64,000 nucleotides of DNA from Seonamhaeicola sp. ML3 (lineage in GTDB: Bacteria; Bacteroidota; Bacteroidia; Flavobacteriales; Flavobacteriaceae), in contig NZ_CP096884.1 in the NCBI RefSeq assembly GCF_023273855.1, positions 2,294,001 through 2,358,000 of the forward strand. Reading direction: 5' to 3'. Made by a program: the position numbers and the translations under genes. Numbering within the stretch: the first letter of the stretch is position 1; every line of letters begins with the position of its first letter. The notes under the pieces are model-generated. The model made no database searches, was not told where the DNA came from, and saw only the letters and a list, made by a program, of their open reading frames with translations. Shown here piece by piece: positions 1-64,000 of this stretch.

Positions 1-924
1 ACCTATCCTAAGTTCTTTAATGATAAATCTGGAAAACTACTGTTTTCATATAGGTCGGGGAGCTGCGGAAACGGTAATATTTTAATCAATCAATTTTTGC
101 CAGAGGAACAACAATGGAAACGTTACTTAAATAAACCGCTTTTTGAAGGGGTTGAAAAAGATGATGATAGAGCTGCCTATCACAAGTGGATTAAAGATTC
201 TAAAGGCGATTTTCACTTTCTTTGGATGTGGCGCTGGACCCCAAAAGTCGAAACCAGCCATAATTTAGCCTATGCAAAAACTTCCGATTTGGTGAATTGG
301 GTGAATGGTGCAGGTGAAACTGTAGAATTACCGTTTAAACCCGAGGATGAAGCGGTGATGGTTGATGCAACACCATCAAAAGGTGGTTTACACAACAGTA
401 GGTATAAATTATTTTTAACCCCTCAAGATGAACCCATAGTTGGCTATATCAAATACGATGAACAAGGATTGACGCAATTATATCTAGCAAAATTGGTAGA
501 AGGAAAGTGGATTTCTAAGCAAATATCAAACTGGGATTTCAGATGGCAATTTATTGATGGAGGAGCCTTCATGACCATTGGAGGAAAGTTCGATTTTGTG
601 GGTGTTTCCAATGATAACATTTTGGCAATCGACTGGGAAACTGAAAAGGGAGAATCGGGTCGATACACGATAGATTTAGAAACTTTGGAGCATTTAAGTG
701 GAACAGCTGAAATTAAGCTTAAATACCCCAAAGATTTAAAAAGGCCTTTGACCAAAAGAGAAGGTATGCTTCTGAGAATGGCTTACGATAAGGGCAAATC
801 CAATCAAGAAAATATAAAATATGTATTGAAATGGGAAGCCAAACATGGAGGCTTTAGGCAGCATGCCCCTGAGGTCATTCCTGAAGGGCCAATAAGTGAA
901 TTAATACTACTAAAAATACAATGA
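1..924 (+). CDS. BNR-4 repeat family protein, C-terminal part (5' end outside window)
   Basis: The reading frame is open from base 1 with no start codon in a convincing context, so this is the 3' end of a longer gene. The visible part has beta-propeller blade motifs typical of the BNR-4 family (YPKFF near the left edge, LLFSYRSG, GNGN, then Y-K-L-F-L). Family members include secreted lyases and hydrolases acting on plant and algal polysaccharides. It is not closely similar to the three BNR-4 paralogs at 32-43 kb, which carry SHNTI and DMHA motifs. It ends about 140 nt before the DUF1080 gene and may head the same transcription unit. An internal TTG at 97 is not a credible start, because the same frame continues upstream of it with family-like sequence. 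The exact activity is unknown. Confidence 0.75.
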   Translation, partial: TYPKFFNDKSGKLLFSYRSGSCGNGNILINQFLPEEQQWKRYLNKPLFEGVEKDDDRAAYHKWIKDSKGDFHFLWMWRWTPKVETSHNLAYAKTSDLVNWVNGAGETVELPFKPEDEAVMVDATPSKGGLHNSRYKLFLTPQDEPIVGYIKYDEQGLTQLYLAKLVEGKWISKQISNWDFRWQFIDGGAFMTIGGKFDFVGVSNDNILAIDWETEKGESGRYTIDLETLEHLSGTAEIKLKYPKDLKRPLTKREGMLLRMAYDKGKSNQENIKYVLKWEAKHGGFRQHAPEVIPEGPISELILLKIQ

Positions 925-1067
925 AATTAAGTAGCTTTATGCGCTTTTATGGAACTAAATCAGCAAATTTCTGTTATATCTATGAACCATCAGGTTATTA
1001 ATTCATAATAATGGCTTCTATCGAATAACGTAAAAAACTAAATATTAAATAAATAAAAATTAATTAA

Positions 1068-2465
1068 ATGAAAAATGTTTTTGTAGGCTTACTTTTATTA
1101 AGCATTGTATCATCTTGTAAGGTTGAAAAGAGTGATTTTGTACCGCTTTTTAATGGCAAAGACCTAGAAGGTTGGGAAGTGAAAAATGGCACTGCACCTT
1201 TTACTGTTGAGGATGGTGTCATTGTTGGAACTTATGTAGGAAATACACCAAATACGTTTCTGTGTACCAAAGAATCATATTCAGATTTTATTCTCACATT
1301 TGAAAGCTATCTGGAAGATGATGCGAATTCTGGAGTGATGTTCAGAGCTCAGAGCAGACCGGACTACATGAATGGCAGGGTGCATGGTTATCAAATGGAA
1401 ATGGATCCGTCTAAGCGAAAATGGACGGGTGGTATTTATGATGAGGCTAGAAGAAAATGGATATACAATCTTGAGCGAAATCCAGAAGCAAAAAATGCAT
1501 TCAAACTCAACGAATGGAATACATTTCGAATTGAAGCAATCGGAAACAACCTCAGAGTTTGGGTCAATGGAGTACAAACCGCAGACTTAGTTGATGATGT
1601 GGATGATTCTGGATTTATCGGGCTACAGGTGCATTCTATAGGAAAGAAAAAGGAGATTGAAGGCAGGCAGGTGAAATTCAAAAATATCAAAATATGCACA
1701 ACGAATTTAGAGCAGAACCGAAAGGTAATTGAAACACCTATTGTCCAAAATAGTTACCTCACCAATCAGCTTTCCGAAAGAGAAATAGCAGAAGGCTGGA
1801 AACTCCTTTGGGATGGTAAAACAACTGAAGGTTGGAGAGGCGCTAAACTGGATGCATTTCCCGAAGAAGGTTGGTCTATTGAAGATGGCATGCTAATTGT
1901 AGCGGATGCAGGAGGAGAAGAGTCTGAAAATGGCGGCGATATTGTAACTATTAAAGAGTATTCAAACTTTGAGTTGCAAGTAGATTTCCTGTTGACCGAA
2001 GGAGCCAATAGTGGTATCAAATATTTTGTAGATACAGAGCTTAACAAAGGTAAAGGATCATCCATTGGGTGTGAGTTTCAAATATTGGATGACAAACGAC
2101 ATCCAGATGCTAAAAAAGGGAAGAATGGTAATCGAACTTTAGCTTCACTGTATGATATCATCACGGCGAATGCTAAAAAATTTAGTCCCGATTTACCTTA
2201 CAATAAAAAACTCATCAGTGTGCACGAGGGTAAATACATTTGGAATCGTGCAAGAATTGTAGTGAATGGTGCAGATGTTGAACACTATCTAAATGACATA
2301 TTAGTAGTGAAATATAATCGTAGCGGTCAACAATGGAGAGACAAGGTTGCGGCAAGTAAGTATAAAGGTTGGCCAAACTTTGGTGAAGCAGAATCAGGAA
2401 ACATCCTGCTTCAAGATCATGGAGACCAAGTATTTTACAAAAACATAAAAATCAAAGAATTATAA
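1068..2465 (+). CDS. Lipoprotein with two DUF1080 (3-keto-disaccharide hydrolase-like) domains
   Basis: A signal peptide ends in a lipobox (SIVSSC, Cys at about 17). Two jelly-roll DUF1080/PF06439 domains follow: residues ~25-210 ([27 protein letters not shown]) and ~245-465 ([24 protein letters not shown]). Family members studied in gut Bacteroides cleave glycosides already oxidised to 3-keto sugars, by elimination or hydrolysis. The double-domain form is larger than usual for the family; a single-domain relative lies at 15994. The gene is followed after 2 nt by a Tat-exported Gfo/Idh/MocA oxidoreductase, the enzyme type that makes 3-keto glycosides, so an oxidise-then-cleave pair is a sensible inference. 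The sugar substrate cannot be read from the sequence. Confidence 0.85.
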
Positions 2466-2467
2466 TT

Positions 2468-3805
2468 ATGAGTACATCAAGAAGGGATTTTATTAAAACA
2501 ACAGCGGCCGGTACTGCTGGAATAATAGCAGGAGGTCTTTCAATGTCTGCTCAAAGTTATAGAAAGATTATAGGTGCAAACGACAGGATTAATTTGGCTG
2601 TTGCTGGTTTAGGTCGTCGTGCAGGAGGTATTTACACGCCTATTTCCCTAAAAAGAAATAATGTAGAGTTGGTGTATTTGTGCGATGTCATGGAGAAACA
2701 ACGACTAAAAGCGGCCAAGAAATTATCTACTATGGTAGATTATAAACCTAAACTTGAAAATGATATTCGTAAAGTAATTGCAGATAAGAATGTCGATGCG
2801 TTTTTTAACATAACACCAGATCATTGGCATGCGCCAGGGTCTATTATGGCATTAAAGGAAGGAAAACATGTTTATGTAGAGAAGCCTTGTAGTCATAATA
2901 TGGCTGAAAATGAACTACTGGTTGCTGCCCAAAAGAAGTATAACAAAGTGGTACAGATGGGTAATCAGCAACGTTCGGCAGCTCATACTATTGAAATTGT
3001 AAAAGAAATTCAAAACGGTATCATAGGAACGCCTTATAAAGCCTTGGCTTTTTATAATAACAGAAGAGGAGAAGTGCCTTTACAAAAGGCGGCTCCAGTT
3101 CCCGACGGTTTAGATTGGGAATTATTTCAAGGGCCAGCGGTAAGAAGAGATTATACTTCAGAAACTTGGAATTATAATTGGCATTGGTATGGTTGGAACT
3201 ATGGAACTGCCGAATTAGGAAATAATGCTACTCACGAATTAGATGTAGCACGCTGGGCACTAGGTGTTGATTTTCCTAATTTTGTTCAGGTTGATGGTAG
3301 AAAAACGGCATTCATTAACGATGGATGGGAGATGTACGATACCATGGAAGCAAAATTTGAATTCGATAATAATACCACAATTGTTTGGGATGGTAAAAGC
3401 CGAAATTCGTATTCTACTTATGGGGCTGGCCGAGGTACCATTATCTATGGTAGCGAGGGTACTGTTTTTGTTGATAGAGGTTTGTACCGTCTTTATGACC
3501 GTAAAGGAGAACTGGTAAAAACTGTAGATAGCAAAAGTAAAGAAGGCGGCTTAGCACTTGGCGGAGGCGGTGGTATCACCACGTTGCATGTAGAGAACTT
3601 TTTCGACGCCATTAGGGGCAAAGCGTCTTTGTACGCTCCAATAGATGATGCCGCAATTAGTATGGCATTAGTACACTATGGCAATGTGGGATATCGTATC
3701 AATAAAGATTTTAAAGTAGATTCTAAAACTGGTAAAATGTTAGATGAAGATGCTATGAAGCTTTGGGGTAGGGAATATGCCAAAGGTTGGGAGCCTACTT
3801 TGTAA
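2468..3805 (+). CDS. Gfo/Idh/MocA family oxidoreductase, Tat-exported
   Basis: The N-terminus is a twin-arginine signal (S-R-R-D-F-I-K, residues 4-10), so the enzyme is exported folded, probably with its nicotinamide cofactor bound. A Rossmann motif lies at ~46-54 (AGLGRRAGG). The family's EKP motif is at 138-140, with Lys139 in the usual catalytic position, and TPDHWH is at ~117-121. The C-terminal half is the usual GFO/IDH/MocA alpha/beta substrate domain. The gene starts 2 nt after the double DUF1080 gene and is followed 10 nt later by a second family member. Exported relatives oxidise C3 of glycosides, so it probably works with the neighbouring DUF1080 protein; that role is inferred. Confidence 0.88.
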   Translation: MSTSRRDFIKTTAAGTAGIIAGGLSMSAQSYRKIIGANDRINLAVAGLGRRAGGIYTPISLKRNNVELVYLCDVMEKQRLKAAKKLSTMVDYKPKLENDIRKVIADKNVDAFFNITPDHWHAPGSIMALKEGKHVYVEKPCSHNMAENELLVAAQKKYNKVVQMGNQQRSAAHTIEIVKEIQNGIIGTPYKALAFYNNRRGEVPLQKAAPVPDGLDWELFQGPAVRRDYTSETWNYNWHWYGWNYGTAELGNNATHELDVARWALGVDFPNFVQVDGRKTAFINDGWEMYDTMEAKFEFDNNTTIVWDGKSRNSYSTYGAGRGTIIYGSEGTVFVDRGLYRLYDRKGELVKTVDSKSKEGGLALGGGGGITTLHVENFFDAIRGKASLYAPIDDAAISMALVHYGNVGYRINKDFKVDSKTGKMLDEDAMKLWGREYAKGWEPTL

Positions 3806-3815
3806 ATAATGATTA

Positions 3816-5072
3816 ATGACAAGAACGAGAAGAGACTTTATTAAATTGAGCTCGCTATCAGCCACTGCCATTGGGTTGGGGTTGGTAGCTTGCAATACAA
3901 AGGAAGATTTTAAATTAGCTGAAGTTCCAGATTCAGAACGTATTAAGGTTGGTCTTATAGGTGTAGGAAACCGTGGGAAAAGCATACTAAAAGCCTTAGA
4001 GTTTGTACCTGAGATTAAAGTATCAGCATTATGCGATACTTTAGAGTTCCAAATGGATAATGCGAAACAATACATTTCCAATAAGGTAGAAACATTTACA
4101 GATTTTAAATCCCTTTTGGCTTTAAAAGATATAGATGCGGTAATCATTGCAACACCTTTACACGAACACTATAAAATAGTAATGGCTTCATTTGATGCCG
4201 ACAAACATATTTTATGTGAAAAGACATTAGCCTACAATATAGAGGAATGTAAAGAAATTAAGCAAAGGGGAAATCAAAGCAACAAGGTGTTTCAGGTATC
4301 CTATCAGTATCAATTGCACCCCGTTTTTAATGCTATAAAAAATATTATTAACCAGGGCTACTGTGGTACCATAACACGAATTGACTGTTCATGGGATAGA
4401 CACAGCAATTGGCGTAGAAAATTACCAAGTGAAGATTTAGAACGTCAAATAAATTGGCGTATGTACAAGGAATACTCTGGTGGGTTGGTAGCCGAATTAG
4501 GTTCCCATCTATTAAACATGGTGGATAATTTATTAGGGACCCATCCCATTAAAGTGTTAGGAACTGGCGGTATAGATTATTGGAAAGACGGTCGTGAAAC
4601 CTTCGATAATGTACATGCGTTATTTGATTATCCAAATGGTGTTAAGGTAGGATTTCATTCCCAATTAAGTAACAGTTACGAAGGGTATCAAATGAAAATC
4701 TACGGAGACAAAGCCACCATAATTAGTCATGGAATGAAAACTGCCGAAATTATTCCAGAAGGAAAAAAGGTAGATGAAAAATGGAAGGATAATGTAGATA
4801 GTGTAACGGGAGCGTCCATAAAGATAATCGATAACGACAAAAAGCGAAAAATTAATCCAGTGAAAAACGAGAATGTTATTTACCCAACCGATAATGATCA
4901 TTTTAATGTTACATGGCGCTTGTACAAAAACTTTGCTGCAGCCATTAAAGGGAAGGAATCGTTATTGTTAGGATTAAAAGATGGCTACCAAAGTGCCATT
5001 TCGGTTCACATGGCTAATGAAGCCATTCGCAATGAAAAAATTGTGAAATGGTTGCCTGAGTACGATGTTTAG
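3816..5072 (+). CDS. Gfo/Idh/MocA family oxidoreductase, Tat-exported, probable lipoprotein
   Basis: A twin-arginine motif (T-R-R-D-F-I-K) is followed by a hydrophobic stretch ending in LVAC (Cys26), so the protein may be a Tat-exported lipoprotein. The Rossmann motif GVGNRG is at ~49-54 and EKT at 135-137 replaces the commoner EKP, with Lys136 conserved. GGLVAELGSHLLN in the second half matches the family's H-containing motif. It is clearly diverged from the upstream paralog (445 aa) and is more likely a second enzyme with a different substrate or step than a redundant copy. The spacing of 10 nt indicates co-transcription. About 80 nt separate it from the GH43 gene downstream. Confidence 0.87.
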   Translation: MTRTRRDFIKLSSLSATAIGLGLVACNTKEDFKLAEVPDSERIKVGLIGVGNRGKSILKALEFVPEIKVSALCDTLEFQMDNAKQYISNKVETFTDFKSLLALKDIDAVIIATPLHEHYKIVMASFDADKHILCEKTLAYNIEECKEIKQRGNQSNKVFQVSYQYQLHPVFNAIKNIINQGYCGTITRIDCSWDRHSNWRRKLPSEDLERQINWRMYKEYSGGLVAELGSHLLNMVDNLLGTHPIKVLGTGGIDYWKDGRETFDNVHALFDYPNGVKVGFHSQLSNSYEGYQMKIYGDKATIISHGMKTAEIIPEGKKVDEKWKDNVDSVTGASIKIIDNDKKRKINPVKNENVIYPTDNDHFNVTWRLYKNFAAAIKGKESLLLGLKDGYQSAISVHMANEAIRNEKIVKWLPEYDV

Positions 5073-5152
5073 CTATTCAAAAACTAATATTATTATAAAT
5101 TCTATTTGGTTATTTAATACTTCAACCAACTAATAATTAAACAAAAACTTTA

Positions 5153-6922
5153 ATGAAGTCAATAGGTAGCAGTGTATTCGGTTTTTATGCTCTTTTTTTC
5201 GGATTTATTTTGCTGTCTTGTCAATCTAAAACGGAACAAAAAGAGGATATAGCTCAAGCAAAAACGGGAAGTTTTGGCGATCAGGGCGATGGTACATATA
5301 TCAATCCTATACTAAACGCCGATTACCCAGATTCAGATATTGAACAGGTGGGAGATACCTACTATATGATAACTTCAAAGCAACATATGTCTCCAGGGAT
5401 GCCTATTTTAAAATCGAAAGATATGGTAAACTGGACCAATGTTGGTCACGTGTTCGATAGTTTATCTTGGGCTCCAGAATATAACTGGGATAGAATGAAT
5501 GGTTATTCTTTTGGGGTTTGGGCTGGAGATTTAGCATATCATGAAGGATTGTGGTATTGTTACCAAATAGATTATCAACACGGTTTAATGGTAACAACAG
5601 CTAAAGATATCGCTGGACCTTGGAGCAAACCAATTTTTATGTTACCTAAGTCGGAGGTTTTAGATGATCCTGCTGTGTATTGGGATAAAGATACCCACAA
5701 AGCTTACGTTATTGTAAATACAGCAGGCAAGCAAAAAAGTCCCGATAACAATATTGAGGGTAACGAAAACCGTATTTATGAAATGAGTTGGGACGGTACC
5801 AAAATCCTAGACGAAGGTAAATTAGTGTACACGGGCATGGGAGCAGAGGCCGCTAAGATTTATAAAATAGACGGTACATGGTATATCTTTTTAGCACAAT
5901 GGACCATGGGAGACCGCTCTACAAAACCAGGTGTAAAGAATCCAAAAAACGATAGGAAACAGATTGTGTTACGCTCCAAAGAAAGCATTTATGGGCCTTA
6001 CGAGGTAAAAACTGTTTTAGAAAAAGGAAGTGTTTTTAACCATAGAAGTGCCAGCCAAGGCGCCTTGATGCAAGCACCGGATAAATCGTGGTGGTATATG
6101 CATCAGCTCATTCAAAATGATACGATTCCTTTTCAAGGGCGTCCACAATGTCTAGAACCCGTGAATTGGGTTGATGGTTGGCCAATCATTGGTATAGATG
6201 AAGATAACGATGGTATTGGCGAGCCTGTAAAACAACATAAAAAACCTATTGATGGCTTCCCGATTTCGGCACCAAGTTCCGACGATGATTTTTCATCTTC
6301 AACATTAGGATTTCAATGGGAGTGGAACCATAACCCACGAAATTCACACTGGTCTTTAACAGAACGCTCTGGTTGGTTGCGCTTAAGAGCAAGTGAAGTA
6401 TTACCAAATGAAAAAGGATACGGGCCAAATATAAACGAGTGGACTAATAACGATGGGTCAGATTCTGATTTTTGGCGAGCTTGTAACACCTTAAGTCAAC
6501 GTATCATGGGTATTACAACAGGAACGGCTACAGCAAAGTTTGATATTTCTGGTATGCAACCTCATCAATTAGCCGGATTTGTGCGTTACGGAGGCGTATT
6601 TAATTTACTAGGTGTCGAGGTCGATGAAAATGGAAAAACACACTTGTTTTATATGGATGGTATGGTGAAAAAAACCAAAGGGCCAGAAATATCGGGTAAT
6701 GACCTATATGTAAAGACTTCAAATAATGGTAATCAAGCAATCTATGAATACAGTATAGATGGTGAAAACTATTCACGTTTTGGACCTACATTTACCATAG
6801 CTTTTGGAAAGTGGACGGGAGATCGTTTAGGTTTCTTTTCATGGAATGAAAAGAAAAATGCTGGATATATAGATGTAGATTGGTTTACTTACGATTACGA
6901 TGGTCCAAAAGCTGCAAAATAG
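5153..6922 (+). CDS. GH43-family glycoside hydrolase, lipoprotein
   Basis: The signal peptide ends in a lipobox (LLSC, Cys23). A five-bladed propeller with the three GH43 carboxylates is recognisable: Asp60 in YPDSD-I-E-Q-V-G-D (base), Asp172 in LDDPAVYWD (pKa modulator) and Glu232 in GAEAAKIYK (acid). After about residue 380 comes a beta-sandwich accessory domain (DDDFSSSTLGFQWEWNHNP at its start), as in two-domain GH43 xylosidases/arabinofuranosidases. In a rhamnose- and uronate-rich PUL a beta-xylosidase is a reasonable guess, because ulvan contains xylose; the specificity is inferred. It lies between the oxidoreductases and a sulfatase on the same strand. About 80 nt upstream I see no copy of the CAGGATA promoter element. 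Confidence 0.88.
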   Translation: MKSIGSSVFGFYALFFGFILLSCQSKTEQKEDIAQAKTGSFGDQGDGTYINPILNADYPDSDIEQVGDTYYMITSKQHMSPGMPILKSKDMVNWTNVGHVFDSLSWAPEYNWDRMNGYSFGVWAGDLAYHEGLWYCYQIDYQHGLMVTTAKDIAGPWSKPIFMLPKSEVLDDPAVYWDKDTHKAYVIVNTAGKQKSPDNNIEGNENRIYEMSWDGTKILDEGKLVYTGMGAEAAKIYKIDGTWYIFLAQWTMGDRSTKPGVKNPKNDRKQIVLRSKESIYGPYEVKTVLEKGSVFNHRSASQGALMQAPDKSWWYMHQLIQNDTIPFQGRPQCLEPVNWVDGWPIIGIDEDNDGIGEPVKQHKKPIDGFPISAPSSDDDFSSSTLGFQWEWNHNPRNSHWSLTERSGWLRLRASEVLPNEKGYGPNINEWTNNDGSDSDFWRACNTLSQRIMGITTGTATAKFDISGMQPHQLAGFVRYGGVFNLLGVEVDENGKTHLFYMDGMVKKTKGPEISGNDLYVKTSNNGNQAIYEYSIDGENYSRFGPTFTIAFGKWTGDRLGFFSWNEKKNAGYIDVDWFTYDYDGPKAAK

Positions 6923-6961
6923 TTTATTAGAATATTGAAAATAATAATTAAGTTAAGACAA

Positions 6962-8542
6962 ATGAGATTACTAAGTATAGTATTTATTTTAACCCTGTTT
7001 GGGTGTAATTCAAAACAACAAGACGATGCTAAAGTTGTTAAAAAACCTAACGTGCTATTCATTTTGGTAGATGATTTAGGATATCATGATTTGGGAGTTA
7101 CAGGAAGTACTTTTTATGAAACACCTCATGTAGATAACCTAGCAAATGAAAGCGTGATGTTCACTAACGGTTACGCTGCCAGTCGTGTGTGTAGTCCATC
7201 TAGAGCTAGTATTATGACTGGAAAGTTCACCGCACGTCATGGTATAACAGATTGGATAGGGGCAAAGGCTGGAGAAGATTGGCGTAAAAGAAATAGGCAT
7301 GATAAAATGTTGCCAGCAAATTATGTTATGCAGTTACCAAAACAAGATATCACCATTGCAGAAGCTTTTAAAGAGCATGGTTACAAAACTTTTTTTGCAG
7401 GGAAATGGCATTTAGGAGATAAAGGATCTTATCCTGAAGACCATGGTTTTGATATCAATAAAGGTGGATTTCATCGCGGCGGTCCTGCTGGAGGTTTCTT
7501 TGCACCTTGGAGCAACCCTAAGTTAAAGAACAAACAAAAAGGAGAAAACCTTACCATGCGCTTGGCAAATGAAACGGCCGATTTTATAAGCAAACACAAA
7601 GACTCTACATTTTTTGCGTTTCTGTCTTTTTATGCTGTACATGCTCCTATACAAACTACACAAGGTAAATGGGCGAAGTACAGAAAAAAAGCAGACAGCA
7701 TGGGAATTGCTGAATCCGGTTATGAGATGGAGCGCGTATTACCATTTAGAAGGGTTCAGGATAATCCGGTTTACGGTGGACTAGTAGAATCCATGGATGA
7801 TGCGGTTGGCGTAGTATTAAAAGCTCTAAAGGACAATGGGGTAGATGATAATACTATTGTCGTGTTTACTTCCGATAACGGAGGTGTAGCCTCCGGAGAT
7901 CATTATGCTACCAGTAATTTACCTTTACGAGGTGGTAAAGGATACCAATGGGAAGGTGGTATAAAAGAACCTTTTTTCATTAAAGTACCTTGGTTGAAAA
8001 GTATAAAGTCTTCAGAAGTACCTGTGGTAAGTACCGATTTTTATCCTACGCTTTTAGATTTGGCAGATTTACCTTTGAAACAAGAGCAACATGTAGATGG
8101 TGTGAGCCTTAAACCTTTATTGGAAGGAAATCAAACCAATATAGATAGACCTTTATTTTGGCACTATCCGCATTATGGAAATCAAGGTGGTGAGCCATCA
8201 TCTATAATACAAAAAGATGGCTTTAAACTTATTCATTATTGGGAAGATGGACGCGAAGAATTGTTTAAACTACCTTCTGAAGAAAAGGATACTCAGAATG
8301 TAATTGAACAACACCCTGAGATTGCCAAAAATTTAAGTAATGAACTAAGTGCTTGGTTAAAAGAAGTCAATGCCGAATATCCGCTAACTGATCCAGAATT
8401 TGATCAAGATAAACGCCAACAACATTTACAGAACATGGTGAACAAGAAGTGGCCAAATTTGGAGAAACAAAGAAAAGAAGTGCTATCTCAAGATTTTAAA
8501 CCTAATGAGGATTGGTGGGGAAGTCAGGTTTACAAAGATTAA
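6962..8542 (+). CDS. Family S1 (formylglycine) sulfatase, lipoprotein
   Basis: I chose the ATG at 6962 over the upstream TTG at 6935. It gives MRLLSIVFILTLFGC, a clean lipoprotein signal, and follows the GH43 stop by about 40 nt. The N-terminal metal site is present (FILVDDLGYHDLG). Cys77 in VCSPSRAS is the canonical C-x-P-S-R site oxidised to formylglycine by an anaerobic or FGE-type maturase not seen in this window. GKWHLGDK and VVFTSDNGG supply other metal and sulfate-binding residues. The length (526 aa) is normal for family S1. It would remove sulfate from oligosaccharides in the periplasm or at the outer membrane. The subfamily cannot be fixed by eye, though the sequence style resembles S1_16-type enzymes. 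Confidence 0.9.
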   Translation: MRLLSIVFILTLFGCNSKQQDDAKVVKKPNVLFILVDDLGYHDLGVTGSTFYETPHVDNLANESVMFTNGYAASRVCSPSRASIMTGKFTARHGITDWIGAKAGEDWRKRNRHDKMLPANYVMQLPKQDITIAEAFKEHGYKTFFAGKWHLGDKGSYPEDHGFDINKGGFHRGGPAGGFFAPWSNPKLKNKQKGENLTMRLANETADFISKHKDSTFFAFLSFYAVHAPIQTTQGKWAKYRKKADSMGIAESGYEMERVLPFRRVQDNPVYGGLVESMDDAVGVVLKALKDNGVDDNTIVVFTSDNGGVASGDHYATSNLPLRGGKGYQWEGGIKEPFFIKVPWLKSIKSSEVPVVSTDFYPTLLDLADLPLKQEQHVDGVSLKPLLEGNQTNIDRPLFWHYPHYGNQGGEPSSIIQKDGFKLIHYWEDGREELFKLPSEEKDTQNVIEQHPEIAKNLSNELSAWLKEVNAEYPLTDPEFDQDKRQQHLQNMVNKKWPNLEKQRKEVLSQDFKPNEDWWGSQVYKD

Positions 8543-8587
8543 AGATTGTTACAAATTTAAGATTGATTGTATTGTATAAATAAAAAA

Positions 8588-8620
8588 AAGGAGATGAAAT
8601 TTTATCATCTCCTTCTCAAA
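8588..8620 (-). terminator. Intrinsic terminator of the SusC/SusD operon
   Basis: A 10-bp perfect hairpin has arms at 8588-8597 and 8605-8614 (GGAGATGA pairing with TCATCTCC) and a 7-nt loop. Read on the minus strand it is followed by an eight-T run (A-run at 8582-8589 on the plus strand). It lies between the convergent sulfatase and susD genes, so it mainly ends minus-strand transcription. Confidence 0.8.
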
Positions 8621-8666
8621 AAAACTAAAACAAAACTAATTAACTACTACTTTTATTTTAATACTC

Positions 8667-10187
8667 TTAGTATCCTGGATTCTGTGGCTGTAAATTTGGA
8701 CTAACTTCTAGCTCTCTAATAGGAATTGGGTAAAGCAATTCATCAGCTGTTATGATATAAGACTCTGGTTCAATACCAACAATATCTGATGATGGCATCG
8801 TTGGATTAGCAAGTTCTTCTTCACCATGGGCAGTCATAACCTCAACAGCTTTTCCAGTTCTAACCAAATCAAACCAACGGTGATTTTCAAATGCAAGTTC
8901 AACTCTACGTTCTTGTGCAACAGCATCTCTAAAAGCAGATTGGTTAGGTAAATCAGTAGGCGTTAATGCTGGTAAACCAGCACGGGTTCTTACCATATTT
9001 AGTAAGTTAAAAGGTGTTCCAGTTTGGTAACTTTGTTCATTCATAGCTTCTGCTTGCATAAGTAAAGCATCAGCATATCTGTAAATAGGCCAGTTATCTG
9101 GGGTTCTGGCGAACTCAGGGTCAGTGTCATTATCATATTTTTTTATGTACCAAACCGGACTAGGATTTCTGTCATAAAATGCAATGGATATATCTTTTCT
9201 TAAATCATTGGGTTCATAGGCGTTTACGATACTGTTTGTTGGAATGTTTCTTCCGCCTCCACCATCTGGACCCACAACAACGACTCCTCTTGAATCTAAA
9301 GGAGCAAATGTGTAAACAAATCTACTTGACTCCCCTTCAGGACCTTCTTTAAATTGTGCTTCAAAAATAGATTCATCATGGTTTTTATTGGTAGGGTTAA
9401 AAATCGCTGCGTAATCATTTAATAAACTATATTCATTAGACCCAATAATACTGTTTAGCTGAGATTGGGCATTAGCATAGTCTTGTCTGGTTAAATACAC
9501 TTTGGCTAGTAACATTCTGGCTGCTCCTTGAGTAACTCTTCCAATATCGCTTCCTGTATATGATACTGGTAATACCGATAAAGCAAAGTTAGTATCAGAA
9601 ATAATTGATTCGTAAACTGTGTTAGCTGGAGTTCTTGCGATAGCAAAGGCTTGTTCAGGAGATGTTACAGGTTCTAAAACTAACGGTGTATCACCCCAAT
9701 AACGTACAGCAACAAAGTGGAAATAAGCTCTAAAGAATTTAAGTTCTGCTTCGGTGCGCTTTTTAAAGTCCTCATTAAGATCAGCACCTTCTAAAAAAGA
9801 TAGGGTAAAGTTAATATCTTTAATGGCATCATATATTATTACCCAAGCAGCATTTACAGGACTAGCTCCAGAATCCATAGTAAATCGATCTATAAAGTTT
9901 AGTTGAGGACCACCCCCTAGTTGTCCTCCATCAAGTAATTGATCGGGCATAGTATTGTCAGATCGCGTTTCCTCAAGTACATATGCGCTTGCTACATACT
10001 TTTGAAGGGCAGAGTAAACTGCTGTAGTTGCTTGTTCGAAATCAGCTTCAGTTTTATAAAAATTACCATCTGTTTGAAAAGTTTCTGGAGGGATATTTAA
10101 AAACTCTTCATCGCATCCAGTGATTGTGAATAGTATAGCAAGAAATAAGAGGCTTCTTAATTTTGATATTATATTATATATTTTCAT
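8667..10187 (-). CDS. SusD/RagB family outer-membrane glycan-binding lipoprotein
   Basis: I use the ATG at 10187, which gives MKIYNIISKLRSLLFLAILFTITGC, a lipoprotein signal. A longer frame reaching 10259 would overlap susC and lacks a signal at its start. The mature protein begins DEEFLNIPPE, typical of SusD. TPR-like helices follow (FFRAYFHFVAVRYWGDTPLV) with the C-terminal SusD motif RRVELAFENHRWFDLVRTGKA. It should cap the SusC barrel encoded 10 nt upstream and bind oligosaccharide at the cell surface. The ECF sigma/FecR pair of the same operon suggests substrate-responsive expression. Binding specificity is not readable. Confidence 0.93.
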   Translation of the reverse strand: MKIYNIISKLRSLLFLAILFTITGCDEEFLNIPPETFQTDGNFYKTEADFEQATTAVYSALQKYVASAYVLEETRSDNTMPDQLLDGGQLGGGPQLNFIDRFTMDSGASPVNAAWVIIYDAIKDINFTLSFLEGADLNEDFKKRTEAELKFFRAYFHFVAVRYWGDTPLVLEPVTSPEQAFAIARTPANTVYESIISDTNFALSVLPVSYTGSDIGRVTQGAARMLLAKVYLTRQDYANAQSQLNSIIGSNEYSLLNDYAAIFNPTNKNHDESIFEAQFKEGPEGESSRFVYTFAPLDSRGVVVVGPDGGGGRNIPTNSIVNAYEPNDLRKDISIAFYDRNPSPVWYIKKYDNDTDPEFARTPDNWPIYRYADALLMQAEAMNEQSYQTGTPFNLLNMVRTRAGLPALTPTDLPNQSAFRDAVAQERRVELAFENHRWFDLVRTGKAVEVMTAHGEEELANPTMPSSDIVGIEPESYIITADELLYPIPIRELEVSPNLQPQNPGY

Positions 10188-10197
10188 TTTGTTTTTT

Positions 10198-13100
10198 TTA
10201 AAATTTAATGTTTGCACCAAATGTAAATGTTCTGTTAGTTGGGTATCCAAATTCATCAATACCTAGTTGTTGAACATTATTGCCAAAACGACTTACTTGT
10301 GGATTCCAACCACTATAGTTTGTGAATTTAGCAGCATTTTGAACACTAAGTGTCAGTCTCATTTCAGATAAAAATTTAACTCTATCTAGAAGTGATTGTG
10401 GTAATTTATAGCCAAAGGTGATATTTCTTATCCATAAATGATCACCTTTTTCTAGCCAGTGCGTACCCGCTTGATGTGTGTTTCGAAAATGAATTCCCGG
10501 GATTAAACCATCTCCCGGTTCGTCAGGAGAAATAAATCTATTTAAGAATTTGGTGCTAACATTCCAACGGCCTTTTGCATTGTATAAAACTTCATTTGCT
10601 TGAGGTAAAATGTCATAGCCAAACATACCAGTTGCTAAAATCGATAATGAAAAATTCTTGTAGTTGAAAACGTTATTGAACCCTAATATAACTTTGGGAT
10701 GTGGATTTCCTATATCTGTTCTATCCAAACCATCTACAGTCCCATCACCATTTACGTCTCTAAAAATATAGGCTCCAAAATCTCTTGAGCCTGGTGCTGC
10801 TCCTAAGGAAGGGTCATCTAATTGCTCTTGGGTAGTAAATATACCATCAACGACCCAACCTCTTAGCGTACCAACTGGTAAGCCCACTCTGGTAACATTG
10901 AATCTTGAATTGATTTCTGAAATTTCATCTGGTAATGATGTTACTTCATTCTTTAAAAAAGATAAATTTAAATTACCGTTCCATGAAAAATCACCATCAC
11001 CACTATACAGATTAGCTCCAAGTTCTAAATCCAAACCGGTATTTTCCATTTCACCAACATTTGTTCTTGTAGACCCAAAACCAGAAACGTTAGGAATAGA
11101 CAGGTTAAAAAGCATATCTTCTGTGGTTTTTTTAAAATAACTAACATTTAAACTTACTGCATTATTAAACAAAGCCATTTCCATTCCTATATCAAGTTGT
11201 GTACTTGTTTCCCATTGCAGAGTACTTGAAGGTAAAGAGGTTAAAGATTTACCTACAGTAACATTATCATTAAAAACATAATTAAAGTTATTACTTAAAT
11301 TATTTGCATTGGGAACTGAAATTACATTACCGAAACGATCAAAATCACCAATTGCTGAATTTCCAGTAATACCATAACTTCCTCTAAATTTCAGTTCATC
11401 TATAATACCATCTTGAGGAAAGAAATCCTCTTCAGATACACGCCAACCGACAGAAGCTGAAGGGAAATTACCGTACTTGTTGTTGGCTCCAAACCTAGAT
11501 GATCCTTCTCTTCTAAAGTTCAACTCCACTAAGTATTTAGATTTGTAATCATACCCAAAACGAGCAAAAAATGCAGATAAAGACCAGTTGCTCCCATCTG
11601 TTACAGCGGCGGTTACCTCAGCAGCTTCAAGATAATTTAAGACATCGTCACTTGGAAATCCTCTTCCTGTAACATTTGTATTTTGACCTGATTGTTTCTG
11701 AGCAGTGTATCCTAGTAGTGTACTAATAGAATGGTCTCCAAATTTTTTATCATAACTTAGGAGGTTATCGATTCCCCAGTTTGTTATATCCCTTTTAGAA
11801 TTTGTAGCAGTATTTACAAATGGTGGAGCACCAGGAGACAGGTTAGAGGCATTACCAATTCTAAACTGACCTATTGTAGTGGGTACTAGAGTATTTTGTT
11901 CTACAGTTAAAACACGGCCATATAATTGTGGTTTATAATGTAATCCTGGTAATATAGTAATATCAAGATTTATACTAGCATTTATGTCTCTTTGGATAGT
12001 GTTGTTTTTACGCTCTAAAGCTTCAAACAGAGGGTTTGTTCTTGCAAAGTATCCAGGGGAATCTGCCGCTATAAAAGGGATGATATCTCCATTTTCATCA
12101 TAAGGAGACTTCAGTGGGCTAGAGGTAATTGCTTTCATTATAATACCTCTAGCGCCATCTTCTGGTAATAAGTTATTTTCAGAAAATGCAACGGCTACGT
12201 TAGAACCAACTTTTAACCAATCTTTTACATTGGCGTCTAAATTTGTTCGCAAAGAATAGCGTTTAAAATCACTATTAATTAACACTCCTTCTTGACTTAA
12301 GTAACCTCCTGATACGGCACCTTTAAATTTGCTATTCCCACCTCTGAATGTAACATTGTGGTCTTGGAATAAAGCATCTCTGAAAATTAAATCTTGCCAA
12401 TCAACGGTTTCTAGATTTGGATTATTAAGAGCGTCTAGATAAATTTGAGGAACAGGATTGTTTCTGTTATTACGATCGTTAAGTTCAGCTACCCTTTCAA
12501 CATTATATTGGGCATATTGGCGGGCATTTAAAACTTTTGGTCTCCAAGCATCAGGAACACTTTGGATACCTGTAGAACCCGAGTAAGTAAATTGAGTTTC
12601 GGCTTCTTTTGCTTTTATAGTTTGAATTAAGATTACACCATTAGATCCTCTAGCACCGTAAATAGATGTAGAAGCGGCATCTTTTAAAACAGTAATTTTT
12701 TCTATATCTCTTGGGTTTAAACTTTGAGGAATACCATTTCCTATAGGGAAACCATCAATAACTACTAATGGCTGGGTTCCAGCATTAATAGAGCTAATAC
12801 CTCTTATACGTATAGAAGGAGCTTCACCGGGTGTTCCAGAATTATCGTTAATGATAACACCAGAAACTCTACCTTGCATAGCTTGTCCTGCCGTAGTATT
12901 AGGCATGTCCTGAGCTCCTTTTAGGTCTACTTCAGAAATAGCAGATGTAATTTTCTTTCTGCTTTGAGAACCATATCCTACGACTACAATTTCATCCAAG
13001 CCTGCGGCATCTTCTAAAAGCCTAATTGTAATTGGCGTATTGGTGTTTGCTGTAACCTCTTTGGTTGTAAAGCCAATATATGAAATAACAAGAATGGCAC

Positions 13101-13632
13101 TATCTGATGAAATATTTAGTGAAAAGTTTCCGTCAAAATCGGATGTAACACCATTATTTGTTCCTTTTTCAATAATATTTGCTCCAGGTAAAGGGGTGTT
13201 ATTTGAATCTACAATTATACCAGTTACAGTTTTTTGAATAACTTCTGCGGCTTTAATTTCTTCGGTAGATTCTTTAAGATAAATTATCCCCTCTTTGGTA
13301 AGTTTAAAATTATAGTTACTTAGTTTAGAAATTTCTTTAAATAACTCAGTTAGTTTAATGTCTCCTTTTTTAATTTTAATTGGGGGAGTATTATCGAAAC
13401 TTCCCGATCTATACATAAAATTATACTCCGTCTGTTTTTTTACAATATCTAATACTTCTTCGATAGACATGGTAGTGTCTTTTGTGAAGGAAATCTTTTC
13501 ATCTTGAGAAAACCCAATTTCTGGGTTTAAACCAAAAGTTAAGATTGAAAAGAAAAAGATAAGAACTTTCATGGTAAAAAGTAGTGGTGCTTTTGTGCAT
13601 GGAAAATTGCACCAGTTTAGCTTGGTTTTCAT
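10198..13632 (-). CDS. SusC/RagA TonB-dependent transporter with N-terminal STN signalling domain
   Basis: This is a 1144-residue outer-membrane transporter. After the signal peptide (~1-43) comes an STN domain (~45-125, the part that talks to FecR). A carboxypeptidase-regulatory-like beta-sandwich follows (~133-205: VTGIIVDSNNTPLPGANI). The SusC signature DEIVVVGYG is at ~214, then the plug (VRGISSINAGTQPLVVIDGFP) and a 22-strand barrel ending in a Phe-rich C-terminus (FGANIKF). The STN domain separates it from the second SusC at 19940 and fits the sigma and anti-sigma genes just upstream in the same operon. It imports oligosaccharides using TonB energy and signals that ligand is present. 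Confidence 0.94.
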   Translation of the reverse strand: MKTKLNWCNFPCTKAPLLFTMKVLIFFFSILTFGLNPEIGFSQDEKISFTKDTTMSIEEVLDIVKKQTEYNFMYRSGSFDNTPPIKIKKGDIKLTELFKEISKLSNYNFKLTKEGIIYLKESTEEIKAAEVIQKTVTGIIVDSNNTPLPGANIIEKGTNNGVTSDFDGNFSLNISSDSAILVISYIGFTTKEVTANTNTPITIRLLEDAAGLDEIVVVGYGSQSRKKITSAISEVDLKGAQDMPNTTAGQAMQGRVSGVIINDNSGTPGEAPSIRIRGISSINAGTQPLVVIDGFPIGNGIPQSLNPRDIEKITVLKDAASTSIYGARGSNGVILIQTIKAKEAETQFTYSGSTGIQSVPDAWRPKVLNARQYAQYNVERVAELNDRNNRNNPVPQIYLDALNNPNLETVDWQDLIFRDALFQDHNVTFRGGNSKFKGAVSGGYLSQEGVLINSDFKRYSLRTNLDANVKDWLKVGSNVAVAFSENNLLPEDGARGIIMKAITSSPLKSPYDENGDIIPFIAADSPGYFARTNPLFEALERKNNTIQRDINASINLDITILPGLHYKPQLYGRVLTVEQNTLVPTTIGQFRIGNASNLSPGAPPFVNTATNSKRDITNWGIDNLLSYDKKFGDHSISTLLGYTAQKQSGQNTNVTGRGFPSDDVLNYLEAAEVTAAVTDGSNWSLSAFFARFGYDYKSKYLVELNFRREGSSRFGANNKYGNFPSASVGWRVSEEDFFPQDGIIDELKFRGSYGITGNSAIGDFDRFGNVISVPNANNLSNNFNYVFNDNVTVGKSLTSLPSSTLQWETSTQLDIGMEMALFNNAVSLNVSYFKKTTEDMLFNLSIPNVSGFGSTRTNVGEMENTGLDLELGANLYSGDGDFSWNGNLNLSFLKNEVTSLPDEISEINSRFNVTRVGLPVGTLRGWVVDGIFTTQEQLDDPSLGAAPGSRDFGAYIFRDVNGDGTVDGLDRTDIGNPHPKVILGFNNVFNYKNFSLSILATGMFGYDILPQANEVLYNAKGRWNVSTKFLNRFISPDEPGDGLIPGIHFRNTHQAGTHWLEKGDHLWIRNITFGYKLPQSLLDRVKFLSEMRLTLSVQNAAKFTNYSGWNPQVSRFGNNVQQLGIDEFGYPTNRTFTFGANIKF

Positions 13633-13734
13633 AAATTTGAATATTCGTTAATAATTAGTTTATTGGTTTTTAATGAATCTCTTGGGTGGTTGTTTAAATT
13701 TTCCAGGTCTAGACACCACCCATTTTTTTTATTG

Positions 13735-14871
13735 TCATATCATAGTTATAGTTTTATTGGTTATACGGTATTTAATTTCATTTGTGTTTTGAATAATATC
13801 TAATATCTGTTCTAGGTTTAAGTTTTTCCTGAAAATGCCATTAAACTCTATGTTTTCCTTAGTTTCATCCTCGAAAACTATTGAGACATCATACCATCTA
13901 GATAACACTTTAGTGATTTCTTTCAGCGAGGTATTTTTAAAGCTAAACAATCCATCTTTCCAAGAAATTTGGTCATAAACATTTACTTTGTAAACATTTA
14001 TTTTTTTTGAATTGAGGCTTAAATTAGATTGTTCGCCCGGTGCTAGGTTTTGATGGTTGTTGTTGAGATTATCAACCAATACCTTTCCTTCAACTAGTGT
14101 AGTATAGGTTGTGTTTTCATCTTTGTAAGCTTTTATGTTAAATTGAGTACCCAGCACCTGAACATCTTGACCTTCCGAATGAACAACAAAGCCTACATTG
14201 TTATGTTTGGTACTTGGAGAAACTTCAAAATAGGCTTCACCATAGACCAATTCAACCTCTCTAATTTTATTAGGGGTAAATGTTACTGGGTATTTGAGTT
14301 GGGTTTCAGAATTCAGCCATACCTTAGTGCCATCTGCAAGTACTAAAAAGAATTGACCTCCTCTTGGGATGGTAAGCGTATTTTGTTTAACTGGATTATT
14401 TAACGTTGACTTGGCAGATTTATAAATAAGTTTCTCTCCATTACTGGAGGCTACTTGATTGTTGTATTTTGTGCCTTTTTCTAGAGCTATGATTGACCCA
14501 TCATCTAAGGTTAAGGTGGCTTTATCTGTACCTACTTTTATGGGGTTTTCTTTTGCTACTTCGTATTCATGAAGAATCTCTGATGTATTCTTTAAAGAAT
14601 TAAAATACCAAAAACTTCCCAAAGAAATGAATATGACAGCAGCTGCGGCATATTTAAAGTTAAATGTTCTTTTTGGTGAATTAGTTCTCTTGTAAATTTT
14701 ATCCCAAGCTCTTTCTAAGTCAATAGAATCTATATTTTTATTGTAATTTCTTTGGACTCTTTTAAAATAATCACGGTGTTTTGGTGATTCGTTGTACCAA
14801 GCCTCAAAAATTTTGTTTTCTTCTTCAGAAAGGGTTTGTTTTATTTTTCTTATAATTAATTTGAAGTTCAT
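13735..14871 (-). CDS. FecR family anti-sigma factor
   Basis: The N-terminal cytosolic segment (1-70) contains a helical anti-sigma region. One transmembrane helix follows (~74-91, AAAAVIFISLGSFWYF), then the periplasmic FecR domain (IPRGGQFFLVLADGTKVWLNSETQLKYP, GEAYFEV, QVLGTQFNIKAY, LVEGKVLV). The C-terminal DUF4974-type domain is at ~305-378 (FKNTSLKEITKVLSRWYDV). It sits between the sigma gene and the STN-containing susC, the standard order. It would hold or activate the ECF sigma factor depending on contact with the STN domain of the transporter. The 100-nt gap to susC contains no obvious terminator. Confidence 0.93.
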   Translation of the reverse strand: MNFKLIIRKIKQTLSEEENKIFEAWYNESPKHRDYFKRVQRNYNKNIDSIDLERAWDKIYKRTNSPKRTFNFKYAAAAVIFISLGSFWYFNSLKNTSEILHEYEVAKENPIKVGTDKATLTLDDGSIIALEKGTKYNNQVASSNGEKLIYKSAKSTLNNPVKQNTLTIPRGGQFFLVLADGTKVWLNSETQLKYPVTFTPNKIREVELVYGEAYFEVSPSTKHNNVGFVVHSEGQDVQVLGTQFNIKAYKDENTTYTTLVEGKVLVDNLNNNHQNLAPGEQSNLSLNSKKINVYKVNVYDQISWKDGLFSFKNTSLKEITKVLSRWYDVSIVFEDETKENIEFNGIFRKNLNLEQILDIIQNTNEIKYRITNKTITMI

Positions 14872-15059
14872 GTGTTAAAATCAATTAAGACTATTTAATA
14901 GACAACTAATTTTTTAAAATGGGTGACAAAACTTAATAAATATTTAATTTATTACTATGGGTTTAAAGTATTTCGTAAAAAAAAGTAGATTTTTCGGCTT
15001 ATTTAATAATTGGTTTTTGGGGTGTTAAATAAGAGGATTCAATAGCAGTAAAAAGAAAA

Positions 15060-15629
15060 CTAGAGTAGATTTATTGTTAAAATGAAGATTACTGAAAAAA
15101 TAACAAATTGAGCTAATTTTACCTTAGCTCTTTTTAGTTGAGTCTTAACTGTGTTTACAGAAATATTTAATTCGTTAGCAATTTCTTTGTATTTATAATT
15201 GTTTACAAACCGCAGTTTTACAATCAATTTCATTTTGTTGGGTAAGTCTTCAACGGATTCGAGTATTCTTTGGTGAAGAATCTGCTTATTGTTGTTTTCT
15301 AAGAGATAAGGTGTTTGCACATTTTTATTGGCATAATCTAAAATAACTTCATCACTGGTGTAAGTTATTTTTAGTGTTTTTAATTTGTTAAAGCAGCGGT
15401 TTCTTACCATGGTGTACAAATATGCTTTTAAACTTGTTTTTATTTCAATACTTTCTGCTCCTTCCCAAAGTCGGATGTATACATCTTGCACAACATCTTC
15501 ACTTAAGCCTTTGTCAAACAAGTATTGGTTAGCATATAAGACTAAATCAAAATAATACTTTTGAAAAACTTCCTTAAAAGCTGAATGGTTTTTTTTACGT
15601 ATTTCTAAAAAAACATCTTTCGAGTCCAT
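15060..15629 (-). CDS. ECF-type RNA polymerase sigma factor
   Basis: I use the ATG at 15629 (MDSKDVFLEIRKK); an upstream TTG would add only eight residues. Sigma region 2 is at ~20-80 (YYFDLVLYANQYL, EDVVQDVYIRLWE, SLKAYLYTMVRNRCFN) and region 4 at ~127-175 (LPNKMKLIVKLRFVNNYKYKEIANEL, then a helix-turn-helix with VKTQLKRAK). The last ~18 residues form an unusual hydrophobic tail (FVIFSVIFILTINLL), which could tether it to the membrane. It is transcribed first in the sigma-FecR-susC-susD operon. A copy of the CAGGATA element lies on the same strand about 160 nt upstream. Confidence 0.92.
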   Translation of the reverse strand: MDSKDVFLEIRKKNHSAFKEVFQKYYFDLVLYANQYLFDKGLSEDVVQDVYIRLWEGAESIEIKTSLKAYLYTMVRNRCFNKLKTLKITYTSDEVILDYANKNVQTPYLLENNNKQILHQRILESVEDLPNKMKLIVKLRFVNNYKYKEIANELNISVNTVKTQLKRAKVKLAQFVIFSVIFILTINLL

Positions 15630-15785
15630 TGTTTTCAAATTTATGAAAATCAAAAAAGTATAATATTACAAAGGGTTTAAGTGCTAAATAGTTATATAAA
15701 TTAAAGCAAAGTATTTGAGCTTAATTGATATAGACGTGTTGATTTTCGTTGGTTTTCTTGTTGTAAATATAGTTAAATTGGCAAC

Positions 15786-15831
15786 TCAAATTATAGTTAA
15801 AGAATGGTAACACTATCCTGTACAATTCTGT
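15786..15831 (-). promoter_or_regulatory. PUL promoter element, minus-strand copy toward the sigma/FecR/SusC/SusD operon
   Basis: On the minus strand ACAG (plus 15831-15828) and ACAGGATA (from 15821) lie 10 nt apart. GGATA starts at 15818, exactly 25 nt before a -7-like TAATTTGA at 15793-15786. The start codon of the sigma factor is 157 nt further on, so this would have a long leader. Activator identity unknown. Confidence 0.6.
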
Positions 15832-15922
15832 TTGCTAAATACAATATACTGTTTTTTTACTTCTAACTAATAGGTAAACTAAGTAATAGTCTTTATTGTA
15901 ATATTTAAGATATTTTATTGAA

Positions 15923-15968
15923 TCATAATTGTTCAGGATAATTTTGTAATAGTTTATATATAAATTGT
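15923..15968 (+). promoter_or_regulatory. PUL promoter element upstream of the DUF1080 lipoprotein
   Basis: A degenerate first box (TCAT) at 15923 is followed 10 nt later by TCAGGATA at 15933. GGATA starts at 15936 and a -7-like TAAATTGT starts at 15961, exactly 25 nt later. The ATG is at 15994, leaving a short leader. Confidence 0.65.
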
Positions 15969-15993
15969 ACTAAAAATTTAATTAAAGTAGATT

Positions 15994-16764
15994 ATGTTGA
16001 GATTAAAGAGTTTCTCTGCTTTTTTATTGGTTCTGTTTTGTTGTTTTTTTACATGTAAAAATCAAGAATATCAAAGCAATTATAAAAATGGGTATAGGTC
16101 TATATTTAACGGAAAAAACTTAGATGGTTGGGAAGGCGATGCTACCTATTGGCGTGTGGAAAATGGTATTTTGGTTGGTGAAGTTACACCAGAGACACTT
16201 TTAAAACGGAATTCATTTATTATTTACAAAAACGCACAACCCGAAAACTTTGAATTAAAGTTAAAATATCGTGTTAGCGAATTGGGAAATAGCGGTATTA
16301 ACTACAGGAGTGAAATTATTGATGGAGTACCTTTCGCTCTTAGGGGATATCAATGTGATATTGATGGAAGAAATAGATTTACAGGTCAGAATTACGAAGA
16401 AAAAAAGCGCACTACATTAGCTTACATGGGTGAAAAAGTAAGTATACCTGAAATGCCAGATAGTATTCCAACAAGTAATATTCGAAAGAATGTTAAAAAA
16501 AATTGTTGGCAGACCAGATTGGTTATAGATACCCTGGGAACTAAACCAGAATTAAAATCTCATATTAAATCTAATGATTGGAATGAAGTTTATTTGAAAG
16601 TAAATGGAAACTTACTACAGCATTACGTCAACGGTGTTCTGATGAGTGAAGTGACCGATTTAGATACTAAAAACAAATCTCTTAAGGGCTATATAGGAGT
16701 TCAGGTTCATGTTGGTCCTCCTATGAAAATAGAATATAAAGATATAATGCTGAGGTACCTTTAA
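15994..16764 (+). CDS. Single-domain DUF1080 (3-keto-glycoside hydrolase/lyase-like) lipoprotein
   Basis: The signal ends in a lipobox-like CCFFTC. One DUF1080 jelly roll covers the rest: FNGKNLDGWEGDATYWRVENGILVGE at ~38-65, then FELKLKYRVSELGNSGINYRSE (about 90-110) and GYIGVQVHVGPPMKIEYKDI near the C-terminus. This is the standard size for the family (256 aa), unlike the double-domain protein at 1068. It is monocistronic, with its own copy of the CAGGATA promoter, and faces a ThuA-like gene tail to tail. ThuA and DUF1080 proteins often co-occur around 3-keto-sugar metabolism, which supports a role in non-hydrolytic glycoside cleavage; the substrate is unknown. Confidence 0.85.
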   Translation: MLRLKSFSAFLLVLFCCFFTCKNQEYQSNYKNGYRSIFNGKNLDGWEGDATYWRVENGILVGEVTPETLLKRNSFIIYKNAQPENFELKLKYRVSELGNSGINYRSEIIDGVPFALRGYQCDIDGRNRFTGQNYEEKKRTTLAYMGEKVSIPEMPDSIPTSNIRKNVKKNCWQTRLVIDTLGTKPELKSHIKSNDWNEVYLKVNGNLLQHYVNGVLMSEVTDLDTKNKSLKGYIGVQVHVGPPMKIEYKDIMLRYL

Positions 16765-16822
16765 TTAAGTGCAGCTATAACATCAAGGTTGAGAGATATA
16801 AGTTGATTTACTAGGACTTTAA

Positions 16823-17554
16823 CTACTCTTTTTTACTAACCCAATGTATGGCTCCAATGATATGTTTTCTGAATATAATATCATCATAAATCTCAGGCCT
16901 ATGTCCTAGTTGCGTTTGAAAAACACGACTACCTTCAAATATGTGGTACCACGCTATCGGATGGTCTCCCATGGTCATATCTTTACCGTGAAAATTCTTC
17001 ATTTCTATGGAGTCTTCGTTTAGAGAAATAAGTACATTTACATCTCCCCTGGGTGTCTTGTTCAAAGAATACCATTCGTCCTCCCAAACCATACTTCCTT
17101 TTTTTAAGTGTTTTGTAGCTGGGTGTGTGTTATCTTCAATAGTTATTTTTCCTTTTTGAACACCAGAATGACCAATAAACCTAGCACCTATTAAATTACC
17201 AAACCAAGGCCAATTTAATTCAGTAACGGTTGCAGAATGGATTCCTATAAATCCCTTACCAGATTTAATATAATTTCTAAAGGCTTCCTTTTGGTTGTTA
17301 TCCAAAATATCTTTATTGGTAAGGAGAAAAACGACAACGTCAAATTTATTTAAAATGTCTGTTGTAAAAAAAGAAGCGTTTTCAGTAAAAGTACATTTCC
17401 ATCCGTTTTCTTCACCCATCTCAACAAAACTTTTTATGGCATTAGGTAAACAGGCATGACGGTAATGCCCTGTTTTAGTGAATACCAATACGTTTTGACT
17501 AGTAGCAGAAAAGTAAAGGCTAAAAATAGCTAAGGTTAGTATTAGTGTTCTCAT
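16823..17554 (-). CDS. ThuA-like domain protein, exported
   Basis: A Sec signal peptide (MRTLILTLAIFSLYFSATSQ) precedes a ThuA-like flavodoxin/glutamine-amidotransferase fold: VLVFTKTGHYRHAC, FDVVVFLLTN, GKGFIGIHSA, WFGNLIGARFIGHSG, then HPIAWYHIFEGSRVFQTQLGH. The length (243 aa) fits a lone ThuA domain. The family was first tied to trehalose and 3-keto-sugar utilisation and is common beside DUF1080 and Gfo/Idh/MocA genes, as here. The actual reaction is not established. It has its own promoter-like element just upstream (17575-17610), though that copy is less perfect. Confidence 0.85.
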   Translation of the reverse strand: MRTLILTLAIFSLYFSATSQNVLVFTKTGHYRHACLPNAIKSFVEMGEENGWKCTFTENASFFTTDILNKFDVVVFLLTNKDILDNNQKEAFRNYIKSGKGFIGIHSATVTELNWPWFGNLIGARFIGHSGVQKGKITIEDNTHPATKHLKKGSMVWEDEWYSLNKTPRGDVNVLISLNEDSIEMKNFHGKDMTMGDHPIAWYHIFEGSRVFQTQLGHRPEIYDDIIFRKHIIGAIHWVSKKE

Positions 17555-17574
17555 ATCAAAAGTTTAATAAACTA

Positions 17575-17610
17575 TGAATTTATATTGAAGTTTTTAAAAT
17601 ACTGTCCTGT
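17575..17610 (-). promoter_or_regulatory. Probable PUL promoter element upstream of the ThuA-like gene
   Basis: On the minus strand ACAGGACA begins at plus 17610. GGA starts at 17607 and a TAAATTCA box starts 25 nt later at 17582. The first CAG box is missing and the core reads GGACA rather than GGATA, so this is a weaker member of the set. The start codon is 28 nt beyond the box. Confidence 0.45.
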
Positions 17611-17631
17611 TGTGGTGGATGTTATGTTAGA

Positions 17632-17667
17632 AAAAAAACGAGGACATCGGCGTCCTCGTTTTTTTTA
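17632..17667 (-). terminator. Intrinsic terminator of the jelly-roll lipoprotein gene
   Basis: A strong hairpin pairs ACGAGGAC (ending 17645) with GTCCTCGT (from 17652), with a 6-nt loop, flanked by an A-run on the left and a T-run on the right. It can act in both directions. It follows the minus-strand gene at 17685-18650 and lies upstream of the ThuA-like gene. Confidence 0.88.
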
Positions 17668-17684
17668 TATATTTATAATATTAT

Positions 17685-18650
17685 TTATTTCTCTTCTTTG
17701 GTATAAGTAGTATTAGCCCATCTAATTTGAGCTCTTCCTCCTTTTACACGATAAGCGCCATATCTAATGCCAGACTCTGTACCGCGTTCCGGTTCAGGGA
17801 TATTCCAATTAAAAGGTGTTCCACCAATTACAGCATTACAATAGTGTATTTTTTTTGTGGCATCATTTGGGTCGGCTTTGAAACCTACCTCTAGTTCAAA
17901 GGTGGTTTCCTCATTTTTCTTTATATTCTTTAAGAATACAACTTCCCTGCCTGTACTTCCTGTTCCTCCACGAGTTAAGATACGCTCAGCATAAATATCG
18001 AAAGATACTTGTTTGCCGGAATCTGCTCCTGTGCCAAATACAGGTTTTGCCAAGTATAGACAAATCGCGGGGTCGGCAGAACCACCACCACCAGTATGTT
18101 TCCCTTTAGCTTGAATAATGTAGCTGCCAGTACTTCCAAAACTTGACGTGTTTCCAACTTCAAGAATTCTAACAATTCCTGTAAACCTGGCAAAACTTCC
18201 AATTCCGGTTGCTTGAGATCTCGATAAAGAACGTTCGATTCTAGGTTGTAAGCCGTTAGTGTCTAAATGGTTGGAGTTGTGCGTAATGTTATAAACACCC
18301 CAAGTTTTTCCGTTGTATGTACTTTCTGAATAGTTGGCATAACAGCTTCTATCATCTATGGTACCTACATTTGAGGCGTTTGGTAAATCATCTGATGTTC
18401 TGGAAGCATTAGTACCTTCATTAGTACATGTTACAATCGGGCCCATGTCCTCATCGATTTCTTCTTCCTGTGAGGTTTCCTCTTCTGGAGTGGTTTCTTC
18501 TGGGGGTGTTTCTTCCTCAACGAATGCCTCTTCTTCAGCTACCTCTTCGGGTTCGGGAGCTGGGGCATCAGAAGAACAAGAATAAAATACACCAAAAGCA
18601 ATAAAGGATAACAATAGAATGCTCCGGTAAATGAGATGTCTTTTTTTCAT
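17685..18650 (-). CDS. Lipoprotein with acidic Pro/Glu linker and jelly-roll domain, candidate polysaccharide lyase
   Basis: The lipobox is FYSC (Cys25). Residues ~30-68 are almost all Glu, Pro, Thr and Asp, a flexible surface spacer. The remaining ~250 residues look like a concanavalin-type jelly roll similar in style to PL7-, PL28- or heparin-lyase-I-like enzymes: [11 protein letters not shown] resembles the Arg/Glu strand motif, YIIQAKGKH the Gln/His motif, and [16 protein letters not shown] the terminal strand. I suspect a PL28-like ulvan lyase from these features and the PUL context, but cannot confirm the family by eye; a glycan-binding protein is the alternative. It has its own terminator and a good CAGGATA-type promoter. 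Confidence 0.5.
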
Positions 18651-18671
18651 AGCAATAACAGTTTTTTTGTG

Positions 18672-18717
18672 TAAATCTACTTTAATAGGTCGGTTTACCC
18701 GTCCTGTCCTTTCCTGA
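18672..18717 (-). promoter_or_regulatory. PUL promoter element upstream of the jelly-roll lipoprotein
   Basis: On the minus strand TCAG (plus 18717-18714) and ACAGGACG (from 18707) lie 10 nt apart. GGA starts at 18704, exactly 25 nt before TAGATTTA at 18679-18672, a good -7 match. The start codon follows 22 nt after the box. Confidence 0.65.
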
Positions 18718-18769
18718 TAAAGAGGATTTGTGAATTCTTTAATGTAAATTTAAAGATGTATTGTTATGA

Positions 18770-19639
18770 TTAGTTTTTCTTAACGTAATCCTCTAGTATA
18801 CTTTTTACAACTTCCATGTTTCCGGCTTGTAAACCATCATTTACATTCGCGCCAGTAATCCAGTAAAGTACCATACCGGCATCAGAGCAATCCCATTTAC
18901 CTTTCTGAAACTTAACAACGTTATCTATTTCTGCTATATTGCCTATGGTCCAGATTAATCGTATTCTTGGGTCATCATGGTCTTTTGCCCAGTCCCACTT
19001 ATAATGGTCTAATTTTAAATTGATGTTTTGGTCTGGTATACGTACTTCTTCCACTCCGAAATCAAGTATCTCTTGCCAAGTGTAGAAATCACCAGCATTA
19101 TCGTTAGCAGGATGATGTGTTACTACTTTTACAAATTTGTGTTTTTCTTTAGGCGTCTTTTTTAGGGCCATACCAATAATGTCTGGTTCTCCTGCCTCGA
19201 TAATCCATAGTGGGTCATCTTCAGTAGAAGCGTTTATAGCCCAGCATAAATCGTTAATGGTTTCCTCTTTTTGCCAAATGGCATCGAAAAAAGTTAGCTG
19301 TTCAAATCCACCCCAACGTCGTGCTGTCATGTCACAGGCAACTTGCATGAGGTGATGACGCTCTTTTTCTGCTTTCTCAGATATTCTGTCATCTCTAACT
19401 AAGTCGCAACTATGGGAATAGTGAACCAATCGGTCTTCTAGTCCGCTAGCTCTAAGTAGGGCAATGGTAACAGCGGTGCCGCCCAAATCGTCTGGGTCTG
19501 GAGAATTCCCGTCAGCTACAACAGCAATTCGACCTTTAGGAGGAGCGATATCTTGTGCAGTAGAGGCACAACTAAAAAGTATAAGGGCTGTAAAAATGAA
19601 ATATATCCTTTTAGATAAGAAGTGTTTTAAATGATTCAT
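18770..19639 (-). CDS. Nucleoside-hydrolase-fold lipoprotein
   Basis: A lipobox (LFSC, Cys24) is followed by an Asp-rich motif at ~39-54 (A-V-V-A-D-G-N-S-P-D-P-D-D-L) that matches the calcium-binding DxDxxxDD signature of nucleoside hydrolase-like folds. DPLWIIEAGEPDIIGMAL and FVKVVTHH also fit that fold. At 289 aa it lacks the extra Ig-like domain of the Sde0182-type proteins at 46123 and 49790. Nucleoside hydrolases are usually cytosolic; an exported lipid-anchored version in a PUL suggests action on a glycoside. The substrate is unknown. It is transcribed divergently from the second susC gene. Confidence 0.6.
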   Translation of the reverse strand: MNHLKHFLSKRIYFIFTALILFSCASTAQDIAPPKGRIAVVADGNSPDPDDLGGTAVTIALLRASGLEDRLVHYSHSCDLVRDDRISEKAEKERHHLMQVACDMTARRWGGFEQLTFFDAIWQKEETINDLCWAINASTEDDPLWIIEAGEPDIIGMALKKTPKEKHKFVKVVTHHPANDNAGDFYTWQEILDFGVEEVRIPDQNINLKLDHYKWDWAKDHDDPRIRLIWTIGNIAEIDNVVKFQKGKWDCSDAGMVLYWITGANVNDGLQAGNMEVVKSILEDYVKKN

Positions 19640-19709
19640 TTGAGTAATATTATATTAAACTATATATAAGCAAATGCTAAAGGTATAGAAGTAGGGTTTA
19701 CTGTTTAAC

Positions 19710-19735
19710 CTGTTGTATCCTGTTAATACAGAATA
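19710..19735 (-). promoter_or_regulatory. Probable PUL element upstream of the nucleoside-hydrolase-fold gene
   Basis: On the minus strand ACAGGATAC is perfect (GGATA from plus 19720), 81 nt before the start codon. The first CAG box is absent and no TAnnTT box lies at exactly 25 nt; TACTTC is 27 nt away. The core is strong but the promoter architecture is less certain. Confidence 0.45.
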
Positions 19736-19865
19736 ATGAAGTTTCTTATAAGTTTATCAAGATATAAGAATTTGTTTTCGTTAAATTAAAGTGTTGATAA
19801 TTAGGTTTATAGTTTTTTAAAAGACTCTTTTTAAGATCTAAATGTCTTAAACAGCACAGAGCATA

Positions 19866-19910
19866 ACAGGAAGTACAGGATACACGTTAAGATTTTATAA
19901 AATATTTTGC
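19866..19910 (+). promoter_or_regulatory. PUL promoter element upstream of the second susC
   Basis: ACAGG at 19866 and ACAGGATAC at 19875 form a direct repeat with a 9-nt step. GGATA starts at 19878 and TATTTTGC at 19903, a 25-nt offset. The susC ATG is at 19940. Together with the minus-strand element at 19710-19735 it fills this 300-nt divergent intergenic region, in which I see nothing else. Confidence 0.75.
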
Positions 19911-19939
19911 CGTTCTATTAACAAATTAACTAAATATTT

Positions 19940-22900
19940 ATGAATTTAAAAACTACAGTAAACAGAGCCGCTGGAATTAGGCAGGCTCTTGTGGGTGCAT
20001 TTATGATTTTGTTCTGTGTGGCAATGTCTAGCGCTCAATCAGTAAAGGGTACCGTTACCGCCGACGGTCAACCACTTCCGGGAGCTACAGTAGTAGTGAA
20101 AGGAACAACAACTGGAACAAGTACGGATTTTGATGGTAATTATACCATTAATGCCGATGCTAACAGTACACTTGTTTTTTCCTATGTAGGTTATGCTTCT
20201 AAAGAGGTAGTGGTAGGAAGCCAAACAGAAATTAATGTGGAACTAGAAGCAGATAACGCACTTGATGAAGTTGTTGTTATTGGTTATGGTACACAAAGAA
20301 AATCTGACTTAACAGGTTCTGTGTCTTCAGTAAGCGCAGAAGATCTTACAGTCGTTCCTGTTGCTAGGGTAGACCAAGCCTTACAAGGTAGAGCAACTGG
20401 GGTTCAGGTTACTCAAGTAAGTGGTGCGCCAGGAGCAGGTACTGTAATTCGTGTTCGTGGTGGTAATTCTATTACCGGTAGTAATGAGCCACTTTGGGTA
20501 ATTGATGGTATTGTTGTAGGTACCAACTTTAACCTGAATAATATTAACAGTAACGATATTCAGTCTATCGAAATCCTAAAAGATGCATCTTCCATTGCCA
20601 TTTATGGTTCGAGAGGAGCAAACGGTGTTGTGTTGGTAACTACAAAAAGTGGTAGAGGTGCTGGTACTGGAAAACCTCAAGTAAGTGTTAATGTATACAC
20701 CAGTTCTCAGATGGTGCCAGAATTGCCACATATGTTAACACAGGAAGAGCAAATCGAATATACAAACGAAGATGCTACATTTAGAAATACTGCAATTCCA
20801 TTTCCAAATGATCCTTCTACCTATCCTGATAATGATTGGTTTGATTTGATTATGGGTACTTCACCTATTTATAGTGCAGATGTGTCGATTTCTGGATCTA
20901 CTGATAACTTAAACTACTATAATTCTATTAGTTATTTTAATCAAGATGGTATCGTTAAGAGTTCTGGTCTTGAAAGGTTTATTTTCAGATCCAATTTAGA
21001 TTACACGCTTAGTGATAAATTAAAGGCTGGATTTAGAGTAAATTACTCTAGAATTAATCAAGATAACGGTGTTGTTGGTTTTGGTAATGCTTTTGGAACA
21101 CTTAGAACACAACCAATATTTAATGATGATGGTACTTACAATGGATTCAACGATGTAATTGGTGCGCCATTTAACAACCCGTTAGCTGCTATTGAATTAA
21201 ATACTAATGAGACATTTACAAATAATTTATTAGCAACAGCTTACTTAGAGTACAGCCCTGTAAAGAACTTGGTTATCCGTTCTACATTCAGTCCTGAATT
21301 TAATAATATTAAGCAAAACAGATTTAATTCCAGTCAGTTACCAGGTCTTTTAGCAACAGATGTGCCAGACGGAGGAGAAGCTAGTGTAAGATCAGTTGCC
21401 AGCACGGGTTGGAATAACGAAAATACTATTCAGTATACTACAGATTTTAATGAAGATCATAGTTTAGTTGCCTTGGCTGGAGCCTCTTTCCAAAAAGTGT
21501 CAGTTGAAACGGCCATTGCTAGAGCCTTTGGTATTACGAGTGATGCTACAGGATTTAATAATCTAGGTTTTTCAGACCCTGCAAGGGCGAATATTGAAAG
21601 TGATTATGATGGATTTCAGATAGCATCTTTCTTCGGAAGAATCAACTATACCTTTAAAGATAAGTACCTATTAACATTGGTTGGAAGAACCGATGGTAGT
21701 TCGCGTTTTGCGCCAGGTAATAAATATGAGTTCTATCCGTCTATAGCAGGAGCTTGGAAAGTTTCTGAAGAACCATTTATGCAAAATCAAAATGTATTCC
21801 AAGATTTAAAGTTAAGAGCGAGTTGGGGTAAATCCGGTAATCAAGCTATTGAAGCCTACAGAACTTTAGGGCTTTTAACTGAAGCTAATACTACATTGGG
21901 AGGTACTGAACTACCTGGTCTAACTATTGGTAGACCAGCAAACCCTAACTTACAATGGGAAACAACAAGTTCTTACGATATTGCTTTAGAAGCCTCATTG
22001 TTTGGTGGTAAGATTTTTACAGAGTTTAACTATTACTACAAAAAGACGAATGATTTATTATTAGACGTAACCATTCCTAGACAGACTGGGTTTACTAGCC
22101 AGTTACAAAATGTTGGTTCTTTAGAAAATAAAGGATGGGAGTTAATGGTTAACTCAACAAATATTAACAAAGGAGACTTTACTTGGGGGTCTACAGTGAC
22201 TTTATCGTCTAATGAGAATAAAATATTAGACCTTGGCGGTGCAGAATTCATTGATGTAACTGTAGATGAAATTTTAGGTTCAGACAATACACGTTTAATA
22301 GTAGGTGAATCTGTACCAACATTTACTGGTGCTAGATATTTAGGTACTTGGAAAAGTCAAGCAGAGATTGATGCATCCGGGTTCACAGGTCCTGCTACCG
22401 TTGGTGGAGCTAGATTTGAAGATATAAATGGAGATGGTATCATCTCAACTGAAGATTATGTAGTAGCTGGTGACCCTACTCCAGATTTAATATTTGGTGT
22501 TGAAAATAATTTCTCTTACAAAAATTGGGATTTGTCATTTTATTTCCAAGGAACAGTAGGTAACGAAGTATTTAACTTGCTAATGCGTAATAACTACTTC
22601 GCTAGAGGAGAAGCTACAAAATTTGGGGATATAGCAGATCGTTGGATACAAGGTGTAAATGAAACCTCAGATATTCCAAGAGCAGGTACTGATACAGTAG
22701 GAGGTATACCGCCAAACACTGAGTATATAGAGGATGGTTCCCACTTACGTTTAAGATCAGTAAGGTTAGCTTATAATGTACCAGTTGATAGCTGGGGATT
22801 AAATGGTGTTAAAAATGCTACAATTTATTTTTCAGGAAGTAATTTGTTACTTTTATCTAGTACACGTTTAATTGATCCAGAAGCTAGTAGGTTTGGAAGA

Positions 22901-22990
22901 ACTGGTTTAGGTAATATTGCACAGGGTTACTTAAGTGGTCAGTACCCTAATCCACGTATTCTAACTTTAGGCCTTAACGTAACATTTTAA
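19940..22990 (+). CDS. SusC/RagA TonB-dependent transporter (no STN domain)
   Basis: The signal peptide ends near residue 33 (AMSSAQ). The carboxypeptidase-regulatory-like domain follows directly (VKGTVTADGQPLPGATVVVKGT), then the SusC signature DEVVVIGYG at ~110, the plug (IRVRGGNSITGSNEPLWVIDG) and the barrel, ending LGLNVTF. There is no STN domain, so unlike the transporter at 10198 it should not signal through an anti-sigma factor. It has a good CAGGATA promoter instead. The susD partner starts 13 nt downstream. Two different transporters in one PUL suggest uptake of two oligosaccharide classes. Confidence 0.95.
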   Translation: MNLKTTVNRAAGIRQALVGAFMILFCVAMSSAQSVKGTVTADGQPLPGATVVVKGTTTGTSTDFDGNYTINADANSTLVFSYVGYASKEVVVGSQTEINVELEADNALDEVVVIGYGTQRKSDLTGSVSSVSAEDLTVVPVARVDQALQGRATGVQVTQVSGAPGAGTVIRVRGGNSITGSNEPLWVIDGIVVGTNFNLNNINSNDIQSIEILKDASSIAIYGSRGANGVVLVTTKSGRGAGTGKPQVSVNVYTSSQMVPELPHMLTQEEQIEYTNEDATFRNTAIPFPNDPSTYPDNDWFDLIMGTSPIYSADVSISGSTDNLNYYNSISYFNQDGIVKSSGLERFIFRSNLDYTLSDKLKAGFRVNYSRINQDNGVVGFGNAFGTLRTQPIFNDDGTYNGFNDVIGAPFNNPLAAIELNTNETFTNNLLATAYLEYSPVKNLVIRSTFSPEFNNIKQNRFNSSQLPGLLATDVPDGGEASVRSVASTGWNNENTIQYTTDFNEDHSLVALAGASFQKVSVETAIARAFGITSDATGFNNLGFSDPARANIESDYDGFQIASFFGRINYTFKDKYLLTLVGRTDGSSRFAPGNKYEFYPSIAGAWKVSEEPFMQNQNVFQDLKLRASWGKSGNQAIEAYRTLGLLTEANTTLGGTELPGLTIGRPANPNLQWETTSSYDIALEASLFGGKIFTEFNYYYKKTNDLLLDVTIPRQTGFTSQLQNVGSLENKGWELMVNSTNINKGDFTWGSTVTLSSNENKILDLGGAEFIDVTVDEILGSDNTRLIVGESVPTFTGARYLGTWKSQAEIDASGFTGPATVGGARFEDINGDGIISTEDYVVAGDPTPDLIFGVENNFSYKNWDLSFYFQGTVGNEVFNLLMRNNYFARGEATKFGDIADRWIQGVNETSDIPRAGTDTVGGIPPNTEYIEDGSHLRLRSVRLAYNVPVDSWGLNGVKNATIYFSGSNLLLLSSTRLIDPEASRFGRTGLGNIAQGYLSGQYPNPRILTLGLNVTF

Positions 22991-23003
22991 AAAAAAATAG
23001 ATT

Positions 23004-24590
23004 ATGAAAACAAAACAGATATTTTTATACGTCTTCATGATTTTCTCATGTTTTGCATGTGAGGAGTTTTTAGAAGAAGAGCCGAGAGCATTAATCTCTC
23101 CAGAAACGTTCTTAGCATCGGCAAGTGATGCGAAGACATTTATAAATGGTTATTATGCCATCTTAAAAAATAACTCCATTTATGGTCAGATTGGATTAGA
23201 TCATTTTTACGATAACGGGTGTGATATTATTGAACCAAATCGTATAGCAAATTTTGTAGCTGGTATTTCTAACTATGAAATGAATGAAGCTATTGCAGAT
23301 AGGTCTGTTCAAAAGATGAGTGTATCTGATACTTGGAAAGATTTTTATAGAATCATATTGAATACCAATACATTGATTTCTAGGATTGCAGATAATGAAA
23401 ATATATCTCAAGCAGAACGTACAGATTTTGTTGCTGATGCAAGGTTTGTAAGAGCATTATGCTATTGGCATATTACAAACCTTTGGGGTGATGCACCTTT
23501 CTACACAGAAGTACTTACACTTGAGGAAATAGGAGCTTTAGGAAGAACAGATGAGGATATTATTTTAGATGCCGTGTTAGATGATTTAGAATTTGCTCAG
23601 GCAAATTTGAAGAATGAATATACAGGAGAAGAAGCCGGGCGAGCTTCAAGGTGGGCAGCTGCTTTAATAGAAGCTAAAATCCATATGCAGAGGAGAAACT
23701 GGCAAGCAGGATTAGATAAATGTTTAGAAATTATCAATCAATCGCCTCATCAGTTATTACCAACATATGCAGAAGTTTTTGATCCTAATAATGAATATAA
23801 TGCCGAGATCATCTGGTCTTTAGACTTTGCAAAAGATATCAGAGGACAGTTTGAAGAAGGTGTGCTTAGAGCAGATGGGACTTTGCCTGGATTTGCAGGT
23901 AATGGTAACTGGAGAGCAAGTATGTTTAATCCTCGTTTAAGGGATGAGCCTAGAAACAATGACGATAGAGATGCTTTAATTGCAGCTTTAGCGGCAAATG
24001 GTGAGGCAATGAATGGTACAGGATTGCAAGTAGCATCAAAGGATTTTGCTGAAAAATTCCCATTGAATGATTTAAGAAGGCCACTAAATGTGAACGATCA
24101 ATATGAAGGAATACAATTAAATTTTCCTTACATGCCTAAATTCATGAATTTAAATTTGGCTACGTCACCTCGTTTTAACCACTCAGATAACAGAATGGTA
24201 TTCCGTCTTGCTGATATTTATTTAATGGCAGCTGAATGTGAAAATGAATTGAATGGCCCAACAAATGCTTATCAATATATTCATGCTGTTAGAGAGCGAG
24301 CTTATGCTACTCAGGCTGAGTGGGAATTAGTAGGACTTTCTCAGCAACAGTTTAGAGAAGCTATTTACGATGAGCGTAAATGGGAGTTAGCAGGTGAAGC
24401 TTGGAGAAGATATGATTTAATTAGATGGGGTATTTTATTGGATGTGGTTCAAAACTTAGAATATCGTTTTTGGGATCCAGCATCTAATATAAAGCCTTGG
24501 CACGTAAAACTGCCTATTCCTTTACAGGAAATAATTAACAACCCAGCATTGTTAGAGTCAGATCCAACAAACAACGGGTATAGACAATAG
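23004..24590 (+). CDS. SusD/RagB family outer-membrane glycan-binding lipoprotein
   Basis: The signal MKTKQIFLYVFMIFSCFAC is followed by EEFLEEEPRALISPETFL, typical of mature SusD N-termini. The TPR-like core (FVRALCYWHITNLWGDAPFYTEVL) and C-terminal motif (YDERKWELAGEAWRRYDLIRWG) are clear. It pairs with the susC 13 nt upstream. It is not closely similar to the SusD at 8667, which supports distinct ligands for the two systems. An excellent terminator follows. Confidence 0.94.
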   Translation: MKTKQIFLYVFMIFSCFACEEFLEEEPRALISPETFLASASDAKTFINGYYAILKNNSIYGQIGLDHFYDNGCDIIEPNRIANFVAGISNYEMNEAIADRSVQKMSVSDTWKDFYRIILNTNTLISRIADNENISQAERTDFVADARFVRALCYWHITNLWGDAPFYTEVLTLEEIGALGRTDEDIILDAVLDDLEFAQANLKNEYTGEEAGRASRWAAALIEAKIHMQRRNWQAGLDKCLEIINQSPHQLLPTYAEVFDPNNEYNAEIIWSLDFAKDIRGQFEEGVLRADGTLPGFAGNGNWRASMFNPRLRDEPRNNDDRDALIAALAANGEAMNGTGLQVASKDFAEKFPLNDLRRPLNVNDQYEGIQLNFPYMPKFMNLNLATSPRFNHSDNRMVFRLADIYLMAAECENELNGPTNAYQYIHAVRERAYATQAEWELVGLSQQQFREAIYDERKWELAGEAWRRYDLIRWGILLDVVQNLEYRFWDPASNIKPWHVKLPIPLQEIINNPALLESDPTNNGYRQ

Positions 24591-24613
24591 TGAGTTTTTG
24601 AATTGTTTAGTTT

Positions 24614-24650
24614 TAACGAGCCGGAAGATTTTCTTTCGGCTTGTTTTTTT
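24614..24650 (+). terminator. Intrinsic terminator after the second SusC/SusD pair
   Basis: A 14-bp stem pairs AACGAGCCGGAAGA (from 24615) with TCTTTCGGCTTGTT, including G-T wobbles, with a 4-nt T loop, followed by a run of Ts to 24650. It ends the susCD unit. Confidence 0.9.
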
Positions 24651-24711
24651 ATGCATAAATCTATTTTAGTAATAAGTTTAAGTAGCTTGTTAAATGAATT
24701 TAGATATTTAT

Positions 24712-24757
24712 ACAGTATGGTGCAGGATACGTTAAAAGTTAAATCGCAATATTTTTA
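24712..24757 (+). promoter_or_regulatory. PUL promoter element upstream of the GH5 gene
   Basis: ACAG at 24712 and GCAGGATAC at 24722 are 10 nt apart. GGATA starts at 24725 and TATTTTTA at 24750, a 25-nt offset. The ATG at 24819 follows a ~60-nt leader. It probably drives GH5, GH3 and the alpha/alpha-toroid gene. Confidence 0.75.
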
Positions 24758-24818
24758 CTTAGCTGTGTAAATGAATAATAGATCTCATTTTGTTCTATAA
24801 CAGAAACTAGTGTAAAAT

Positions 24819-26228
24819 ATGTGTAGCATAAGTGATTTAAGATTTCTTTTAAGTATTCTATTACTTTCATTTGCTTTTAGCGCGTCTTCACAAATTAAAC
24901 ACGGATTATATGATGCTCAAGGGAGACATATAGTACCTAGAGGTTTTGTTATCAATACAAACGATCATGCTGGCGAAGTCTTTTTCAATTCCAATGATTA
25001 TTCTCGTATGGTCAAGATGGGGGCTAACACACAAGTTGTTAGGTTAGAATTGGGGAAGTTAAGTGATTTTCCGGGTGGAAAATTAGAGCCAAAATATTTA
25101 TTAAAGCTCGACTCCCTCGTAAATTATGGAAAATATAGAGGCATAAAAACGGTTTTTAAAATGACCGTTTATGGAATAGAGAAGTTTGTATGGGAACACT
25201 TTTGGCTAAACAAAAAAAATGAACACAAAACGTATATCGATGCTTGGAAGGTAATTTGGAATAGGTATTCTAATAATATTTCTGTTTTGGGATATGATGT
25301 CGTCAATGAGCCTAGAAAGTTATCCATGGACATTACATACAAAAAACTAACCGATAATTATCTCATTCCATTATACCGAAAGATAATTGACGAGAGTCAA
25401 AAAATAAACCCTAACAAAAAGATTCTTTTGCAATCTATTTTTATGAACAAAGGCGAGGCAATTGATAATAATCAATATGCAGAAATAACTACTCCTGTTA
25501 ATAGAAAAAACATAATTTTTGCGCCACATATCTATCAAGATAAAATAGAGTATATTGAGCCTGTTATGAATCGTTTCGATAAAGAATCTGATATGCTTGA
25601 GGCACCTATACTTATTGGTGAATGGGGGTTTCCAACCTTTGCTTCTACAGATACCTTAATTGACGGAAGGTTAGGGCAATTAAAATATAGAGCGCTTTAC
25701 ATTAAAACAGCAGAGGTTTTCGATAAAATGGGTGTGGGCTCTATTAAGGCTTGGTTTTTAGGAAACAGATCTATGCAAAACTTCTTACCCGGAGGACCGT
25801 CTACATGGGCCATTTTTAGTGATAAAACTGATGCTGGAACTGTAGAAAGAAAATATATAACCGATATTATATCCCGACCTTTTCCACAGGCTATTGCTGG
25901 GAGAATACATTCCTTTTTATTTAACCACGCAACAAGAACACTTCATCTAAAAATAAAAGCCGATAACTCCAAAGGTGCTTCAGAGATTTTTGTTGGAGCA
26001 GATAGACATTATCCAGATGGGTTTTCTGTCGTAATAAATGAAGATTTTATAATGTACTATAACCCTTTAAAAAATGTTGGATTAGAGGTCTATAAATGTC
26101 CAGAGAATGGTAATCCTTCAGATTTTATTTGGGATTCTAGTACACAAAAACTTATAATTTTAAAATGGCCAGAGGGTCAACAAAACTTTAATATTGAAAT
26201 AGTTCCAGGAATACGGAATTTTGACTAA
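24819..26228 (+). CDS. GH5-like glycoside hydrolase, secreted
   Basis: The signal peptide ends near residue 25 (FSASSQ). The (beta/alpha)8 barrel carries the clan GH-A pair: Glu164 in YDVVNEP (acid/base) and Glu268 in ILIGEWG (nucleophile). RGFVINTNDHAG near residue 41 and RLELGK at ~75 match GH5 enzymes of the cellulase/endoglycoceramidase type. A beta-sandwich of ~110 residues closes the protein (IAGRIHSFLFNHATRTLHLKIK). The substrate cannot be assigned; the PUL context suggests a glucuronate- or xylose-bearing oligosaccharide. The GH3 gene starts 24 nt downstream, so the two are probably co-transcribed. Confidence 0.82.
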   Translation: MCSISDLRFLLSILLLSFAFSASSQIKHGLYDAQGRHIVPRGFVINTNDHAGEVFFNSNDYSRMVKMGANTQVVRLELGKLSDFPGGKLEPKYLLKLDSLVNYGKYRGIKTVFKMTVYGIEKFVWEHFWLNKKNEHKTYIDAWKVIWNRYSNNISVLGYDVVNEPRKLSMDITYKKLTDNYLIPLYRKIIDESQKINPNKKILLQSIFMNKGEAIDNNQYAEITTPVNRKNIIFAPHIYQDKIEYIEPVMNRFDKESDMLEAPILIGEWGFPTFASTDTLIDGRLGQLKYRALYIKTAEVFDKMGVGSIKAWFLGNRSMQNFLPGGPSTWAIFSDKTDAGTVERKYITDIISRPFPQAIAGRIHSFLFNHATRTLHLKIKADNSKGASEIFVGADRHYPDGFSVVINEDFIMYYNPLKNVGLEVYKCPENGNPSDFIWDSSTQKLIILKWPEGQQNFNIEIVPGIRNFD

Positions 26229-26252
26229 TTGATAATTACATATATTTAATAA

Positions 26253-28427
26253 ATGAGAAAAATTGTATTTGTAGGCTTGTTAGCATTGGCCTTAGTATGT
26301 TGTAAAACAGAACCTTCAAAAGAAAAATCTTCAAATCCTAAAGACGCTGAAATTGCCCAAAAAGTTGACGCGCTTCTTGCTCAAATGACACTAGAAGAAA
26401 AAATTGCAGAAATGACACAGGATGCTCCAGCCAATGAACGATTGGGTATTCCTGTCATGAAATATGGAGAAGCATTACACGGATTATGGCTTGTTTTAGA
26501 TTATTATGGCAATACAACAGTGTATCCACAAGCCGTAGCTTGTGCTTCAACCTGGGAACCTGAACTCATAAAGAAAATGGCTTCCCAGACAGCACTGGAA
26601 GCTCGTGCTTTAGGAGTTACACATTGTTATTCTCCCAACTTAGATGTTTATGCTGGAGACGCTCGTTATGGTCGTGTTGAAGAGTCCTATGGTGAAGATC
26701 CTTATTTGGTTTCACGCATGGGAGTAGCCTTTATTCAAGGGTTACAAGGTATGGGCGATGAGCAATTTGATGAAAATCATGTTATTGCAACCGCTAAACA
26801 TTTTGTGGGATACCCCGAAAACAGGCGTGGTATCAATGGCGGATTTAGTGATATGTCTGAACGTCGTTTACGTGAGGTTTACCTGCCATCGTTCGAAGCG
26901 GCAGTAAAAGAAGCCCAGGTCGGCTGCGTTATGCCTGGTCACCAAGATTTTAACGGTGTGCCTTGTCATATGAATACTTGGTTATTAAACGACATCTTAC
27001 GAGATGAGCTAGGTTTTGATGGTTTTATTGTTTCTGACAATAATGATGTTGGACGATTAGAAACGATGCATTTTATTGCCGAAACCAGAACTAAAGCAGC
27101 TATCTTAGGATTAAAAGCAGGTGTTGATATGGACTTGGTGATTGGTAAAAACGAAAAACTGGCAACGTATCACGCTAATGTTTTGATGGATACCGTTACT
27201 CAGGATCCTTCATTGATGAAGTACATAGACAAGGCTGTATCACGTAACTTAACCGCAAAATATAAGTTAGGCTTGTTCGATGCAGAACCAAAAGAAATTG
27301 ATGAGGAAACTGTAAATGCAGGTCGTGATGAACATCGTGAGTTTGCATTGGAGATGGCGGAAAAATCGATCATTATGTTGAAAAATGATAATGATCTCTT
27401 ACCTCTTGATATATCAAAAATAAAATCATTAGCCGTGATTGGTCCAAATGCCCATGAAAAACGACCTAAAAAAGGAACCTATAAACTATTGGGTGGATAT
27501 TCAGGGTTACCACCATATTATGTGTCTGTTTTAGATGGTTTAAAAAAGAAAGTTGGCGACAATGTTAAAATAAATTTCGCCAAAGGTTGTGATATAGATA
27601 GCTTTTCAAAAGAAGGGTTTCCAGCGGCTGTTGCTGCAGCAAAAAAATCTGACGCTGTTGTTTTAGTTGTGGGGAGCTCGCACAAAACATGCGGTGAAGG
27701 CGGCGATCGTTCGGATTTAGATTTATATGGCGTTCAAAAAGATTTAGTGAAGTTGATACACAAAACAGGAAAACCGGTAATTGTTGTACTTATAAATGGT
27801 CGTCCATTGAGTATAAATTATATTGCTGAAAACATACCGTCTGTACTTGAAACATGGTATGGTGGTATGCATGCGGGTGATGCTGTTGCAAATGTTCTTT
27901 TTGGAGATGTTAACCCCGGTGGTAAACTAACCATGTCTTTTCCACGCTCTGTAGGACAGGTGCCCGTAACGTATTTAGAACGTCCAGACTTTATAGGTTC
28001 TGGAAAAGGAAAGTATCGATTTAGTGATAAATCACCATTGTTTCCATTTGGTTATGGGTTAAGTTACACTTCATTTAAAATATCTGAGCCAAAACTTCAA
28101 GATGATACTATTGCTCCCGATGGAAGTACAACGGTTTCTGTTGAGGTAACAAACACTGGAGAAAGAGAAGGGGATGAAGTAGTACAATTATATGTGCGTG
28201 ACGATTTTGCTTCGGTAGGTAGATATTTAAAATTATTGAAAGGCTTTGAGCGTATTAGCCTAAAACCTGGTGAAACAAAAACCGTTAGCTTTAATCTTGG
28301 ATTTGATGAATTAAATCTGTTGGATAAGGATCTGGTTAAAGTTGTGGAACCTGGCACATTTACTATTTCTGTTGGTACATCCTCTTCAGAAAAAGATTTA
28401 CAAAAAGTATCGCTATTAGTGAAGTAG
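26253..28427 (+). CDS. GH3 family glycoside hydrolase, lipoprotein
   Basis: The lipobox region is LALVCC (Cys16/17). The GH3 TIM barrel shows KHFVGY with Lys182-His183 and the nucleophile Asp262 in GFDGFIVSDNNDV. The second alpha/beta domain has VVLVVGSSHKTCGEGGDRSDL, which carries the likely acid/base Glu. A C-terminal Fn3-like domain (GDEVVQLYVRDDFASVG, LKGFERISLKPGETKTV) completes the usual three-domain plan at normal length. The usual SDW is SDN here, a variation seen outside classical beta-glucosidases. It is a periplasmic exo-acting beta-glucosidase or beta-xylosidase; the exact sugar is not readable. Confidence 0.9.
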   Translation: MRKIVFVGLLALALVCCKTEPSKEKSSNPKDAEIAQKVDALLAQMTLEEKIAEMTQDAPANERLGIPVMKYGEALHGLWLVLDYYGNTTVYPQAVACASTWEPELIKKMASQTALEARALGVTHCYSPNLDVYAGDARYGRVEESYGEDPYLVSRMGVAFIQGLQGMGDEQFDENHVIATAKHFVGYPENRRGINGGFSDMSERRLREVYLPSFEAAVKEAQVGCVMPGHQDFNGVPCHMNTWLLNDILRDELGFDGFIVSDNNDVGRLETMHFIAETRTKAAILGLKAGVDMDLVIGKNEKLATYHANVLMDTVTQDPSLMKYIDKAVSRNLTAKYKLGLFDAEPKEIDEETVNAGRDEHREFALEMAEKSIIMLKNDNDLLPLDISKIKSLAVIGPNAHEKRPKKGTYKLLGGYSGLPPYYVSVLDGLKKKVGDNVKINFAKGCDIDSFSKEGFPAAVAAAKKSDAVVLVVGSSHKTCGEGGDRSDLDLYGVQKDLVKLIHKTGKPVIVVLINGRPLSINYIAENIPSVLETWYGGMHAGDAVANVLFGDVNPGGKLTMSFPRSVGQVPVTYLERPDFIGSGKGKYRFSDKSPLFPFGYGLSYTSFKISEPKLQDDTIAPDGSTTVSVEVTNTGEREGDEVVQLYVRDDFASVGRYLKLLKGFERISLKPGETKTVSFNLGFDELNLLDKDLVKVVEPGTFTISVGTSSSEKDLQKVSLLVK

Positions 28428-28501
28428 TGCTTTAATTCTTTGTTAACCTAAAGTGTTTTGTAACTAATTATTGATTGATAACTAAATAAAAATTCATTTT
28501 A

Positions 28502-30403
28502 ATGAAATATACCGCTAAAGTCTTTTTTAATGAGATGCCGGTAGCTAAGATCTTGATGATTTTTGTTCTTACATTACAATTTGGTGTTTTGTCTGCACAG
28601 CTTCAGGAAAAGCCGGTCTTAAAATTAAAAATAGAGGGTAAGCATCTTTTTGTTGAAGCGATGTTTCCCGATAATATCAGACAATTTGAGCTTCGTATTG
28701 AAAGTTCTCGGAATACGTCTATAAGCAGGTTTTCTTCTGTTTCACAGTTTGACCCAGATAGTTTAAATCGCAAGAAATTCTATAACAAGACAGATCATGA
28801 AACTTGGTTTCCTGTTATTGACATTAATCCAGAGCAGGGAATGGAAGGTGTATTCGTTTTTAAAGACAATCCCACAGGGACTTACACATTTGGTGGGCCT
28901 TATTTCGATGATACGCATGAACTAAAAAAACAAATTATTGTTCCTTCGGGTAGGTTGGAGCATTGGGAAAACTCCTTGCGAGTAAGTTCAAAGCAAATTG
29001 AAGTAGAGCACTTTTATTTAAGAAAAACGTATCCGGTATTGTTGAAAGAATTTAGACATGACATAGACTTGCTCTCAGAAGATTGGAGTGGTAGTGTAAG
29101 TATATTTATCGATGGTGAAGACGGACCTTATGAGTTTGCTAGAAAAACTATTGCTCCTGAAAATACAGCATGGAAACATGATGAACTGGAACAGCTTTTG
29201 GGTGAAGGTTTGTCAAAAAAACGTTTGATAACTTCGTTAGAAGCGGTAATAGACAATGGTTTAAGACGACAAAATTTAAATCCAGATAGCCCAACTTACG
29301 GCTCCTTTTTCACTTTTTACGATTTAGATGCGCGACTTCATCGCTCGGCTTACTGGTTGTGGGGAGGTTCCCCAATTGTAAAGATGGTTTTAGATGCTAT
29401 TAAAATACCGGAAATCGCCAGTAAATATGACACAGAAGAGCTTATTCAACGTATGGATGCGGTAGGTAAACTTTATTTAAAGTATCAGGTTCGAGAAGAA
29501 AACCATCCCTCTCGAGGATCATTTTTGGTAATTTGGCTTAGGTCGCCAAGTGGATATGAAAAATGGGTAGGAACATCAGATTCCGGAATTATGTATAAAT
29601 GGGCTTTGGCGCCTCTGTTTGAAACAACTGGAGATAGTGCTTATGTAGAAGCAGCCAATTTTTGGAACACCGAAAAGGGAAAGTTGATAGAACAGCACGA
29701 TATCCTACCTCACAACTATTTATACGATATAAATAAGTTCCATAAAAATATTTTAGATGAAACTGGTTGGGATCCTGAAGGACACAGTGTTTTTTATAAG
29801 ATTACTGGAGACGAAAACTTTAAAGAAGTCGCTAAACAATATATGGACAAGCATATGCCTAAATTTCAAAACGATAACGGTCTTTGGAATAGAAGCTGGT
29901 CCTTAGAAAAAAATAAGGCTGTGCCACCTCTTAAAATGACTCGAGGAACCGGTTGGACTATGGAAGGTATGTTGGCAATGAACGAAATGTTTCCCAATAC
30001 TATTTATCTGGATTATGCCATAAAAATAGCAGATCAGCTAGTTGGTAATCAAAATCCTGATGGCTCTTGGAATTTTGTTTTCGATTCCCGTGAAGGTGAC
30101 AGAACAGCAATTCCAACAGACAAAGGAACACCTTTGTGGAGTTTACTCATGTACAGACTATACGAAACCACCAACAACGTTAAGTATTTAGAGTCTGCAA
30201 GAAAAGCACTTACATGGTGTCTTGAAAATCAATACCTTGGACCAGATCCAGAAGCTATTGGTAGTATCGTAGGTAGAACCAACGCATCTATGGTTGGATA
30301 CCGCTTTTATTTCGATGCTACTTGTGCCTATTCAACAGGTTTCTTCGGTTTGGCTATTTTGAAAGAACTAGAACAGCAAGAAAAGGAATTGAATAAAAAC
30401 TAA
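28502..30403 (+). CDS. Secreted alpha/alpha-toroid protein, possible uronyl hydrolase-like enzyme
   Basis: The signal region ends near residue 33 (GVLSAQ). An N-terminal beta-rich domain (~35-185) is followed by an (alpha/alpha)n barrel (~215-630). Candidate active-site segments are ETGWDPEGHSVFYKITGD (Asp424), RGTGWTMEGMLAMNE (481-495) and NPDGSWNFVFDSREGD, the Gly-Trp/Asp pattern seen in GH88/GH105-type unsaturated uronyl hydrolases and other toroids such as GH154. I cannot place it in a family. The length (633 aa) exceeds plain GH105 enzymes. It is the last gene of the GH5-GH3 unit and is followed by a terminator. Confidence 0.55.
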   Translation: MKYTAKVFFNEMPVAKILMIFVLTLQFGVLSAQLQEKPVLKLKIEGKHLFVEAMFPDNIRQFELRIESSRNTSISRFSSVSQFDPDSLNRKKFYNKTDHETWFPVIDINPEQGMEGVFVFKDNPTGTYTFGGPYFDDTHELKKQIIVPSGRLEHWENSLRVSSKQIEVEHFYLRKTYPVLLKEFRHDIDLLSEDWSGSVSIFIDGEDGPYEFARKTIAPENTAWKHDELEQLLGEGLSKKRLITSLEAVIDNGLRRQNLNPDSPTYGSFFTFYDLDARLHRSAYWLWGGSPIVKMVLDAIKIPEIASKYDTEELIQRMDAVGKLYLKYQVREENHPSRGSFLVIWLRSPSGYEKWVGTSDSGIMYKWALAPLFETTGDSAYVEAANFWNTEKGKLIEQHDILPHNYLYDINKFHKNILDETGWDPEGHSVFYKITGDENFKEVAKQYMDKHMPKFQNDNGLWNRSWSLEKNKAVPPLKMTRGTGWTMEGMLAMNEMFPNTIYLDYAIKIADQLVGNQNPDGSWNFVFDSREGDRTAIPTDKGTPLWSLLMYRLYETTNNVKYLESARKALTWCLENQYLGPDPEAIGSIVGRTNASMVGYRFYFDATCAYSTGFFGLAILKELEQQEKELNKN

Positions 30404-30430
30404 ATCTTTAGATTATAAGTTTTATATAAA

Positions 30431-30460
30431 AAAAACAGAGGTAATGGCCTCTGTTTTTTT
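30431..30460 (+). terminator. Intrinsic terminator after the GH5-GH3-toroid unit
   Basis: A hairpin pairs CAGAGG (30436-30441) with CCTCTG (30448-30453), with outer A-T pairs and a T-run to 30460. It sits 28 nt after the stop codon of the toroid gene. Confidence 0.88.
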
Positions 30461-30724
30461 CATATTTATACAATAAATTGTTTTTTGATTAATGTTTGAA
30501 AATACAAAAACAAGCATAGTGTATAGATATTTTTGCAAAAAAATTGATCATATCATTATTAAAGCAGTAAAATCATTCGTTTGTAAAAGGTTAGTGTGAA
30601 GACATATTAAGTGTCATTTGCTTAAGCAGAAAACAGAAAACAATGATTACATTAGCTCACATAATTATATTAACTCAAAACTATTTCCAGTCTTGGAATA
30701 TGTTTTTTAAAAAAGGTTTTACTT
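30461..30724. other. Intergenic stretch before rhamnose mutarotase
   Basis: AT-rich sequence without a convincing ORF, RNA gene or CAGGATA element. A promoter for the mutarotase gene must lie here, but I cannot point to it. Confidence 0.5.
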
Positions 30725-31039
30725 ATGCAAAGACTAGCATTTAAGATGAAATTGAACAAAGGGCAAAAAGAGGCTTACAAAAAGCGTCATGACGAATTGT
30801 GGCCCGAACTAAAACAGTTATTAAAAGACAATGGTGTAAGTGAATATTCTATTTTTTTAGATGAAGAAACCAGTACCTTATTCGCTTTCCAAAAAGTTTC
30901 TGGTGATGGTGGTTCGCAAGATTTGGCCGATAACCCCATTGTAAAAAAATGGTGGGATTTTATGGCAGATATCATGGAGGTAAACCCAGATAATTCTCCA
31001 GTCTCTAAGTCTTTAGAGGAGTTGTTTTTTATGGAGTAG
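30725..31039 (+). CDS. rhaM: L-rhamnose mutarotase
   Basis: A small cytosolic protein (104 aa) with the family landmarks: MQRLAFKMKLNKGQ start, KRHDELWPEL with His22 (the position of the catalytic His in E. coli RhaM), and the paired tryptophans W76-W77 in NPIVKKWWDFM. It interconverts the alpha and beta anomers of L-rhamnose before isomerisation. It is the only cytosolic rhamnose gene in the window, so kinase, isomerase and aldolase (or dehydrogenase-route) genes must be elsewhere. It is strong evidence that the glycan contains L-rhamnose, together with the three GH78 genes. Confidence 0.94.
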   Translation: MQRLAFKMKLNKGQKEAYKKRHDELWPELKQLLKDNGVSEYSIFLDEETSTLFAFQKVSGDGGSQDLADNPIVKKWWDFMADIMEVNPDNSPVSKSLEELFFME

Positions 31040-31103
31040 CATGAAGGTTTTTTCTTAATTTGTTGAATTTGTACTATTTACATGTTTGTTTTTTTAAAAA
31101 TTA

Positions 31104-31148
31104 CCAGACAGTACAGGATACTATGTTCTTCTTTGTGTGGTAAATTTC
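31104..31148 (+). promoter_or_regulatory. PUL promoter element upstream of the small T9SS protein
   Basis: CCAG at 31104 and ACAGGATAC at 31113 are 9 nt apart. GGATA starts at 31116 and TAAATTTC at 31141, exactly 25 nt. The ATG is at 31185. Confidence 0.75.
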
Positions 31149-31184
31149 AAAGATCAAAACAATTAATTAATACATTAAAACATT

Positions 31185-31961
31185 ATGAAAAAAATTACTT
31201 TATTCATGGCAGCAATTTTACTGTTGTCAACGATTTCAATTCAAGCTCAATCATCATGGTCCAATACTGTTGGTGTTTACAAAATAAAAGTGGTTGGGGA
31301 AAACTTATATGTAACGCTTAATACTGCTACTGGAGTTATAACTTATGAAGCAGGATTACCAGGAAATGATGACAAACAATTATTTGAGATTGATAACCAT
31401 CCATCTGGAACCAATTATTCTATAAAGTCTGTTATTTCAGGTCAAGGTGTAGCAGAAGCAGTTGATACAGGTGATACTACTCCAAATTTAGAATGCAGAG
31501 GTAATAATGCCGCTGCATCAGGACAACAAGATCAATGGAATCTGGGTAGAAATTCTGGTACAGGAATGTATCTATGGAGTGATGATACTGGTACTACATG
31601 GTCTGGGGCAGCTAGAAGAAGAGTTTTTGGTACACCTGCAGCAGCTGGTCTGGTAAGATGCAGTGCTTCAAGCGATGTAGCATTTGAGTATGAATTTATT
31701 AGTACCTTAAGCGCTGATTCGTTTGACTCAAGCTCAGTTTTTGTGTCTAATCCTTCTAGCAACAGATTAAATATTAAAGGTTTAACTTCAACTATAAACA
31801 AAATTAATGTTTACTCTTTATTAGGACAACCAGTTTTAGTAAGAGAGTTAAAAGGTGAAAGAAATTTAAATCTAGATATTAGTTCTTTATCTAATGGTGT
31901 TTACGTTGTTAATTTTGTTACCGAAAACGGTAGTTTCACAAAGAAAATTGTGAAGCAATAG
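31185..31961 (+). CDS. Small secreted protein, beta-trefoil-like, with T9SS sorting domain
   Basis: The signal peptide ends near residue 22 (STISIQAQ). Residues ~25-165 look like a lectin-type beta-trefoil (GVYKIKVVGENLYVTLN, YSIKSVISGQGVAEA, QDQWNLGRNSGTGMYLWS), resembling the ricin-like region of the protein at 32268. Residues ~185-258 are a type A T9SS sorting domain (VSNPSSNRLNIKGL, INVYSLLGQPV, SNGVYVVNFVTENGSFTKKIVKQ). It carries no recognisable catalytic domain and is probably a secreted or surface carbohydrate-binding protein. It has its own promoter element and terminator, so it is expressed alone. Confidence 0.65.
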   Translation: MKKITLFMAAILLLSTISIQAQSSWSNTVGVYKIKVVGENLYVTLNTATGVITYEAGLPGNDDKQLFEIDNHPSGTNYSIKSVISGQGVAEAVDTGDTTPNLECRGNNAAASGQQDQWNLGRNSGTGMYLWSDDTGTTWSGAARRRVFGTPAAAGLVRCSASSDVAFEYEFISTLSADSFDSSSVFVSNPSSNRLNIKGLTSTINKINVYSLLGQPVLVRELKGERNLNLDISSLSNGVYVVNFVTENGSFTKKIVKQ

Positions 31962-31980
31962 CAAATACCTAAAATAAATT

Positions 31981-32022
31981 AAAAAAACACCCATTCTTGT
32001 GTAAGGAATGGGTGTTTTTTTT
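31981..32022 (+). terminator. Intrinsic terminator after the small T9SS protein
   Basis: A 13-bp perfect stem pairs AAAACACCCATTC with GAATGGGTGTTTT around a 9-nt loop, followed by Ts. It lies 20 nt beyond the stop codon. Confidence 0.92.
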
Positions 32023-32167
32023 GACCAATATTTTTTAAAGAAACGTCCCATTAATTACATAGTGTATCCTTAGGTCATACAGTATACTAATTATAACAAG
32101 GTGATGGTTGGCTTGAGTGTTTTTGTTGATATAGTGTTCATAAAATCAGTGTGTTGGGTTGTTTCTT

Positions 32168-32203
32168 ACAGGATGATACATGATAGATAATTTGGTATAT
32201 TTG
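32168..32203 (+). promoter_or_regulatory. PUL promoter element upstream of the first BNR-4/lectin protein
   Basis: TTACAGGATGA has a slightly changed core (GGATG from 32171). A perfect -7 box TATATTTG starts at 32196, exactly 25 nt later. The first CAG box is not evident. The ATG is at 32268. The rest of the 31962-32267 gap holds only the preceding terminator. Confidence 0.65.
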
Positions 32204-32267
32204 TTTAAAATTACAAACTATTTTCGCTCGCTAAAGTGGAAATAAGCTATGTGAAAAGAAAAAGTTT

Positions 32268-34766
32268 ATGAAAACAAGTGTCATTCAAAAAGGTGTTTCG
32301 CATCTATTTGAAAAAAAACTCCCTCAACTTTTACTGTGTGCTATTTTGGGTTTTTCTCAATTTACTTCCTCTCAAGTCGTGTTGGAAGATGAAGTTAAAA
32401 TTACCGATATTGGGCTACATTTTAATGGTAGTAAAGTTACAAGTGGCGCTTCGAATACCGGAGATAACGCACCTTACGATTATTTTTTTGGTCGTAATAT
32501 TTCAGCGCATGGCGATTGTGTAAAAACATTTGGAAATTATGTTTTCATGACATGGTATCGCGGTGGAAAAGGTGACCGCCACGTTATGTTAACCCGATAC
32601 AACACCAATACAGGTACAATGGCTACCATCGAATTTCCACACAGGCACACTGGTTATCAAAATAGATATTGGATTGGGGAATCTCATAATACTATTGCAA
32701 TTGGGATTAGCCCGATAGATGGTACCATACATTTGTTATACGACATGCATGCCTATAGTGCCTCAAAACCTTCTAATGGAAGTCTTGCTAATGATTATTT
32801 TAGATACTCCTATTCGGTCCCTAATGCCGTATCATTATCGGATTCCGATTTTACACTAGATAAGTTTGTTCAAAACAGTAGCGGAGGTTACAAGCATTTG
32901 AGAATGCCCGGAAGTGCTCCTCAGTCAGAATTTGTAGCGCTAACCTATCCGCAATTCTTTTTAAACGACGCAGGAGATTTGTTCATGTACATGCGCGAAG
33001 GTGGAAATAACAATGGTATGTACAAGTTTACAAAATATAGCGCTAGTACAGGTACTTGGTCTAATTTTACAGATTTTAATGTACTCAATGCTAAGAGTCG
33101 CCCAGGTGTTACTTACAACTGGGGGCTGTATGGTAACATGAAATACGTAAATGGCAAAATTAGAATAGGGTTCCAGCGTAGATCCGCCAACAATAATGAT
33201 AAGTACCAGTATCAAAATGGTGTATACTATGCATATTCAGATAATCAAGATGGTGTAGGTGGTTGGAAAAACCACCAAGGGCAAAGTTTTAGTACACCTT
33301 TATATGATGCAGATTTCATAAAAGTTATGGAGCCAGGTGATTATGTACAAACAACACAAACCAGTAAGGTACACATTGTGGGGAGTTTTGATTGGACGGT
33401 TACAGAGAAAGGAGATGTACATATCATTAGTAGAGTCAAGGATAATCAATATAACGTTACTAAATTTTTACATACTTACAGACCTGCCGGAGCCTCAAGT
33501 TTTATTACTTCAGAAGATTTTGCAGGTGCTGGTGCGATTTATACGGCTGGAGATGATATTTTCATAATAACCTTAAAGAATAGTAGGGTTTTTATACAAA
33601 AGGCTCAGGGTGGTACAAATAATTTCACTACGGTTTACCATGCTACCTCTGGAAAAACTTTCGATCATGGTCGTGTTCACATTAGTAATGGGAAGGTTTA
33701 TTACTATCTCATGGAAAAGAAATCGGGCAATGCTCAACCTTTATATCTTCAGATAATAGGTTTAGATATCGATATACCTCCTTTTAGATTGACTTTAACT
33801 TCGCCTTCCAATGGTGCGTCTTTTATGCTAGGAGAGACAATTCCTGTATCTGCTAATGCGTTTTATGATAATGGAAGTGTTACAAAAGTGGAATTTAAGG
33901 TAAATGATGCCCTTTTAGGTGAGGATAATACAGCACCTTATTCTTTAAATTGGACACCTTCTGCTGAAGGGGAATATACGGTTCAAGCTATTGCATATAA
34001 CTCTGACAATGAAATATTAGCTTCTAATGTACATACGGTAAATGTAGAAGTCAATGATCCTACAGATTTATCGGGAAAAATTTATCGATTAAAAAATGTT
34101 GCTACTGGAAAGTATTTAAGAGCGCCTAGTGGGCAAAGTACACTTTACGAAAGTGATTATGTTCAAGGGCAAGACGATTTGGAGTTTACGTTTTTAGACA
34201 CGCAATATGGCGGTAAGGATTATTACATTATTGACCCAAAGCTAAGAGGTGTGTTAAGAGCAACTGGATCTGCTTTTTCTACGCCGTATGCAGTAATAAG
34301 TAGTTCTGCAGAACCACCTAACCAAGATTCTGATAAAGTATGGACTGTGCATTATAACGAAGTAGAGGCTAATTACAGATTAGAGGCTAGAGAATCAGGT
34401 AGGTTTTTGTATCAAGGAACCAATGGAACATTTTACAATCATTTAAACAGTTCGATGACTGATATAGATAGATCTAAATGGATTTTAGAATCTACCACTT
34501 TAAGTACAGAAGGACTGGAAGAAAATATCTTTACATTTAAAGTTTTCCCAAACCCTGCAACAAACAATTTTACTTTAGTATTCAATAGGATTTTTAAAGG
34601 TAATGTGATTATTAGTGATATGCTCGGTAAAATCATTTATCGTACAGAGGTTAGTGGCGTTAAAATGGAAATCAATAATAATGGTCGTTTTGCTCCGGGT
34701 CTCTACTTTATTAAGGTTATTGGAGATGAACAATCACAGGAACATTCTAAATTACTAATTAAATAA
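32268..34766 (+). CDS. T9SS-secreted BNR-4 (PL24/PL25 ulvan-lyase-like) enzyme with Ig-like and ricin-like domains
   Basis: The signal ends near residue 35. A seven-bladed propeller covers ~36-500 with His140 in ESHNTI and His161 in YDMHAY, plus FRYSYS and RRSANN. The 21-residue spacing of the two His matches my memory of the catalytic pair in the PL24 ulvan lyase LOR_107, which is recollection and unverified. Then come an Ig-like domain (~505-597, LTSPSNGASFMLGETIPVSA), a ricin-like beta-trefoil (~600-745, YRLKNVATGKYLRAPSG) and a T9SS type A domain (~760-832, VFPNPATNNFTLVF). The lectin domain probably holds the enzyme on its substrate. Its C-terminal half differs from that of the two paralogs at 34927 and 40834. 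Confidence 0.8.
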   Translation: MKTSVIQKGVSHLFEKKLPQLLLCAILGFSQFTSSQVVLEDEVKITDIGLHFNGSKVTSGASNTGDNAPYDYFFGRNISAHGDCVKTFGNYVFMTWYRGGKGDRHVMLTRYNTNTGTMATIEFPHRHTGYQNRYWIGESHNTIAIGISPIDGTIHLLYDMHAYSASKPSNGSLANDYFRYSYSVPNAVSLSDSDFTLDKFVQNSSGGYKHLRMPGSAPQSEFVALTYPQFFLNDAGDLFMYMREGGNNNGMYKFTKYSASTGTWSNFTDFNVLNAKSRPGVTYNWGLYGNMKYVNGKIRIGFQRRSANNNDKYQYQNGVYYAYSDNQDGVGGWKNHQGQSFSTPLYDADFIKVMEPGDYVQTTQTSKVHIVGSFDWTVTEKGDVHIISRVKDNQYNVTKFLHTYRPAGASSFITSEDFAGAGAIYTAGDDIFIITLKNSRVFIQKAQGGTNNFTTVYHATSGKTFDHGRVHISNGKVYYYLMEKKSGNAQPLYLQIIGLDIDIPPFRLTLTSPSNGASFMLGETIPVSANAFYDNGSVTKVEFKVNDALLGEDNTAPYSLNWTPSAEGEYTVQAIAYNSDNEILASNVHTVNVEVNDPTDLSGKIYRLKNVATGKYLRAPSGQSTLYESDYVQGQDDLEFTFLDTQYGGKDYYIIDPKLRGVLRATGSAFSTPYAVISSSAEPPNQDSDKVWTVHYNEVEANYRLEARESGRFLYQGTNGTFYNHLNSSMTDIDRSKWILESTTLSTEGLEENIFTFKVFPNPATNNFTLVFNRIFKGNVIISDMLGKIIYRTEVSGVKMEINNNGRFAPGLYFIKVIGDEQSQEHSKLLIK

Positions 34767-34838
34767 AACAAAGATAAAGTACAGTGCTGTAATTGTTGAA
34801 CATAAAAGGAGTTTGTGAAAAAGTAACTCCGAAATCAT

Positions 34839-34884
34839 ACAGAACGGTACAGGATACTTTTTTTAAGTAAAAGTCGTAACTTAG
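34839..34884 (+). promoter_or_regulatory. PUL promoter element upstream of the second BNR-4 protein
   Basis: ACAG at 34839 and ACAGGATAC at 34849 are 10 nt apart, a near-ideal copy. GGATA starts at 34852 and TAACTTAG at 34877, exactly 25 nt. The ATG is at 34927. Confidence 0.78.
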
Positions 34885-34926
34885 TGCAGTTATTTACTAA
34901 ACTAAATAATTAAGAAAAATTAAACT

Positions 34927-37113
34927 ATGAAAAAAAATTTTACTCTTCCCATAGAGAGGTGTTTATGTACCCTATTGTTCTTAGCACTTTTCTCGTCAGT
35001 CCCGTCTCAAGCTCAAGTTGTTCTAGAGAACGAGATTAAGATTACCGATTTCGGTTTACATTTTGATGGTTCTAAGGTTACTGGTGGAGCTGCAAACTCT
35101 GGTGATAATGCACCTTACGATTATTTCTTTGGTAGAAATATTTCTGCCCATGGAGATGCTATTAAAACCTATGGTATTTATGTTTTTATGACTTGGTACA
35201 GAGGTGGCAAAAATGACCGACATGTCATGTTAACCAGATACAATACAATTACAGGTACAATGGCCACAATTGAGTTTCCTCATAGACATACGGGGTATCA
35301 AAATCGATACTGGATTGGTGAGTCTCACAACACCATCGCAGTGGGCATCAGTCCTTTAGACGGCACAATTCATTTGTTGTACGATATGCATGCTTACAGT
35401 CCTACAAAACCATCCGATGGTAGTTTGGCTAATGATTATTTTAGATATTCATATTCTGTCAAAGATGCTGCTTCGTTGCCTGATGCCGATTTTACCTTAG
35501 ATAAATTTGTTACAAATGGTACAGGAGGATATAAGCATTTGAGAATGCCAGGGATTGCCCCACAATCTGAATTTCGTGCATTAACATACCCAAGATTCTT
35601 CCAAAATGATGGTGGTGAGACTTTTATGCTCATGCGTGAAGGTGGAAATAACAATGGGATGTTTAAGTTTATAAAATATGATGCCAATACTGGAGAGTGG
35701 GGTAACTTCATAGATTTTAATAGATTAAATGCAAGAAGTCAACCAGGGATTGAATTTAATTGGGGACTTTACGGTGATATGAAATATGTAAACGGAAAGT
35801 TTCGCCTTGGTTTTCAACGTAGGTCTTCAAACAATAATGATAAATATCTATACCAAAACGGGGTGTATTATGCCTATTCAGATGATCAAACGGCTGCTAC
35901 AGGTTGGAAAAATCATAAAGGTGAATCTTTTAGTCTGCCATTATGGGATGCCGATTTTATTAAAGTTATGGAACCAGGAGATTACGTAGAGACAACAAAC
36001 CCAAATAGAGTGCGCATTGTAGGAGGTTTTGATTGGACAGTTACTGCAAATGGTGATGTACATATTAAGAGTCAGGTACGAGATTTGGATAATAACGTTA
36101 CTAAAAACTTACATACCTATAAACCAGCTGGTGCTTCAGAGTTTATAACTACAGAACAATCGATAGCTGGATCTTTTTACACATCAGGGGCTAATGTTTA
36201 TACAGTAGGTTTAAATAACGGTAGGGTTGTTGTATATAAAGCAGAAGGCGGAACTGATAATTTTGAGAAGGTTTATGAGGCTACTACAGGAAGACGTTTC
36301 GATCATGGTGTTGTTCACATAGAAAATGGTAAGGCATACTACTACTTAATGGAAGACAAATCGGGAAGTGCACAACCATTGTATTTACAAATCATAGATT
36401 TAGGCATCGTCGAGAGGGACCCCACGGCGTCCAACAATTTCACTATACAGTCCGTTGGGGAGAGCTGTGCGGGGATGAACAACGGTAAGTTGGTCATCAA
36501 CGGACTGGCATCTCACGATTTTACTACGAGAATAAACAACCAAGACTACAGATTCAATAAGGGTACGACCATAGATGGCCTTGCCCCAGGTATTTACGAT
36601 TTCTGTATCGATGTTGTGGGCGAGGATTACAGCCATTGCTATCAGGTAGAGATTGCCGGAGGCGTAAGCCTAACGGGAAAGCTGGCCTTGGAGAAACAAT
36701 CACTGGCAGTATCGGTAGATACTGGAGCGCCACCGTATACGGTCTACAAGAACGGCGTAGAGGTCCTGGAGACCTACCAGTCGAACTTTGACCTTAGCGT
36801 AGCGCACGGTGACAATGTTGAGGTAAAGGCCAAGGATGCCTGCCAGGGCGTAATGAGCAAGACCATCAACCTTTTGGAGGATCTAAGGGCGTACCCGAAC
36901 CCATCTGACGGTTCGTTCGAGGTCTATATGCCCAGCAGTCTGGAATCGGTTAGTTTGGAGGTGTATAACATCCACTCCCAACTTATCGACGTAAAGACGG
37001 TGCAAACAAATTCGGGAAGGGTACGTTTCGACATCACCGATAAGCCCAATGGTATTTATTTTGTGAAGGTGAACTTGGATAAGCCAGTATTTATTAAATT
37101 AATAAAAAAGTAA
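34927..37113 (+). CDS. T9SS-secreted BNR-4 (PL24/PL25 ulvan-lyase-like) enzyme with shared C-terminal module
   Basis: The signal ends near residue 30 (PSQAQ). The propeller (~31-490) keeps the motif pair His134 (ESHNTI) and His155 (YDMHAY). From about residue 494 a module shared with the proteins at 38067 and 40834 follows (NNFTIQSVGESCAGMNNGKL, GIYDFCIDVVGEDYSHCYQ, KDACQGVMSKTI), with four conserved Cys. The T9SS domain is at ~654-728 (YPNPSDGSFEV, KPNGIYFVKVN). The DNA from about 36405 is far richer in G+C than the first part of the same gene, a switch exactly at the domain boundary. The stop codon is 1 nt before the start of the Fn3 lipoprotein gene, so the two are translationally coupled. 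Confidence 0.82.
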   Translation: MKKNFTLPIERCLCTLLFLALFSSVPSQAQVVLENEIKITDFGLHFDGSKVTGGAANSGDNAPYDYFFGRNISAHGDAIKTYGIYVFMTWYRGGKNDRHVMLTRYNTITGTMATIEFPHRHTGYQNRYWIGESHNTIAVGISPLDGTIHLLYDMHAYSPTKPSDGSLANDYFRYSYSVKDAASLPDADFTLDKFVTNGTGGYKHLRMPGIAPQSEFRALTYPRFFQNDGGETFMLMREGGNNNGMFKFIKYDANTGEWGNFIDFNRLNARSQPGIEFNWGLYGDMKYVNGKFRLGFQRRSSNNNDKYLYQNGVYYAYSDDQTAATGWKNHKGESFSLPLWDADFIKVMEPGDYVETTNPNRVRIVGGFDWTVTANGDVHIKSQVRDLDNNVTKNLHTYKPAGASEFITTEQSIAGSFYTSGANVYTVGLNNGRVVVYKAEGGTDNFEKVYEATTGRRFDHGVVHIENGKAYYYLMEDKSGSAQPLYLQIIDLGIVERDPTASNNFTIQSVGESCAGMNNGKLVINGLASHDFTTRINNQDYRFNKGTTIDGLAPGIYDFCIDVVGEDYSHCYQVEIAGGVSLTGKLALEKQSLAVSVDTGAPPYTVYKNGVEVLETYQSNFDLSVAHGDNVEVKAKDACQGVMSKTINLLEDLRAYPNPSDGSFEVYMPSSLESVSLEVYNIHSQLIDVKTVQTNSGRVRFDITDKPNGIYFVKVNLDKPVFIKLIKK

Positions 37114-37828
37114 GATGAAAAAGGTATATTTATATTTAGCGGTAATGGTAAGTGTTTTAATGTCTTGCAGCAGTGGCGGTGACGGCGATGGAGGCGGACC
37201 TGACCCAGGCCCCGACCCTGTGAACACGGCGCCTACGGTACCCAGTCAGGTGTACCCATTGAGCAATACGTTGTGTATCAACAATAGCGTTGTGTTCGAG
37301 TGGATGGCCTCGACCGATAAGGAGGGCAACCCTATAAGCTATAGGATACAGGTATCCGAGCAGAGCGATTTCTCTACCATGGCACACGATGTAACGAGTT
37401 CGTCGACCTCAAGGGTGATAACCCTTGAAAAGGGGAAGGCGTATTACTGGCGTGTAAGGTCTCGAGACAGCAAGGGTGAGGAGAGTGCGTTTTCCGGAGT
37501 GAGCAATTTCCTGACCGAGGGAGACGGGGTATCGAACCATCTACCGTTTGCACCGAGCTTGGTAGGTCCTGAGCTTAACTCTGAGGTCGATGGTACGAGT
37601 ACGACATTGAGCTGGACGGCGAGCGATGTGGACAATGATGACCTGACCTTCGATGTGTACCTGGACACGAACAGCGACCCGGTAACTAAGGTATCAGAGA
37701 ACCAGGCGGAGACAACTTACAGTGCTACGGGGTTGACGGCATCTATGACGTACTACTTCAAGGTGGTTGTCAAGGATGGCAACGGTGGCGTTACCATCGG
37801 ACAGGTTTGGAGTTTTTCTACTAAATAA
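36405..37828 (+). other. G+C-rich mosaic segment: C-terminal module plus Fn3 lipoprotein
   Basis: Direct counts: 34 of 60 bases are G or C in 36421-36480 and 38 of 60 in 37201-37260, against 21 of 60 in 36301-36360 just upstream and 23 of 60 in the homologous module of the paralog (42361-42420). Codons shift to GTA, AAC, GAC, AAG and GAG. The boundary falls between the propeller and the C-terminal module. This suggests recent recombination with a donor of higher G+C. Confidence 0.7.
37115..37828 (+). CDS. Lipoprotein with two fibronectin-III-like domains (copy 1)
   Basis: The lipobox is LMSC (Cys18), followed by a Ser/Gly/Asp spacer (SSGGDGDGGGPDPGPDPV) and two Fn3-like domains (~40-135 and ~140-237). 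Each ends in a strand typical of the fold (KAYYWRVRSRDSKGEESAFS; MTYYFKVVVKDGNGG). No catalytic residues are recognisable. It starts 1 nt after a T9SS-secreted lyase-like protein, and a near-identical copy follows another such protein at 43053. A constant partnership is likely, for example an anchor or docking partner on the outer membrane, but this is inference. It is almost wholly G+C-rich, unlike most of the window. Confidence 0.8.
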   Translation: MKKVYLYLAVMVSVLMSCSSGGDGDGGGPDPGPDPVNTAPTVPSQVYPLSNTLCINNSVVFEWMASTDKEGNPISYRIQVSEQSDFSTMAHDVTSSSTSRVITLEKGKAYYWRVRSRDSKGEESAFSGVSNFLTEGDGVSNHLPFAPSLVGPELNSEVDGTSTTLSWTASDVDNDDLTFDVYLDTNSDPVTKVSENQAETTYSATGLTASMTYYFKVVVKDGNGGVTIGQVWSFSTK

Positions 37829-38066
37829 TAGTATATTCTCAATAAATAAAGTAAGACTAAAGATCAGTAGTTTGTTCTGTTATAAGATTCGGTTACGTTT
37901 TTACTGCTAATAGGTGTAAAATGTATTTTTGTCTACTTTTTTGGGAACTTTGTTTATGCTGCAAGTGTTAATTTTGTTAGTTAAATAAGTTTTTGAAAAT
38001 AGTCCAAATGCTTCTTTTGGTCTTTTTTAAAAACAAAATGTAAGAACTAAAAAAGATATTATAGCT

Positions 38067-40712
38067 ATGAAAAAAATAACCTATTTTCTGTTCTTCTTGT
38101 TGGGTACCGTAAGTTATGCTCAAAATGTAGAAGCACCTTCTTGGGTTGACTTTGCAGAAAAAAAGTTAACAGGAAACCTATCAGAAGCAACATTAAGCGA
38201 CTTCTCATATACTGGGTATCACTTTTCTGAAAAAGAATTACCAGATGTATCAGGTTGGAATACGATAAGTGTAACCGACTATGGTGCCATTCCAGACGAT
38301 GCAGGTTATGACGATGCCGGTATACAAGCTGCTATTACTGCAGCAGAGATTAGTAATCAACCCACTGTAGTGTTTTTTCCAGCTGGTAGGTACATAGTGT
38401 CTAGTGAGACTACAAAAACGCAACCTATAATTATTAACGGAAGTAATATTGTACTTAAAGGTGCAGGAACGGGAGCAGGTGGTACGGAGATTTATGCCGA
38501 TAAATTCAACGAAAATAAATTTGGTACTGGCATACCACATTATCGTTTCATGTTCATACCTTCCAATACAGAATCAAATGATATCACACAGGTAACTGCA
38601 GCAATTAAGAAAGGGGATTTTGAAATTCAGGTGGCTAGTACAGCTAATTTATCAGTTGGTCAGTATGTAGATTTATTTCAAAAAACAACAGCTAATTTAG
38701 AGGAAAATATGCCAGGGCGTTTGCCCAATGTAACATGGACTGCTATTAATAGAGATGGTATTCGGCCTTTTGAAAAACATTTAATCACAAAAATTTCAGG
38801 AAACACCGTAACATTTAAAAATCCTGTACAGTTAAATATGCCAGTTTCTTCTACAACAGTACTTAAAACTTTTCAAACCATAGGAGAAGTTGGTGTAGAG
38901 GATATCTTATTTACAAGTGGTTGGAAAGATTATCCAGAAAATTTTGTGCATCATGCTAACAGTATAGTTGATGCTGCATGGCAAGCACTTTTTTTTGGAA
39001 ATGTAGCTAATGGATGGGTTAAAAATTGTGATTTTAAGGATTGGAACGAATGTGTTTTTGTAGAGAGAAGTATAGCTGTTACAGTAAAAGATATTCATAT
39101 CTACGGAAAACGTGGCCATACCAGTTATTATTCAAGATATAGCTACGGGGTGCTTTTCGAAAATTGTTTAGATACTTGTGACGAGGGTTTGGTTGATGTC
39201 AACAGAAAAGGTATGTTGCATGGTCCGGGCATGCGCTGGAGTACTACAAGTTCGGTTTTTAAAAATTGCCCCATGCAACCCGACCAGTCAATTGATTGTC
39301 ATGGGTCTCACCCTTATGCCAATTTATTGGACAATATTCAGGGAGGAAAGCTTCTAGGTAACGGTGGTGCAGAGTTGTCATACCCCAATAGTGGACCTTA
39401 TTTAACATTTTGGAATTTTAAACATGATGCCAATTTTACTACTCGGCTGTACGATTTTTGGTGGATATCCGGTGACAACAGAAGAAGAACTCATACATTT
39501 CCAAATCCTATTTTTGTTGGCTTTCAACCTGGAACTGGTGAAAATATAATGTTTAAGAATGAAGGCCTTGATGAGTTGCGTGGACAGCAAGTATACCCAA
39601 ATTCCTTGTTCGACGCTCAACTTCAGCTACGTTTATATGGGGCCTATATGTCGGCGTCTTCTTCCAAAACAGACACAAAAGCCAAATTGGCAAATGATAA
39701 TGAAGATACTACATTTTGGGAATCTGAAAATGCAGGAGCTGGAGAGTGGCTAATGTTAGATTTAGGCATTAACAAAACAGTAAAAGGAATTACCCTAAAA
39801 GAGGCCTCTACACGAATTAAAGATTGGACTCTTGAATATTGGAGCAATAACCAGTGGATTGAACTTGTATCTGATTCTGGAATTGGCACCGAAAAGACAG
39901 TTGATTTTGATGTTGTGGTTGCTCGAAAACTACGTTTCAATATTGTAGATATGTTAGCGGGGCAAGAATCTGCTCCAGCCTCAATTACAGCTTTTGAAAT
40001 TGTACCGGGACCATTGGACTTACCAGCTAATAATTTTACTATTGAAACTATTGGAGAGACCTGTGTCGACAAGCAAAATGGAAAAGTAGTCATCAACGCC
40101 AATGCAACATATAACTATATAGCAACAATTGATAATGGTGCTTCCTACAATTTTACAGATACCACAACTATCGAAAATCTTTCGGCAGGAACCTACGATT
40201 TGTGTATTACTGTCGATGGAGAGGATTTTGAACAATGTTACCAAGTTACCATAGCTGGTGGAGTTAGTTTATCTGGTAAGATAGCTGTTTCCAATAAGTA
40301 TGTTGATGTTACGGTTTCATCCGGGACCGCACCTTTCACAGTAATAAAAAACGGTGAGGAAATTTTTGAAACATACTTAACAGATTTTTCGGTATTTGTT
40401 GAAGAAGGAGATAATATCCAAATAAAGAGTAAGGATGCCTGTCAAGGAGAAATGGTAAAGACTATTCATTTATCAGAGGCCGTAAAAGCCTATCCAAACC
40501 CTTCAGGAGGAGCATTCGAAATTACAATTCCGTATGCTTTAAACGATGTTGATGTTGAAATTTATAATATTCATTCTCAATTGGTTGGCAAAGGACGATA
40601 TAGATTAAGTACCAGTAAAATAAATCTGGATTTAACCGACAAGCCCAATGGCATCTATTTCGTGAAGGTTAACTTGGAGAAGCCCGTATTTATAAAATTA
40701 ATAAAGAAATAG
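38067..40712 (+). CDS. T9SS-secreted right-handed beta-helix enzyme with F5/8-type domain
   Basis: The signal peptide is MKKITYFLFFLLGTVSYAQ. A pectate-lyase-superfamily beta-helix follows (~65-520): VTDYGAIPDDAGYDDAGIQAAI at its start, then VFFPAGRYIVSS and NIVLKGAG. Repeated coils (VKNCDFKDWNECVFVERS, GVLFENCLDTCDEG) and SIDCHGSHPYANLLDN suggest a lyase or hydrolase active face. A galactose-binding-like F5/8 domain follows (~525-645, ANDNEDTTFWESENAGAGEWLMLDLG). Then come the same Cys-containing module (~650-800) and T9SS domain (~807-881) as the BNR-4 proteins, here AT-rich. No CAGGATA element is visible upstream. A polysaccharide lyase is likely; the family is unassigned. Confidence 0.7.
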   Translation: MKKITYFLFFLLGTVSYAQNVEAPSWVDFAEKKLTGNLSEATLSDFSYTGYHFSEKELPDVSGWNTISVTDYGAIPDDAGYDDAGIQAAITAAEISNQPTVVFFPAGRYIVSSETTKTQPIIINGSNIVLKGAGTGAGGTEIYADKFNENKFGTGIPHYRFMFIPSNTESNDITQVTAAIKKGDFEIQVASTANLSVGQYVDLFQKTTANLEENMPGRLPNVTWTAINRDGIRPFEKHLITKISGNTVTFKNPVQLNMPVSSTTVLKTFQTIGEVGVEDILFTSGWKDYPENFVHHANSIVDAAWQALFFGNVANGWVKNCDFKDWNECVFVERSIAVTVKDIHIYGKRGHTSYYSRYSYGVLFENCLDTCDEGLVDVNRKGMLHGPGMRWSTTSSVFKNCPMQPDQSIDCHGSHPYANLLDNIQGGKLLGNGGAELSYPNSGPYLTFWNFKHDANFTTRLYDFWWISGDNRRRTHTFPNPIFVGFQPGTGENIMFKNEGLDELRGQQVYPNSLFDAQLQLRLYGAYMSASSSKTDTKAKLANDNEDTTFWESENAGAGEWLMLDLGINKTVKGITLKEASTRIKDWTLEYWSNNQWIELVSDSGIGTEKTVDFDVVVARKLRFNIVDMLAGQESAPASITAFEIVPGPLDLPANNFTIETIGETCVDKQNGKVVINANATYNYIATIDNGASYNFTDTTTIENLSAGTYDLCITVDGEDFEQCYQVTIAGGVSLSGKIAVSNKYVDVTVSSGTAPFTVIKNGEEIFETYLTDFSVFVEEGDNIQIKSKDACQGEMVKTIHLSEAVKAYPNPSGGAFEITIPYALNDVDVEIYNIHSQLVGKGRYRLSTSKINLDLTDKPNGIYFVKVNLEKPVFIKLIKK

Positions 40713-40747
40713 TTTTAGGTTTTTTTGTAGTTGTTGGCAAATTTACT

Positions 40748-40793
40748 TCAGAACAGTGCAGGATACTTTGGTTTGATTTTAATGCTAATTTTA
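40748..40793 (+). promoter_or_regulatory. PUL promoter element upstream of the third BNR-4 protein
   Basis: TCAG at 40748 and GCAGGATAC at 40758 are 10 nt apart. GGATA starts at 40761 and TAATTTTA at 40786, exactly 25 nt. The ATG is at 40834. Confidence 0.77.
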
Positions 40794-40833
40794 GGGCATC
40801 TATTTTTTATCAGAAATAAAAAACTAGAAGACT

Positions 40834-43038
40834 ATGAAAAAGAAAAACTTTAAAAAAAATATAATTATCAGAAATTTTCTTCTGGTAGTTTTATTGTCTT
40901 ACATTGGTTCAGGTGTTGTAAATGCCCAAGTTACCTTAGAAACCGAAGTTAAGATTACAGATTTGGGTTTACATTTTAATGGAGCCCGTAAATATGATGA
41001 ACGAAGTACAAACATACCAGATAACGGAAATCCAGATTCTTATGATTATATCTTTGGACGTAATATATCAGCACATGGAGATGCAGTAAAGGCCTATGGA
41101 AAATATGTGTTTATGACTTGGTATAGAGGAGGTAAATTAGACAGACATATGATGTTATCTCGTTACAACACTGAAACAGGAACTATCGCAACCATAGAGT
41201 TTCCTCACAGACATACTGGTTATCTAAATCAATGGTGGTTAGGAGAATCTCACAATACGATTGCAGTTGGTATTAGTCCTTTAGATGGTACAATACATAT
41301 GTTGTTTGATATGCATGCCTACAGACCTACAACTGCAGGTGGTAGTTTATCAGACGATTATTTTAGATACGCGTATTCAGTAAAGAATGCAGCCACCTTA
41401 CCAGATGCAGAATTTACTTTAGATAAGTTTGTACAAGATGCTAATGGGCGTTATAAACATTTAAGGCTAACAGGTAACATTAATCAAACTGAATTTCACG
41501 GATTAACATATCCCTCTTTTTTCTTAAACGACCAAGGAGATTTATTAATGAAAATGAGGGAAGGAGGACATACAAATGGAATGTACAAGTTTACAAAGTA
41601 TGACGCCAGTTCAGGTCATTGGACAGACTTCACTGATTTTAATAGATTAAACGCAAAGAATCAACCTGGGATTACCTACAATTGGGGTTTGTATGGAGAT
41701 ATTAAATATGCAAATGGAAAAATAAGAGTTGGCTATCAGCGTAGATCAGCAAATACTAATGATAAATTTAGCCATCAAAATGGTATTTATTATGCATATT
41801 CAGATAATCAGGATGGATCTGATGGCTGGAAGAACCACAAAGGAGAACCGATTTCTGTTCCCCTTTATGATTCTGATTTAATAAAAATAGCAGAACCTGG
41901 AGATTTTGTTCAAACCACTCAAAAAGATCAGGCTCGCATCACAGGCGGACTTCATTTTACTGTTACTGATAATGGTGATGAACATTTTATTAGTAGTATA
42001 AGAGATGCTGAATTTAACGTTACTAAAAGACTACATACCTATAGACCAGCAGGTGAAATAGAGTTTACAACAACAGACGATTTTGCTGGTGGGTCAACAA
42101 TCTATACCTCTGGTAACAATATTTATATAATAGGCTTGGAAAACGATCGTGTTTATGTGGAAAAAGCAGCAGGAGGAACTAATGATTTTGAAAGGGTTTA
42201 TCAGGCAACCAGTGGACTTATATTTGATCATGGTGTGGTACATGTTTATAATGGTAAGGCCTATTATTATTTAATGGAAAAAAAGTCAGGTAATGCAATG
42301 CCATTATACTTACAAATTATCGATTTAGATATTGATCCAGTAGACCCTACCTTATCAAATAATTTTACCATTCAAACTATTAGTGAAACCTGTGCAGGGA
42401 AGGCCAATGGAAGACTTTCTATAAACGCTGCTGCTGCTTTCAATTATACAACTACCATAAATGGTGTGAATTATGATTTTACAAAAAATTTAGAGGTTAA
42501 CGACTTATCTCCTGGTACATATGATTTTTGTATAGACTTAGACGGTATGGATGAACGTTACTGTTACCAAGTGGAAATAGAAGGTGGTACTAGTTTATCT
42601 GGTAAAATGGAGATTGTTAAGCAGGCCGTTGAAGTTTCAGTTACTTCTGGAGAATCCCCTTATAGTATCTTTAAGAACGGGGTCAAGATAATGGAGACAA
42701 ACCAAACAACATTCTTTATTAATGCCAATCATGGTGATAATATTGTTGTAAAAAGCAAGGACGCTTGCCAAGGTGAAATGGGAACGACCGTAAATTTCTT
42801 TGAGGATATAAAAGCATATCCAAATCCATCAAGTGGAGTATTTGAAATTTTTATGCCAAATGTTTCCAAAGAAGTTAATGTTGAGATTTATAATATTCAC
42901 TCGCAGTTGGTAGCAACAAATACTCTGGCTCCAAATACGAATAGAATGACTTTAGATATAGAAAATAAACCAAATGGTATTTACTTTGCCAAGGTTGGCT
43001 TTGAAAACCCAGTATTTATTAAATTAATAAAAAAGTAA
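40834..43038 (+). CDS. T9SS-secreted BNR-4 (PL24/PL25 ulvan-lyase-like) enzyme with shared C-terminal module
   Basis: The signal ends near residue 31 (GVVNAQ). The propeller has His140 (ESHNTI) and His161 (FDMHAY), the same spacing as the other two paralogs. A unique insertion (KYDERSTNIPDNGNPDS, ~53-69) replaces the GSKVTSGAS region of its relatives. The Cys module starts near residue 502 (NNFTIQTISETCAGKANGRL) and the T9SS domain near 659. Unlike the 34927 gene, the module here has the AT-rich base composition of the host. A second Fn3 lipoprotein gene follows after 14 nt. Three related enzymes suggest division of labour over differently substituted parts of the polymer. Confidence 0.82.
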   Translation: MKKKNFKKNIIIRNFLLVVLLSYIGSGVVNAQVTLETEVKITDLGLHFNGARKYDERSTNIPDNGNPDSYDYIFGRNISAHGDAVKAYGKYVFMTWYRGGKLDRHMMLSRYNTETGTIATIEFPHRHTGYLNQWWLGESHNTIAVGISPLDGTIHMLFDMHAYRPTTAGGSLSDDYFRYAYSVKNAATLPDAEFTLDKFVQDANGRYKHLRLTGNINQTEFHGLTYPSFFLNDQGDLLMKMREGGHTNGMYKFTKYDASSGHWTDFTDFNRLNAKNQPGITYNWGLYGDIKYANGKIRVGYQRRSANTNDKFSHQNGIYYAYSDNQDGSDGWKNHKGEPISVPLYDSDLIKIAEPGDFVQTTQKDQARITGGLHFTVTDNGDEHFISSIRDAEFNVTKRLHTYRPAGEIEFTTTDDFAGGSTIYTSGNNIYIIGLENDRVYVEKAAGGTNDFERVYQATSGLIFDHGVVHVYNGKAYYYLMEKKSGNAMPLYLQIIDLDIDPVDPTLSNNFTIQTISETCAGKANGRLSINAAAAFNYTTTINGVNYDFTKNLEVNDLSPGTYDFCIDLDGMDERYCYQVEIEGGTSLSGKMEIVKQAVEVSVTSGESPYSIFKNGVKIMETNQTTFFINANHGDNIVVKSKDACQGEMGTTVNFFEDIKAYPNPSSGVFEIFMPNVSKEVNVEIYNIHSQLVATNTLAPNTNRMTLDIENKPNGIYFAKVGFENPVFIKLIKK

Positions 43039-43053
43039 GATAAAAAAGTAAAA
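43028..43053 (+). repeat. 13-nt tandem duplication between stop codon and lipoprotein start
   Basis: TAAAAAAGTAAGA (43028-43040) is followed directly by TAAAAAAGTAAAA. The homologous junction at 37113 has one copy only. The extra unit widens the stop-to-start gap from 1 to 14 nt. Confidence 0.75.
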
Positions 43054-43766
43054 TGAAAAAGGTATATACATATTTAGCGGTAATGATAAGTTTATTGATG
43101 TCGTGCAGCAGTGGCGGCGACGGTGATGGCGGTGGTCCAGACCCGGGCCCCGACCCAGTCAACACGGCACCTACGGTACCGAGCCAGGTGTACCCATTGA
43201 GCAACACGCTGTGTATCAACAATAGCGTTGTGTTCGAGTGGATGGCCTCGACCGATAAGGAGGGCAATCCCATAAGCTACAGGGTACAGATATCCGAGCA
43301 GAGCGATTTCTCTACCATGGCGCACGATGTAACAAGTTCGTCGACCTCAAGGGTGATAACCCTTGAAAAGGGTAAGGCGTATTACTGGCGCGTAAGGTCC
43401 CGGGACAGCAAGGGCGAGGAGAGTGCGTTTTCCGGAGTGAGCAATTTTCTTACCGAGGGAGACGGGGTATCGAACCACCTACCGTTTGCACCGAGCTTGG
43501 TAGGTCCTGAGCAGGACTCCGAGGTCGATGGTACGAGTGCGACATTGAGCTGGACGGCGAGCGATGTGGACAATGACGACCTGACCTTCGATGTGTACCT
43601 GGACACGAACAGCGACCCGGTAACGAAGGTGTCGGAGAACCAGGCGGAGACAACGTACAGTGCCACGGGATTGACGGCATCTACGACGTACTACTTCAAG
43701 GTGGTTGTCAAGGATGGCAACGGTGGCGTTACCATCGGACAGGTTTGGAGTTTTGCTACTAAATAA
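43053..43766 (+). CDS. Lipoprotein with two fibronectin-III-like domains (copy 2)
   Basis: It differs from the copy at 37115 by only about ten residues out of 237 (for example T6 for L, I12 and L14 in the signal, EQD for ELN near residue 153, A for S near the end). The lipobox, Gly/Asp spacer and both Fn3 domains are unchanged. The DNA is also nearly identical and G+C-rich from about 43095. Such high identity within a locus of diverged paralogs points to recent duplication or gene conversion. It follows a T9SS-secreted BNR-4 protein, as copy 1 does. Confidence 0.82.
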   Translation: MKKVYTYLAVMISLLMSCSSGGDGDGGGPDPGPDPVNTAPTVPSQVYPLSNTLCINNSVVFEWMASTDKEGNPISYRVQISEQSDFSTMAHDVTSSSTSRVITLEKGKAYYWRVRSRDSKGEESAFSGVSNFLTEGDGVSNHLPFAPSLVGPEQDSEVDGTSATLSWTASDVDNDDLTFDVYLDTNSDPVTKVSENQAETTYSATGLTASTTYYFKVVVKDGNGGVTIGQVWSFATK

Positions 43767-43810
43767 CTGGAATAACAATACCAAAGAATAAGAATCTTAG
43801 GATTTATATA

Positions 43811-43861
43811 AATAACAAAGAAGGCAAAAAGTTCACAAAACTTTTTGCCTTCTTTGTTATT
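43811..43861 (+). terminator. Long hairpin after the third BNR-4/Fn3 pair
   Basis: Perfect 23-bp inverted repeat with arms at 43811-43833 and 43839-43861 and a 5-nt loop (CACAA). Its length is unusual, and the T-run is short. It lies about 45 nt after the lipoprotein stop and just before the next promoter element. Confidence 0.75.
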
Positions 43862-43872
43862 TGAATATCTAA

Positions 43873-43918
43873 ACAGTAAAGAGCAGGATATATAACCTAC
43901 TTTTATTTTATAGCTTTA
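43873..43918 (+). promoter_or_regulatory. PUL promoter element upstream of the GH20b-like/Sde0182-like cluster
   Basis: ACAG at 43873 and GCAGGATA at 43883 are 10 nt apart. GGATA starts at 43886 and TAGCTTTA at 43911, exactly 25 nt. The ATG is at 43944. It probably drives the five genes up to 52191. Confidence 0.75.
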
Positions 43919-43943
43919 GGAAATCATACTAACACTATAATAA

Positions 43944-46121
43944 ATGATTTTGAAGCTAGCCCGAACCTTTTTTTCTATTTTACTATTTCATTGTTTGCTG
44001 TTTCTAGCCTGTGAAGAGACCAAAAAAGACATTATAGTTGTAAACTGTTCTAGTTCTGAAAAGGTTTCTTTTGCTTTACAAGACATCGAGTCAGTTTTGA
44101 ATTCTCCCTACGTCACAACTGATTCATCTTATATTGAAGAGGCAGATATTGTTTTATCAACCAAGAAAGAAGACAAGTTAAAATCTGAGGGATTCTTAAT
44201 TAAAACTACAGGTAGTAAGATTGAAGTTATCGGTTATGATGACGCTGGATTAATGTATGGTACTCTTGAGTTGGCGGAGCAAATTAAATTATATGGACTC
44301 GAAGGCGTAAAATCGATGGTTCGTAACCCGTATTTAGAAATGCGAGGGCCTAAATTCAACATTCCGCTAGATGTTCGTACACCAAGTTATACCGATGTTT
44401 GTGATGCGGCCCAGTACAACATACCGCACATGTGGGATTTCAGTTTTTGGAAAGACTATATCGATACCATGGCGCGTTACCGTTACAATTATATTTCACT
44501 GTGGAGCTTGCATCCCTTTCCGTCGTTAGTGAAAGTTCCTGGATATGAAGATGTAGCGTTGGATGATGTACAACGCTCAATAACAGATTGGAAGGAAGAC
44601 TATAATCTTATGGGCATAGGATTTGATGCTCCAGAAATTTTGGAAAATGTAGAGGTGTTAAAAAGCATTACAATAGATGAAAAAATTGAATTCTGGAAAA
44701 AAGTAATGGCCTACGGTAAGCGTAGGAATATTGATTTTCATATCATCACATGGAATATTTTTGATTATGGTACACAAGGTAAATATGGAATCACAGACGA
44801 TAGAGATAATGAAATTACCACCGATTATTTTAGAAAAAGTATTAAGCAACTGTTTGTGACCTATCCGGATTTAGCAGGTATAGGGTTGACAACAGGAGAG
44901 AATATGAAAGGTGCTAATCACCAAGAACGCGAAGATTGGGCTTATAACACTTATGGTCTTGGTATTTTAGACGCGGCCAAGGAAATGCCTGAAAGACAAT
45001 TTAAGTTTATACATAGGCAACACCAATCTGGTGCCAAAGAAATTGCTGAAAAATTTAAGGCGGTTGTAGAGGCTGAAAATGTAGAATTTTTGTTCTGTTT
45101 CAAATATGCTAAAGCCCATGTGTATAGCGCAACACAACAACCGTATCATGAAAATGCTAATTATTTAGAGCAAATTGAAGGCATGAAAACTTTATGGGGC
45201 TTGCGTAATGATGACACCTTTTACTTTAGGTGGGGTGCTCCTGATTTTACAAGGGAATTTATTAATAATTTACCCTATGAGGATGTTGCAAAAGGTATTT
45301 ACTTTGGTTCGGATCAATGGATTTGGGGTCGCGATTTTTTAACTAAAGAACCAGCAAAAACCAACCAAATTGAAGTAGAAAAACATTGGTACCAATGGTT
45401 GTTATGGGGTAGATTAAGTTACGATCCCACTATATCAAATGACCGCTTTAAGGGTATATTGGGCAGTCGTTTTCCAGAGGTAGATACCCATAAATTATTT
45501 TCAGCATGGCAAAATGCGTCTATGGTTTACCCGATAACTACAGGGTTTCATTGGGGAAGTCTCGATTTTCAGTGGTATATTGAGGGATGTAAAAGTCGGC
45601 CAAGTCAGGCAGAAAACGAAACTGGGTTTCATGATGTAAATCGTTTTATTTCACTTGGGGTGCATCCAAAATCTGGAAATCAATCCATTCCAGACTATGT
45701 AAAAATGGTTTCCAACGGAAGTAGCACGACTTTAAAAACACCTTTACAGGTTTCCGAAGAACTCATCAATGTCTCAAACAGTACTTTGAATATTTTGGAA
45801 ACATTTAAGGTTACCGATAATAGAGAGTTACAATTCACTTTAAACGATATTAAAACCGTTTCGTTTTTAGGGAAGTACTATGGTTATAAAATTGAAGGCG
45901 CCACTTATTTAGCGTTGTTTAGAGATTCTAATAAAAGCGAGTATCAAGAATTAGCGGTAAAAGCTTTAGAAAATGCTTTAAACTTTTGGAAACAATATGT
46001 AGCCCAAGCCATGTTGCAAAATCATAACCCTTTGTGGACAAACAGAGTGGGTATTGTAGAGTGGAAACAAATCACCGAATGGGTAAAACAGGATATTGAA
46101 ATCGCAAAAAATGAGCAGTAA
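43944..46121 (+). CDS. Glycoside-hydrolase-like lipoprotein (GH20b/GH67-like fold), copy A1
   Basis: The signal ends in LLFLAC (Cys23). Residues ~30-115 form a GH20b-like domain (GFLIKTTGSKIEVIGYDDAGLMYGTLELAEQI). A TIM-barrel-like region follows (RYRYNYISLWSLHPF, FHIITWNIFDYG, GIGLTTGENM with Glu319, FKFIHRQHQSG, FYFRWGAPDFTREF). This plan resembles alpha-glucuronidase-type enzymes (GH67, GH115), but the characteristic active sites are not clear to me, so I give no family. A paralog of the same size lies at 47630, each followed by a Sde0182-like gene. The stop codon is 1 nt before the next start. An alpha-glucuronidase would fit a uronate-rich polymer. Confidence 0.65.
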   Translation: MILKLARTFFSILLFHCLLFLACEETKKDIIVVNCSSSEKVSFALQDIESVLNSPYVTTDSSYIEEADIVLSTKKEDKLKSEGFLIKTTGSKIEVIGYDDAGLMYGTLELAEQIKLYGLEGVKSMVRNPYLEMRGPKFNIPLDVRTPSYTDVCDAAQYNIPHMWDFSFWKDYIDTMARYRYNYISLWSLHPFPSLVKVPGYEDVALDDVQRSITDWKEDYNLMGIGFDAPEILENVEVLKSITIDEKIEFWKKVMAYGKRRNIDFHIITWNIFDYGTQGKYGITDDRDNEITTDYFRKSIKQLFVTYPDLAGIGLTTGENMKGANHQEREDWAYNTYGLGILDAAKEMPERQFKFIHRQHQSGAKEIAEKFKAVVEAENVEFLFCFKYAKAHVYSATQQPYHENANYLEQIEGMKTLWGLRNDDTFYFRWGAPDFTREFINNLPYEDVAKGIYFGSDQWIWGRDFLTKEPAKTNQIEVEKHWYQWLLWGRLSYDPTISNDRFKGILGSRFPEVDTHKLFSAWQNASMVYPITTGFHWGSLDFQWYIEGCKSRPSQAENETGFHDVNRFISLGVHPKSGNQSIPDYVKMVSNGSSTTLKTPLQVSEELINVSNSTLNILETFKVTDNRELQFTLNDIKTVSFLGKYYGYKIEGATYLALFRDSNKSEYQELAVKALENALNFWKQYVAQAMLQNHNPLWTNRVGIVEWKQITEWVKQDIEIAKNEQ

Positions 46122-46122
46122 T

Positions 46123-47616
46123 ATGAAGGTTTTAAAATTAATAGTATTTGGCTTTTTGATTTGTTTGGGGCCGTATGCTTTGGGTCAATCTTCAAAGCAC
46201 CGATTGGTGATTTTGGCCGATATGGGTAACGAACCTGATGAAGAACAGCAAATGGCGCATATGCTCATGTGTTCCAATGAATTTGACCTTGAAGGACTTA
46301 TTGCCGTAAGCGGAAAGTATTTACATAACAGACATAGATTGGTAGAAAGGCAAAGGCTGTATCCCGATTTGTTTGAAAACCTCATTGATGGTTATGAAAA
46401 GGTTTATGAAAATTTGAAAATACACGCCAAGGGTTATCCGGAACCAGCCTATTTGCGGACCATTGTAGCCTCAGGGCAACCTGGATACGGTATGGGCGAT
46501 GTTGGAGATGGAAAGAGTACCAAAGGCTCGGAGTTATTAATTGACATTTTTAAAAAGGAGGACCCACGCTTAATTTATATTGTGGTGAATGCCGGTTCCA
46601 ATACTCTAGCACAGGCTTTAAACGATTTTAAAGCGAATCATTCTGAAGTGGTCTTGAAAAAGGTATTAAAAAAACTAAGGGTCTTTGAGAACGGCGCGCA
46701 AGATAACGCCGGAGCTTGGATTTGTGCCAATTATTCAGACATTCGCTGGACACGAAGTAACTATCAAACCTATGCTTATGGTGGTCCAGCTTGGGCCTGG
46801 GGTAATGACCCCGACGCTGATAAAAAGGGACCTCACACTTGGAAACCGTACGCCTACAATGCCACAGGGCAACATCAATGGGCATTGGAGCATATTAAAA
46901 ATCACGGGGCATTAGGAAGATTATTTCCCTTGAGACAAACACCCACGGGTAGATTGGCTTTTATAGAAGGCGGAGGTACCATTCCTTGGTTAGGGCTTAT
47001 GCACCAAGGTTTGGCTGATATAAGTCAACCCAGTTGGGGCAGTTGGAGTGGGAGGTTTTCAGAAAAACCTATTAAGAATGTGCCCTCCCGACATAAAAGT
47101 GTAAGAGTGGATGAGGAGACTTATGGTGATTATTATTTATTTACGGAAGTTTCAGATGTATGGACAGACTCGGAAACCAATGAAGTTTATAACTCAATTT
47201 ATACACCTGTTTGGAGGTGGCGACAGGCCTATTATAATGATTTTCAATGTAGAATGGATTGGTGCGTAGCTTCTTTTGAGAATGCTAATCATCATCCAGT
47301 AGTCTCAATTAACGGGGATAACACAGAGAAAATTCATTTTTTACAAGTCGCTTCAGGTGATGTGATATCATTGGATGCTTCTACTTCTTTTGACCCTGAT
47401 GGCGATAATATAGCTTTTAAATGGTGGATTTATAATGAGGCAGGAACTTATAAAGGCACCATCGAAATTATTAAGCAGCCTTCCCAGGCTATTACTGAGA
47501 TTGTAGTGCCAGAGGATGCTTCGGGCAAAACCATTCATATCATTCTTGAAATTGAAGACAATAATAAAATTGCCTCATTACACGATTATAGACGCATTGT
47601 TCTAACCGTTGAATAA
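46123..47616 (+). CDS. Sde0182-like protein: nucleoside-hydrolase-like plus Ig-like domain, copy B1
   Basis: The ATG at 46123 gives a clean Sec signal (MKVLKLIVFGFLICLGPYALGQ) and follows the upstream stop by 1 nt; a longer frame would overlap. The N-terminal ~300 residues match the DUF1593/Sde0182 nucleoside-hydrolase-like domain: LADMGNEPDEEQQ with Asp33, Asp39 and Glu40, IVASGQPGYG, IYIVVNAGSNTLAQAL, and GGGTIPWLGL. The C-terminal ~90 residues are a PKD/Ig-like domain (LDASTSFDPDGDNIAFKWWIY). Relatives are described as cellulose-binding; catalysis is unproved. Paralog at 49790. Two different architectures of this fold in the window (compare 18770) imply a recurrent job in glycan breakdown. 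Confidence 0.8.
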   Translation: MKVLKLIVFGFLICLGPYALGQSSKHRLVILADMGNEPDEEQQMAHMLMCSNEFDLEGLIAVSGKYLHNRHRLVERQRLYPDLFENLIDGYEKVYENLKIHAKGYPEPAYLRTIVASGQPGYGMGDVGDGKSTKGSELLIDIFKKEDPRLIYIVVNAGSNTLAQALNDFKANHSEVVLKKVLKKLRVFENGAQDNAGAWICANYSDIRWTRSNYQTYAYGGPAWAWGNDPDADKKGPHTWKPYAYNATGQHQWALEHIKNHGALGRLFPLRQTPTGRLAFIEGGGTIPWLGLMHQGLADISQPSWGSWSGRFSEKPIKNVPSRHKSVRVDEETYGDYYLFTEVSDVWTDSETNEVYNSIYTPVWRWRQAYYNDFQCRMDWCVASFENANHHPVVSINGDNTEKIHFLQVASGDVISLDASTSFDPDGDNIAFKWWIYNEAGTYKGTIEIIKQPSQAITEIVVPEDASGKTIHIILEIEDNNKIASLHDYRRIVLTVE

Positions 47617-47629
47617 TAGCTTTGACTTT

Positions 47630-49786
47630 ATGAAGTTCATCCAAAAAAATCTAAGCTTACCAATCATTGCATCCATGTTGCTTTTTCTATGCATTGGTTG
47701 TAAAAAAGAATCAGCATTCACCATTAATATCCAAAATACTATAAATTCCCCACAAGTATTACATGGTATTGATAAGTTGACGGATTTCGCAGAAAAAAAT
47801 ACCATTACCATAGCTGACAATGATGATGTCTTAATCATAAAAACAGTCCTAGATTCTTCAGCTTTAAAGACTGAAGCATTTTTAATTAATTCAAGTGATA
47901 AATTAGTTACGGTAACTGGAGGTGATGCTACGGGTATCATGTATGGTTTATTAGATATCAAAGAACAATTAGCATCTGGTAATAGGACTATTGAAAATAA
48001 AGAACAAACACCAAGTTTGGCATTTAGAGCGCTAAAATTCAATTTACCATGGGAGGCTTACCGTAGTAGTGAAACATTAGAAGCACATACCGAAACATGT
48101 AAAGATACACTTTTCTGGAGGGATTTTTTAGATATGATGGCTGAAAATCGTTTTAATAAATTAACCTTATGGAATTTACACCCGTTCAGTAGAATGGTTA
48201 AAACCAAAAAGTACCCCGAGGCGTGTAGTCTTTCAGATGAAGAGATGAAAACATGGGAAACTTTATGGCATACACTTTTTAGAATGGCCAAAGACCGTGG
48301 TATAGAAACTTATATGGTTAACTGGAACATTTTTGTGTCTAAAGAATTTGCTGAACATCACAAGGTATCTCCTATTTCCATAAAGAAAGAAACGCATGTT
48401 GGGGTTGGTGATACATCCAGAGTTGTTAAAGATTATATGCGCGAGTGTGTGAGGGCAACCATTGATAAATATCCAGACCTAACTGGTTTGGGGATTACAT
48501 TAGGAGAAGGCATGGGTGGAATGACCGCAGAGGAACGTGAAGAATGGATTTTAGAAACGGTGGTTGAAGGTGCAAGACAAGCTGAGCGTACAATAAAGTT
48601 TATCCATCGGGTACCACTTTCTGCAGGAACAGGTAGTGGTGGTTCTACTGATGTGTCTGTAGAAAAATTGACTCGTCGAACTTTAGATACTTTAACCTGT
48701 TTTGGTGGTCCTATAAATATTGAACTGAAATTTAATTGGTCTCATGGCCATTCAACACCAAAATTAGTTAAGGTGCATGGAGGCGAACTTAAAGATACCT
48801 ATTGGAACCCAATGCCTGAAAACTATTATTTGGCGTGGATGATTCGTAATGAAGATTTTTTTATTCTGCGTTGGGGACAACCTGATTTTATACGACAGCA
48901 CATGGCAGAAAATGTGCATCCGTATGTGAATGGGTATTATGTAGGTTCAGAAACTTATATTCCTGCTAAAGATTTTATAACATCATTAGAAGGAGCCTCA
49001 GCCAACTATGCTTTTGAAAGACAATGGATGTTTTATAAGGTGTGGGGGCATTTACTCTATAATCCCAATACTCCGGATGCCTATTTTATTCAAGCTTTTG
49101 AAAACCGTTTTCCTAATAATGGAAAAGCGCTGTTTAATGCGCAGACACAAGCAAGCAAAGTGCCATTGGTTATTGCTTCATACTGGAATGCCAAATGGGA
49201 CTTTACCTTGTATTCTGAAGGTATGCTAGGTTTTAATGATGGGCCTCCTGCCGTAAAACTATTGTCATTACAAACTTTAGCCAATAGAACGCCAATGGAT
49301 CCACGATATATGGGTATTAAGGAATTTGTCGATTCAGGAAAGAAGGCGGTTTTAGGTAAAATTACGCCCATTCAATTAGCTGATTCATTAAGTACATTTT
49401 GTAATGGAGCTTTGAAAATAGTACAACCAATTAATTCTGGGACTAATACAGATTTACTTTATGAAAAATCTGATATTCAGGCTTGGGCTTATTTGGGGCT
49501 TTATTTTTCTGATAAATTGAAATCGGCCGTGGCATATCAAGAATATTTAAAAACGGAAGAAAAAATCTTTTATCAAGAGGCTGTAATGTACTTGGAAGGG
49601 GCTACTAAAAATTGGTCAAAATTGGTTGATGTCACCAAACCGGTTTATCAACCTGTTCCTATAGAACATAAGGGTTATCGAGTAAAAAGTAATTTATTCC
49701 ATTGGTCTATTGTTCAGGAAGAAGTGGAAGCAGAATTGAAATGGTTAAAGGCATTAGACCTTAAATCAATTAAAGAATTAAACTAA
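47630..49786 (+). CDS. Glycoside-hydrolase-like lipoprotein (GH20b/GH67-like fold), copy A2
   Basis: The ATG at 47630 gives MKFIQKNLSLPIIASMLLFLCIGC, a lipoprotein signal; an in-frame TTG at 47609 overlaps the previous gene and is unlikely. It has the same architecture as the 43944 protein: GH20b-like domain (AFLINSSDKLVTVTGGDATGIMYGLLDIKEQL), then barrel segments (RFNKLTLWNLHPF, YMVNWNIFVS, GLGITLGEGMGG with Glu293, IKFIHRVPLSAG, FILRWGQPDFIRQH). The two are clearly diverged, so the duplication is old or specialised. The Sde0182-like partner begins 3 nt downstream. Confidence 0.65.
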   Translation: MKFIQKNLSLPIIASMLLFLCIGCKKESAFTINIQNTINSPQVLHGIDKLTDFAEKNTITIADNDDVLIIKTVLDSSALKTEAFLINSSDKLVTVTGGDATGIMYGLLDIKEQLASGNRTIENKEQTPSLAFRALKFNLPWEAYRSSETLEAHTETCKDTLFWRDFLDMMAENRFNKLTLWNLHPFSRMVKTKKYPEACSLSDEEMKTWETLWHTLFRMAKDRGIETYMVNWNIFVSKEFAEHHKVSPISIKKETHVGVGDTSRVVKDYMRECVRATIDKYPDLTGLGITLGEGMGGMTAEEREEWILETVVEGARQAERTIKFIHRVPLSAGTGSGGSTDVSVEKLTRRTLDTLTCFGGPINIELKFNWSHGHSTPKLVKVHGGELKDTYWNPMPENYYLAWMIRNEDFFILRWGQPDFIRQHMAENVHPYVNGYYVGSETYIPAKDFITSLEGASANYAFERQWMFYKVWGHLLYNPNTPDAYFIQAFENRFPNNGKALFNAQTQASKVPLVIASYWNAKWDFTLYSEGMLGFNDGPPAVKLLSLQTLANRTPMDPRYMGIKEFVDSGKKAVLGKITPIQLADSLSTFCNGALKIVQPINSGTNTDLLYEKSDIQAWAYLGLYFSDKLKSAVAYQEYLKTEEKIFYQEAVMYLEGATKNWSKLVDVTKPVYQPVPIEHKGYRVKSNLFHWSIVQEEVEAELKWLKALDLKSIKELN

Positions 49787-49789
49787 AAT

Positions 49790-51355
49790 ATGATGGTTAA
49801 CAGGTTTATTATTTACAGTCTCTTAATAGTTGTGTTGTACTCCTGTAAAGATAACAACAAAGCAAGCGGTGGAAACAAAGAAGATATCAAAACCAATCTT
49901 GAAATTTCACCATCTGTTACAGAAACTGGCCAAAATTCAAACAAAAACAGATTTATTTTAATGGCAGATATTGGTCATGACCCTGACGATGAACAGCAAC
50001 TTGTACATTTGTTAATGTACTCCAACAAATTTGATTTGGAAGGATTAATCTCTGTAACAGGACGTTATTTTAGACCAAATCCAAAGGATACCGTAAAAGT
50101 GCTCATGCCAGAATTGTTCCATTATTACATTGACGGTTACAAAAAAGTATACCCAAATTTACAACGGCATGAAAAAGGATGGAAAACACCGGAGTATCTC
50201 CATAGTATTGTAGCTTCGGGTCAAGAGGGTAATGGTATGAAAGATGTTGGGTTAGGCAAAACTAGTGATGGCGCTAAATTGATTATAGAGGCTTTACTAA
50301 AAGATGATGATAGACCCATTTTTGTGCTTTCAAATGGCGGTATGAACACATTGGCGCAAGCATTATTCGACCTAAGAAATGATTACCCTAAAGAAAAGTT
50401 GAAAACACTGATTTCTAAACTAAGAGTTTATGATAATTCGGGACAGGATGAAAGCGGTGCTTGGATTTGTCACGAATTTCCAGACTTGTTTTATATTCGG
50501 GCAACCCATCAAAATAAAAGTTTTGGAGGGCCTTCCAATGCTAATCTAGGACCCCATATTTGGCAACCTTATGAATATACACCTTTTGGGCAACACCAGT
50601 GGTTTAAAGAGAATTTGCAAACCAATCACGGCAAGTTGGGTGCGTTATATCCAGATAGGAAAGTAGATGACACCTTTCATTTTATTGGGGGTGGTGGTAC
50701 TATACCCTGGTTAGTGCTAGTAAATCAGGCATTATCCGATATTTCTGAGCCCTCTTGGGGAGGCTGGGGCGGACGCTACTCAGCAAAGAAAAAAGACAAC
50801 CCGCCATCTGGGTTTTCAATTGTTGAAGCTGATGAACAACCGTATTTACCATATAAGGCCTATTGTGATGGAGACCTTATTGTAGATACCTGGACAAACC
50901 CCGATGATGGACAAGTTTACGCCGATGAATACACGCCTGTTTGGCGATGGCGCAAAGCCATTTGGAATGATTTAAAAGCTAGAATGGACTGGTGTGTTCA
51001 GCCTTTCAATAAAGCGAATCACCGTCCTGTAGCTGTATTGAATGGCGATAGTACCAATCAAATTGTAAAGGCAAAATATAATTATCTTGAAGAGGTGGTA
51101 TTAGACGCCACGGGTTCCACAGACCCAGACGGAGATAATTTGAGTTATAAGTGGTGGATATACCACGAAGCAGGAAAAAAACCATACAGTAAGCCCATAA
51201 AAATAGAAAATGATACCAAGTTTAAAACATCATTTAAAATCCCACTGGATGCGGCAACGAATGAGTTACATGTGATTTTAGAGGTTCAAGATGATAATAG
51301 TATTGTGCCCCTTGTTGATCATAAACGTATGGTTATTATTGTTACTAATTATTAA
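49790..51355 (+). CDS. Sde0182-like lipoprotein: nucleoside-hydrolase-like plus Ig-like domain, copy B2
   Basis: The lipobox is LYSC (Cys19), followed by a ~35-residue linker; copy B1 has a plain signal peptide instead, so the two paralogs may sit in different places. The Asp-rich motif is MADIGHDPDDEQQ (Asp60, Asp64, Asp66, Asp67), followed by IVASGQEGNG, FVLSNGGMNTLAQALF, GGGTIPWLVL and the C-terminal Ig-like domain (LDATGSTDPDGDNLSYKWWIY). It follows the copy A2 gene by 3 nt. The conserved metal-binding Asp set suggests a functional enzyme rather than a pure binding protein. Confidence 0.8.
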   Translation: MMVNRFIIYSLLIVVLYSCKDNNKASGGNKEDIKTNLEISPSVTETGQNSNKNRFILMADIGHDPDDEQQLVHLLMYSNKFDLEGLISVTGRYFRPNPKDTVKVLMPELFHYYIDGYKKVYPNLQRHEKGWKTPEYLHSIVASGQEGNGMKDVGLGKTSDGAKLIIEALLKDDDRPIFVLSNGGMNTLAQALFDLRNDYPKEKLKTLISKLRVYDNSGQDESGAWICHEFPDLFYIRATHQNKSFGGPSNANLGPHIWQPYEYTPFGQHQWFKENLQTNHGKLGALYPDRKVDDTFHFIGGGGTIPWLVLVNQALSDISEPSWGGWGGRYSAKKKDNPPSGFSIVEADEQPYLPYKAYCDGDLIVDTWTNPDDGQVYADEYTPVWRWRKAIWNDLKARMDWCVQPFNKANHRPVAVLNGDSTNQIVKAKYNYLEEVVLDATGSTDPDGDNLSYKWWIYHEAGKKPYSKPIKIENDTKFKTSFKIPLDAATNELHVILEVQDDNSIVPLVDHKRMVIIVTNY

Positions 51356-51369
51356 AACTTTAAGATATT

Positions 51370-52191
51370 ATGAAAAACAGAATAGTACTTTTTGGTTTAC
51401 TTGTTTCACTTCTTCTCGGATGTGTTGAAAAATCAAAGAATAATAAGCCAGTAGAAGAACAAAAAGTAACAACAGCCTCTGATTTAGAAAGTACTTCCAA
51501 GCCAGATGTATTTTACCAATATTCTATTTGGTTCGCCTTTGTAAATAAGGTTTTTGATGGTGATTTAAAAGTTTCAGAACTTAAAACAAAAGGTGATATT
51601 GGTTTAGGTTCTTTTGATTATTTAGATGGTGAATTAGTCATGCTTGATGGTGTTCCATATCGAATAAGAGAAAATGGCGAAATAACTGTGGGGCAGGATG
51701 AAGACGAAATAGTGTATTCCGATGCTACTTTTTTTAAAGAGGATGGTGTCTTTAAAATAAGTGGACCAATGGACTATACTTCATTCCAAAAGCGATTAAA
51801 CACGGAAATGGAATCTGAACATTATTTTTATGCTTACAGAGTACCCATAAAATTGGATTATATAAAACTAGGAGGTGTGCCAAAGGTTGAAAAACCTTTT
51901 ACTGATGGTTTAGATCTGCTACTACCCATCCGCCCTGTGTTTGAAGCTGAGAATATAAGTGGCACTTTAGTTGGATTTTATTGTCCAGAATATGTAGGTA
52001 ATATAAATGCCTTTGGTCATCATTTTCATTTTATCTCAGATGACCGCAAATGGGGTGGTCATGTTATGGATTTTAAAACATCACATGATATAAATGTGCC
52101 TTGGGACCAAAAAACAAGTTATGCATTTGACCTTCCCAAAAATGAAACCTTTGAAAATGTAAAACTTGATAGCGAGTTTCAGTATAACTAA
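51370..52191 (+). CDS. Exported alpha-acetolactate decarboxylase-like lipoprotein
   Basis: The lipobox is LLLGC (Cys18). The rest (~45-273) matches the alpha-acetolactate decarboxylase fold (PF03306): GDIGLGSFDYLDGELVMLDG (with Glu88), the YAYRV strand (Arg157) and the zinc motif GHHFHFISDDRKWGGHV (His218, His220, His231). These are the counterparts of the known Zn ligands and catalytic Glu and Arg. The family is normally cytosolic and makes acetoin in fermentation. Here it is a lipid-anchored exported protein ending a run of PUL genes, so a different substrate is likely. The gap of 14 nt from the upstream gene supports co-transcription. Confidence 0.8.
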   Translation: MKNRIVLFGLLVSLLLGCVEKSKNNKPVEEQKVTTASDLESTSKPDVFYQYSIWFAFVNKVFDGDLKVSELKTKGDIGLGSFDYLDGELVMLDGVPYRIRENGEITVGQDEDEIVYSDATFFKEDGVFKISGPMDYTSFQKRLNTEMESEHYFYAYRVPIKLDYIKLGGVPKVEKPFTDGLDLLLPIRPVFEAENISGTLVGFYCPEYVGNINAFGHHFHFISDDRKWGGHVMDFKTSHDINVPWDQKTSYAFDLPKNETFENVKLDSEFQYN

Positions 52192-52326
52192 ACAACTTTT
52201 AGAATGAATATAGACTCATAAATATATTTTTTGAGCTGATTATCGTTTATATTTCGTTTTCCTCTGGAATTAATTAGCTTCAATAGCTTATTCAGCTTAT
52301 TGAAAATTTTAGTAAAATAGAGATAC

Positions 52327-52367
52327 ATCAGGACAGTTAAAGCAAAAAAAAATAAGATATTGCTTTA
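52327..52367 (+). promoter_or_regulatory. Weak PUL-like element upstream of the rhamnosidase cluster
   Basis: ATCAGGACAGTTAA around 52327-52340 keeps a CAGGACAG core, but the nearest -7-like sequence (TTGCTTTA at 52360) is not at the 25-nt distance found elsewhere. It is 60 nt upstream of the first GH78 gene. I list it as possible only. Confidence 0.3.
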
Positions 52368-52398
52368 ATATATTTAGTGCTAATTTTATTCAAGATTA

Positions 52399-55170
52399 AT
52401 GAAGCGTCAGTCTCTATTTTCTAAAATTTTGTTCTTATTTATTTTTTTAGTGATTGTCTCTTGCGGAGAAGCACTAATCGAAAAACCTATAGATTTAACC
52501 ATTTCAGAAGGGTTTGAAAATCCAATAGGATTCTATAATCCAAAACCAACATTTTCTTGGCAACTTTCTGTATCAGATAAAATTAAAAGTCAATCTGCAT
52601 TTCAAATTGTAGTAGCTTCAAAAGAAGAATTATTACCAAATAATCCTGATTTATGGGATTCAAAAAAAGAAGAAACTTCTCAATCTACCTTTGTAAAGTA
52701 TCAAGGTCAAGAATTGCAATCTCGTCAAAAGGTGTTTTGGCAAGTTCGTTATTGGAACCAAGATAATGCAATTTCAGAATGGAGTGAAATTAATTCCTTT
52801 GAATTGGGTCTTTTAAACAACTCTGATTGGAAAGCCAAATGGATTGGATTAAACACAGCTCAAGATAATATTAGAGGCGTTCGTAATTTTTTAATGCACA
52901 GACCTCAGTATTTAAGAAAAGGTTTTGAGTTAAAAAAAGATGTTAAATCTGCAAGATTATATATTACAGCCAAAGGAGTTTTTGATGTGCATTTAAACGG
53001 AAAAGATGTTAGTGATGATGTAATGTCTCCAGGTTGGACACCCTACAATTATCGAATTGAAACACTAACCTATGATGTTACACAACTTTTAAAAACAGGA
53101 CAAAATGCGCTGGCAGTTGAACTTGCTTCAGGTTGGCATTCAAGCAGAATTAGTAGAGCAAAAGCTTTGTATAAAAAGTACACATCACCAAAAATAATAT
53201 GCCAGTTAGAAATTACTTTGCAAGATGGTTCTAAACAAACCATTATCTCAGACGAAAGTTGGAAGGGAACAACCAATGGCCCTATTCGATTGGCAAATGT
53301 TTACGATGGAGAGTTTTATGACGCTAACTATGAAATGCCAAATTGGAAACAATCAGATTTTAACGATTCAACTTGGAATGTTGTTGAAACAGAAGCTGTC
53401 GAAAATTCAATAAAATTAGAACCTAAAAGGCATCACTCAGTTAAAACCAAAACAATTTTATCTAATACAAAAATTGTAGCTGTTACAGATTCTACCACTA
53501 TTTTTAATATGCAACAAAATATGGTTGGTGTTCCTAAAGTAAGCGTTCCAATGAAAAAGGGCGATACTTTAAAAATACGTTTTTCTGAAATGTTGTTAAA
53601 AGATGGTACATTTTACACAACCAATTATCGCACAGCAAAATCTAGCGATTTTTATGTAGCTTCAAAAGATGGTGTGATTGAGTATACACCAAAATTCACG
53701 TTTCACGGATTTCAATTTGTAGAATTGAGTGGTTATGATAAAACTGCAAAACCAGATGCAAGTTGGGTTACAGGATTGGTTCAACATTCAAATTTCGAAC
53801 AAAAAGGCACGTTTACTTCTTCACATCAAAAATTAAATCAACTACAAAGTAATATTACTTGGGGTTTACGAGGTAACTTTTTTGATATTCCAACAGACTG
53901 TCCTCAACGTGATGAACGACTAGGTTGGACAGGTGATGCACAAGTAATTGCGCCCACTTCTTTATTTAATTATAACGTACATTCTTTCTGGACAGCTTGG
54001 TTGCAAAGCGTAAGAGAATCACAAACTGAAGATGGAAGAATTCCTTGGGTAGTACCTGATGTTTTACAAATAAAAAAATCAAGTTCTGGATGGGGAGATG
54101 CCATAACAATGATTCCTTGGGAAATTTACAAAGCAACAGGAGATAGAACAATTCTAGAAGAAAGTTATGAATCTGCTAAAAAATGGGTGAGCTATTATGA
54201 ATCTGAAATTGGAGAAACCCCATTCGTACCCAAAAACCCTTCATTTGGAGATTGGTTGCAGCCATTTCTTTCAACAGGACCTAAAGGTAGAGGTGGAGAT
54301 ACCTCAAGGCTGCTAATCAATACAGCTTTCTATGCGCATTCTGCTCAATTAATATCCAAAATGGCTAGTCTTTTAGGAAAAACAGAGGATGAGAAAGCAT
54401 ACAAAGCCTTATTTGAAAATATAGCAAAAGCTTTTGAAAAAGAGTTTTTTGATGAAAATGGAATTGTAAAAGCAAAAATTGAAACCCAAACTGCTTATTT
54501 GGTGGCTTTATATTTTGATTTATTAAGTCCAGAAATTAAAGAAAAAGTACAAGAACGATTATTAGTAACCATAAAAAAAGCTGATAATCATCTGAGAACA
54601 GGTTTTTTAGGCACACCAATTTTGCCAAAGGTTTTAGATGATATGGGCGAAATAGATTTGATGTATGACATTCTGTTTAAAGAAACCTATCCATCTTGGT
54701 TTTATTCCATCAATCAAGGAGCCACCACAATGTGGGAACGTTGGAACAGTTATAGTATAGAAGAAGGCTACAATCCACAACCAATGAATAGCTTAAATCA
54801 TTATGCTTATGGCGCTATTGGGCAATGGATGTATGAGCGTATTGCTGGACTTTCTTCGCTTGAACCTGGTTACAAAAAAATTAAAATAGCACCTGTACCA
54901 AATACAAAATATGTAACCTCAGCATCAGCCAGTTTACAAACTGCATATGGAGAAGCAACTTCAGCTTGGGAAATAGAAAAAGATAGTTTTACTTTACAGG
55001 TTGTTATTCCACCAAATACAAATGGAACAATTAAAATACCAAATGGTTTTACCAAATCTATTTTAATAAATGGAGAGCCTTTAAACGGGAATTATCAAAA
55101 CACATCAGAGGGAACTGTCACCATACAAGTAACTTCAGGAAGTTATATATTTCAATCAAAATCAAACTAA
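52399..55170 (+). CDS. GH78 alpha-L-rhamnosidase, lipoprotein (copy 1)
   Basis: The lipobox is IVSC (Cys22). The domain order is the usual one: N-terminal Fn3-like (~40-135, NPKPTFSWQLSVSD), beta-sandwich domains (YITAKGVFDVHLNGKDVSDD; LASGWHSSRI), then the (alpha/alpha)6 catalytic barrel from ~490. Glu506 in DCPQRDERLGWTGDA is the likely acid, and Glu780 in GATTMWERWNSY the likely base. A C-terminal beta domain completes the ~920-residue enzyme. It cleaves terminal alpha-L-rhamnose from oligosaccharides, in the periplasm or on the outer membrane. It is the first of three tandem GH78 genes; the next starts 1 nt downstream. Confidence 0.93.
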   Translation: MKRQSLFSKILFLFIFLVIVSCGEALIEKPIDLTISEGFENPIGFYNPKPTFSWQLSVSDKIKSQSAFQIVVASKEELLPNNPDLWDSKKEETSQSTFVKYQGQELQSRQKVFWQVRYWNQDNAISEWSEINSFELGLLNNSDWKAKWIGLNTAQDNIRGVRNFLMHRPQYLRKGFELKKDVKSARLYITAKGVFDVHLNGKDVSDDVMSPGWTPYNYRIETLTYDVTQLLKTGQNALAVELASGWHSSRISRAKALYKKYTSPKIICQLEITLQDGSKQTIISDESWKGTTNGPIRLANVYDGEFYDANYEMPNWKQSDFNDSTWNVVETEAVENSIKLEPKRHHSVKTKTILSNTKIVAVTDSTTIFNMQQNMVGVPKVSVPMKKGDTLKIRFSEMLLKDGTFYTTNYRTAKSSDFYVASKDGVIEYTPKFTFHGFQFVELSGYDKTAKPDASWVTGLVQHSNFEQKGTFTSSHQKLNQLQSNITWGLRGNFFDIPTDCPQRDERLGWTGDAQVIAPTSLFNYNVHSFWTAWLQSVRESQTEDGRIPWVVPDVLQIKKSSSGWGDAITMIPWEIYKATGDRTILEESYESAKKWVSYYESEIGETPFVPKNPSFGDWLQPFLSTGPKGRGGDTSRLLINTAFYAHSAQLISKMASLLGKTEDEKAYKALFENIAKAFEKEFFDENGIVKAKIETQTAYLVALYFDLLSPEIKEKVQERLLVTIKKADNHLRTGFLGTPILPKVLDDMGEIDLMYDILFKETYPSWFYSINQGATTMWERWNSYSIEEGYNPQPMNSLNHYAYGAIGQWMYERIAGLSSLEPGYKKIKIAPVPNTKYVTSASASLQTAYGEATSAWEIEKDSFTLQVVIPPNTNGTIKIPNGFTKSILINGEPLNGNYQNTSEGTVTIQVTSGSYIFQSKSN

Positions 55171-55171
55171 A

Positions 55172-57970
55172 GTGAAAAATAAATTAAGTAGTACAATCAA
55201 TATATTTTTTATTTTCTCTCTAATTCTTTTAAGTACTTTTTTGTCTTGCAAGGAGAAAGAAACAGTTCAAAAGCCTATAGATTTAACCATTTCAGAAGGT
55301 TTTAAAAACCCATTGGGATTTTATGATGCAATACCAACATTTTCTTGGAAACTTCCTGTTTCAGATAAAAATAAGAGTCAATTGGGGTATCAAGTTGTTG
55401 TAGCTTCTTCAAAAGAATTATTACCCAATAATCCAGATTTATGGGATTCTGAAAAACAAGAAAGTTCACAGTCCAGCTTTGTAAAATACGAGGGAGTCGA
55501 TTTAAAATCCCGTCAAAAAGTGTATTGGCAAGTTCAATATTGGAATCAAGATGGCAAAGTTTCAGAATGGAGTGAAATCAATTCCTTTGAATTGGGGTTG
55601 TTGAATAACTCTGACTGGAAAGCAAAATGGGCGGGTTTAGATACTGCTAAAGATAGCATAAAAGGGGTACGTAATTTTTTAATGCACAGACCACAATATT
55701 TGCGCAAAGGGTTCGAGTTGCCATCAGATATAGCATCAGCAAGATTATACATCACCTCGAAAGGCGTTTTTGATGTGCATTTGAACGGAAAAGATGTTAG
55801 TGATGATGTGTTAACACCTGGCTGGACGCCATATAACAAACGTTTTGAAACACTAACCTATGATGTAACCGATATGTTATCTTCAGGAAAAAACGCAATT
55901 TCTGTAGAATTGGCATCTGGTTGGCATTCAGGAAGAATTACCAGAGGAACAGCTGTTTATGACTTTTTAGCATCTCCAAAAATTTTATGTCAGTTAGAAA
56001 TCACTTTAAAAGATGGTTCAAAAAAAACTATTATTTCTGATGAAACTTGGAAAGGCACAACCAATGGGCCAATACGATTAGCAGGTTTGTTCGATGGTGA
56101 AGTGTATGATGCCAATTTGGAAATGCCCAATTGGACAATGAATACGTTTGATGATACCTCTTGGGAAAATACAGAAATAGAACCCATAGTTGATAGTGTA
56201 ACCTTAGAACCAAAACGTCATGAAACTGTAAAAACAATGACAGTTTTAGAGGATGCAGAAATTGTATCTGCGACAACATCTTCTGTAATTTTCAATTTGA
56301 AACAAAATATGGTAGGCGTACCAAAAGTAACAGTGCCCATGAAAAAAGGTGATACTTTAAAGATTCGCTTTTCTGAAATGTTATTGTCTGATGGTACTTT
56401 TTATACAACAAACTATCGTTCAGCAAAATCAACAGATTATTATATCGCATCAAAAGATGGGCTTATCGAGTACACGCCAAAATTCACCTTTCACGGATTT
56501 CAATATTTAGAATTGTCAGGATTTGATACCTCGGCAACACCAAATTCAACTTGGGTAAAAGGCTTGGTGCAATATTCTAATTTTGAAAAAAATGGAACGT
56601 TTACATCATCACACGATAAATTAAATCAACTGCAAAAAAACATCACTTGGGGTTTGAGAGACAACCTTTTAGATATACCAACCGATTGCCCGCAACGTGA
56701 TGAGCGTTTGGGTTGGACTGGTGATGCGCAAGTGATTTCGCCAACAGCCATGTTTAATTTTAAAGGGCATGCGTTTTGGACAGCATGGTTGCAAAGTATG
56801 CGCGAAACCCAATCTGAACATGATAATGGTTTAGTGCCATTTGTTATCCCTGATATATTGCAAAGAAATAGTGCCAGTTCGGGGTGGGGCGATGCTTGTG
56901 TTATTATTCCATGGGATATTTACAATATCACAGGAGATACATCAGTTTTGGAAGAGAATTATGATATGGGAAAAAAATGGGTTGGTTACTATCAATCCAA
57001 ATCAAAAGATTTTATTCCAAATATTTACTCCTATACAGATTGGTTACAGCCTTACCCATCAAAACCTGGAAAAGAAGGTAATAAAGGCGATACACCAAGA
57101 TTATTTGTAAATACAGCATATTTTGCCCATTCGGCGCACTTGGTTTCGAAAATTGCAGGTGTTCTTGGTAAAACTGAAGACGAAAAAAAATACAAGGACT
57201 TATATAAAGAAATCGCTCTAGCTTTCGAAAACAAGTTTTTTGATACAAACGGAAAATTTATAAATGAAAAACAAACCCAAACTAGCTATTTATTAGCCAT
57301 ATATTTTGATTTGCTACAGCCAGAAACCAAAGCAAAAGCGCAACAGCATTTATTAGAAGAAATTAGAAAAGCAGACAATCATTTAGGAACTGGATTTTTA
57401 GGTACACCAATTTTGCCAAAGGTTTTAGACGATATGGGCGAAATAGATTTGATGTACGACATTCTGTTTAAGGAAACCTATCCATCTTGGTTTTATTCCA
57501 TCAATCAAGGCGCAACTACCATGTGGGAACGTTGGAACAGTTATAGCATTGAAGAAGGCTACAACCCACAACCTATGAATAGCTTAAATCATTATGCTTA
57601 CGGCGCCATTGGGCAATGGATGTATGAGCGTATTGCTGGTCTAGCTCCTTTAGAACCAGGATATAAGAAAATTAGAATTGCACCTTTACCGAATACCGAG
57701 TTTTTAACATCGGCTTCTGCAAGTTTAAATACACCTTATGGGAAAGCAACGTCTTCTTGGAAAATAGAACATGATAATTTTTACTTAGATATTATAATTC
57801 CTCCTAATACAACGGCATTGGTTAGTATTCCAACCACAAATAGTAATGAGGTGGAAATTAATGGTGAGAAAATAAGCAAGAGTAAAATAATTGACCAGAA
57901 AGAAGATGAATTAGTAATAGAAGTTTCTGCTGGGAGGTACAACATAAACTCTAATTTTAAATTAAAATAA
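55172..57970 (+). CDS. GH78 alpha-L-rhamnosidase, lipoprotein (copy 2)
   Basis: The GTG start at 55172 is 1 nt after the upstream stop and gives a lipoprotein signal (FSLILLSTFLSC, Cys26). It has the same architecture as copy 1, with Glu511 in DERLGWTGDA and Glu786 in MWERWNSY. It is closest to copy 1: a stretch around 57390-57640 is nearly identical at DNA level to 54600-54850, while other parts differ more. It overlaps the next gene (a sulfatase) by 1 nt, so copy 2 and the sulfatase are translationally coupled. Three copies may separate rhamnose at different positions or with sulfate. Confidence 0.92.
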   Translation: MKNKLSSTINIFFIFSLILLSTFLSCKEKETVQKPIDLTISEGFKNPLGFYDAIPTFSWKLPVSDKNKSQLGYQVVVASSKELLPNNPDLWDSEKQESSQSSFVKYEGVDLKSRQKVYWQVQYWNQDGKVSEWSEINSFELGLLNNSDWKAKWAGLDTAKDSIKGVRNFLMHRPQYLRKGFELPSDIASARLYITSKGVFDVHLNGKDVSDDVLTPGWTPYNKRFETLTYDVTDMLSSGKNAISVELASGWHSGRITRGTAVYDFLASPKILCQLEITLKDGSKKTIISDETWKGTTNGPIRLAGLFDGEVYDANLEMPNWTMNTFDDTSWENTEIEPIVDSVTLEPKRHETVKTMTVLEDAEIVSATTSSVIFNLKQNMVGVPKVTVPMKKGDTLKIRFSEMLLSDGTFYTTNYRSAKSTDYYIASKDGLIEYTPKFTFHGFQYLELSGFDTSATPNSTWVKGLVQYSNFEKNGTFTSSHDKLNQLQKNITWGLRDNLLDIPTDCPQRDERLGWTGDAQVISPTAMFNFKGHAFWTAWLQSMRETQSEHDNGLVPFVIPDILQRNSASSGWGDACVIIPWDIYNITGDTSVLEENYDMGKKWVGYYQSKSKDFIPNIYSYTDWLQPYPSKPGKEGNKGDTPRLFVNTAYFAHSAHLVSKIAGVLGKTEDEKKYKDLYKEIALAFENKFFDTNGKFINEKQTQTSYLLAIYFDLLQPETKAKAQQHLLEEIRKADNHLGTGFLGTPILPKVLDDMGEIDLMYDILFKETYPSWFYSINQGATTMWERWNSYSIEEGYNPQPMNSLNHYAYGAIGQWMYERIAGLAPLEPGYKKIRIAPLPNTEFLTSASASLNTPYGKATSSWKIEHDNFYLDIIIPPNTTALVSIPTTNSNEVEINGEKISKSKIIDQKEDELVIEVSAGRYNINSNFKLK

Positions 57971-59469
57971 TGAAACATGTAATTCTAATATCCCTTTGTT
58001 CTATCATTTTATTTGGATGTTTATCTACAAAAAAAGAAGAACAACAAAAAACACCAATTAAACCGAATTTGTTAATTGTACTATCAGACCAACATTCTTA
58101 TGATATGGTTGGTGCCTATGGTAATACACAAGTAATTACACCAAATTTGGATAAGTTTGCACAAGAAGGGATGTTATTAGAAAATAGTTTTTCAAATCAA
58201 CCTGTTTGTACGCCTTTTAGAGGGATGTTAATGAGTGGTATGCACCCATTAAAAAATGGAGCCTTTACAAATGATTGTCCGTTGCTACCAAACAAAAGTG
58301 TTTTATTGGCTCAAAAGTTAAAAAAAGAAGGGTATCAAACAGCATATATTGGGAAATGGCACCTTCTTGGAGGAGATCGGGATAGAGGTATTCCCAAAGG
58401 CGATTTACGTTATGGATTTGATAAGGTAATTACTAACAATTGCCATTTAGATTTTAGAGCTCACAAATCCTTTTTTTGGAACGAAAAAGGTGAAAAAGAG
58501 TTTTTTGATGAATGGGAAGTGTATGGGCAAACAAAACAAGCACTAACCTATTTAGATACAATAGATAAAAGTAAACCATTTGCGCTTGTCGTTTCATGGC
58601 ATCCACCTCATGATTGGGGTAAAAAGAAAGGTAAAGATGGAAAGGCCCATTACAGATATGATACCTTAGAAGAATTCATGTCTATGTATAATCCAGATTC
58701 TATTAAAGTAAGACAAGGTATTGAACCAACTCCAGATTTAATTGAAATGTATCATGGTCATATGTCTATGATTAGTGGGGTTGATAAAGCATTTGGTATG
58801 CTAATGCATAAGCTAAAGGAAACTAATTTAGAAAATAATACGCTAACCGTTTTTACGGCAGATCATGGCGATATGCTAGAGTCTTACGGAGCTATATTAC
58901 CTAAGCAATATCCATACGATTATTCGAATAGAACACCGTTTCTTATTAAATATCCCAAGAAAATTAAACCTAATAGTAAGTCTGATGTGCTTTTTGGGAA
59001 TTTAGATTTTATGCCAACCATCTTGGGTTTCATGGATATACCTAGTGAACAGGAATATGACGGTAAAGACCTTTCGGAAGCCTTATTGACAAATAATCAA
59101 ACGGTTGTCGATTTTGTTCCCATTTTTAATTTTGAAAGAGGAACTGTAAAAAAGCACAGTTGGAGAGGTGTAATTACCAAAGCATATACATTTACATTGA
59201 ACGGAGGAGATAATCCACTTGAAATGAATAATGTTTTATTTGATAGGAAAAATGACCCAAATCAACTGAATAATTTGTTTTACAACCCAGATTATAAAAA
59301 CAAAAGACTTGAATTAGAAAAGTTGACTTATGAGTCAATGGCTTCATTTAAAGATGAATTCTATGTTGAAAAGGATTTTAAAAGTGTAGAGCCAGAAGAA
59401 ACTTGGGAGTATAATTATTCAAAGAGCCCATTAGAGTTATTTCAAAATAAAATTAATCAAACTAAATAA
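57970..59469 (+). CDS. Family S1 sulfatase, lipoprotein
   Basis: The lipobox is FGC (Cys17). The metal motif is LIVLSDQHSYDMVGAYG, and the modification site is Cys80 in PVCTPFRGML, a C-T-P-F-R variant of the usual C-S-P-S-R that keeps the Cys, Pro and Arg. GKWHLLGGDRDRG and FTADHGDMLESYG give further active-site residues. It is only distantly related to the sulfatase at 6962. It is embedded between two GH78 genes with 1-nt overlaps on both sides, so it probably desulfates rhamnose-3-sulfate (the main ulvan sulfate) next to rhamnosidases; the substrate is inferred. Confidence 0.9.
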   Translation: MKHVILISLCSIILFGCLSTKKEEQQKTPIKPNLLIVLSDQHSYDMVGAYGNTQVITPNLDKFAQEGMLLENSFSNQPVCTPFRGMLMSGMHPLKNGAFTNDCPLLPNKSVLLAQKLKKEGYQTAYIGKWHLLGGDRDRGIPKGDLRYGFDKVITNNCHLDFRAHKSFFWNEKGEKEFFDEWEVYGQTKQALTYLDTIDKSKPFALVVSWHPPHDWGKKKGKDGKAHYRYDTLEEFMSMYNPDSIKVRQGIEPTPDLIEMYHGHMSMISGVDKAFGMLMHKLKETNLENNTLTVFTADHGDMLESYGAILPKQYPYDYSNRTPFLIKYPKKIKPNSKSDVLFGNLDFMPTILGFMDIPSEQEYDGKDLSEALLTNNQTVVDFVPIFNFERGTVKKHSWRGVITKAYTFTLNGGDNPLEMNNVLFDRKNDPNQLNNLFYNPDYKNKRLELEKLTYESMASFKDEFYVEKDFKSVEPEETWEYNYSKSPLELFQNKINQTK

Positions 59470-62207
59470 TGAATTTAAAACTATCGTTTTACACGCTAAT
59501 ATTTATAGTTGTATTATGCACATCAGTTTCTTGTAAAGAGCAAGTAACTTTTGCAGAAGCTCAAAATTTAACAGTTTCAGAAGGGTTTAAAAATCCCTTA
59601 GGCTTTTATGATGCTAATCCAAGTTTTTCTTGGAAATTGCCCGTTTCAGAGGGAGTTAAAAGTCAGTCAGCTTATCATTTAGTAGTAGCGTCTAGTGAGG
59701 ATATGTTGCCCGATAATCCCGATTTGTGGGATTCTGGTAAGCAAGTTACAGACCAATCGGTTTGGGTAAACTACAATGGTAAGCCCTTGCAATCTCGTCA
59801 AAAAGTGTACTGGCAAGTAAAATATTGGAATCAAGATGAAAATGCTTCAGAATGGAGTGTAATAAATCATTTTGAATTGGGATTATTGAGTAATGACGAT
59901 TGGAAAGCGCAATGGATTGGTTTAGATACCAAAGCGGAAGGTATTATAGGAAGTCAAGGAAATATTGTGCATAGACCACAATACTTAAGAAAAGGATTTG
60001 AGCTATCTAATGATGTAGCTTCTGCAAGATTATACATTACGGCAAAAGGTGTGTTTGATGTTGCCATAAATGGTGAAGATATAAGTGATGATGTGATGCC
60101 TCCCGGTTACACACCCTATAAGGAGCGAATTGAAACGATTACTTATGATGTTAGTAATTTAATTGAATCTGGTCAAAATACCATTGGTGTTGAGTTAGCT
60201 TCTGGTTGGCATTCCAGTAGATTAGGTTGGAGAAAAGCTTTGTGGGTTGATACAGAAACTCCAAAATTTCTTTGTCAGTTAGAAATGACAATGAAAGATG
60301 GCACCAAAGAAATGATTGTTTCTGATGATAGTTGGAAGGGGACGACCAATGGACCGATTCGTCTTTCTGAAATTTATGATGGCGAAACTTATGATGCCAA
60401 TTTAGAAATGGATGGATGGACAACTAATAATTTTAGTGATAAAGATTGGAGTTCAGTCAATACCTTTCCTATTGAAAACAACGTTCGTTTAGAGCCTAAA
60501 CGCCACACTACAGTTAAGTCTAAAATAGAAGTAGCAACACAAGAGCTTATTGAAAAAGATGGTACCGTAATTTTTGATTTAAAACAGAACATGGTAGGTG
60601 TTCCGCTTCTGAAAGTTCCTATGAAAAAGGGGGAAACCTTAAAAGTAAGGTTTGCGGAAATGTTATCGCCAGACGGTACATTTTATACAGACAATTATAG
60701 AACAGCACTATCCACCAATTATTATACGGCATCTGAGGATGGGGTAATGGAATGGATGCCAAAATTCACCTTTCACGGATTTCGATATGTAGAGCTCAGT
60801 GGGTTTGATATATCTGCAGAACCAACAAAGGATTGGGTGACAGGTTTGGTACAGTACTCAGATTTTGAAGAAAATGGCACGTTTACCTCGTCTCATGAAA
60901 AATTAAACCAATTACAAAGCAATATTGTTTGGGGTATGAGAGGCAATTTTTTTGATATCCCTACCGATTGTCCGCAACGCGATGAACGTATGGGGTGGAC
61001 AGGCGATGCGCAAGTATTTGGGCCAACTTCCATTTTCAATGCCGATGTCTATAAATTCTGGGCCAGTTGGATGCAGAGTGTTGGAGAGTCGCAATACGAT
61101 AGTGGAGGCATTCCTTGGGTGGTGCCAGATGTATTGTTTAACGATAAAGTAAGTGCTGGTTGGGGCGATGTATGTACCATTATACCATGGAAAATTTATT
61201 TACGAACAGGCGATAAGAAAATCTTAGAGGAGAATTTTGAAACTATGAAGGGTTGGGTGGCCTACCACCAAAACGTTTCTAAAGATTACATATCCAAAAT
61301 GGGTGGTTTTGCAGATTGGTTACAACCCTTACCTGAAAATGGAGATAACAGGGGCGATACCGCACATAGTTTAATTGGAACTGCCTTTTTTGCACATTCA
61401 GCAGATTTAACTGCCAAAACAGCAAATGCATTGGGTGATAAGGAAGCATATGAAAAATACAATGCATTATATGAAAACGTAGCCAAGGCTTTTGAAAACC
61501 ACTTTTTTGAAGAGGGTAAAGTAAAAGATGTTTCAGAAACCCAAACCTCTTATTTATTAGCATTAGCTTTTGGTTTATTATCGGAGGAACATAAAGGAAA
61601 TGCCAAAAAACATTTGTTACAAAAAATAGCCGAGGCCGACAATCATTTAAGAACAGGCTTTTTGGGAACACCATTGTTGTCTCAAGTTTTAGATGAAACA
61701 GGTGAAATTGATTTAATGTACAAACTACTATTTAATGAAACTTATCCGTCGTGGTTTTATTCCATTAATCAAGGAGCAAGCACCATTTGGGAACGTTGGA
61801 ATAGTTATAGTAAAGACGAAGGTTTCAACCCTCAAAATATGAATAGTTTGAATCATTATGCTTATGGTGCCATTGGGGAATGGATGTACGAGCGCATTGC
61901 GGGTATCGCATCATTAGAAGCAGGTTACAAATCCATTAGAATTGCACCAGAACCCAGACAACCACTAAATTCGGCATCAGCCTCATTAAATTCACCATAC
62001 GGGAAGGTATCCTCTTCGTGGGAGATAAAAGATGGAATCTTCTCTTTAAATATTGTAATTCCACCAAATACCACAGCAAAAGTGGTAGTGCCTGGAAGTG
62101 CAGAAAGTATTGAAGAAAATGATGCCATTGAAAAAATTAGTACAGAAACCGAAAAGACTGAATTTTTAGTGCAACCCGGGAACTACACGTTCAAATCTAA
62201 ACTATAA
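59469..62207 (+). CDS. GH78 alpha-L-rhamnosidase, lipoprotein (copy 3)
   Basis: The signal ends in CTSVSC (Cys22). It has the same GH78 plan with Glu506 in DCPQRDERMGWTGDA and Glu775 in STIWERWNSY. It is the most diverged of the three (for example LLSQVLDETGEIDLMYKLLF where the others have LPKVLDDMGEIDLMYDILF). It overlaps the sulfatase stop by 1 nt and precedes a GH43 gene by 4 nt. All three copies keep both catalytic Glu, so none looks degenerate. Confidence 0.92.
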   Translation: MNLKLSFYTLIFIVVLCTSVSCKEQVTFAEAQNLTVSEGFKNPLGFYDANPSFSWKLPVSEGVKSQSAYHLVVASSEDMLPDNPDLWDSGKQVTDQSVWVNYNGKPLQSRQKVYWQVKYWNQDENASEWSVINHFELGLLSNDDWKAQWIGLDTKAEGIIGSQGNIVHRPQYLRKGFELSNDVASARLYITAKGVFDVAINGEDISDDVMPPGYTPYKERIETITYDVSNLIESGQNTIGVELASGWHSSRLGWRKALWVDTETPKFLCQLEMTMKDGTKEMIVSDDSWKGTTNGPIRLSEIYDGETYDANLEMDGWTTNNFSDKDWSSVNTFPIENNVRLEPKRHTTVKSKIEVATQELIEKDGTVIFDLKQNMVGVPLLKVPMKKGETLKVRFAEMLSPDGTFYTDNYRTALSTNYYTASEDGVMEWMPKFTFHGFRYVELSGFDISAEPTKDWVTGLVQYSDFEENGTFTSSHEKLNQLQSNIVWGMRGNFFDIPTDCPQRDERMGWTGDAQVFGPTSIFNADVYKFWASWMQSVGESQYDSGGIPWVVPDVLFNDKVSAGWGDVCTIIPWKIYLRTGDKKILEENFETMKGWVAYHQNVSKDYISKMGGFADWLQPLPENGDNRGDTAHSLIGTAFFAHSADLTAKTANALGDKEAYEKYNALYENVAKAFENHFFEEGKVKDVSETQTSYLLALAFGLLSEEHKGNAKKHLLQKIAEADNHLRTGFLGTPLLSQVLDETGEIDLMYKLLFNETYPSWFYSINQGASTIWERWNSYSKDEGFNPQNMNSLNHYAYGAIGEWMYERIAGIASLEAGYKSIRIAPEPRQPLNSASASLNSPYGKVSSSWEIKDGIFSLNIVIPPNTTAKVVVPGSAESIEENDAIEKISTETEKTEFLVQPGNYTFKSKL

Positions 62208-62211
62208 TCTT

Positions 62212-63174
62212 ATGAAATTAAAATTTGTATTGCTTTGCATTATAGCCGTTTTAGTAAGCTGTAAAAACAGTAAAGAAGAATCAAAAAAAGAGGAAAAAAC
62301 AAAAGAAGATATTGTCGAGGTTAGTAAAAATAATCCTGTAATTCGTCATATAAGAACGGCAGACCCTTCAGCACATATTTGGAATGATGGCAAGGTTTGG
62401 ATGTACACATCTCATGATATGGAAGATGCTGTTAATTACAACACCATGGATGGCTATCGTGCGTTTTCATCAACCGATATGGTTAATTGGACAGACCATG
62501 GCGAAGTATTGCACTCCAAAGATATTTCTTGGGGCGTTCCGGGATGGATGTGGGCACCAACGGCTATTTATAAAAATGATAAGTATTATTTGATTTATCC
62601 ACATTCTGTAAAAGGTTCAAAAGATGATATGCGCTGTGGTGTTGCAGTAAGTGATGTTCCAGAAGGACCATTTAAAGACATAGGTTGGATTAAAGGAGTA
62701 GAAGGGCAATGGTTAGACCCTTGTGTTTTTGAAGATGAAGATGGTAAAGTATATTTATATTGGGGTGTTAGAGAACCTAAAGTAGCACGTTTAAAAGACA
62801 ATCTTTTAGAATTGGCTGAAGTACCCAGGACGATTGAATATGGTAACAAAAACTTCTTTGAAGCCAGTTATATGCACAAGCGAAAGGGTAAATATTACTT
62901 CTCCTATAATGCTGGTTTAGGCGGTTTTTATGGAATGGCAGATAATCCCTATGGGCCTTTTGATTATAAAGGCGCTATCAATCCAAAACAAAGACAGGAC
63001 CATCATTCCATACTAAATTATAAAGGGCAAGATTATTTCTTTTACCATTGGCAAAATTGGAATGGCGGTTCAAAGTTTAGCAGAAACACTTGTATAGAAT
63101 ATTTGTATTACAATGAAGACGGTACAATCCAAGAAATTAACGCCACAGAGGAAGGCGTGAAAAAAGTAGAATAA
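62212..63174 (+). CDS. GH43-type glycoside hydrolase, lipoprotein
   Basis: The lipobox is LVSC (Cys17), followed by a Lys/Glu-rich linker. The single five-bladed propeller has the GH43 triad: Asp51 (TADPSAHIW), Asp169 (WLDPCVFEDEDG) and Glu217 (FFEASYMHKR). The length (320 aa) leaves no accessory domain, unlike the GH43 at 5153. It is probably a periplasmic exo-enzyme (xylosidase or arabinofuranosidase type). It follows GH78 copy 3 by 4 nt and precedes another GH43-like gene by ~23 nt. Confidence 0.88.
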   Translation: MKLKFVLLCIIAVLVSCKNSKEESKKEEKTKEDIVEVSKNNPVIRHIRTADPSAHIWNDGKVWMYTSHDMEDAVNYNTMDGYRAFSSTDMVNWTDHGEVLHSKDISWGVPGWMWAPTAIYKNDKYYLIYPHSVKGSKDDMRCGVAVSDVPEGPFKDIGWIKGVEGQWLDPCVFEDEDGKVYLYWGVREPKVARLKDNLLELAEVPRTIEYGNKNFFEASYMHKRKGKYYFSYNAGLGGFYGMADNPYGPFDYKGAINPKQRQDHHSILNYKGQDYFFYHWQNWNGGSKFSRNTCIEYLYYNEDGTIQEINATEEGVKKVE

Positions 63175-63197
63175 AGTTTAGTTCCTGTAATGATTAA

Positions 63198-64000
63198 ATG
63201 AAGACAATAGAACAGCTTCGAATACAAAATGTGGTGACTTTCATCCTGTTAATATTGTTTTGTTTTACAAAACAGCAAACTTATGCTCAAAATCCATTTC
63301 TTCCACCAACAGCTTTTATACCAGATGGAGAACCTCATGTTTTTGATTATAAAGGTGAAAAAAGACTATTCGTTTATGGTTCTAGAGACGAAGCTATTAC
63401 TGGTTTTTGTGGTTATGGGCATGATGTATGGTCAGCTCCAGTTAAGGATTTGACCAAATGGACTAACCATGGGGAAATTTTTGATGTGCAACAAGTACAC
63501 GATATTGGTTATGGTAACATTAAATTAGGTGGACGACTTAAAGGACAAATATTTGGTGCACCAGATTGTGTTTATAATCCCGTAACCAAAAAATACTACT
63601 TGTATACTTTCTTGGGTTCACCATATAAAATGGATGGTGTTGGAGGGCCTTTACCAGGTTCAGCTAACTATGTACCGGGATTCGAAGATTATGGCCCTAA
63701 ATGTTTGGTGGCAGAAAGTACCAGTCCCGCTGGTCCTTTTGTAAATCCAATTATGTGCGATTGGCCTCCTGCAAACGAGGAAGGTACTTTTGATCCATCA
63801 GCATTGGTAGATGAGCAAGAAGATGGCTCAGTTCGAGTTTACGTGTTTTGGGGCATGCGAAAAGGCGATCGTTGGGCAGAGGTAGATCCTTTTGATATGC
63901 ATACGATTATTAACCCTAAAACTGGAAAGCCAGATAGAAATGCTTGGCAAAAAACATTAGATCCGAAAATAGTTCCAAAATCAACAGTTTTTGAAGCTTC
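63198..64000 (+). CDS. GH43-type protein, N-terminal part (3' end outside window)
   Basis: The frame is open from the ATG at 63198 to the end of the window. A signal peptide (~1-30, ending TYAQ) is followed by a propeller start with IPDGEPHVFDYKGEKRLFVYGSRDE (Asp43 as likely base) and TFDPSALVDEQEDG (Asp199 as second carboxylate). The third carboxylate is beyond the window. It is the last visible gene of the rhamnosidase/sulfatase operon. The style resembles GH43 enzymes with a long insertion between blades (GGRLKGQIFGAPDC); the activity is unassigned. Confidence 0.8.
   Translation, partial: MKTIEQLRIQNVVTFILLILFCFTKQQTYAQNPFLPPTAFIPDGEPHVFDYKGEKRLFVYGSRDEAITGFCGYGHDVWSAPVKDLTKWTNHGEIFDVQQVHDIGYGNIKLGGRLKGQIFGAPDCVYNPVTKKYYLYTFLGSPYKMDGVGGPLPGSANYVPGFEDYGPKCLVAESTSPAGPFVNPIMCDWPPANEEGTFDPSALVDEQEDGSVRVYVFWGMRKGDRWAEVDPFDMHTIINPKTGKPDRNAWQKTLDPKIVPKSTVFEA

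Follow-up and report, generated by a model that had tools for sequence, protein, structure and literature searches.

How the large polysaccharide loci of marine and soil Bacteroidota are switched on is, to our knowledge, little known outside Bacteroides. A stretch of 64,000 nucleotides from the chromosome of Seonamhaeicola sp. ML3 (the window) raises the question in a concrete form, as short repeated boxes recur there upstream of genes for ulvan breakdown and import. In a first-pass annotation these boxes were regarded as a promoter architecture shared across a locus-wide regulon and suited to an AraC-type protein as reader, such as a hybrid two-component system (HTCS) regulator, with no gene for the reader in the window. 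The question is therefore what the element consists of, how widely it occurs and which protein reads it.

A tandem-box element in fixed register with the -7 box

A whole-genome pattern search for CAGGAYR-N20-TANNTT returned 33 matches, against 2 for the reversed pattern, and the motif is thus not equally frequent upstream of unrelated genes in this genome. Of these matches, 26 lie inside one 274-kb ulvan super-locus and 11 in the window; with an N18 spacing, the whole genome gave 12 matches and 6 reversed ones. When spacings were tabulated over 404 kb around the window, N20 accounted for 27 occurrences and N30 for 12, the remaining 36 spacings having a mean of 1.8 and a maximum of 5; the N30 peak is the upstream box, situated one turn further off. 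All but one of the N20 sites in the 404 kb (26/27) are intergenic and face the start of a gene at a distance of 17-273 nt.

In full, the element consists of two, sometimes three, copies of a box repeated head to tail every 10 bp, CAGGAYAG-N2-CAGGAYRG, in agreement with the direct-repeat symmetry previously ascribed to the boxes. Among 101 sites preselected for TAnnTT, an exact CAGGAY stands 10 bp upstream of the box in 49 and 20 bp upstream in 4; none was found at other distances between 7 and 25 bp, and no strongly conserved column was seen further upstream of the boxes. Beyond TAnnTT, these sites have T at +33 (78/101) and G or A at +34 (93/101), matching the TAnnTTTG -7 box of Bacteroidota sigma-A promoters as described in PMC9723704. 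As in Class II activator promoters, the register to this box is fixed: TANNTT is found at N20 in 49 of 56 tandem pairs picked without a -7 requirement, in line with the N20 peak above. The earlier proposal of a sigma-A-type -7 box with an element over the -33 region was upheld. That an ECF sigma factor recognises the repeats instead, as the presence of such a gene in the window, itself preceded by a site, might suggest, is hardly credible, since the -7 box is of the sigma-A type (PMC9723704), tandem repeats fit a transcription factor, and the stretches of five motif-rich clusters contain no homologue of that sigma at E 1e-6. The -33 element is faint in this genome in any case, which counts against the activator reading proposed below.

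A weight matrix (PWM) trained on 25 of the N20 sites in the 404-kb stretch, with a line drawn at 15 bits, gave 31 matches in that stretch, all of them intergenic (31/31), and none in 280 kb of background stretches taken from other parts of the chromosome set, so that one common architecture over a locus-wide regulon is retained. On leaving one out, 21 of the 25 training sites scored at least 22.7 bits and the other four 3.7, 13.8, 13.8 and 16.5. Because the regulon spans the chromosome from about 2138 to about 2413 kb, the window holds just 12 of the 31 matches (Table 1). The weak sites at 17607, 15936, 19878 and 32181 (19.2-20.2 bits) are still above the background stretches; the doubtful copy at 52331 has GATATT where TAnnTT is expected. 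Neither Rfam nor tRNA scanning of the window produced a match.

All 12 positions listed in the first-pass annotation carry CAGGA(T/C)(A/G) on the given strand, and TAnnTT follows 25 nt after the start of GGA at 11 of them. Some details had to be revised. The copy at 19720(-), described as having no -7 box, is box 1 of a normal site, with CAGGTTA at 19710(-) as box 2 and the -7 box TACCTTTA at the usual distance. A box does exist at 32171, but the better register makes it box 1, with CATGATA at 32181 as box 2 (19.2 bits, against 11.6 bits for 32171 in that place). Of the spacings of 9-10 nt first given, 10 bp is usual and 9 bp is the exception at 19878.

Table 1. Promoter elements (positions in the window) and genes for GntR-family proteins (positions on the chromosome)
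Feature	Position	Strand	Context	PWM score
Tandem-box promoter, GGA 15818	15786..15830	-	toward ECF sigma/FecR/SusCD genes 15653-8667	31.0 bits, N20 -7 box
Promoter element, GGA 15936, poor box 1	15924..15968	+	toward 15994-16764, 3-keto-disaccharide hydrolase domain	20.2 bits
Promoter element, GGA 17607, poor box 1	17575..17619	-	toward ThuA-like 17554-16823	19.4 bits
Tandem-box promoter, GGA 18704	18672..18716	-	toward PL28 ulvan lyase 18650-17685	30.1 bits
Tandem-box promoter, box 1 19720, box 2 19710	19678..19722	-	toward 19639-18770	23.3 bits
Promoter element, GGA 19878, boxes 9 bp apart	19866..19910	+	toward SusC/SusD 19940-24590	19.6 bits
Tandem-box promoter, GGA 24725	24713..24757	+	toward GH5 and GH3 genes from 24819	31.5 bits
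Tandem-box promoter, GGA 31116	31104..31148	+	toward 31185-31961	32.0 bits
Promoter element, box 1 32171, box 2 32181	32159..32213	+	toward ulvan-lyase-like 32268-34766	19.2 bits
Tandem-box promoter, GGA 34852	34840..34884	+	toward BNR_4 protein 34927-37113	30.3 bits
Tandem-box promoter, GGA 40761	40749..40793	+	toward BNR_4 protein 40834-43038	35.0 bits
Tandem-box promoter, GGA 43886	43874..43918	+	toward 43944-46121	26.7 bits
Doubtful weak copy, GGA 52331	52319..52363	+	before GH78 rhamnosidase 52399-55170	12.0 bits, <15
GntR copy, among closest in own genome	2402923-2403969	-	divergent from rhaEW	
GntR copy, among closest in own genome	2360646-2361737	+	no site directly upstream	
More distant GntR relative	2138111-2139112	+	own chromosome	

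Co-occurrence with regulators across Flavobacteriaceae

In a comparison set of 397 genomes of the same family (Flavobacteriaceae), 64 contain the strict tandem module and none contains its reversed control. With five GntR and two rhaEW candidates scored per genome, and GntR counted as present at a best E of 1e-110 or lower, a GntR-family gene occurs in 61 of the 64 module genomes and in 18 of the 333 others (odds ratio 356, Fisher p 2e-51); two of the three module genomes without it have the next-closest homologues (325 bits). Genome G027 has 25 plain N20 matches and 4 reversed, yet neither a strict module nor a GntR of the subfamily; the plain and reversed counts are 25/7 in G039 and 34/12 in G052. 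These counts weigh against a GntR reader. Across Bacteroidota the module is found repeatedly, in many cases upstream of rhamnosidase, pectin and ulvan genes.

A separate rhamnose regulator, encoded elsewhere and merely travelling with GntR and rhaEW, would also produce such a pattern. The rhamnose catabolic genes rhaEW by themselves predict the motif well, being present in 63 of 64 module genomes, the listing covers part of the regulators of these genomes, and of the 150 listed sites just 43 have a GntR within 20 kb, so that most would act at a distance. However, among the 95 genomes with rhaEW the module occurs in 61 of the 78 that have GntR and in only 2 of the 17 that do not (p 4e-7), which makes rhamnose catabolism as such an insufficient explanation; the boxes, moreover, change in step with the adjacent GntR and its helix 3 (see below), and a separate regulator is accordingly considered improbable.

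An HTCS reader, initially favoured, has its own associations with the motif. A search of the genome found three HTCS that carry an AraC domain, each of them within the super-locus (3/3); the surroundings of 12 HTCS of the same subfamily in other genomes contain 38 matches of at least 15 bits in 480 kb, whereas those of 14 other HTCS contain 1 match in 560 kb, and the association with the motif has an odds ratio of 28.5 (vs 356 for GntR). The subfamily (threshold 1e-42, ten candidates scored per genome) is nevertheless present in 22 of the 64 motif genomes and absent from 42, and the motif occurs in none of the four genomes with HTCS and no GntR but in 22 of the 24 with both. Three of the 12 subfamily neighbourhoods have no site, the boxes follow a 10-bp period with no 21-bp partner box, and stretches of G099, G293, G074, G139 and G156 hold sites with no AraC domain (the motif clusters of G099 and G293 cover 120 kb each; G139 does have an AraC gene, at C32:15483, about 4.3 kb beyond its stretch). 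The dense sites without HTCS in these stretches of five genomes led to the HTCS reader being dropped, and it is now held to be very unlikely; the AraC/HTCS assignment of the first-pass annotation was thus abandoned, while the absence of a reader gene from the window was borne out. In the 120 kb of G293, which contain 20 matches, GntR is the sole regulator recognised by N-terminus or search.

Other candidates were also set aside. The own genome has 11 AraC-domain matches, and the two stand-alone AraC proteins of the super-locus lack homologues at E 1e-6 in five motif clusters; one of them, at 2215623, has 72-77% relatives in the ulvan clusters of G004, G005 and G008 and a relative in Polaribacter (L249). 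A comparison of AraC repertoires in five genomes (120 matches, 30 with loci compared) recovered orthologues of two own AraC genes and showed no link to the motif. A Reg_prop protein at 2068 kb adjoins, by eye, another SusC-like locus.

A GntR-family regulator beside rhaEW as the candidate reader

The element is probably the operator of a GntR-family, sugar-sensing one-component activator that reads the tandem boxes and responds to a rhamnose-type ligand, and the GntR beside rhaEW accounts for the data better than an AraC/HTCS reader. The protein combines an N-terminal GntR winged helix with a LacI/RbsR-like sugar-binding domain: Pfam GntR and Peripla_BP_3 are both above cut-off in the three own proteins tested (3/3), the fold matches RbsR, TreR and LacI, and the winged helix matches PDB 4egy, 'Arabinose metabolism transcriptional repressor' (E 1.7e-7). 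The AF2 model is moderate (pLDDT 74.4, pTM 0.55). A fourth, weaker GntR match is also present in the genome.

As in L-rhamnose regulons, sites precede the rhamnose catabolic genes. In the own genome one lies before rhaEW (2404240), and the same holds for all 25 GntR genomes read, comprising 17 without the exact pattern (17/17, 19.8-32.4 bits) and 8 further positives (8/8, 24.3-32.9 bits). No site lies directly upstream of the GntR copies of G139 (L172) and G005 (L114).

Where a sister GntR (282-300 bits) adjoins rhaEW, the boxes are altered in 5/5 genomes and the register is unchanged; they read CAGAACR in four and CATAACA in one, at 14.8-24.1 bits. Upstream of rhaEW in eight genomes without an adjacent GntR nothing exceeds 14.8 bits, although the best of these matches (G277, pointing away from rhaEW) equals the weakest variant site (G335), both at 14.8 bits, so that this pair is inseparable by score. 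Nor was a site found upstream of rhaEW in G030, G066 and G275, in which the sister GntR does not adjoin these genes. Helix 3 carries TVEK or TIEK in 13/13 proteins of the GGA type (a GGA-type site adjoins 10 of the 13 genes) and TVVK, TVVR or TIVR in 5/5 proteins of the variant type, which alone have the wing SxPGKG; with five variant-type proteins and statistics that ignore kinship, this covariation could stem from ancestry. GntR dimers usually target inverted repeats, and the tandem operator is therefore unusual and counts against a GntR reader, as the boxes are head-to-tail both in the GGAY version and in the clearer GAAC cases (G385, G250).

Comparison with known sugar regulons

The AraR-type GntR regulators of B. 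subtilis likewise join a GntR winged helix to a Peripla_BP_3 sugar-binding domain. AraR is a repressor acting on palindromes, unlike the operator described here, whose boxes repeat head to tail every 10 bp in fixed register with the -7 box and whose targets span polysaccharide loci in many Bacteroidota. In Zobellia galactanivorans, a GntR protein reportedly represses alginate catabolism (NAR, 2020); likened by title alone, it too regulates a marine polysaccharide system. The regulators treated in the Zobellia papers PMC5613140 and PMC5698469, and in PMC12125979, are others than this GntR.

In PMC3870299, RhaR/RhaS regulons of AraC, DeoR and LacI types target rhaEW and the rhamnose pathway, as here, and the motifs of the DeoR-type RhaR likewise consist of direct repeats, of 10-11 bp; the word GntR is absent from its main text. 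The Bacteroides RhaR is of the AraC type with a 21-bp periodicity (same source), unlike the 10 bp found here, and, according to PMC3878776, has a single target operon. That paper also describes HTCS regulons of Bacteroides in which direct repeats lie upstream of PUL operons, and SusC/SusD and enzymes belong to one regulon, as in the present case; their repeats, however, are 21 bp apart on average, vs 10 bp here, the present motif occurs in genomes without an HTCS of the subfamily, and reader gene and distribution differ.

Proposed mechanism and significance

Two winged helices would sit on the two CAGGAYRG boxes, head-to-tail and one helical turn apart. Should the -7 box occupy -12 to -5, its position in F. 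psychrophilum, they would extend from about -49 to -33, with the operator occupying the -33 region of the promoter, and the sugar-bound GntR may aid sigma-A RNA polymerase in starting at the TAnnTT -7 box. The effector is most likely L-rhamnose or a derivative. The same GntR could also act as a repressor that covers the -33 region until sugar releases it, in the manner of known GntR and LacI-type sugar repressors; most of its relatives by fold or domain are named as repressors, its operator lies over part of the core promoter, and its own gene mostly stands in divergent orientation to rhaEW. Blocking, however, needs no exact register, yet 49 of the 56 tandem pairs lie exactly 20 nt before TANNTT and the variant boxes retain the register, and repression is regarded as possible but doubtful. 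As an activator, the GntR protein would bring the breakdown of ulvan, import, and the catabolism of rhamnose and uronate together in one regulon.

In many Bacteroidota the motif marks genes for the use of polysaccharides rich in rhamnose, from plants and from seaweeds. No published description of such a GntR rhamnose-glycan regulon was found in the open-access papers searched, and chances appear even that this is a previously unrecognised Bacteroidota-wide regulon, in which a GntR/LacI-like sensor activates through tandem boxes locked to the -7 box and one cytoplasmic monosaccharide signal controls ulvan, rhamnogalacturonan and rhamnose genes jointly. What is gained is a sequence code, with 0 reversed-control matches in 397 genomes, together with a named candidate regulator, and the sister operator makes specificity testable at two protein positions. 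Taken together, this would imply control by the released monosaccharide inside the cell, beside the oligosaccharide-sensing HTCS of the same locus.

The tandem element and its geometry

The CAGGA(T/C)(A/G) sequence reported in the first-pass annotation was present at all 12 named coordinates. On the single-contig chromosome (3,467,789 bases, of which the window is 2294001-2358000), the element consists of two head-to-tail boxes, CAGGAYAG-N2-CAGGAYRG, set 20 nt (N20) before a TAnnTT -7 box. Plain matches (CAGGAYR-N20-TANNTT) number 33 genome-wide (26 forward, 7 reverse) against 2 for the reversed control, with 26 of the 33 in the ulvan super-locus and 11 in the window. In the 404 kb around the window, box-to--7 spacings rise sharply at N20 (27), with a secondary peak at N30 (12) and a mean of 1.8 for the remaining 36 spacings; 26 of the 27 N20 matches are intergenic and directed at a gene, and the other, at 2504870 within coding sequence, is probably a chance occurrence. 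The latter is one of seven plain matches outside the super-locus, the other six lying in loci L035-L040, where every matrix score stays below 14 bits. A weight matrix built from 25 sites comprises two boxes with a 10-bp period plus the -7 box, other columns not being strong, and finds 31 matches of at least 15 bits in the 404 kb versus 0 in 280 kb of background from the same genome.

In 101 sites from other genomes, whose selection required only a box 2 and a -7 box, box 1 (CAGGAYAG) lies exactly 10 bp from box 2, with exact CAGGAY in 49 sites and a third copy at a distance of 20 bp in 4; at other distances from 7 to 25 bp no exact CAGGAY was found, nor did these sites show a strongly conserved column farther upstream. 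Among 56 tandem pairs selected without a -7 requirement, 49 have TANNTT at N20. Because the boxes are locked to the -7 box, this register suggests polymerase contact rather than simple blocking; absence of a -33 box carries little weight as an argument, since other TANNTTTG sites in the genome show just a weak enrichment of the -33 TTG.

Distribution and the rhamnose theme

Of 397 genomes, 64 carry the strict tandem module (reversed control, 0/397). A species-level scan (one genome per species) matched at least 120 stretches, of which 80 were used; by record titles 72 are from Bacteroidota, where 76 of 80 sites are intergenic, and of the 8 sites in the eight others 7 are coding. Annotation covered twenty of 70 first genes (every third, the first twenty of twenty-four): GH106 rhamnosidase (2), GH28 (2), GH88, oligogalacturonate lyase, PL28 and GH43 (1 each); a sulfatase with a rhamnosidase-type Ig domain (1), TonB-receptor types (3), a 3-keto-disaccharide hydrolase, an esterase-like and a fasciclin protein (1 each); and five giving no direct support for the rhamnose theme (URO-D, O-antigen ligase, a lectin-domain protein and two with no family). 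Going by how closely their N-termini resemble proteins of the own rha operon, kinase, isomerase and RhaEW-like proteins were recognised by eye in scanned loci, and further sites lie upstream of SusC, xylB-xylA and uxu-type operons (names by eye). Plain versus reversed counts were 25/4 in G027, 25/7 in G039 and 34/12 in G052, all lacking the HTCS subfamily described below; G027 has neither strict module nor subfamily GntR in the 397-genome set, outside which G039 and G052 fall.

The candidate regulator

An AraC-type reader, such as a hybrid two-component system (HTCS), had been proposed. AraC-domain matches number 11 in this genome; three belong to HTCS roughly 1360 aa long, all inside the super-locus, and no separate target motif was found for these three paralogues. 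Their DNA-binding domains define a subfamily (at least 188 versus at most 133 bits in 59 genomes), around 12 members of which, in other genomes, the own-genome matrix gave 38 matches of at least 15 bits in 480 kb, against 1 in 560 kb around 14 other HTCS; three of the 12 neighbourhoods had no site. This apparent support is confounded by the glycan, since subfamily HTCS sit in ulvan-type loci. With the best 10 candidates per genome scored, the subfamily occurs in 28 of 397 genomes, 22 of them with the strict module (cross-table 22, 6, 42, 327; odds ratio 28.5). The proposal failed: the module was present in 0/4 HTCS genomes without the GntR subfamily, and site-dense stretches of five module-rich genomes without a subfamily HTCS match carry no AraC domain. 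In these stretches (matches of at least 15 bits: G099, 21 in 120 kb; G293, 20 in 120 kb; G156, 9 in 60 kb; G074, 8 in 40 kb; G139, 7 in 60 kb) tblastn found no HTCS, AraC or ECF sigma homologue, and genome-wide AraC-domain lists placed none inside, one in G139 lying about 4.3 kb outside.

A GntR-type regulator was recognised in the G293 cluster; it shares its type, and 77% identity, with the regulator adjoining this genome's rha operon. At least three GntR relatives are encoded in the own genome, whose copies combine a GntR helix with Peripla_BP_3. Among 397 genomes (best 5 candidates scored in each) match scores jump from 325 to 384 bits, and 79 genomes lie above this gap. The cross-table with the module is 61, 18, 3, 315 (odds ratio 356), and that for RhaEW (best 2 candidates scored) 63, 32, 1, 301, p-values overstating independence because genomes are related. 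The limits of 10 (HTCS), 5 (GntR) and 2 (RhaEW) candidates per genome may leave some members uncounted. Within the 95 rhaEW genomes the module occurs in 61 of 78 with GntR versus 2 of 17 without; G331, the one module genome with neither gene, has a single match.

Stretches of about 280-620 bases preceding rhaEW were read in 17 of the 18 GntR genomes without a strict module (G299 has no rhaEW). Each of the 17 holds a site scoring 19.8-32.4 bits, including G351, whose listed GntR is on another contig. Corresponding sites score 24.3-32.9 bits in eight module-positive genomes, and 18.7 and 26.7 bits in two genomes with 325-bit homologues. Eight rhaEW genomes without an adjacent GntR reach at most 14.8 bits (G277, directed away from rhaEW; others up to 10.6), G236 and G326, with low-scoring GntR, being outside this comparison. 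Where the adjacent GntR belongs to a more distant sister clade (5 genomes: G137, G335, G411, G385 and G250; L373-L377), box 2 reads CAGAAC in four and CATAAC in one, the register being kept (14.8-24.1 bits); the G335 site, the lowest of these, equals G277 in score and therefore rests on likeness to its sister sites. Helix 3 and wing residues of 13 GGA-type and 5 variant-type proteins do not overlap. A GGA-type site adjoins 10 of the 13 GGA-type genes (G017 outside the site check); beside the G139 (L172) and G005 (L114) copies none was found. From this comparison between genomes, the GntR protein is the probable reader. Built on six sequences, the AlphaFold2 model (pLDDT 74.4, pTM 0.55) matched LacI-family sugar regulators (RbsR with ribose, TreR), which supports a putative small-sugar effector, the model not indicating which sugar.

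The ulvan locus

Coordinates of features in the window, the super-locus and compared loci
Feature	Position	Observation
Super-locus	chromosome 2139-2413 kb	
HTCS paralogues (L025, L027, L007)	2147-2151, 2187-2191, 2362-2366 kb	found only in super-locus
Box series, L007 (own genome)	~8030-8060	three head-to-tail boxes, beside HTCS3
Box series, L159 (G099)	~12470-12490	three head-to-tail boxes, near a GntR
ECF sigma, FecR-type anti-sigma, SusC/SusD	window 8667-15653 (-)	consecutive; element 15818(-) precedes sigma gene
Two 237-aa genes	window 37115-37828, 43053-43766	weak SusE matches, near-identical N-terminus, each after a BNR_4 protein
Acetolactate-decarboxylase-family protein	window 51370-52191	lipoprotein-like start, inside ulvan locus
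Gene without Pfam family at E 0.001	window 18770-19639	preceded by element
Gene without Pfam family at E 0.001	window 47609-49786	

The window is an ulvan locus: the 30 proteins scanned include a PL28 ulvan lyase, an ulvan-lyase beta-trefoil protein and other BNR_4 proteins, together with GH78, GH43, GH3, GH5, sulfatases, SusC/SusD pairs and an L-rhamnose mutarotase. Behind super-locus sites elsewhere, ten first genes encode GH78-type (2), GH106, GH2, sulfatase, RhaEW-like aldolase/dehydrogenase and short-chain dehydrogenase proteins (1 each), one with a sorting domain only and two with no family. The BNR_4 and 237-aa gene pairs are probably a duplicated two-gene unit. The two genes without a Pfam family are candidates for new ulvan enzymes, and the ECF sigma/FecR-type unit possibly constitutes a second regulatory layer beneath GntR.
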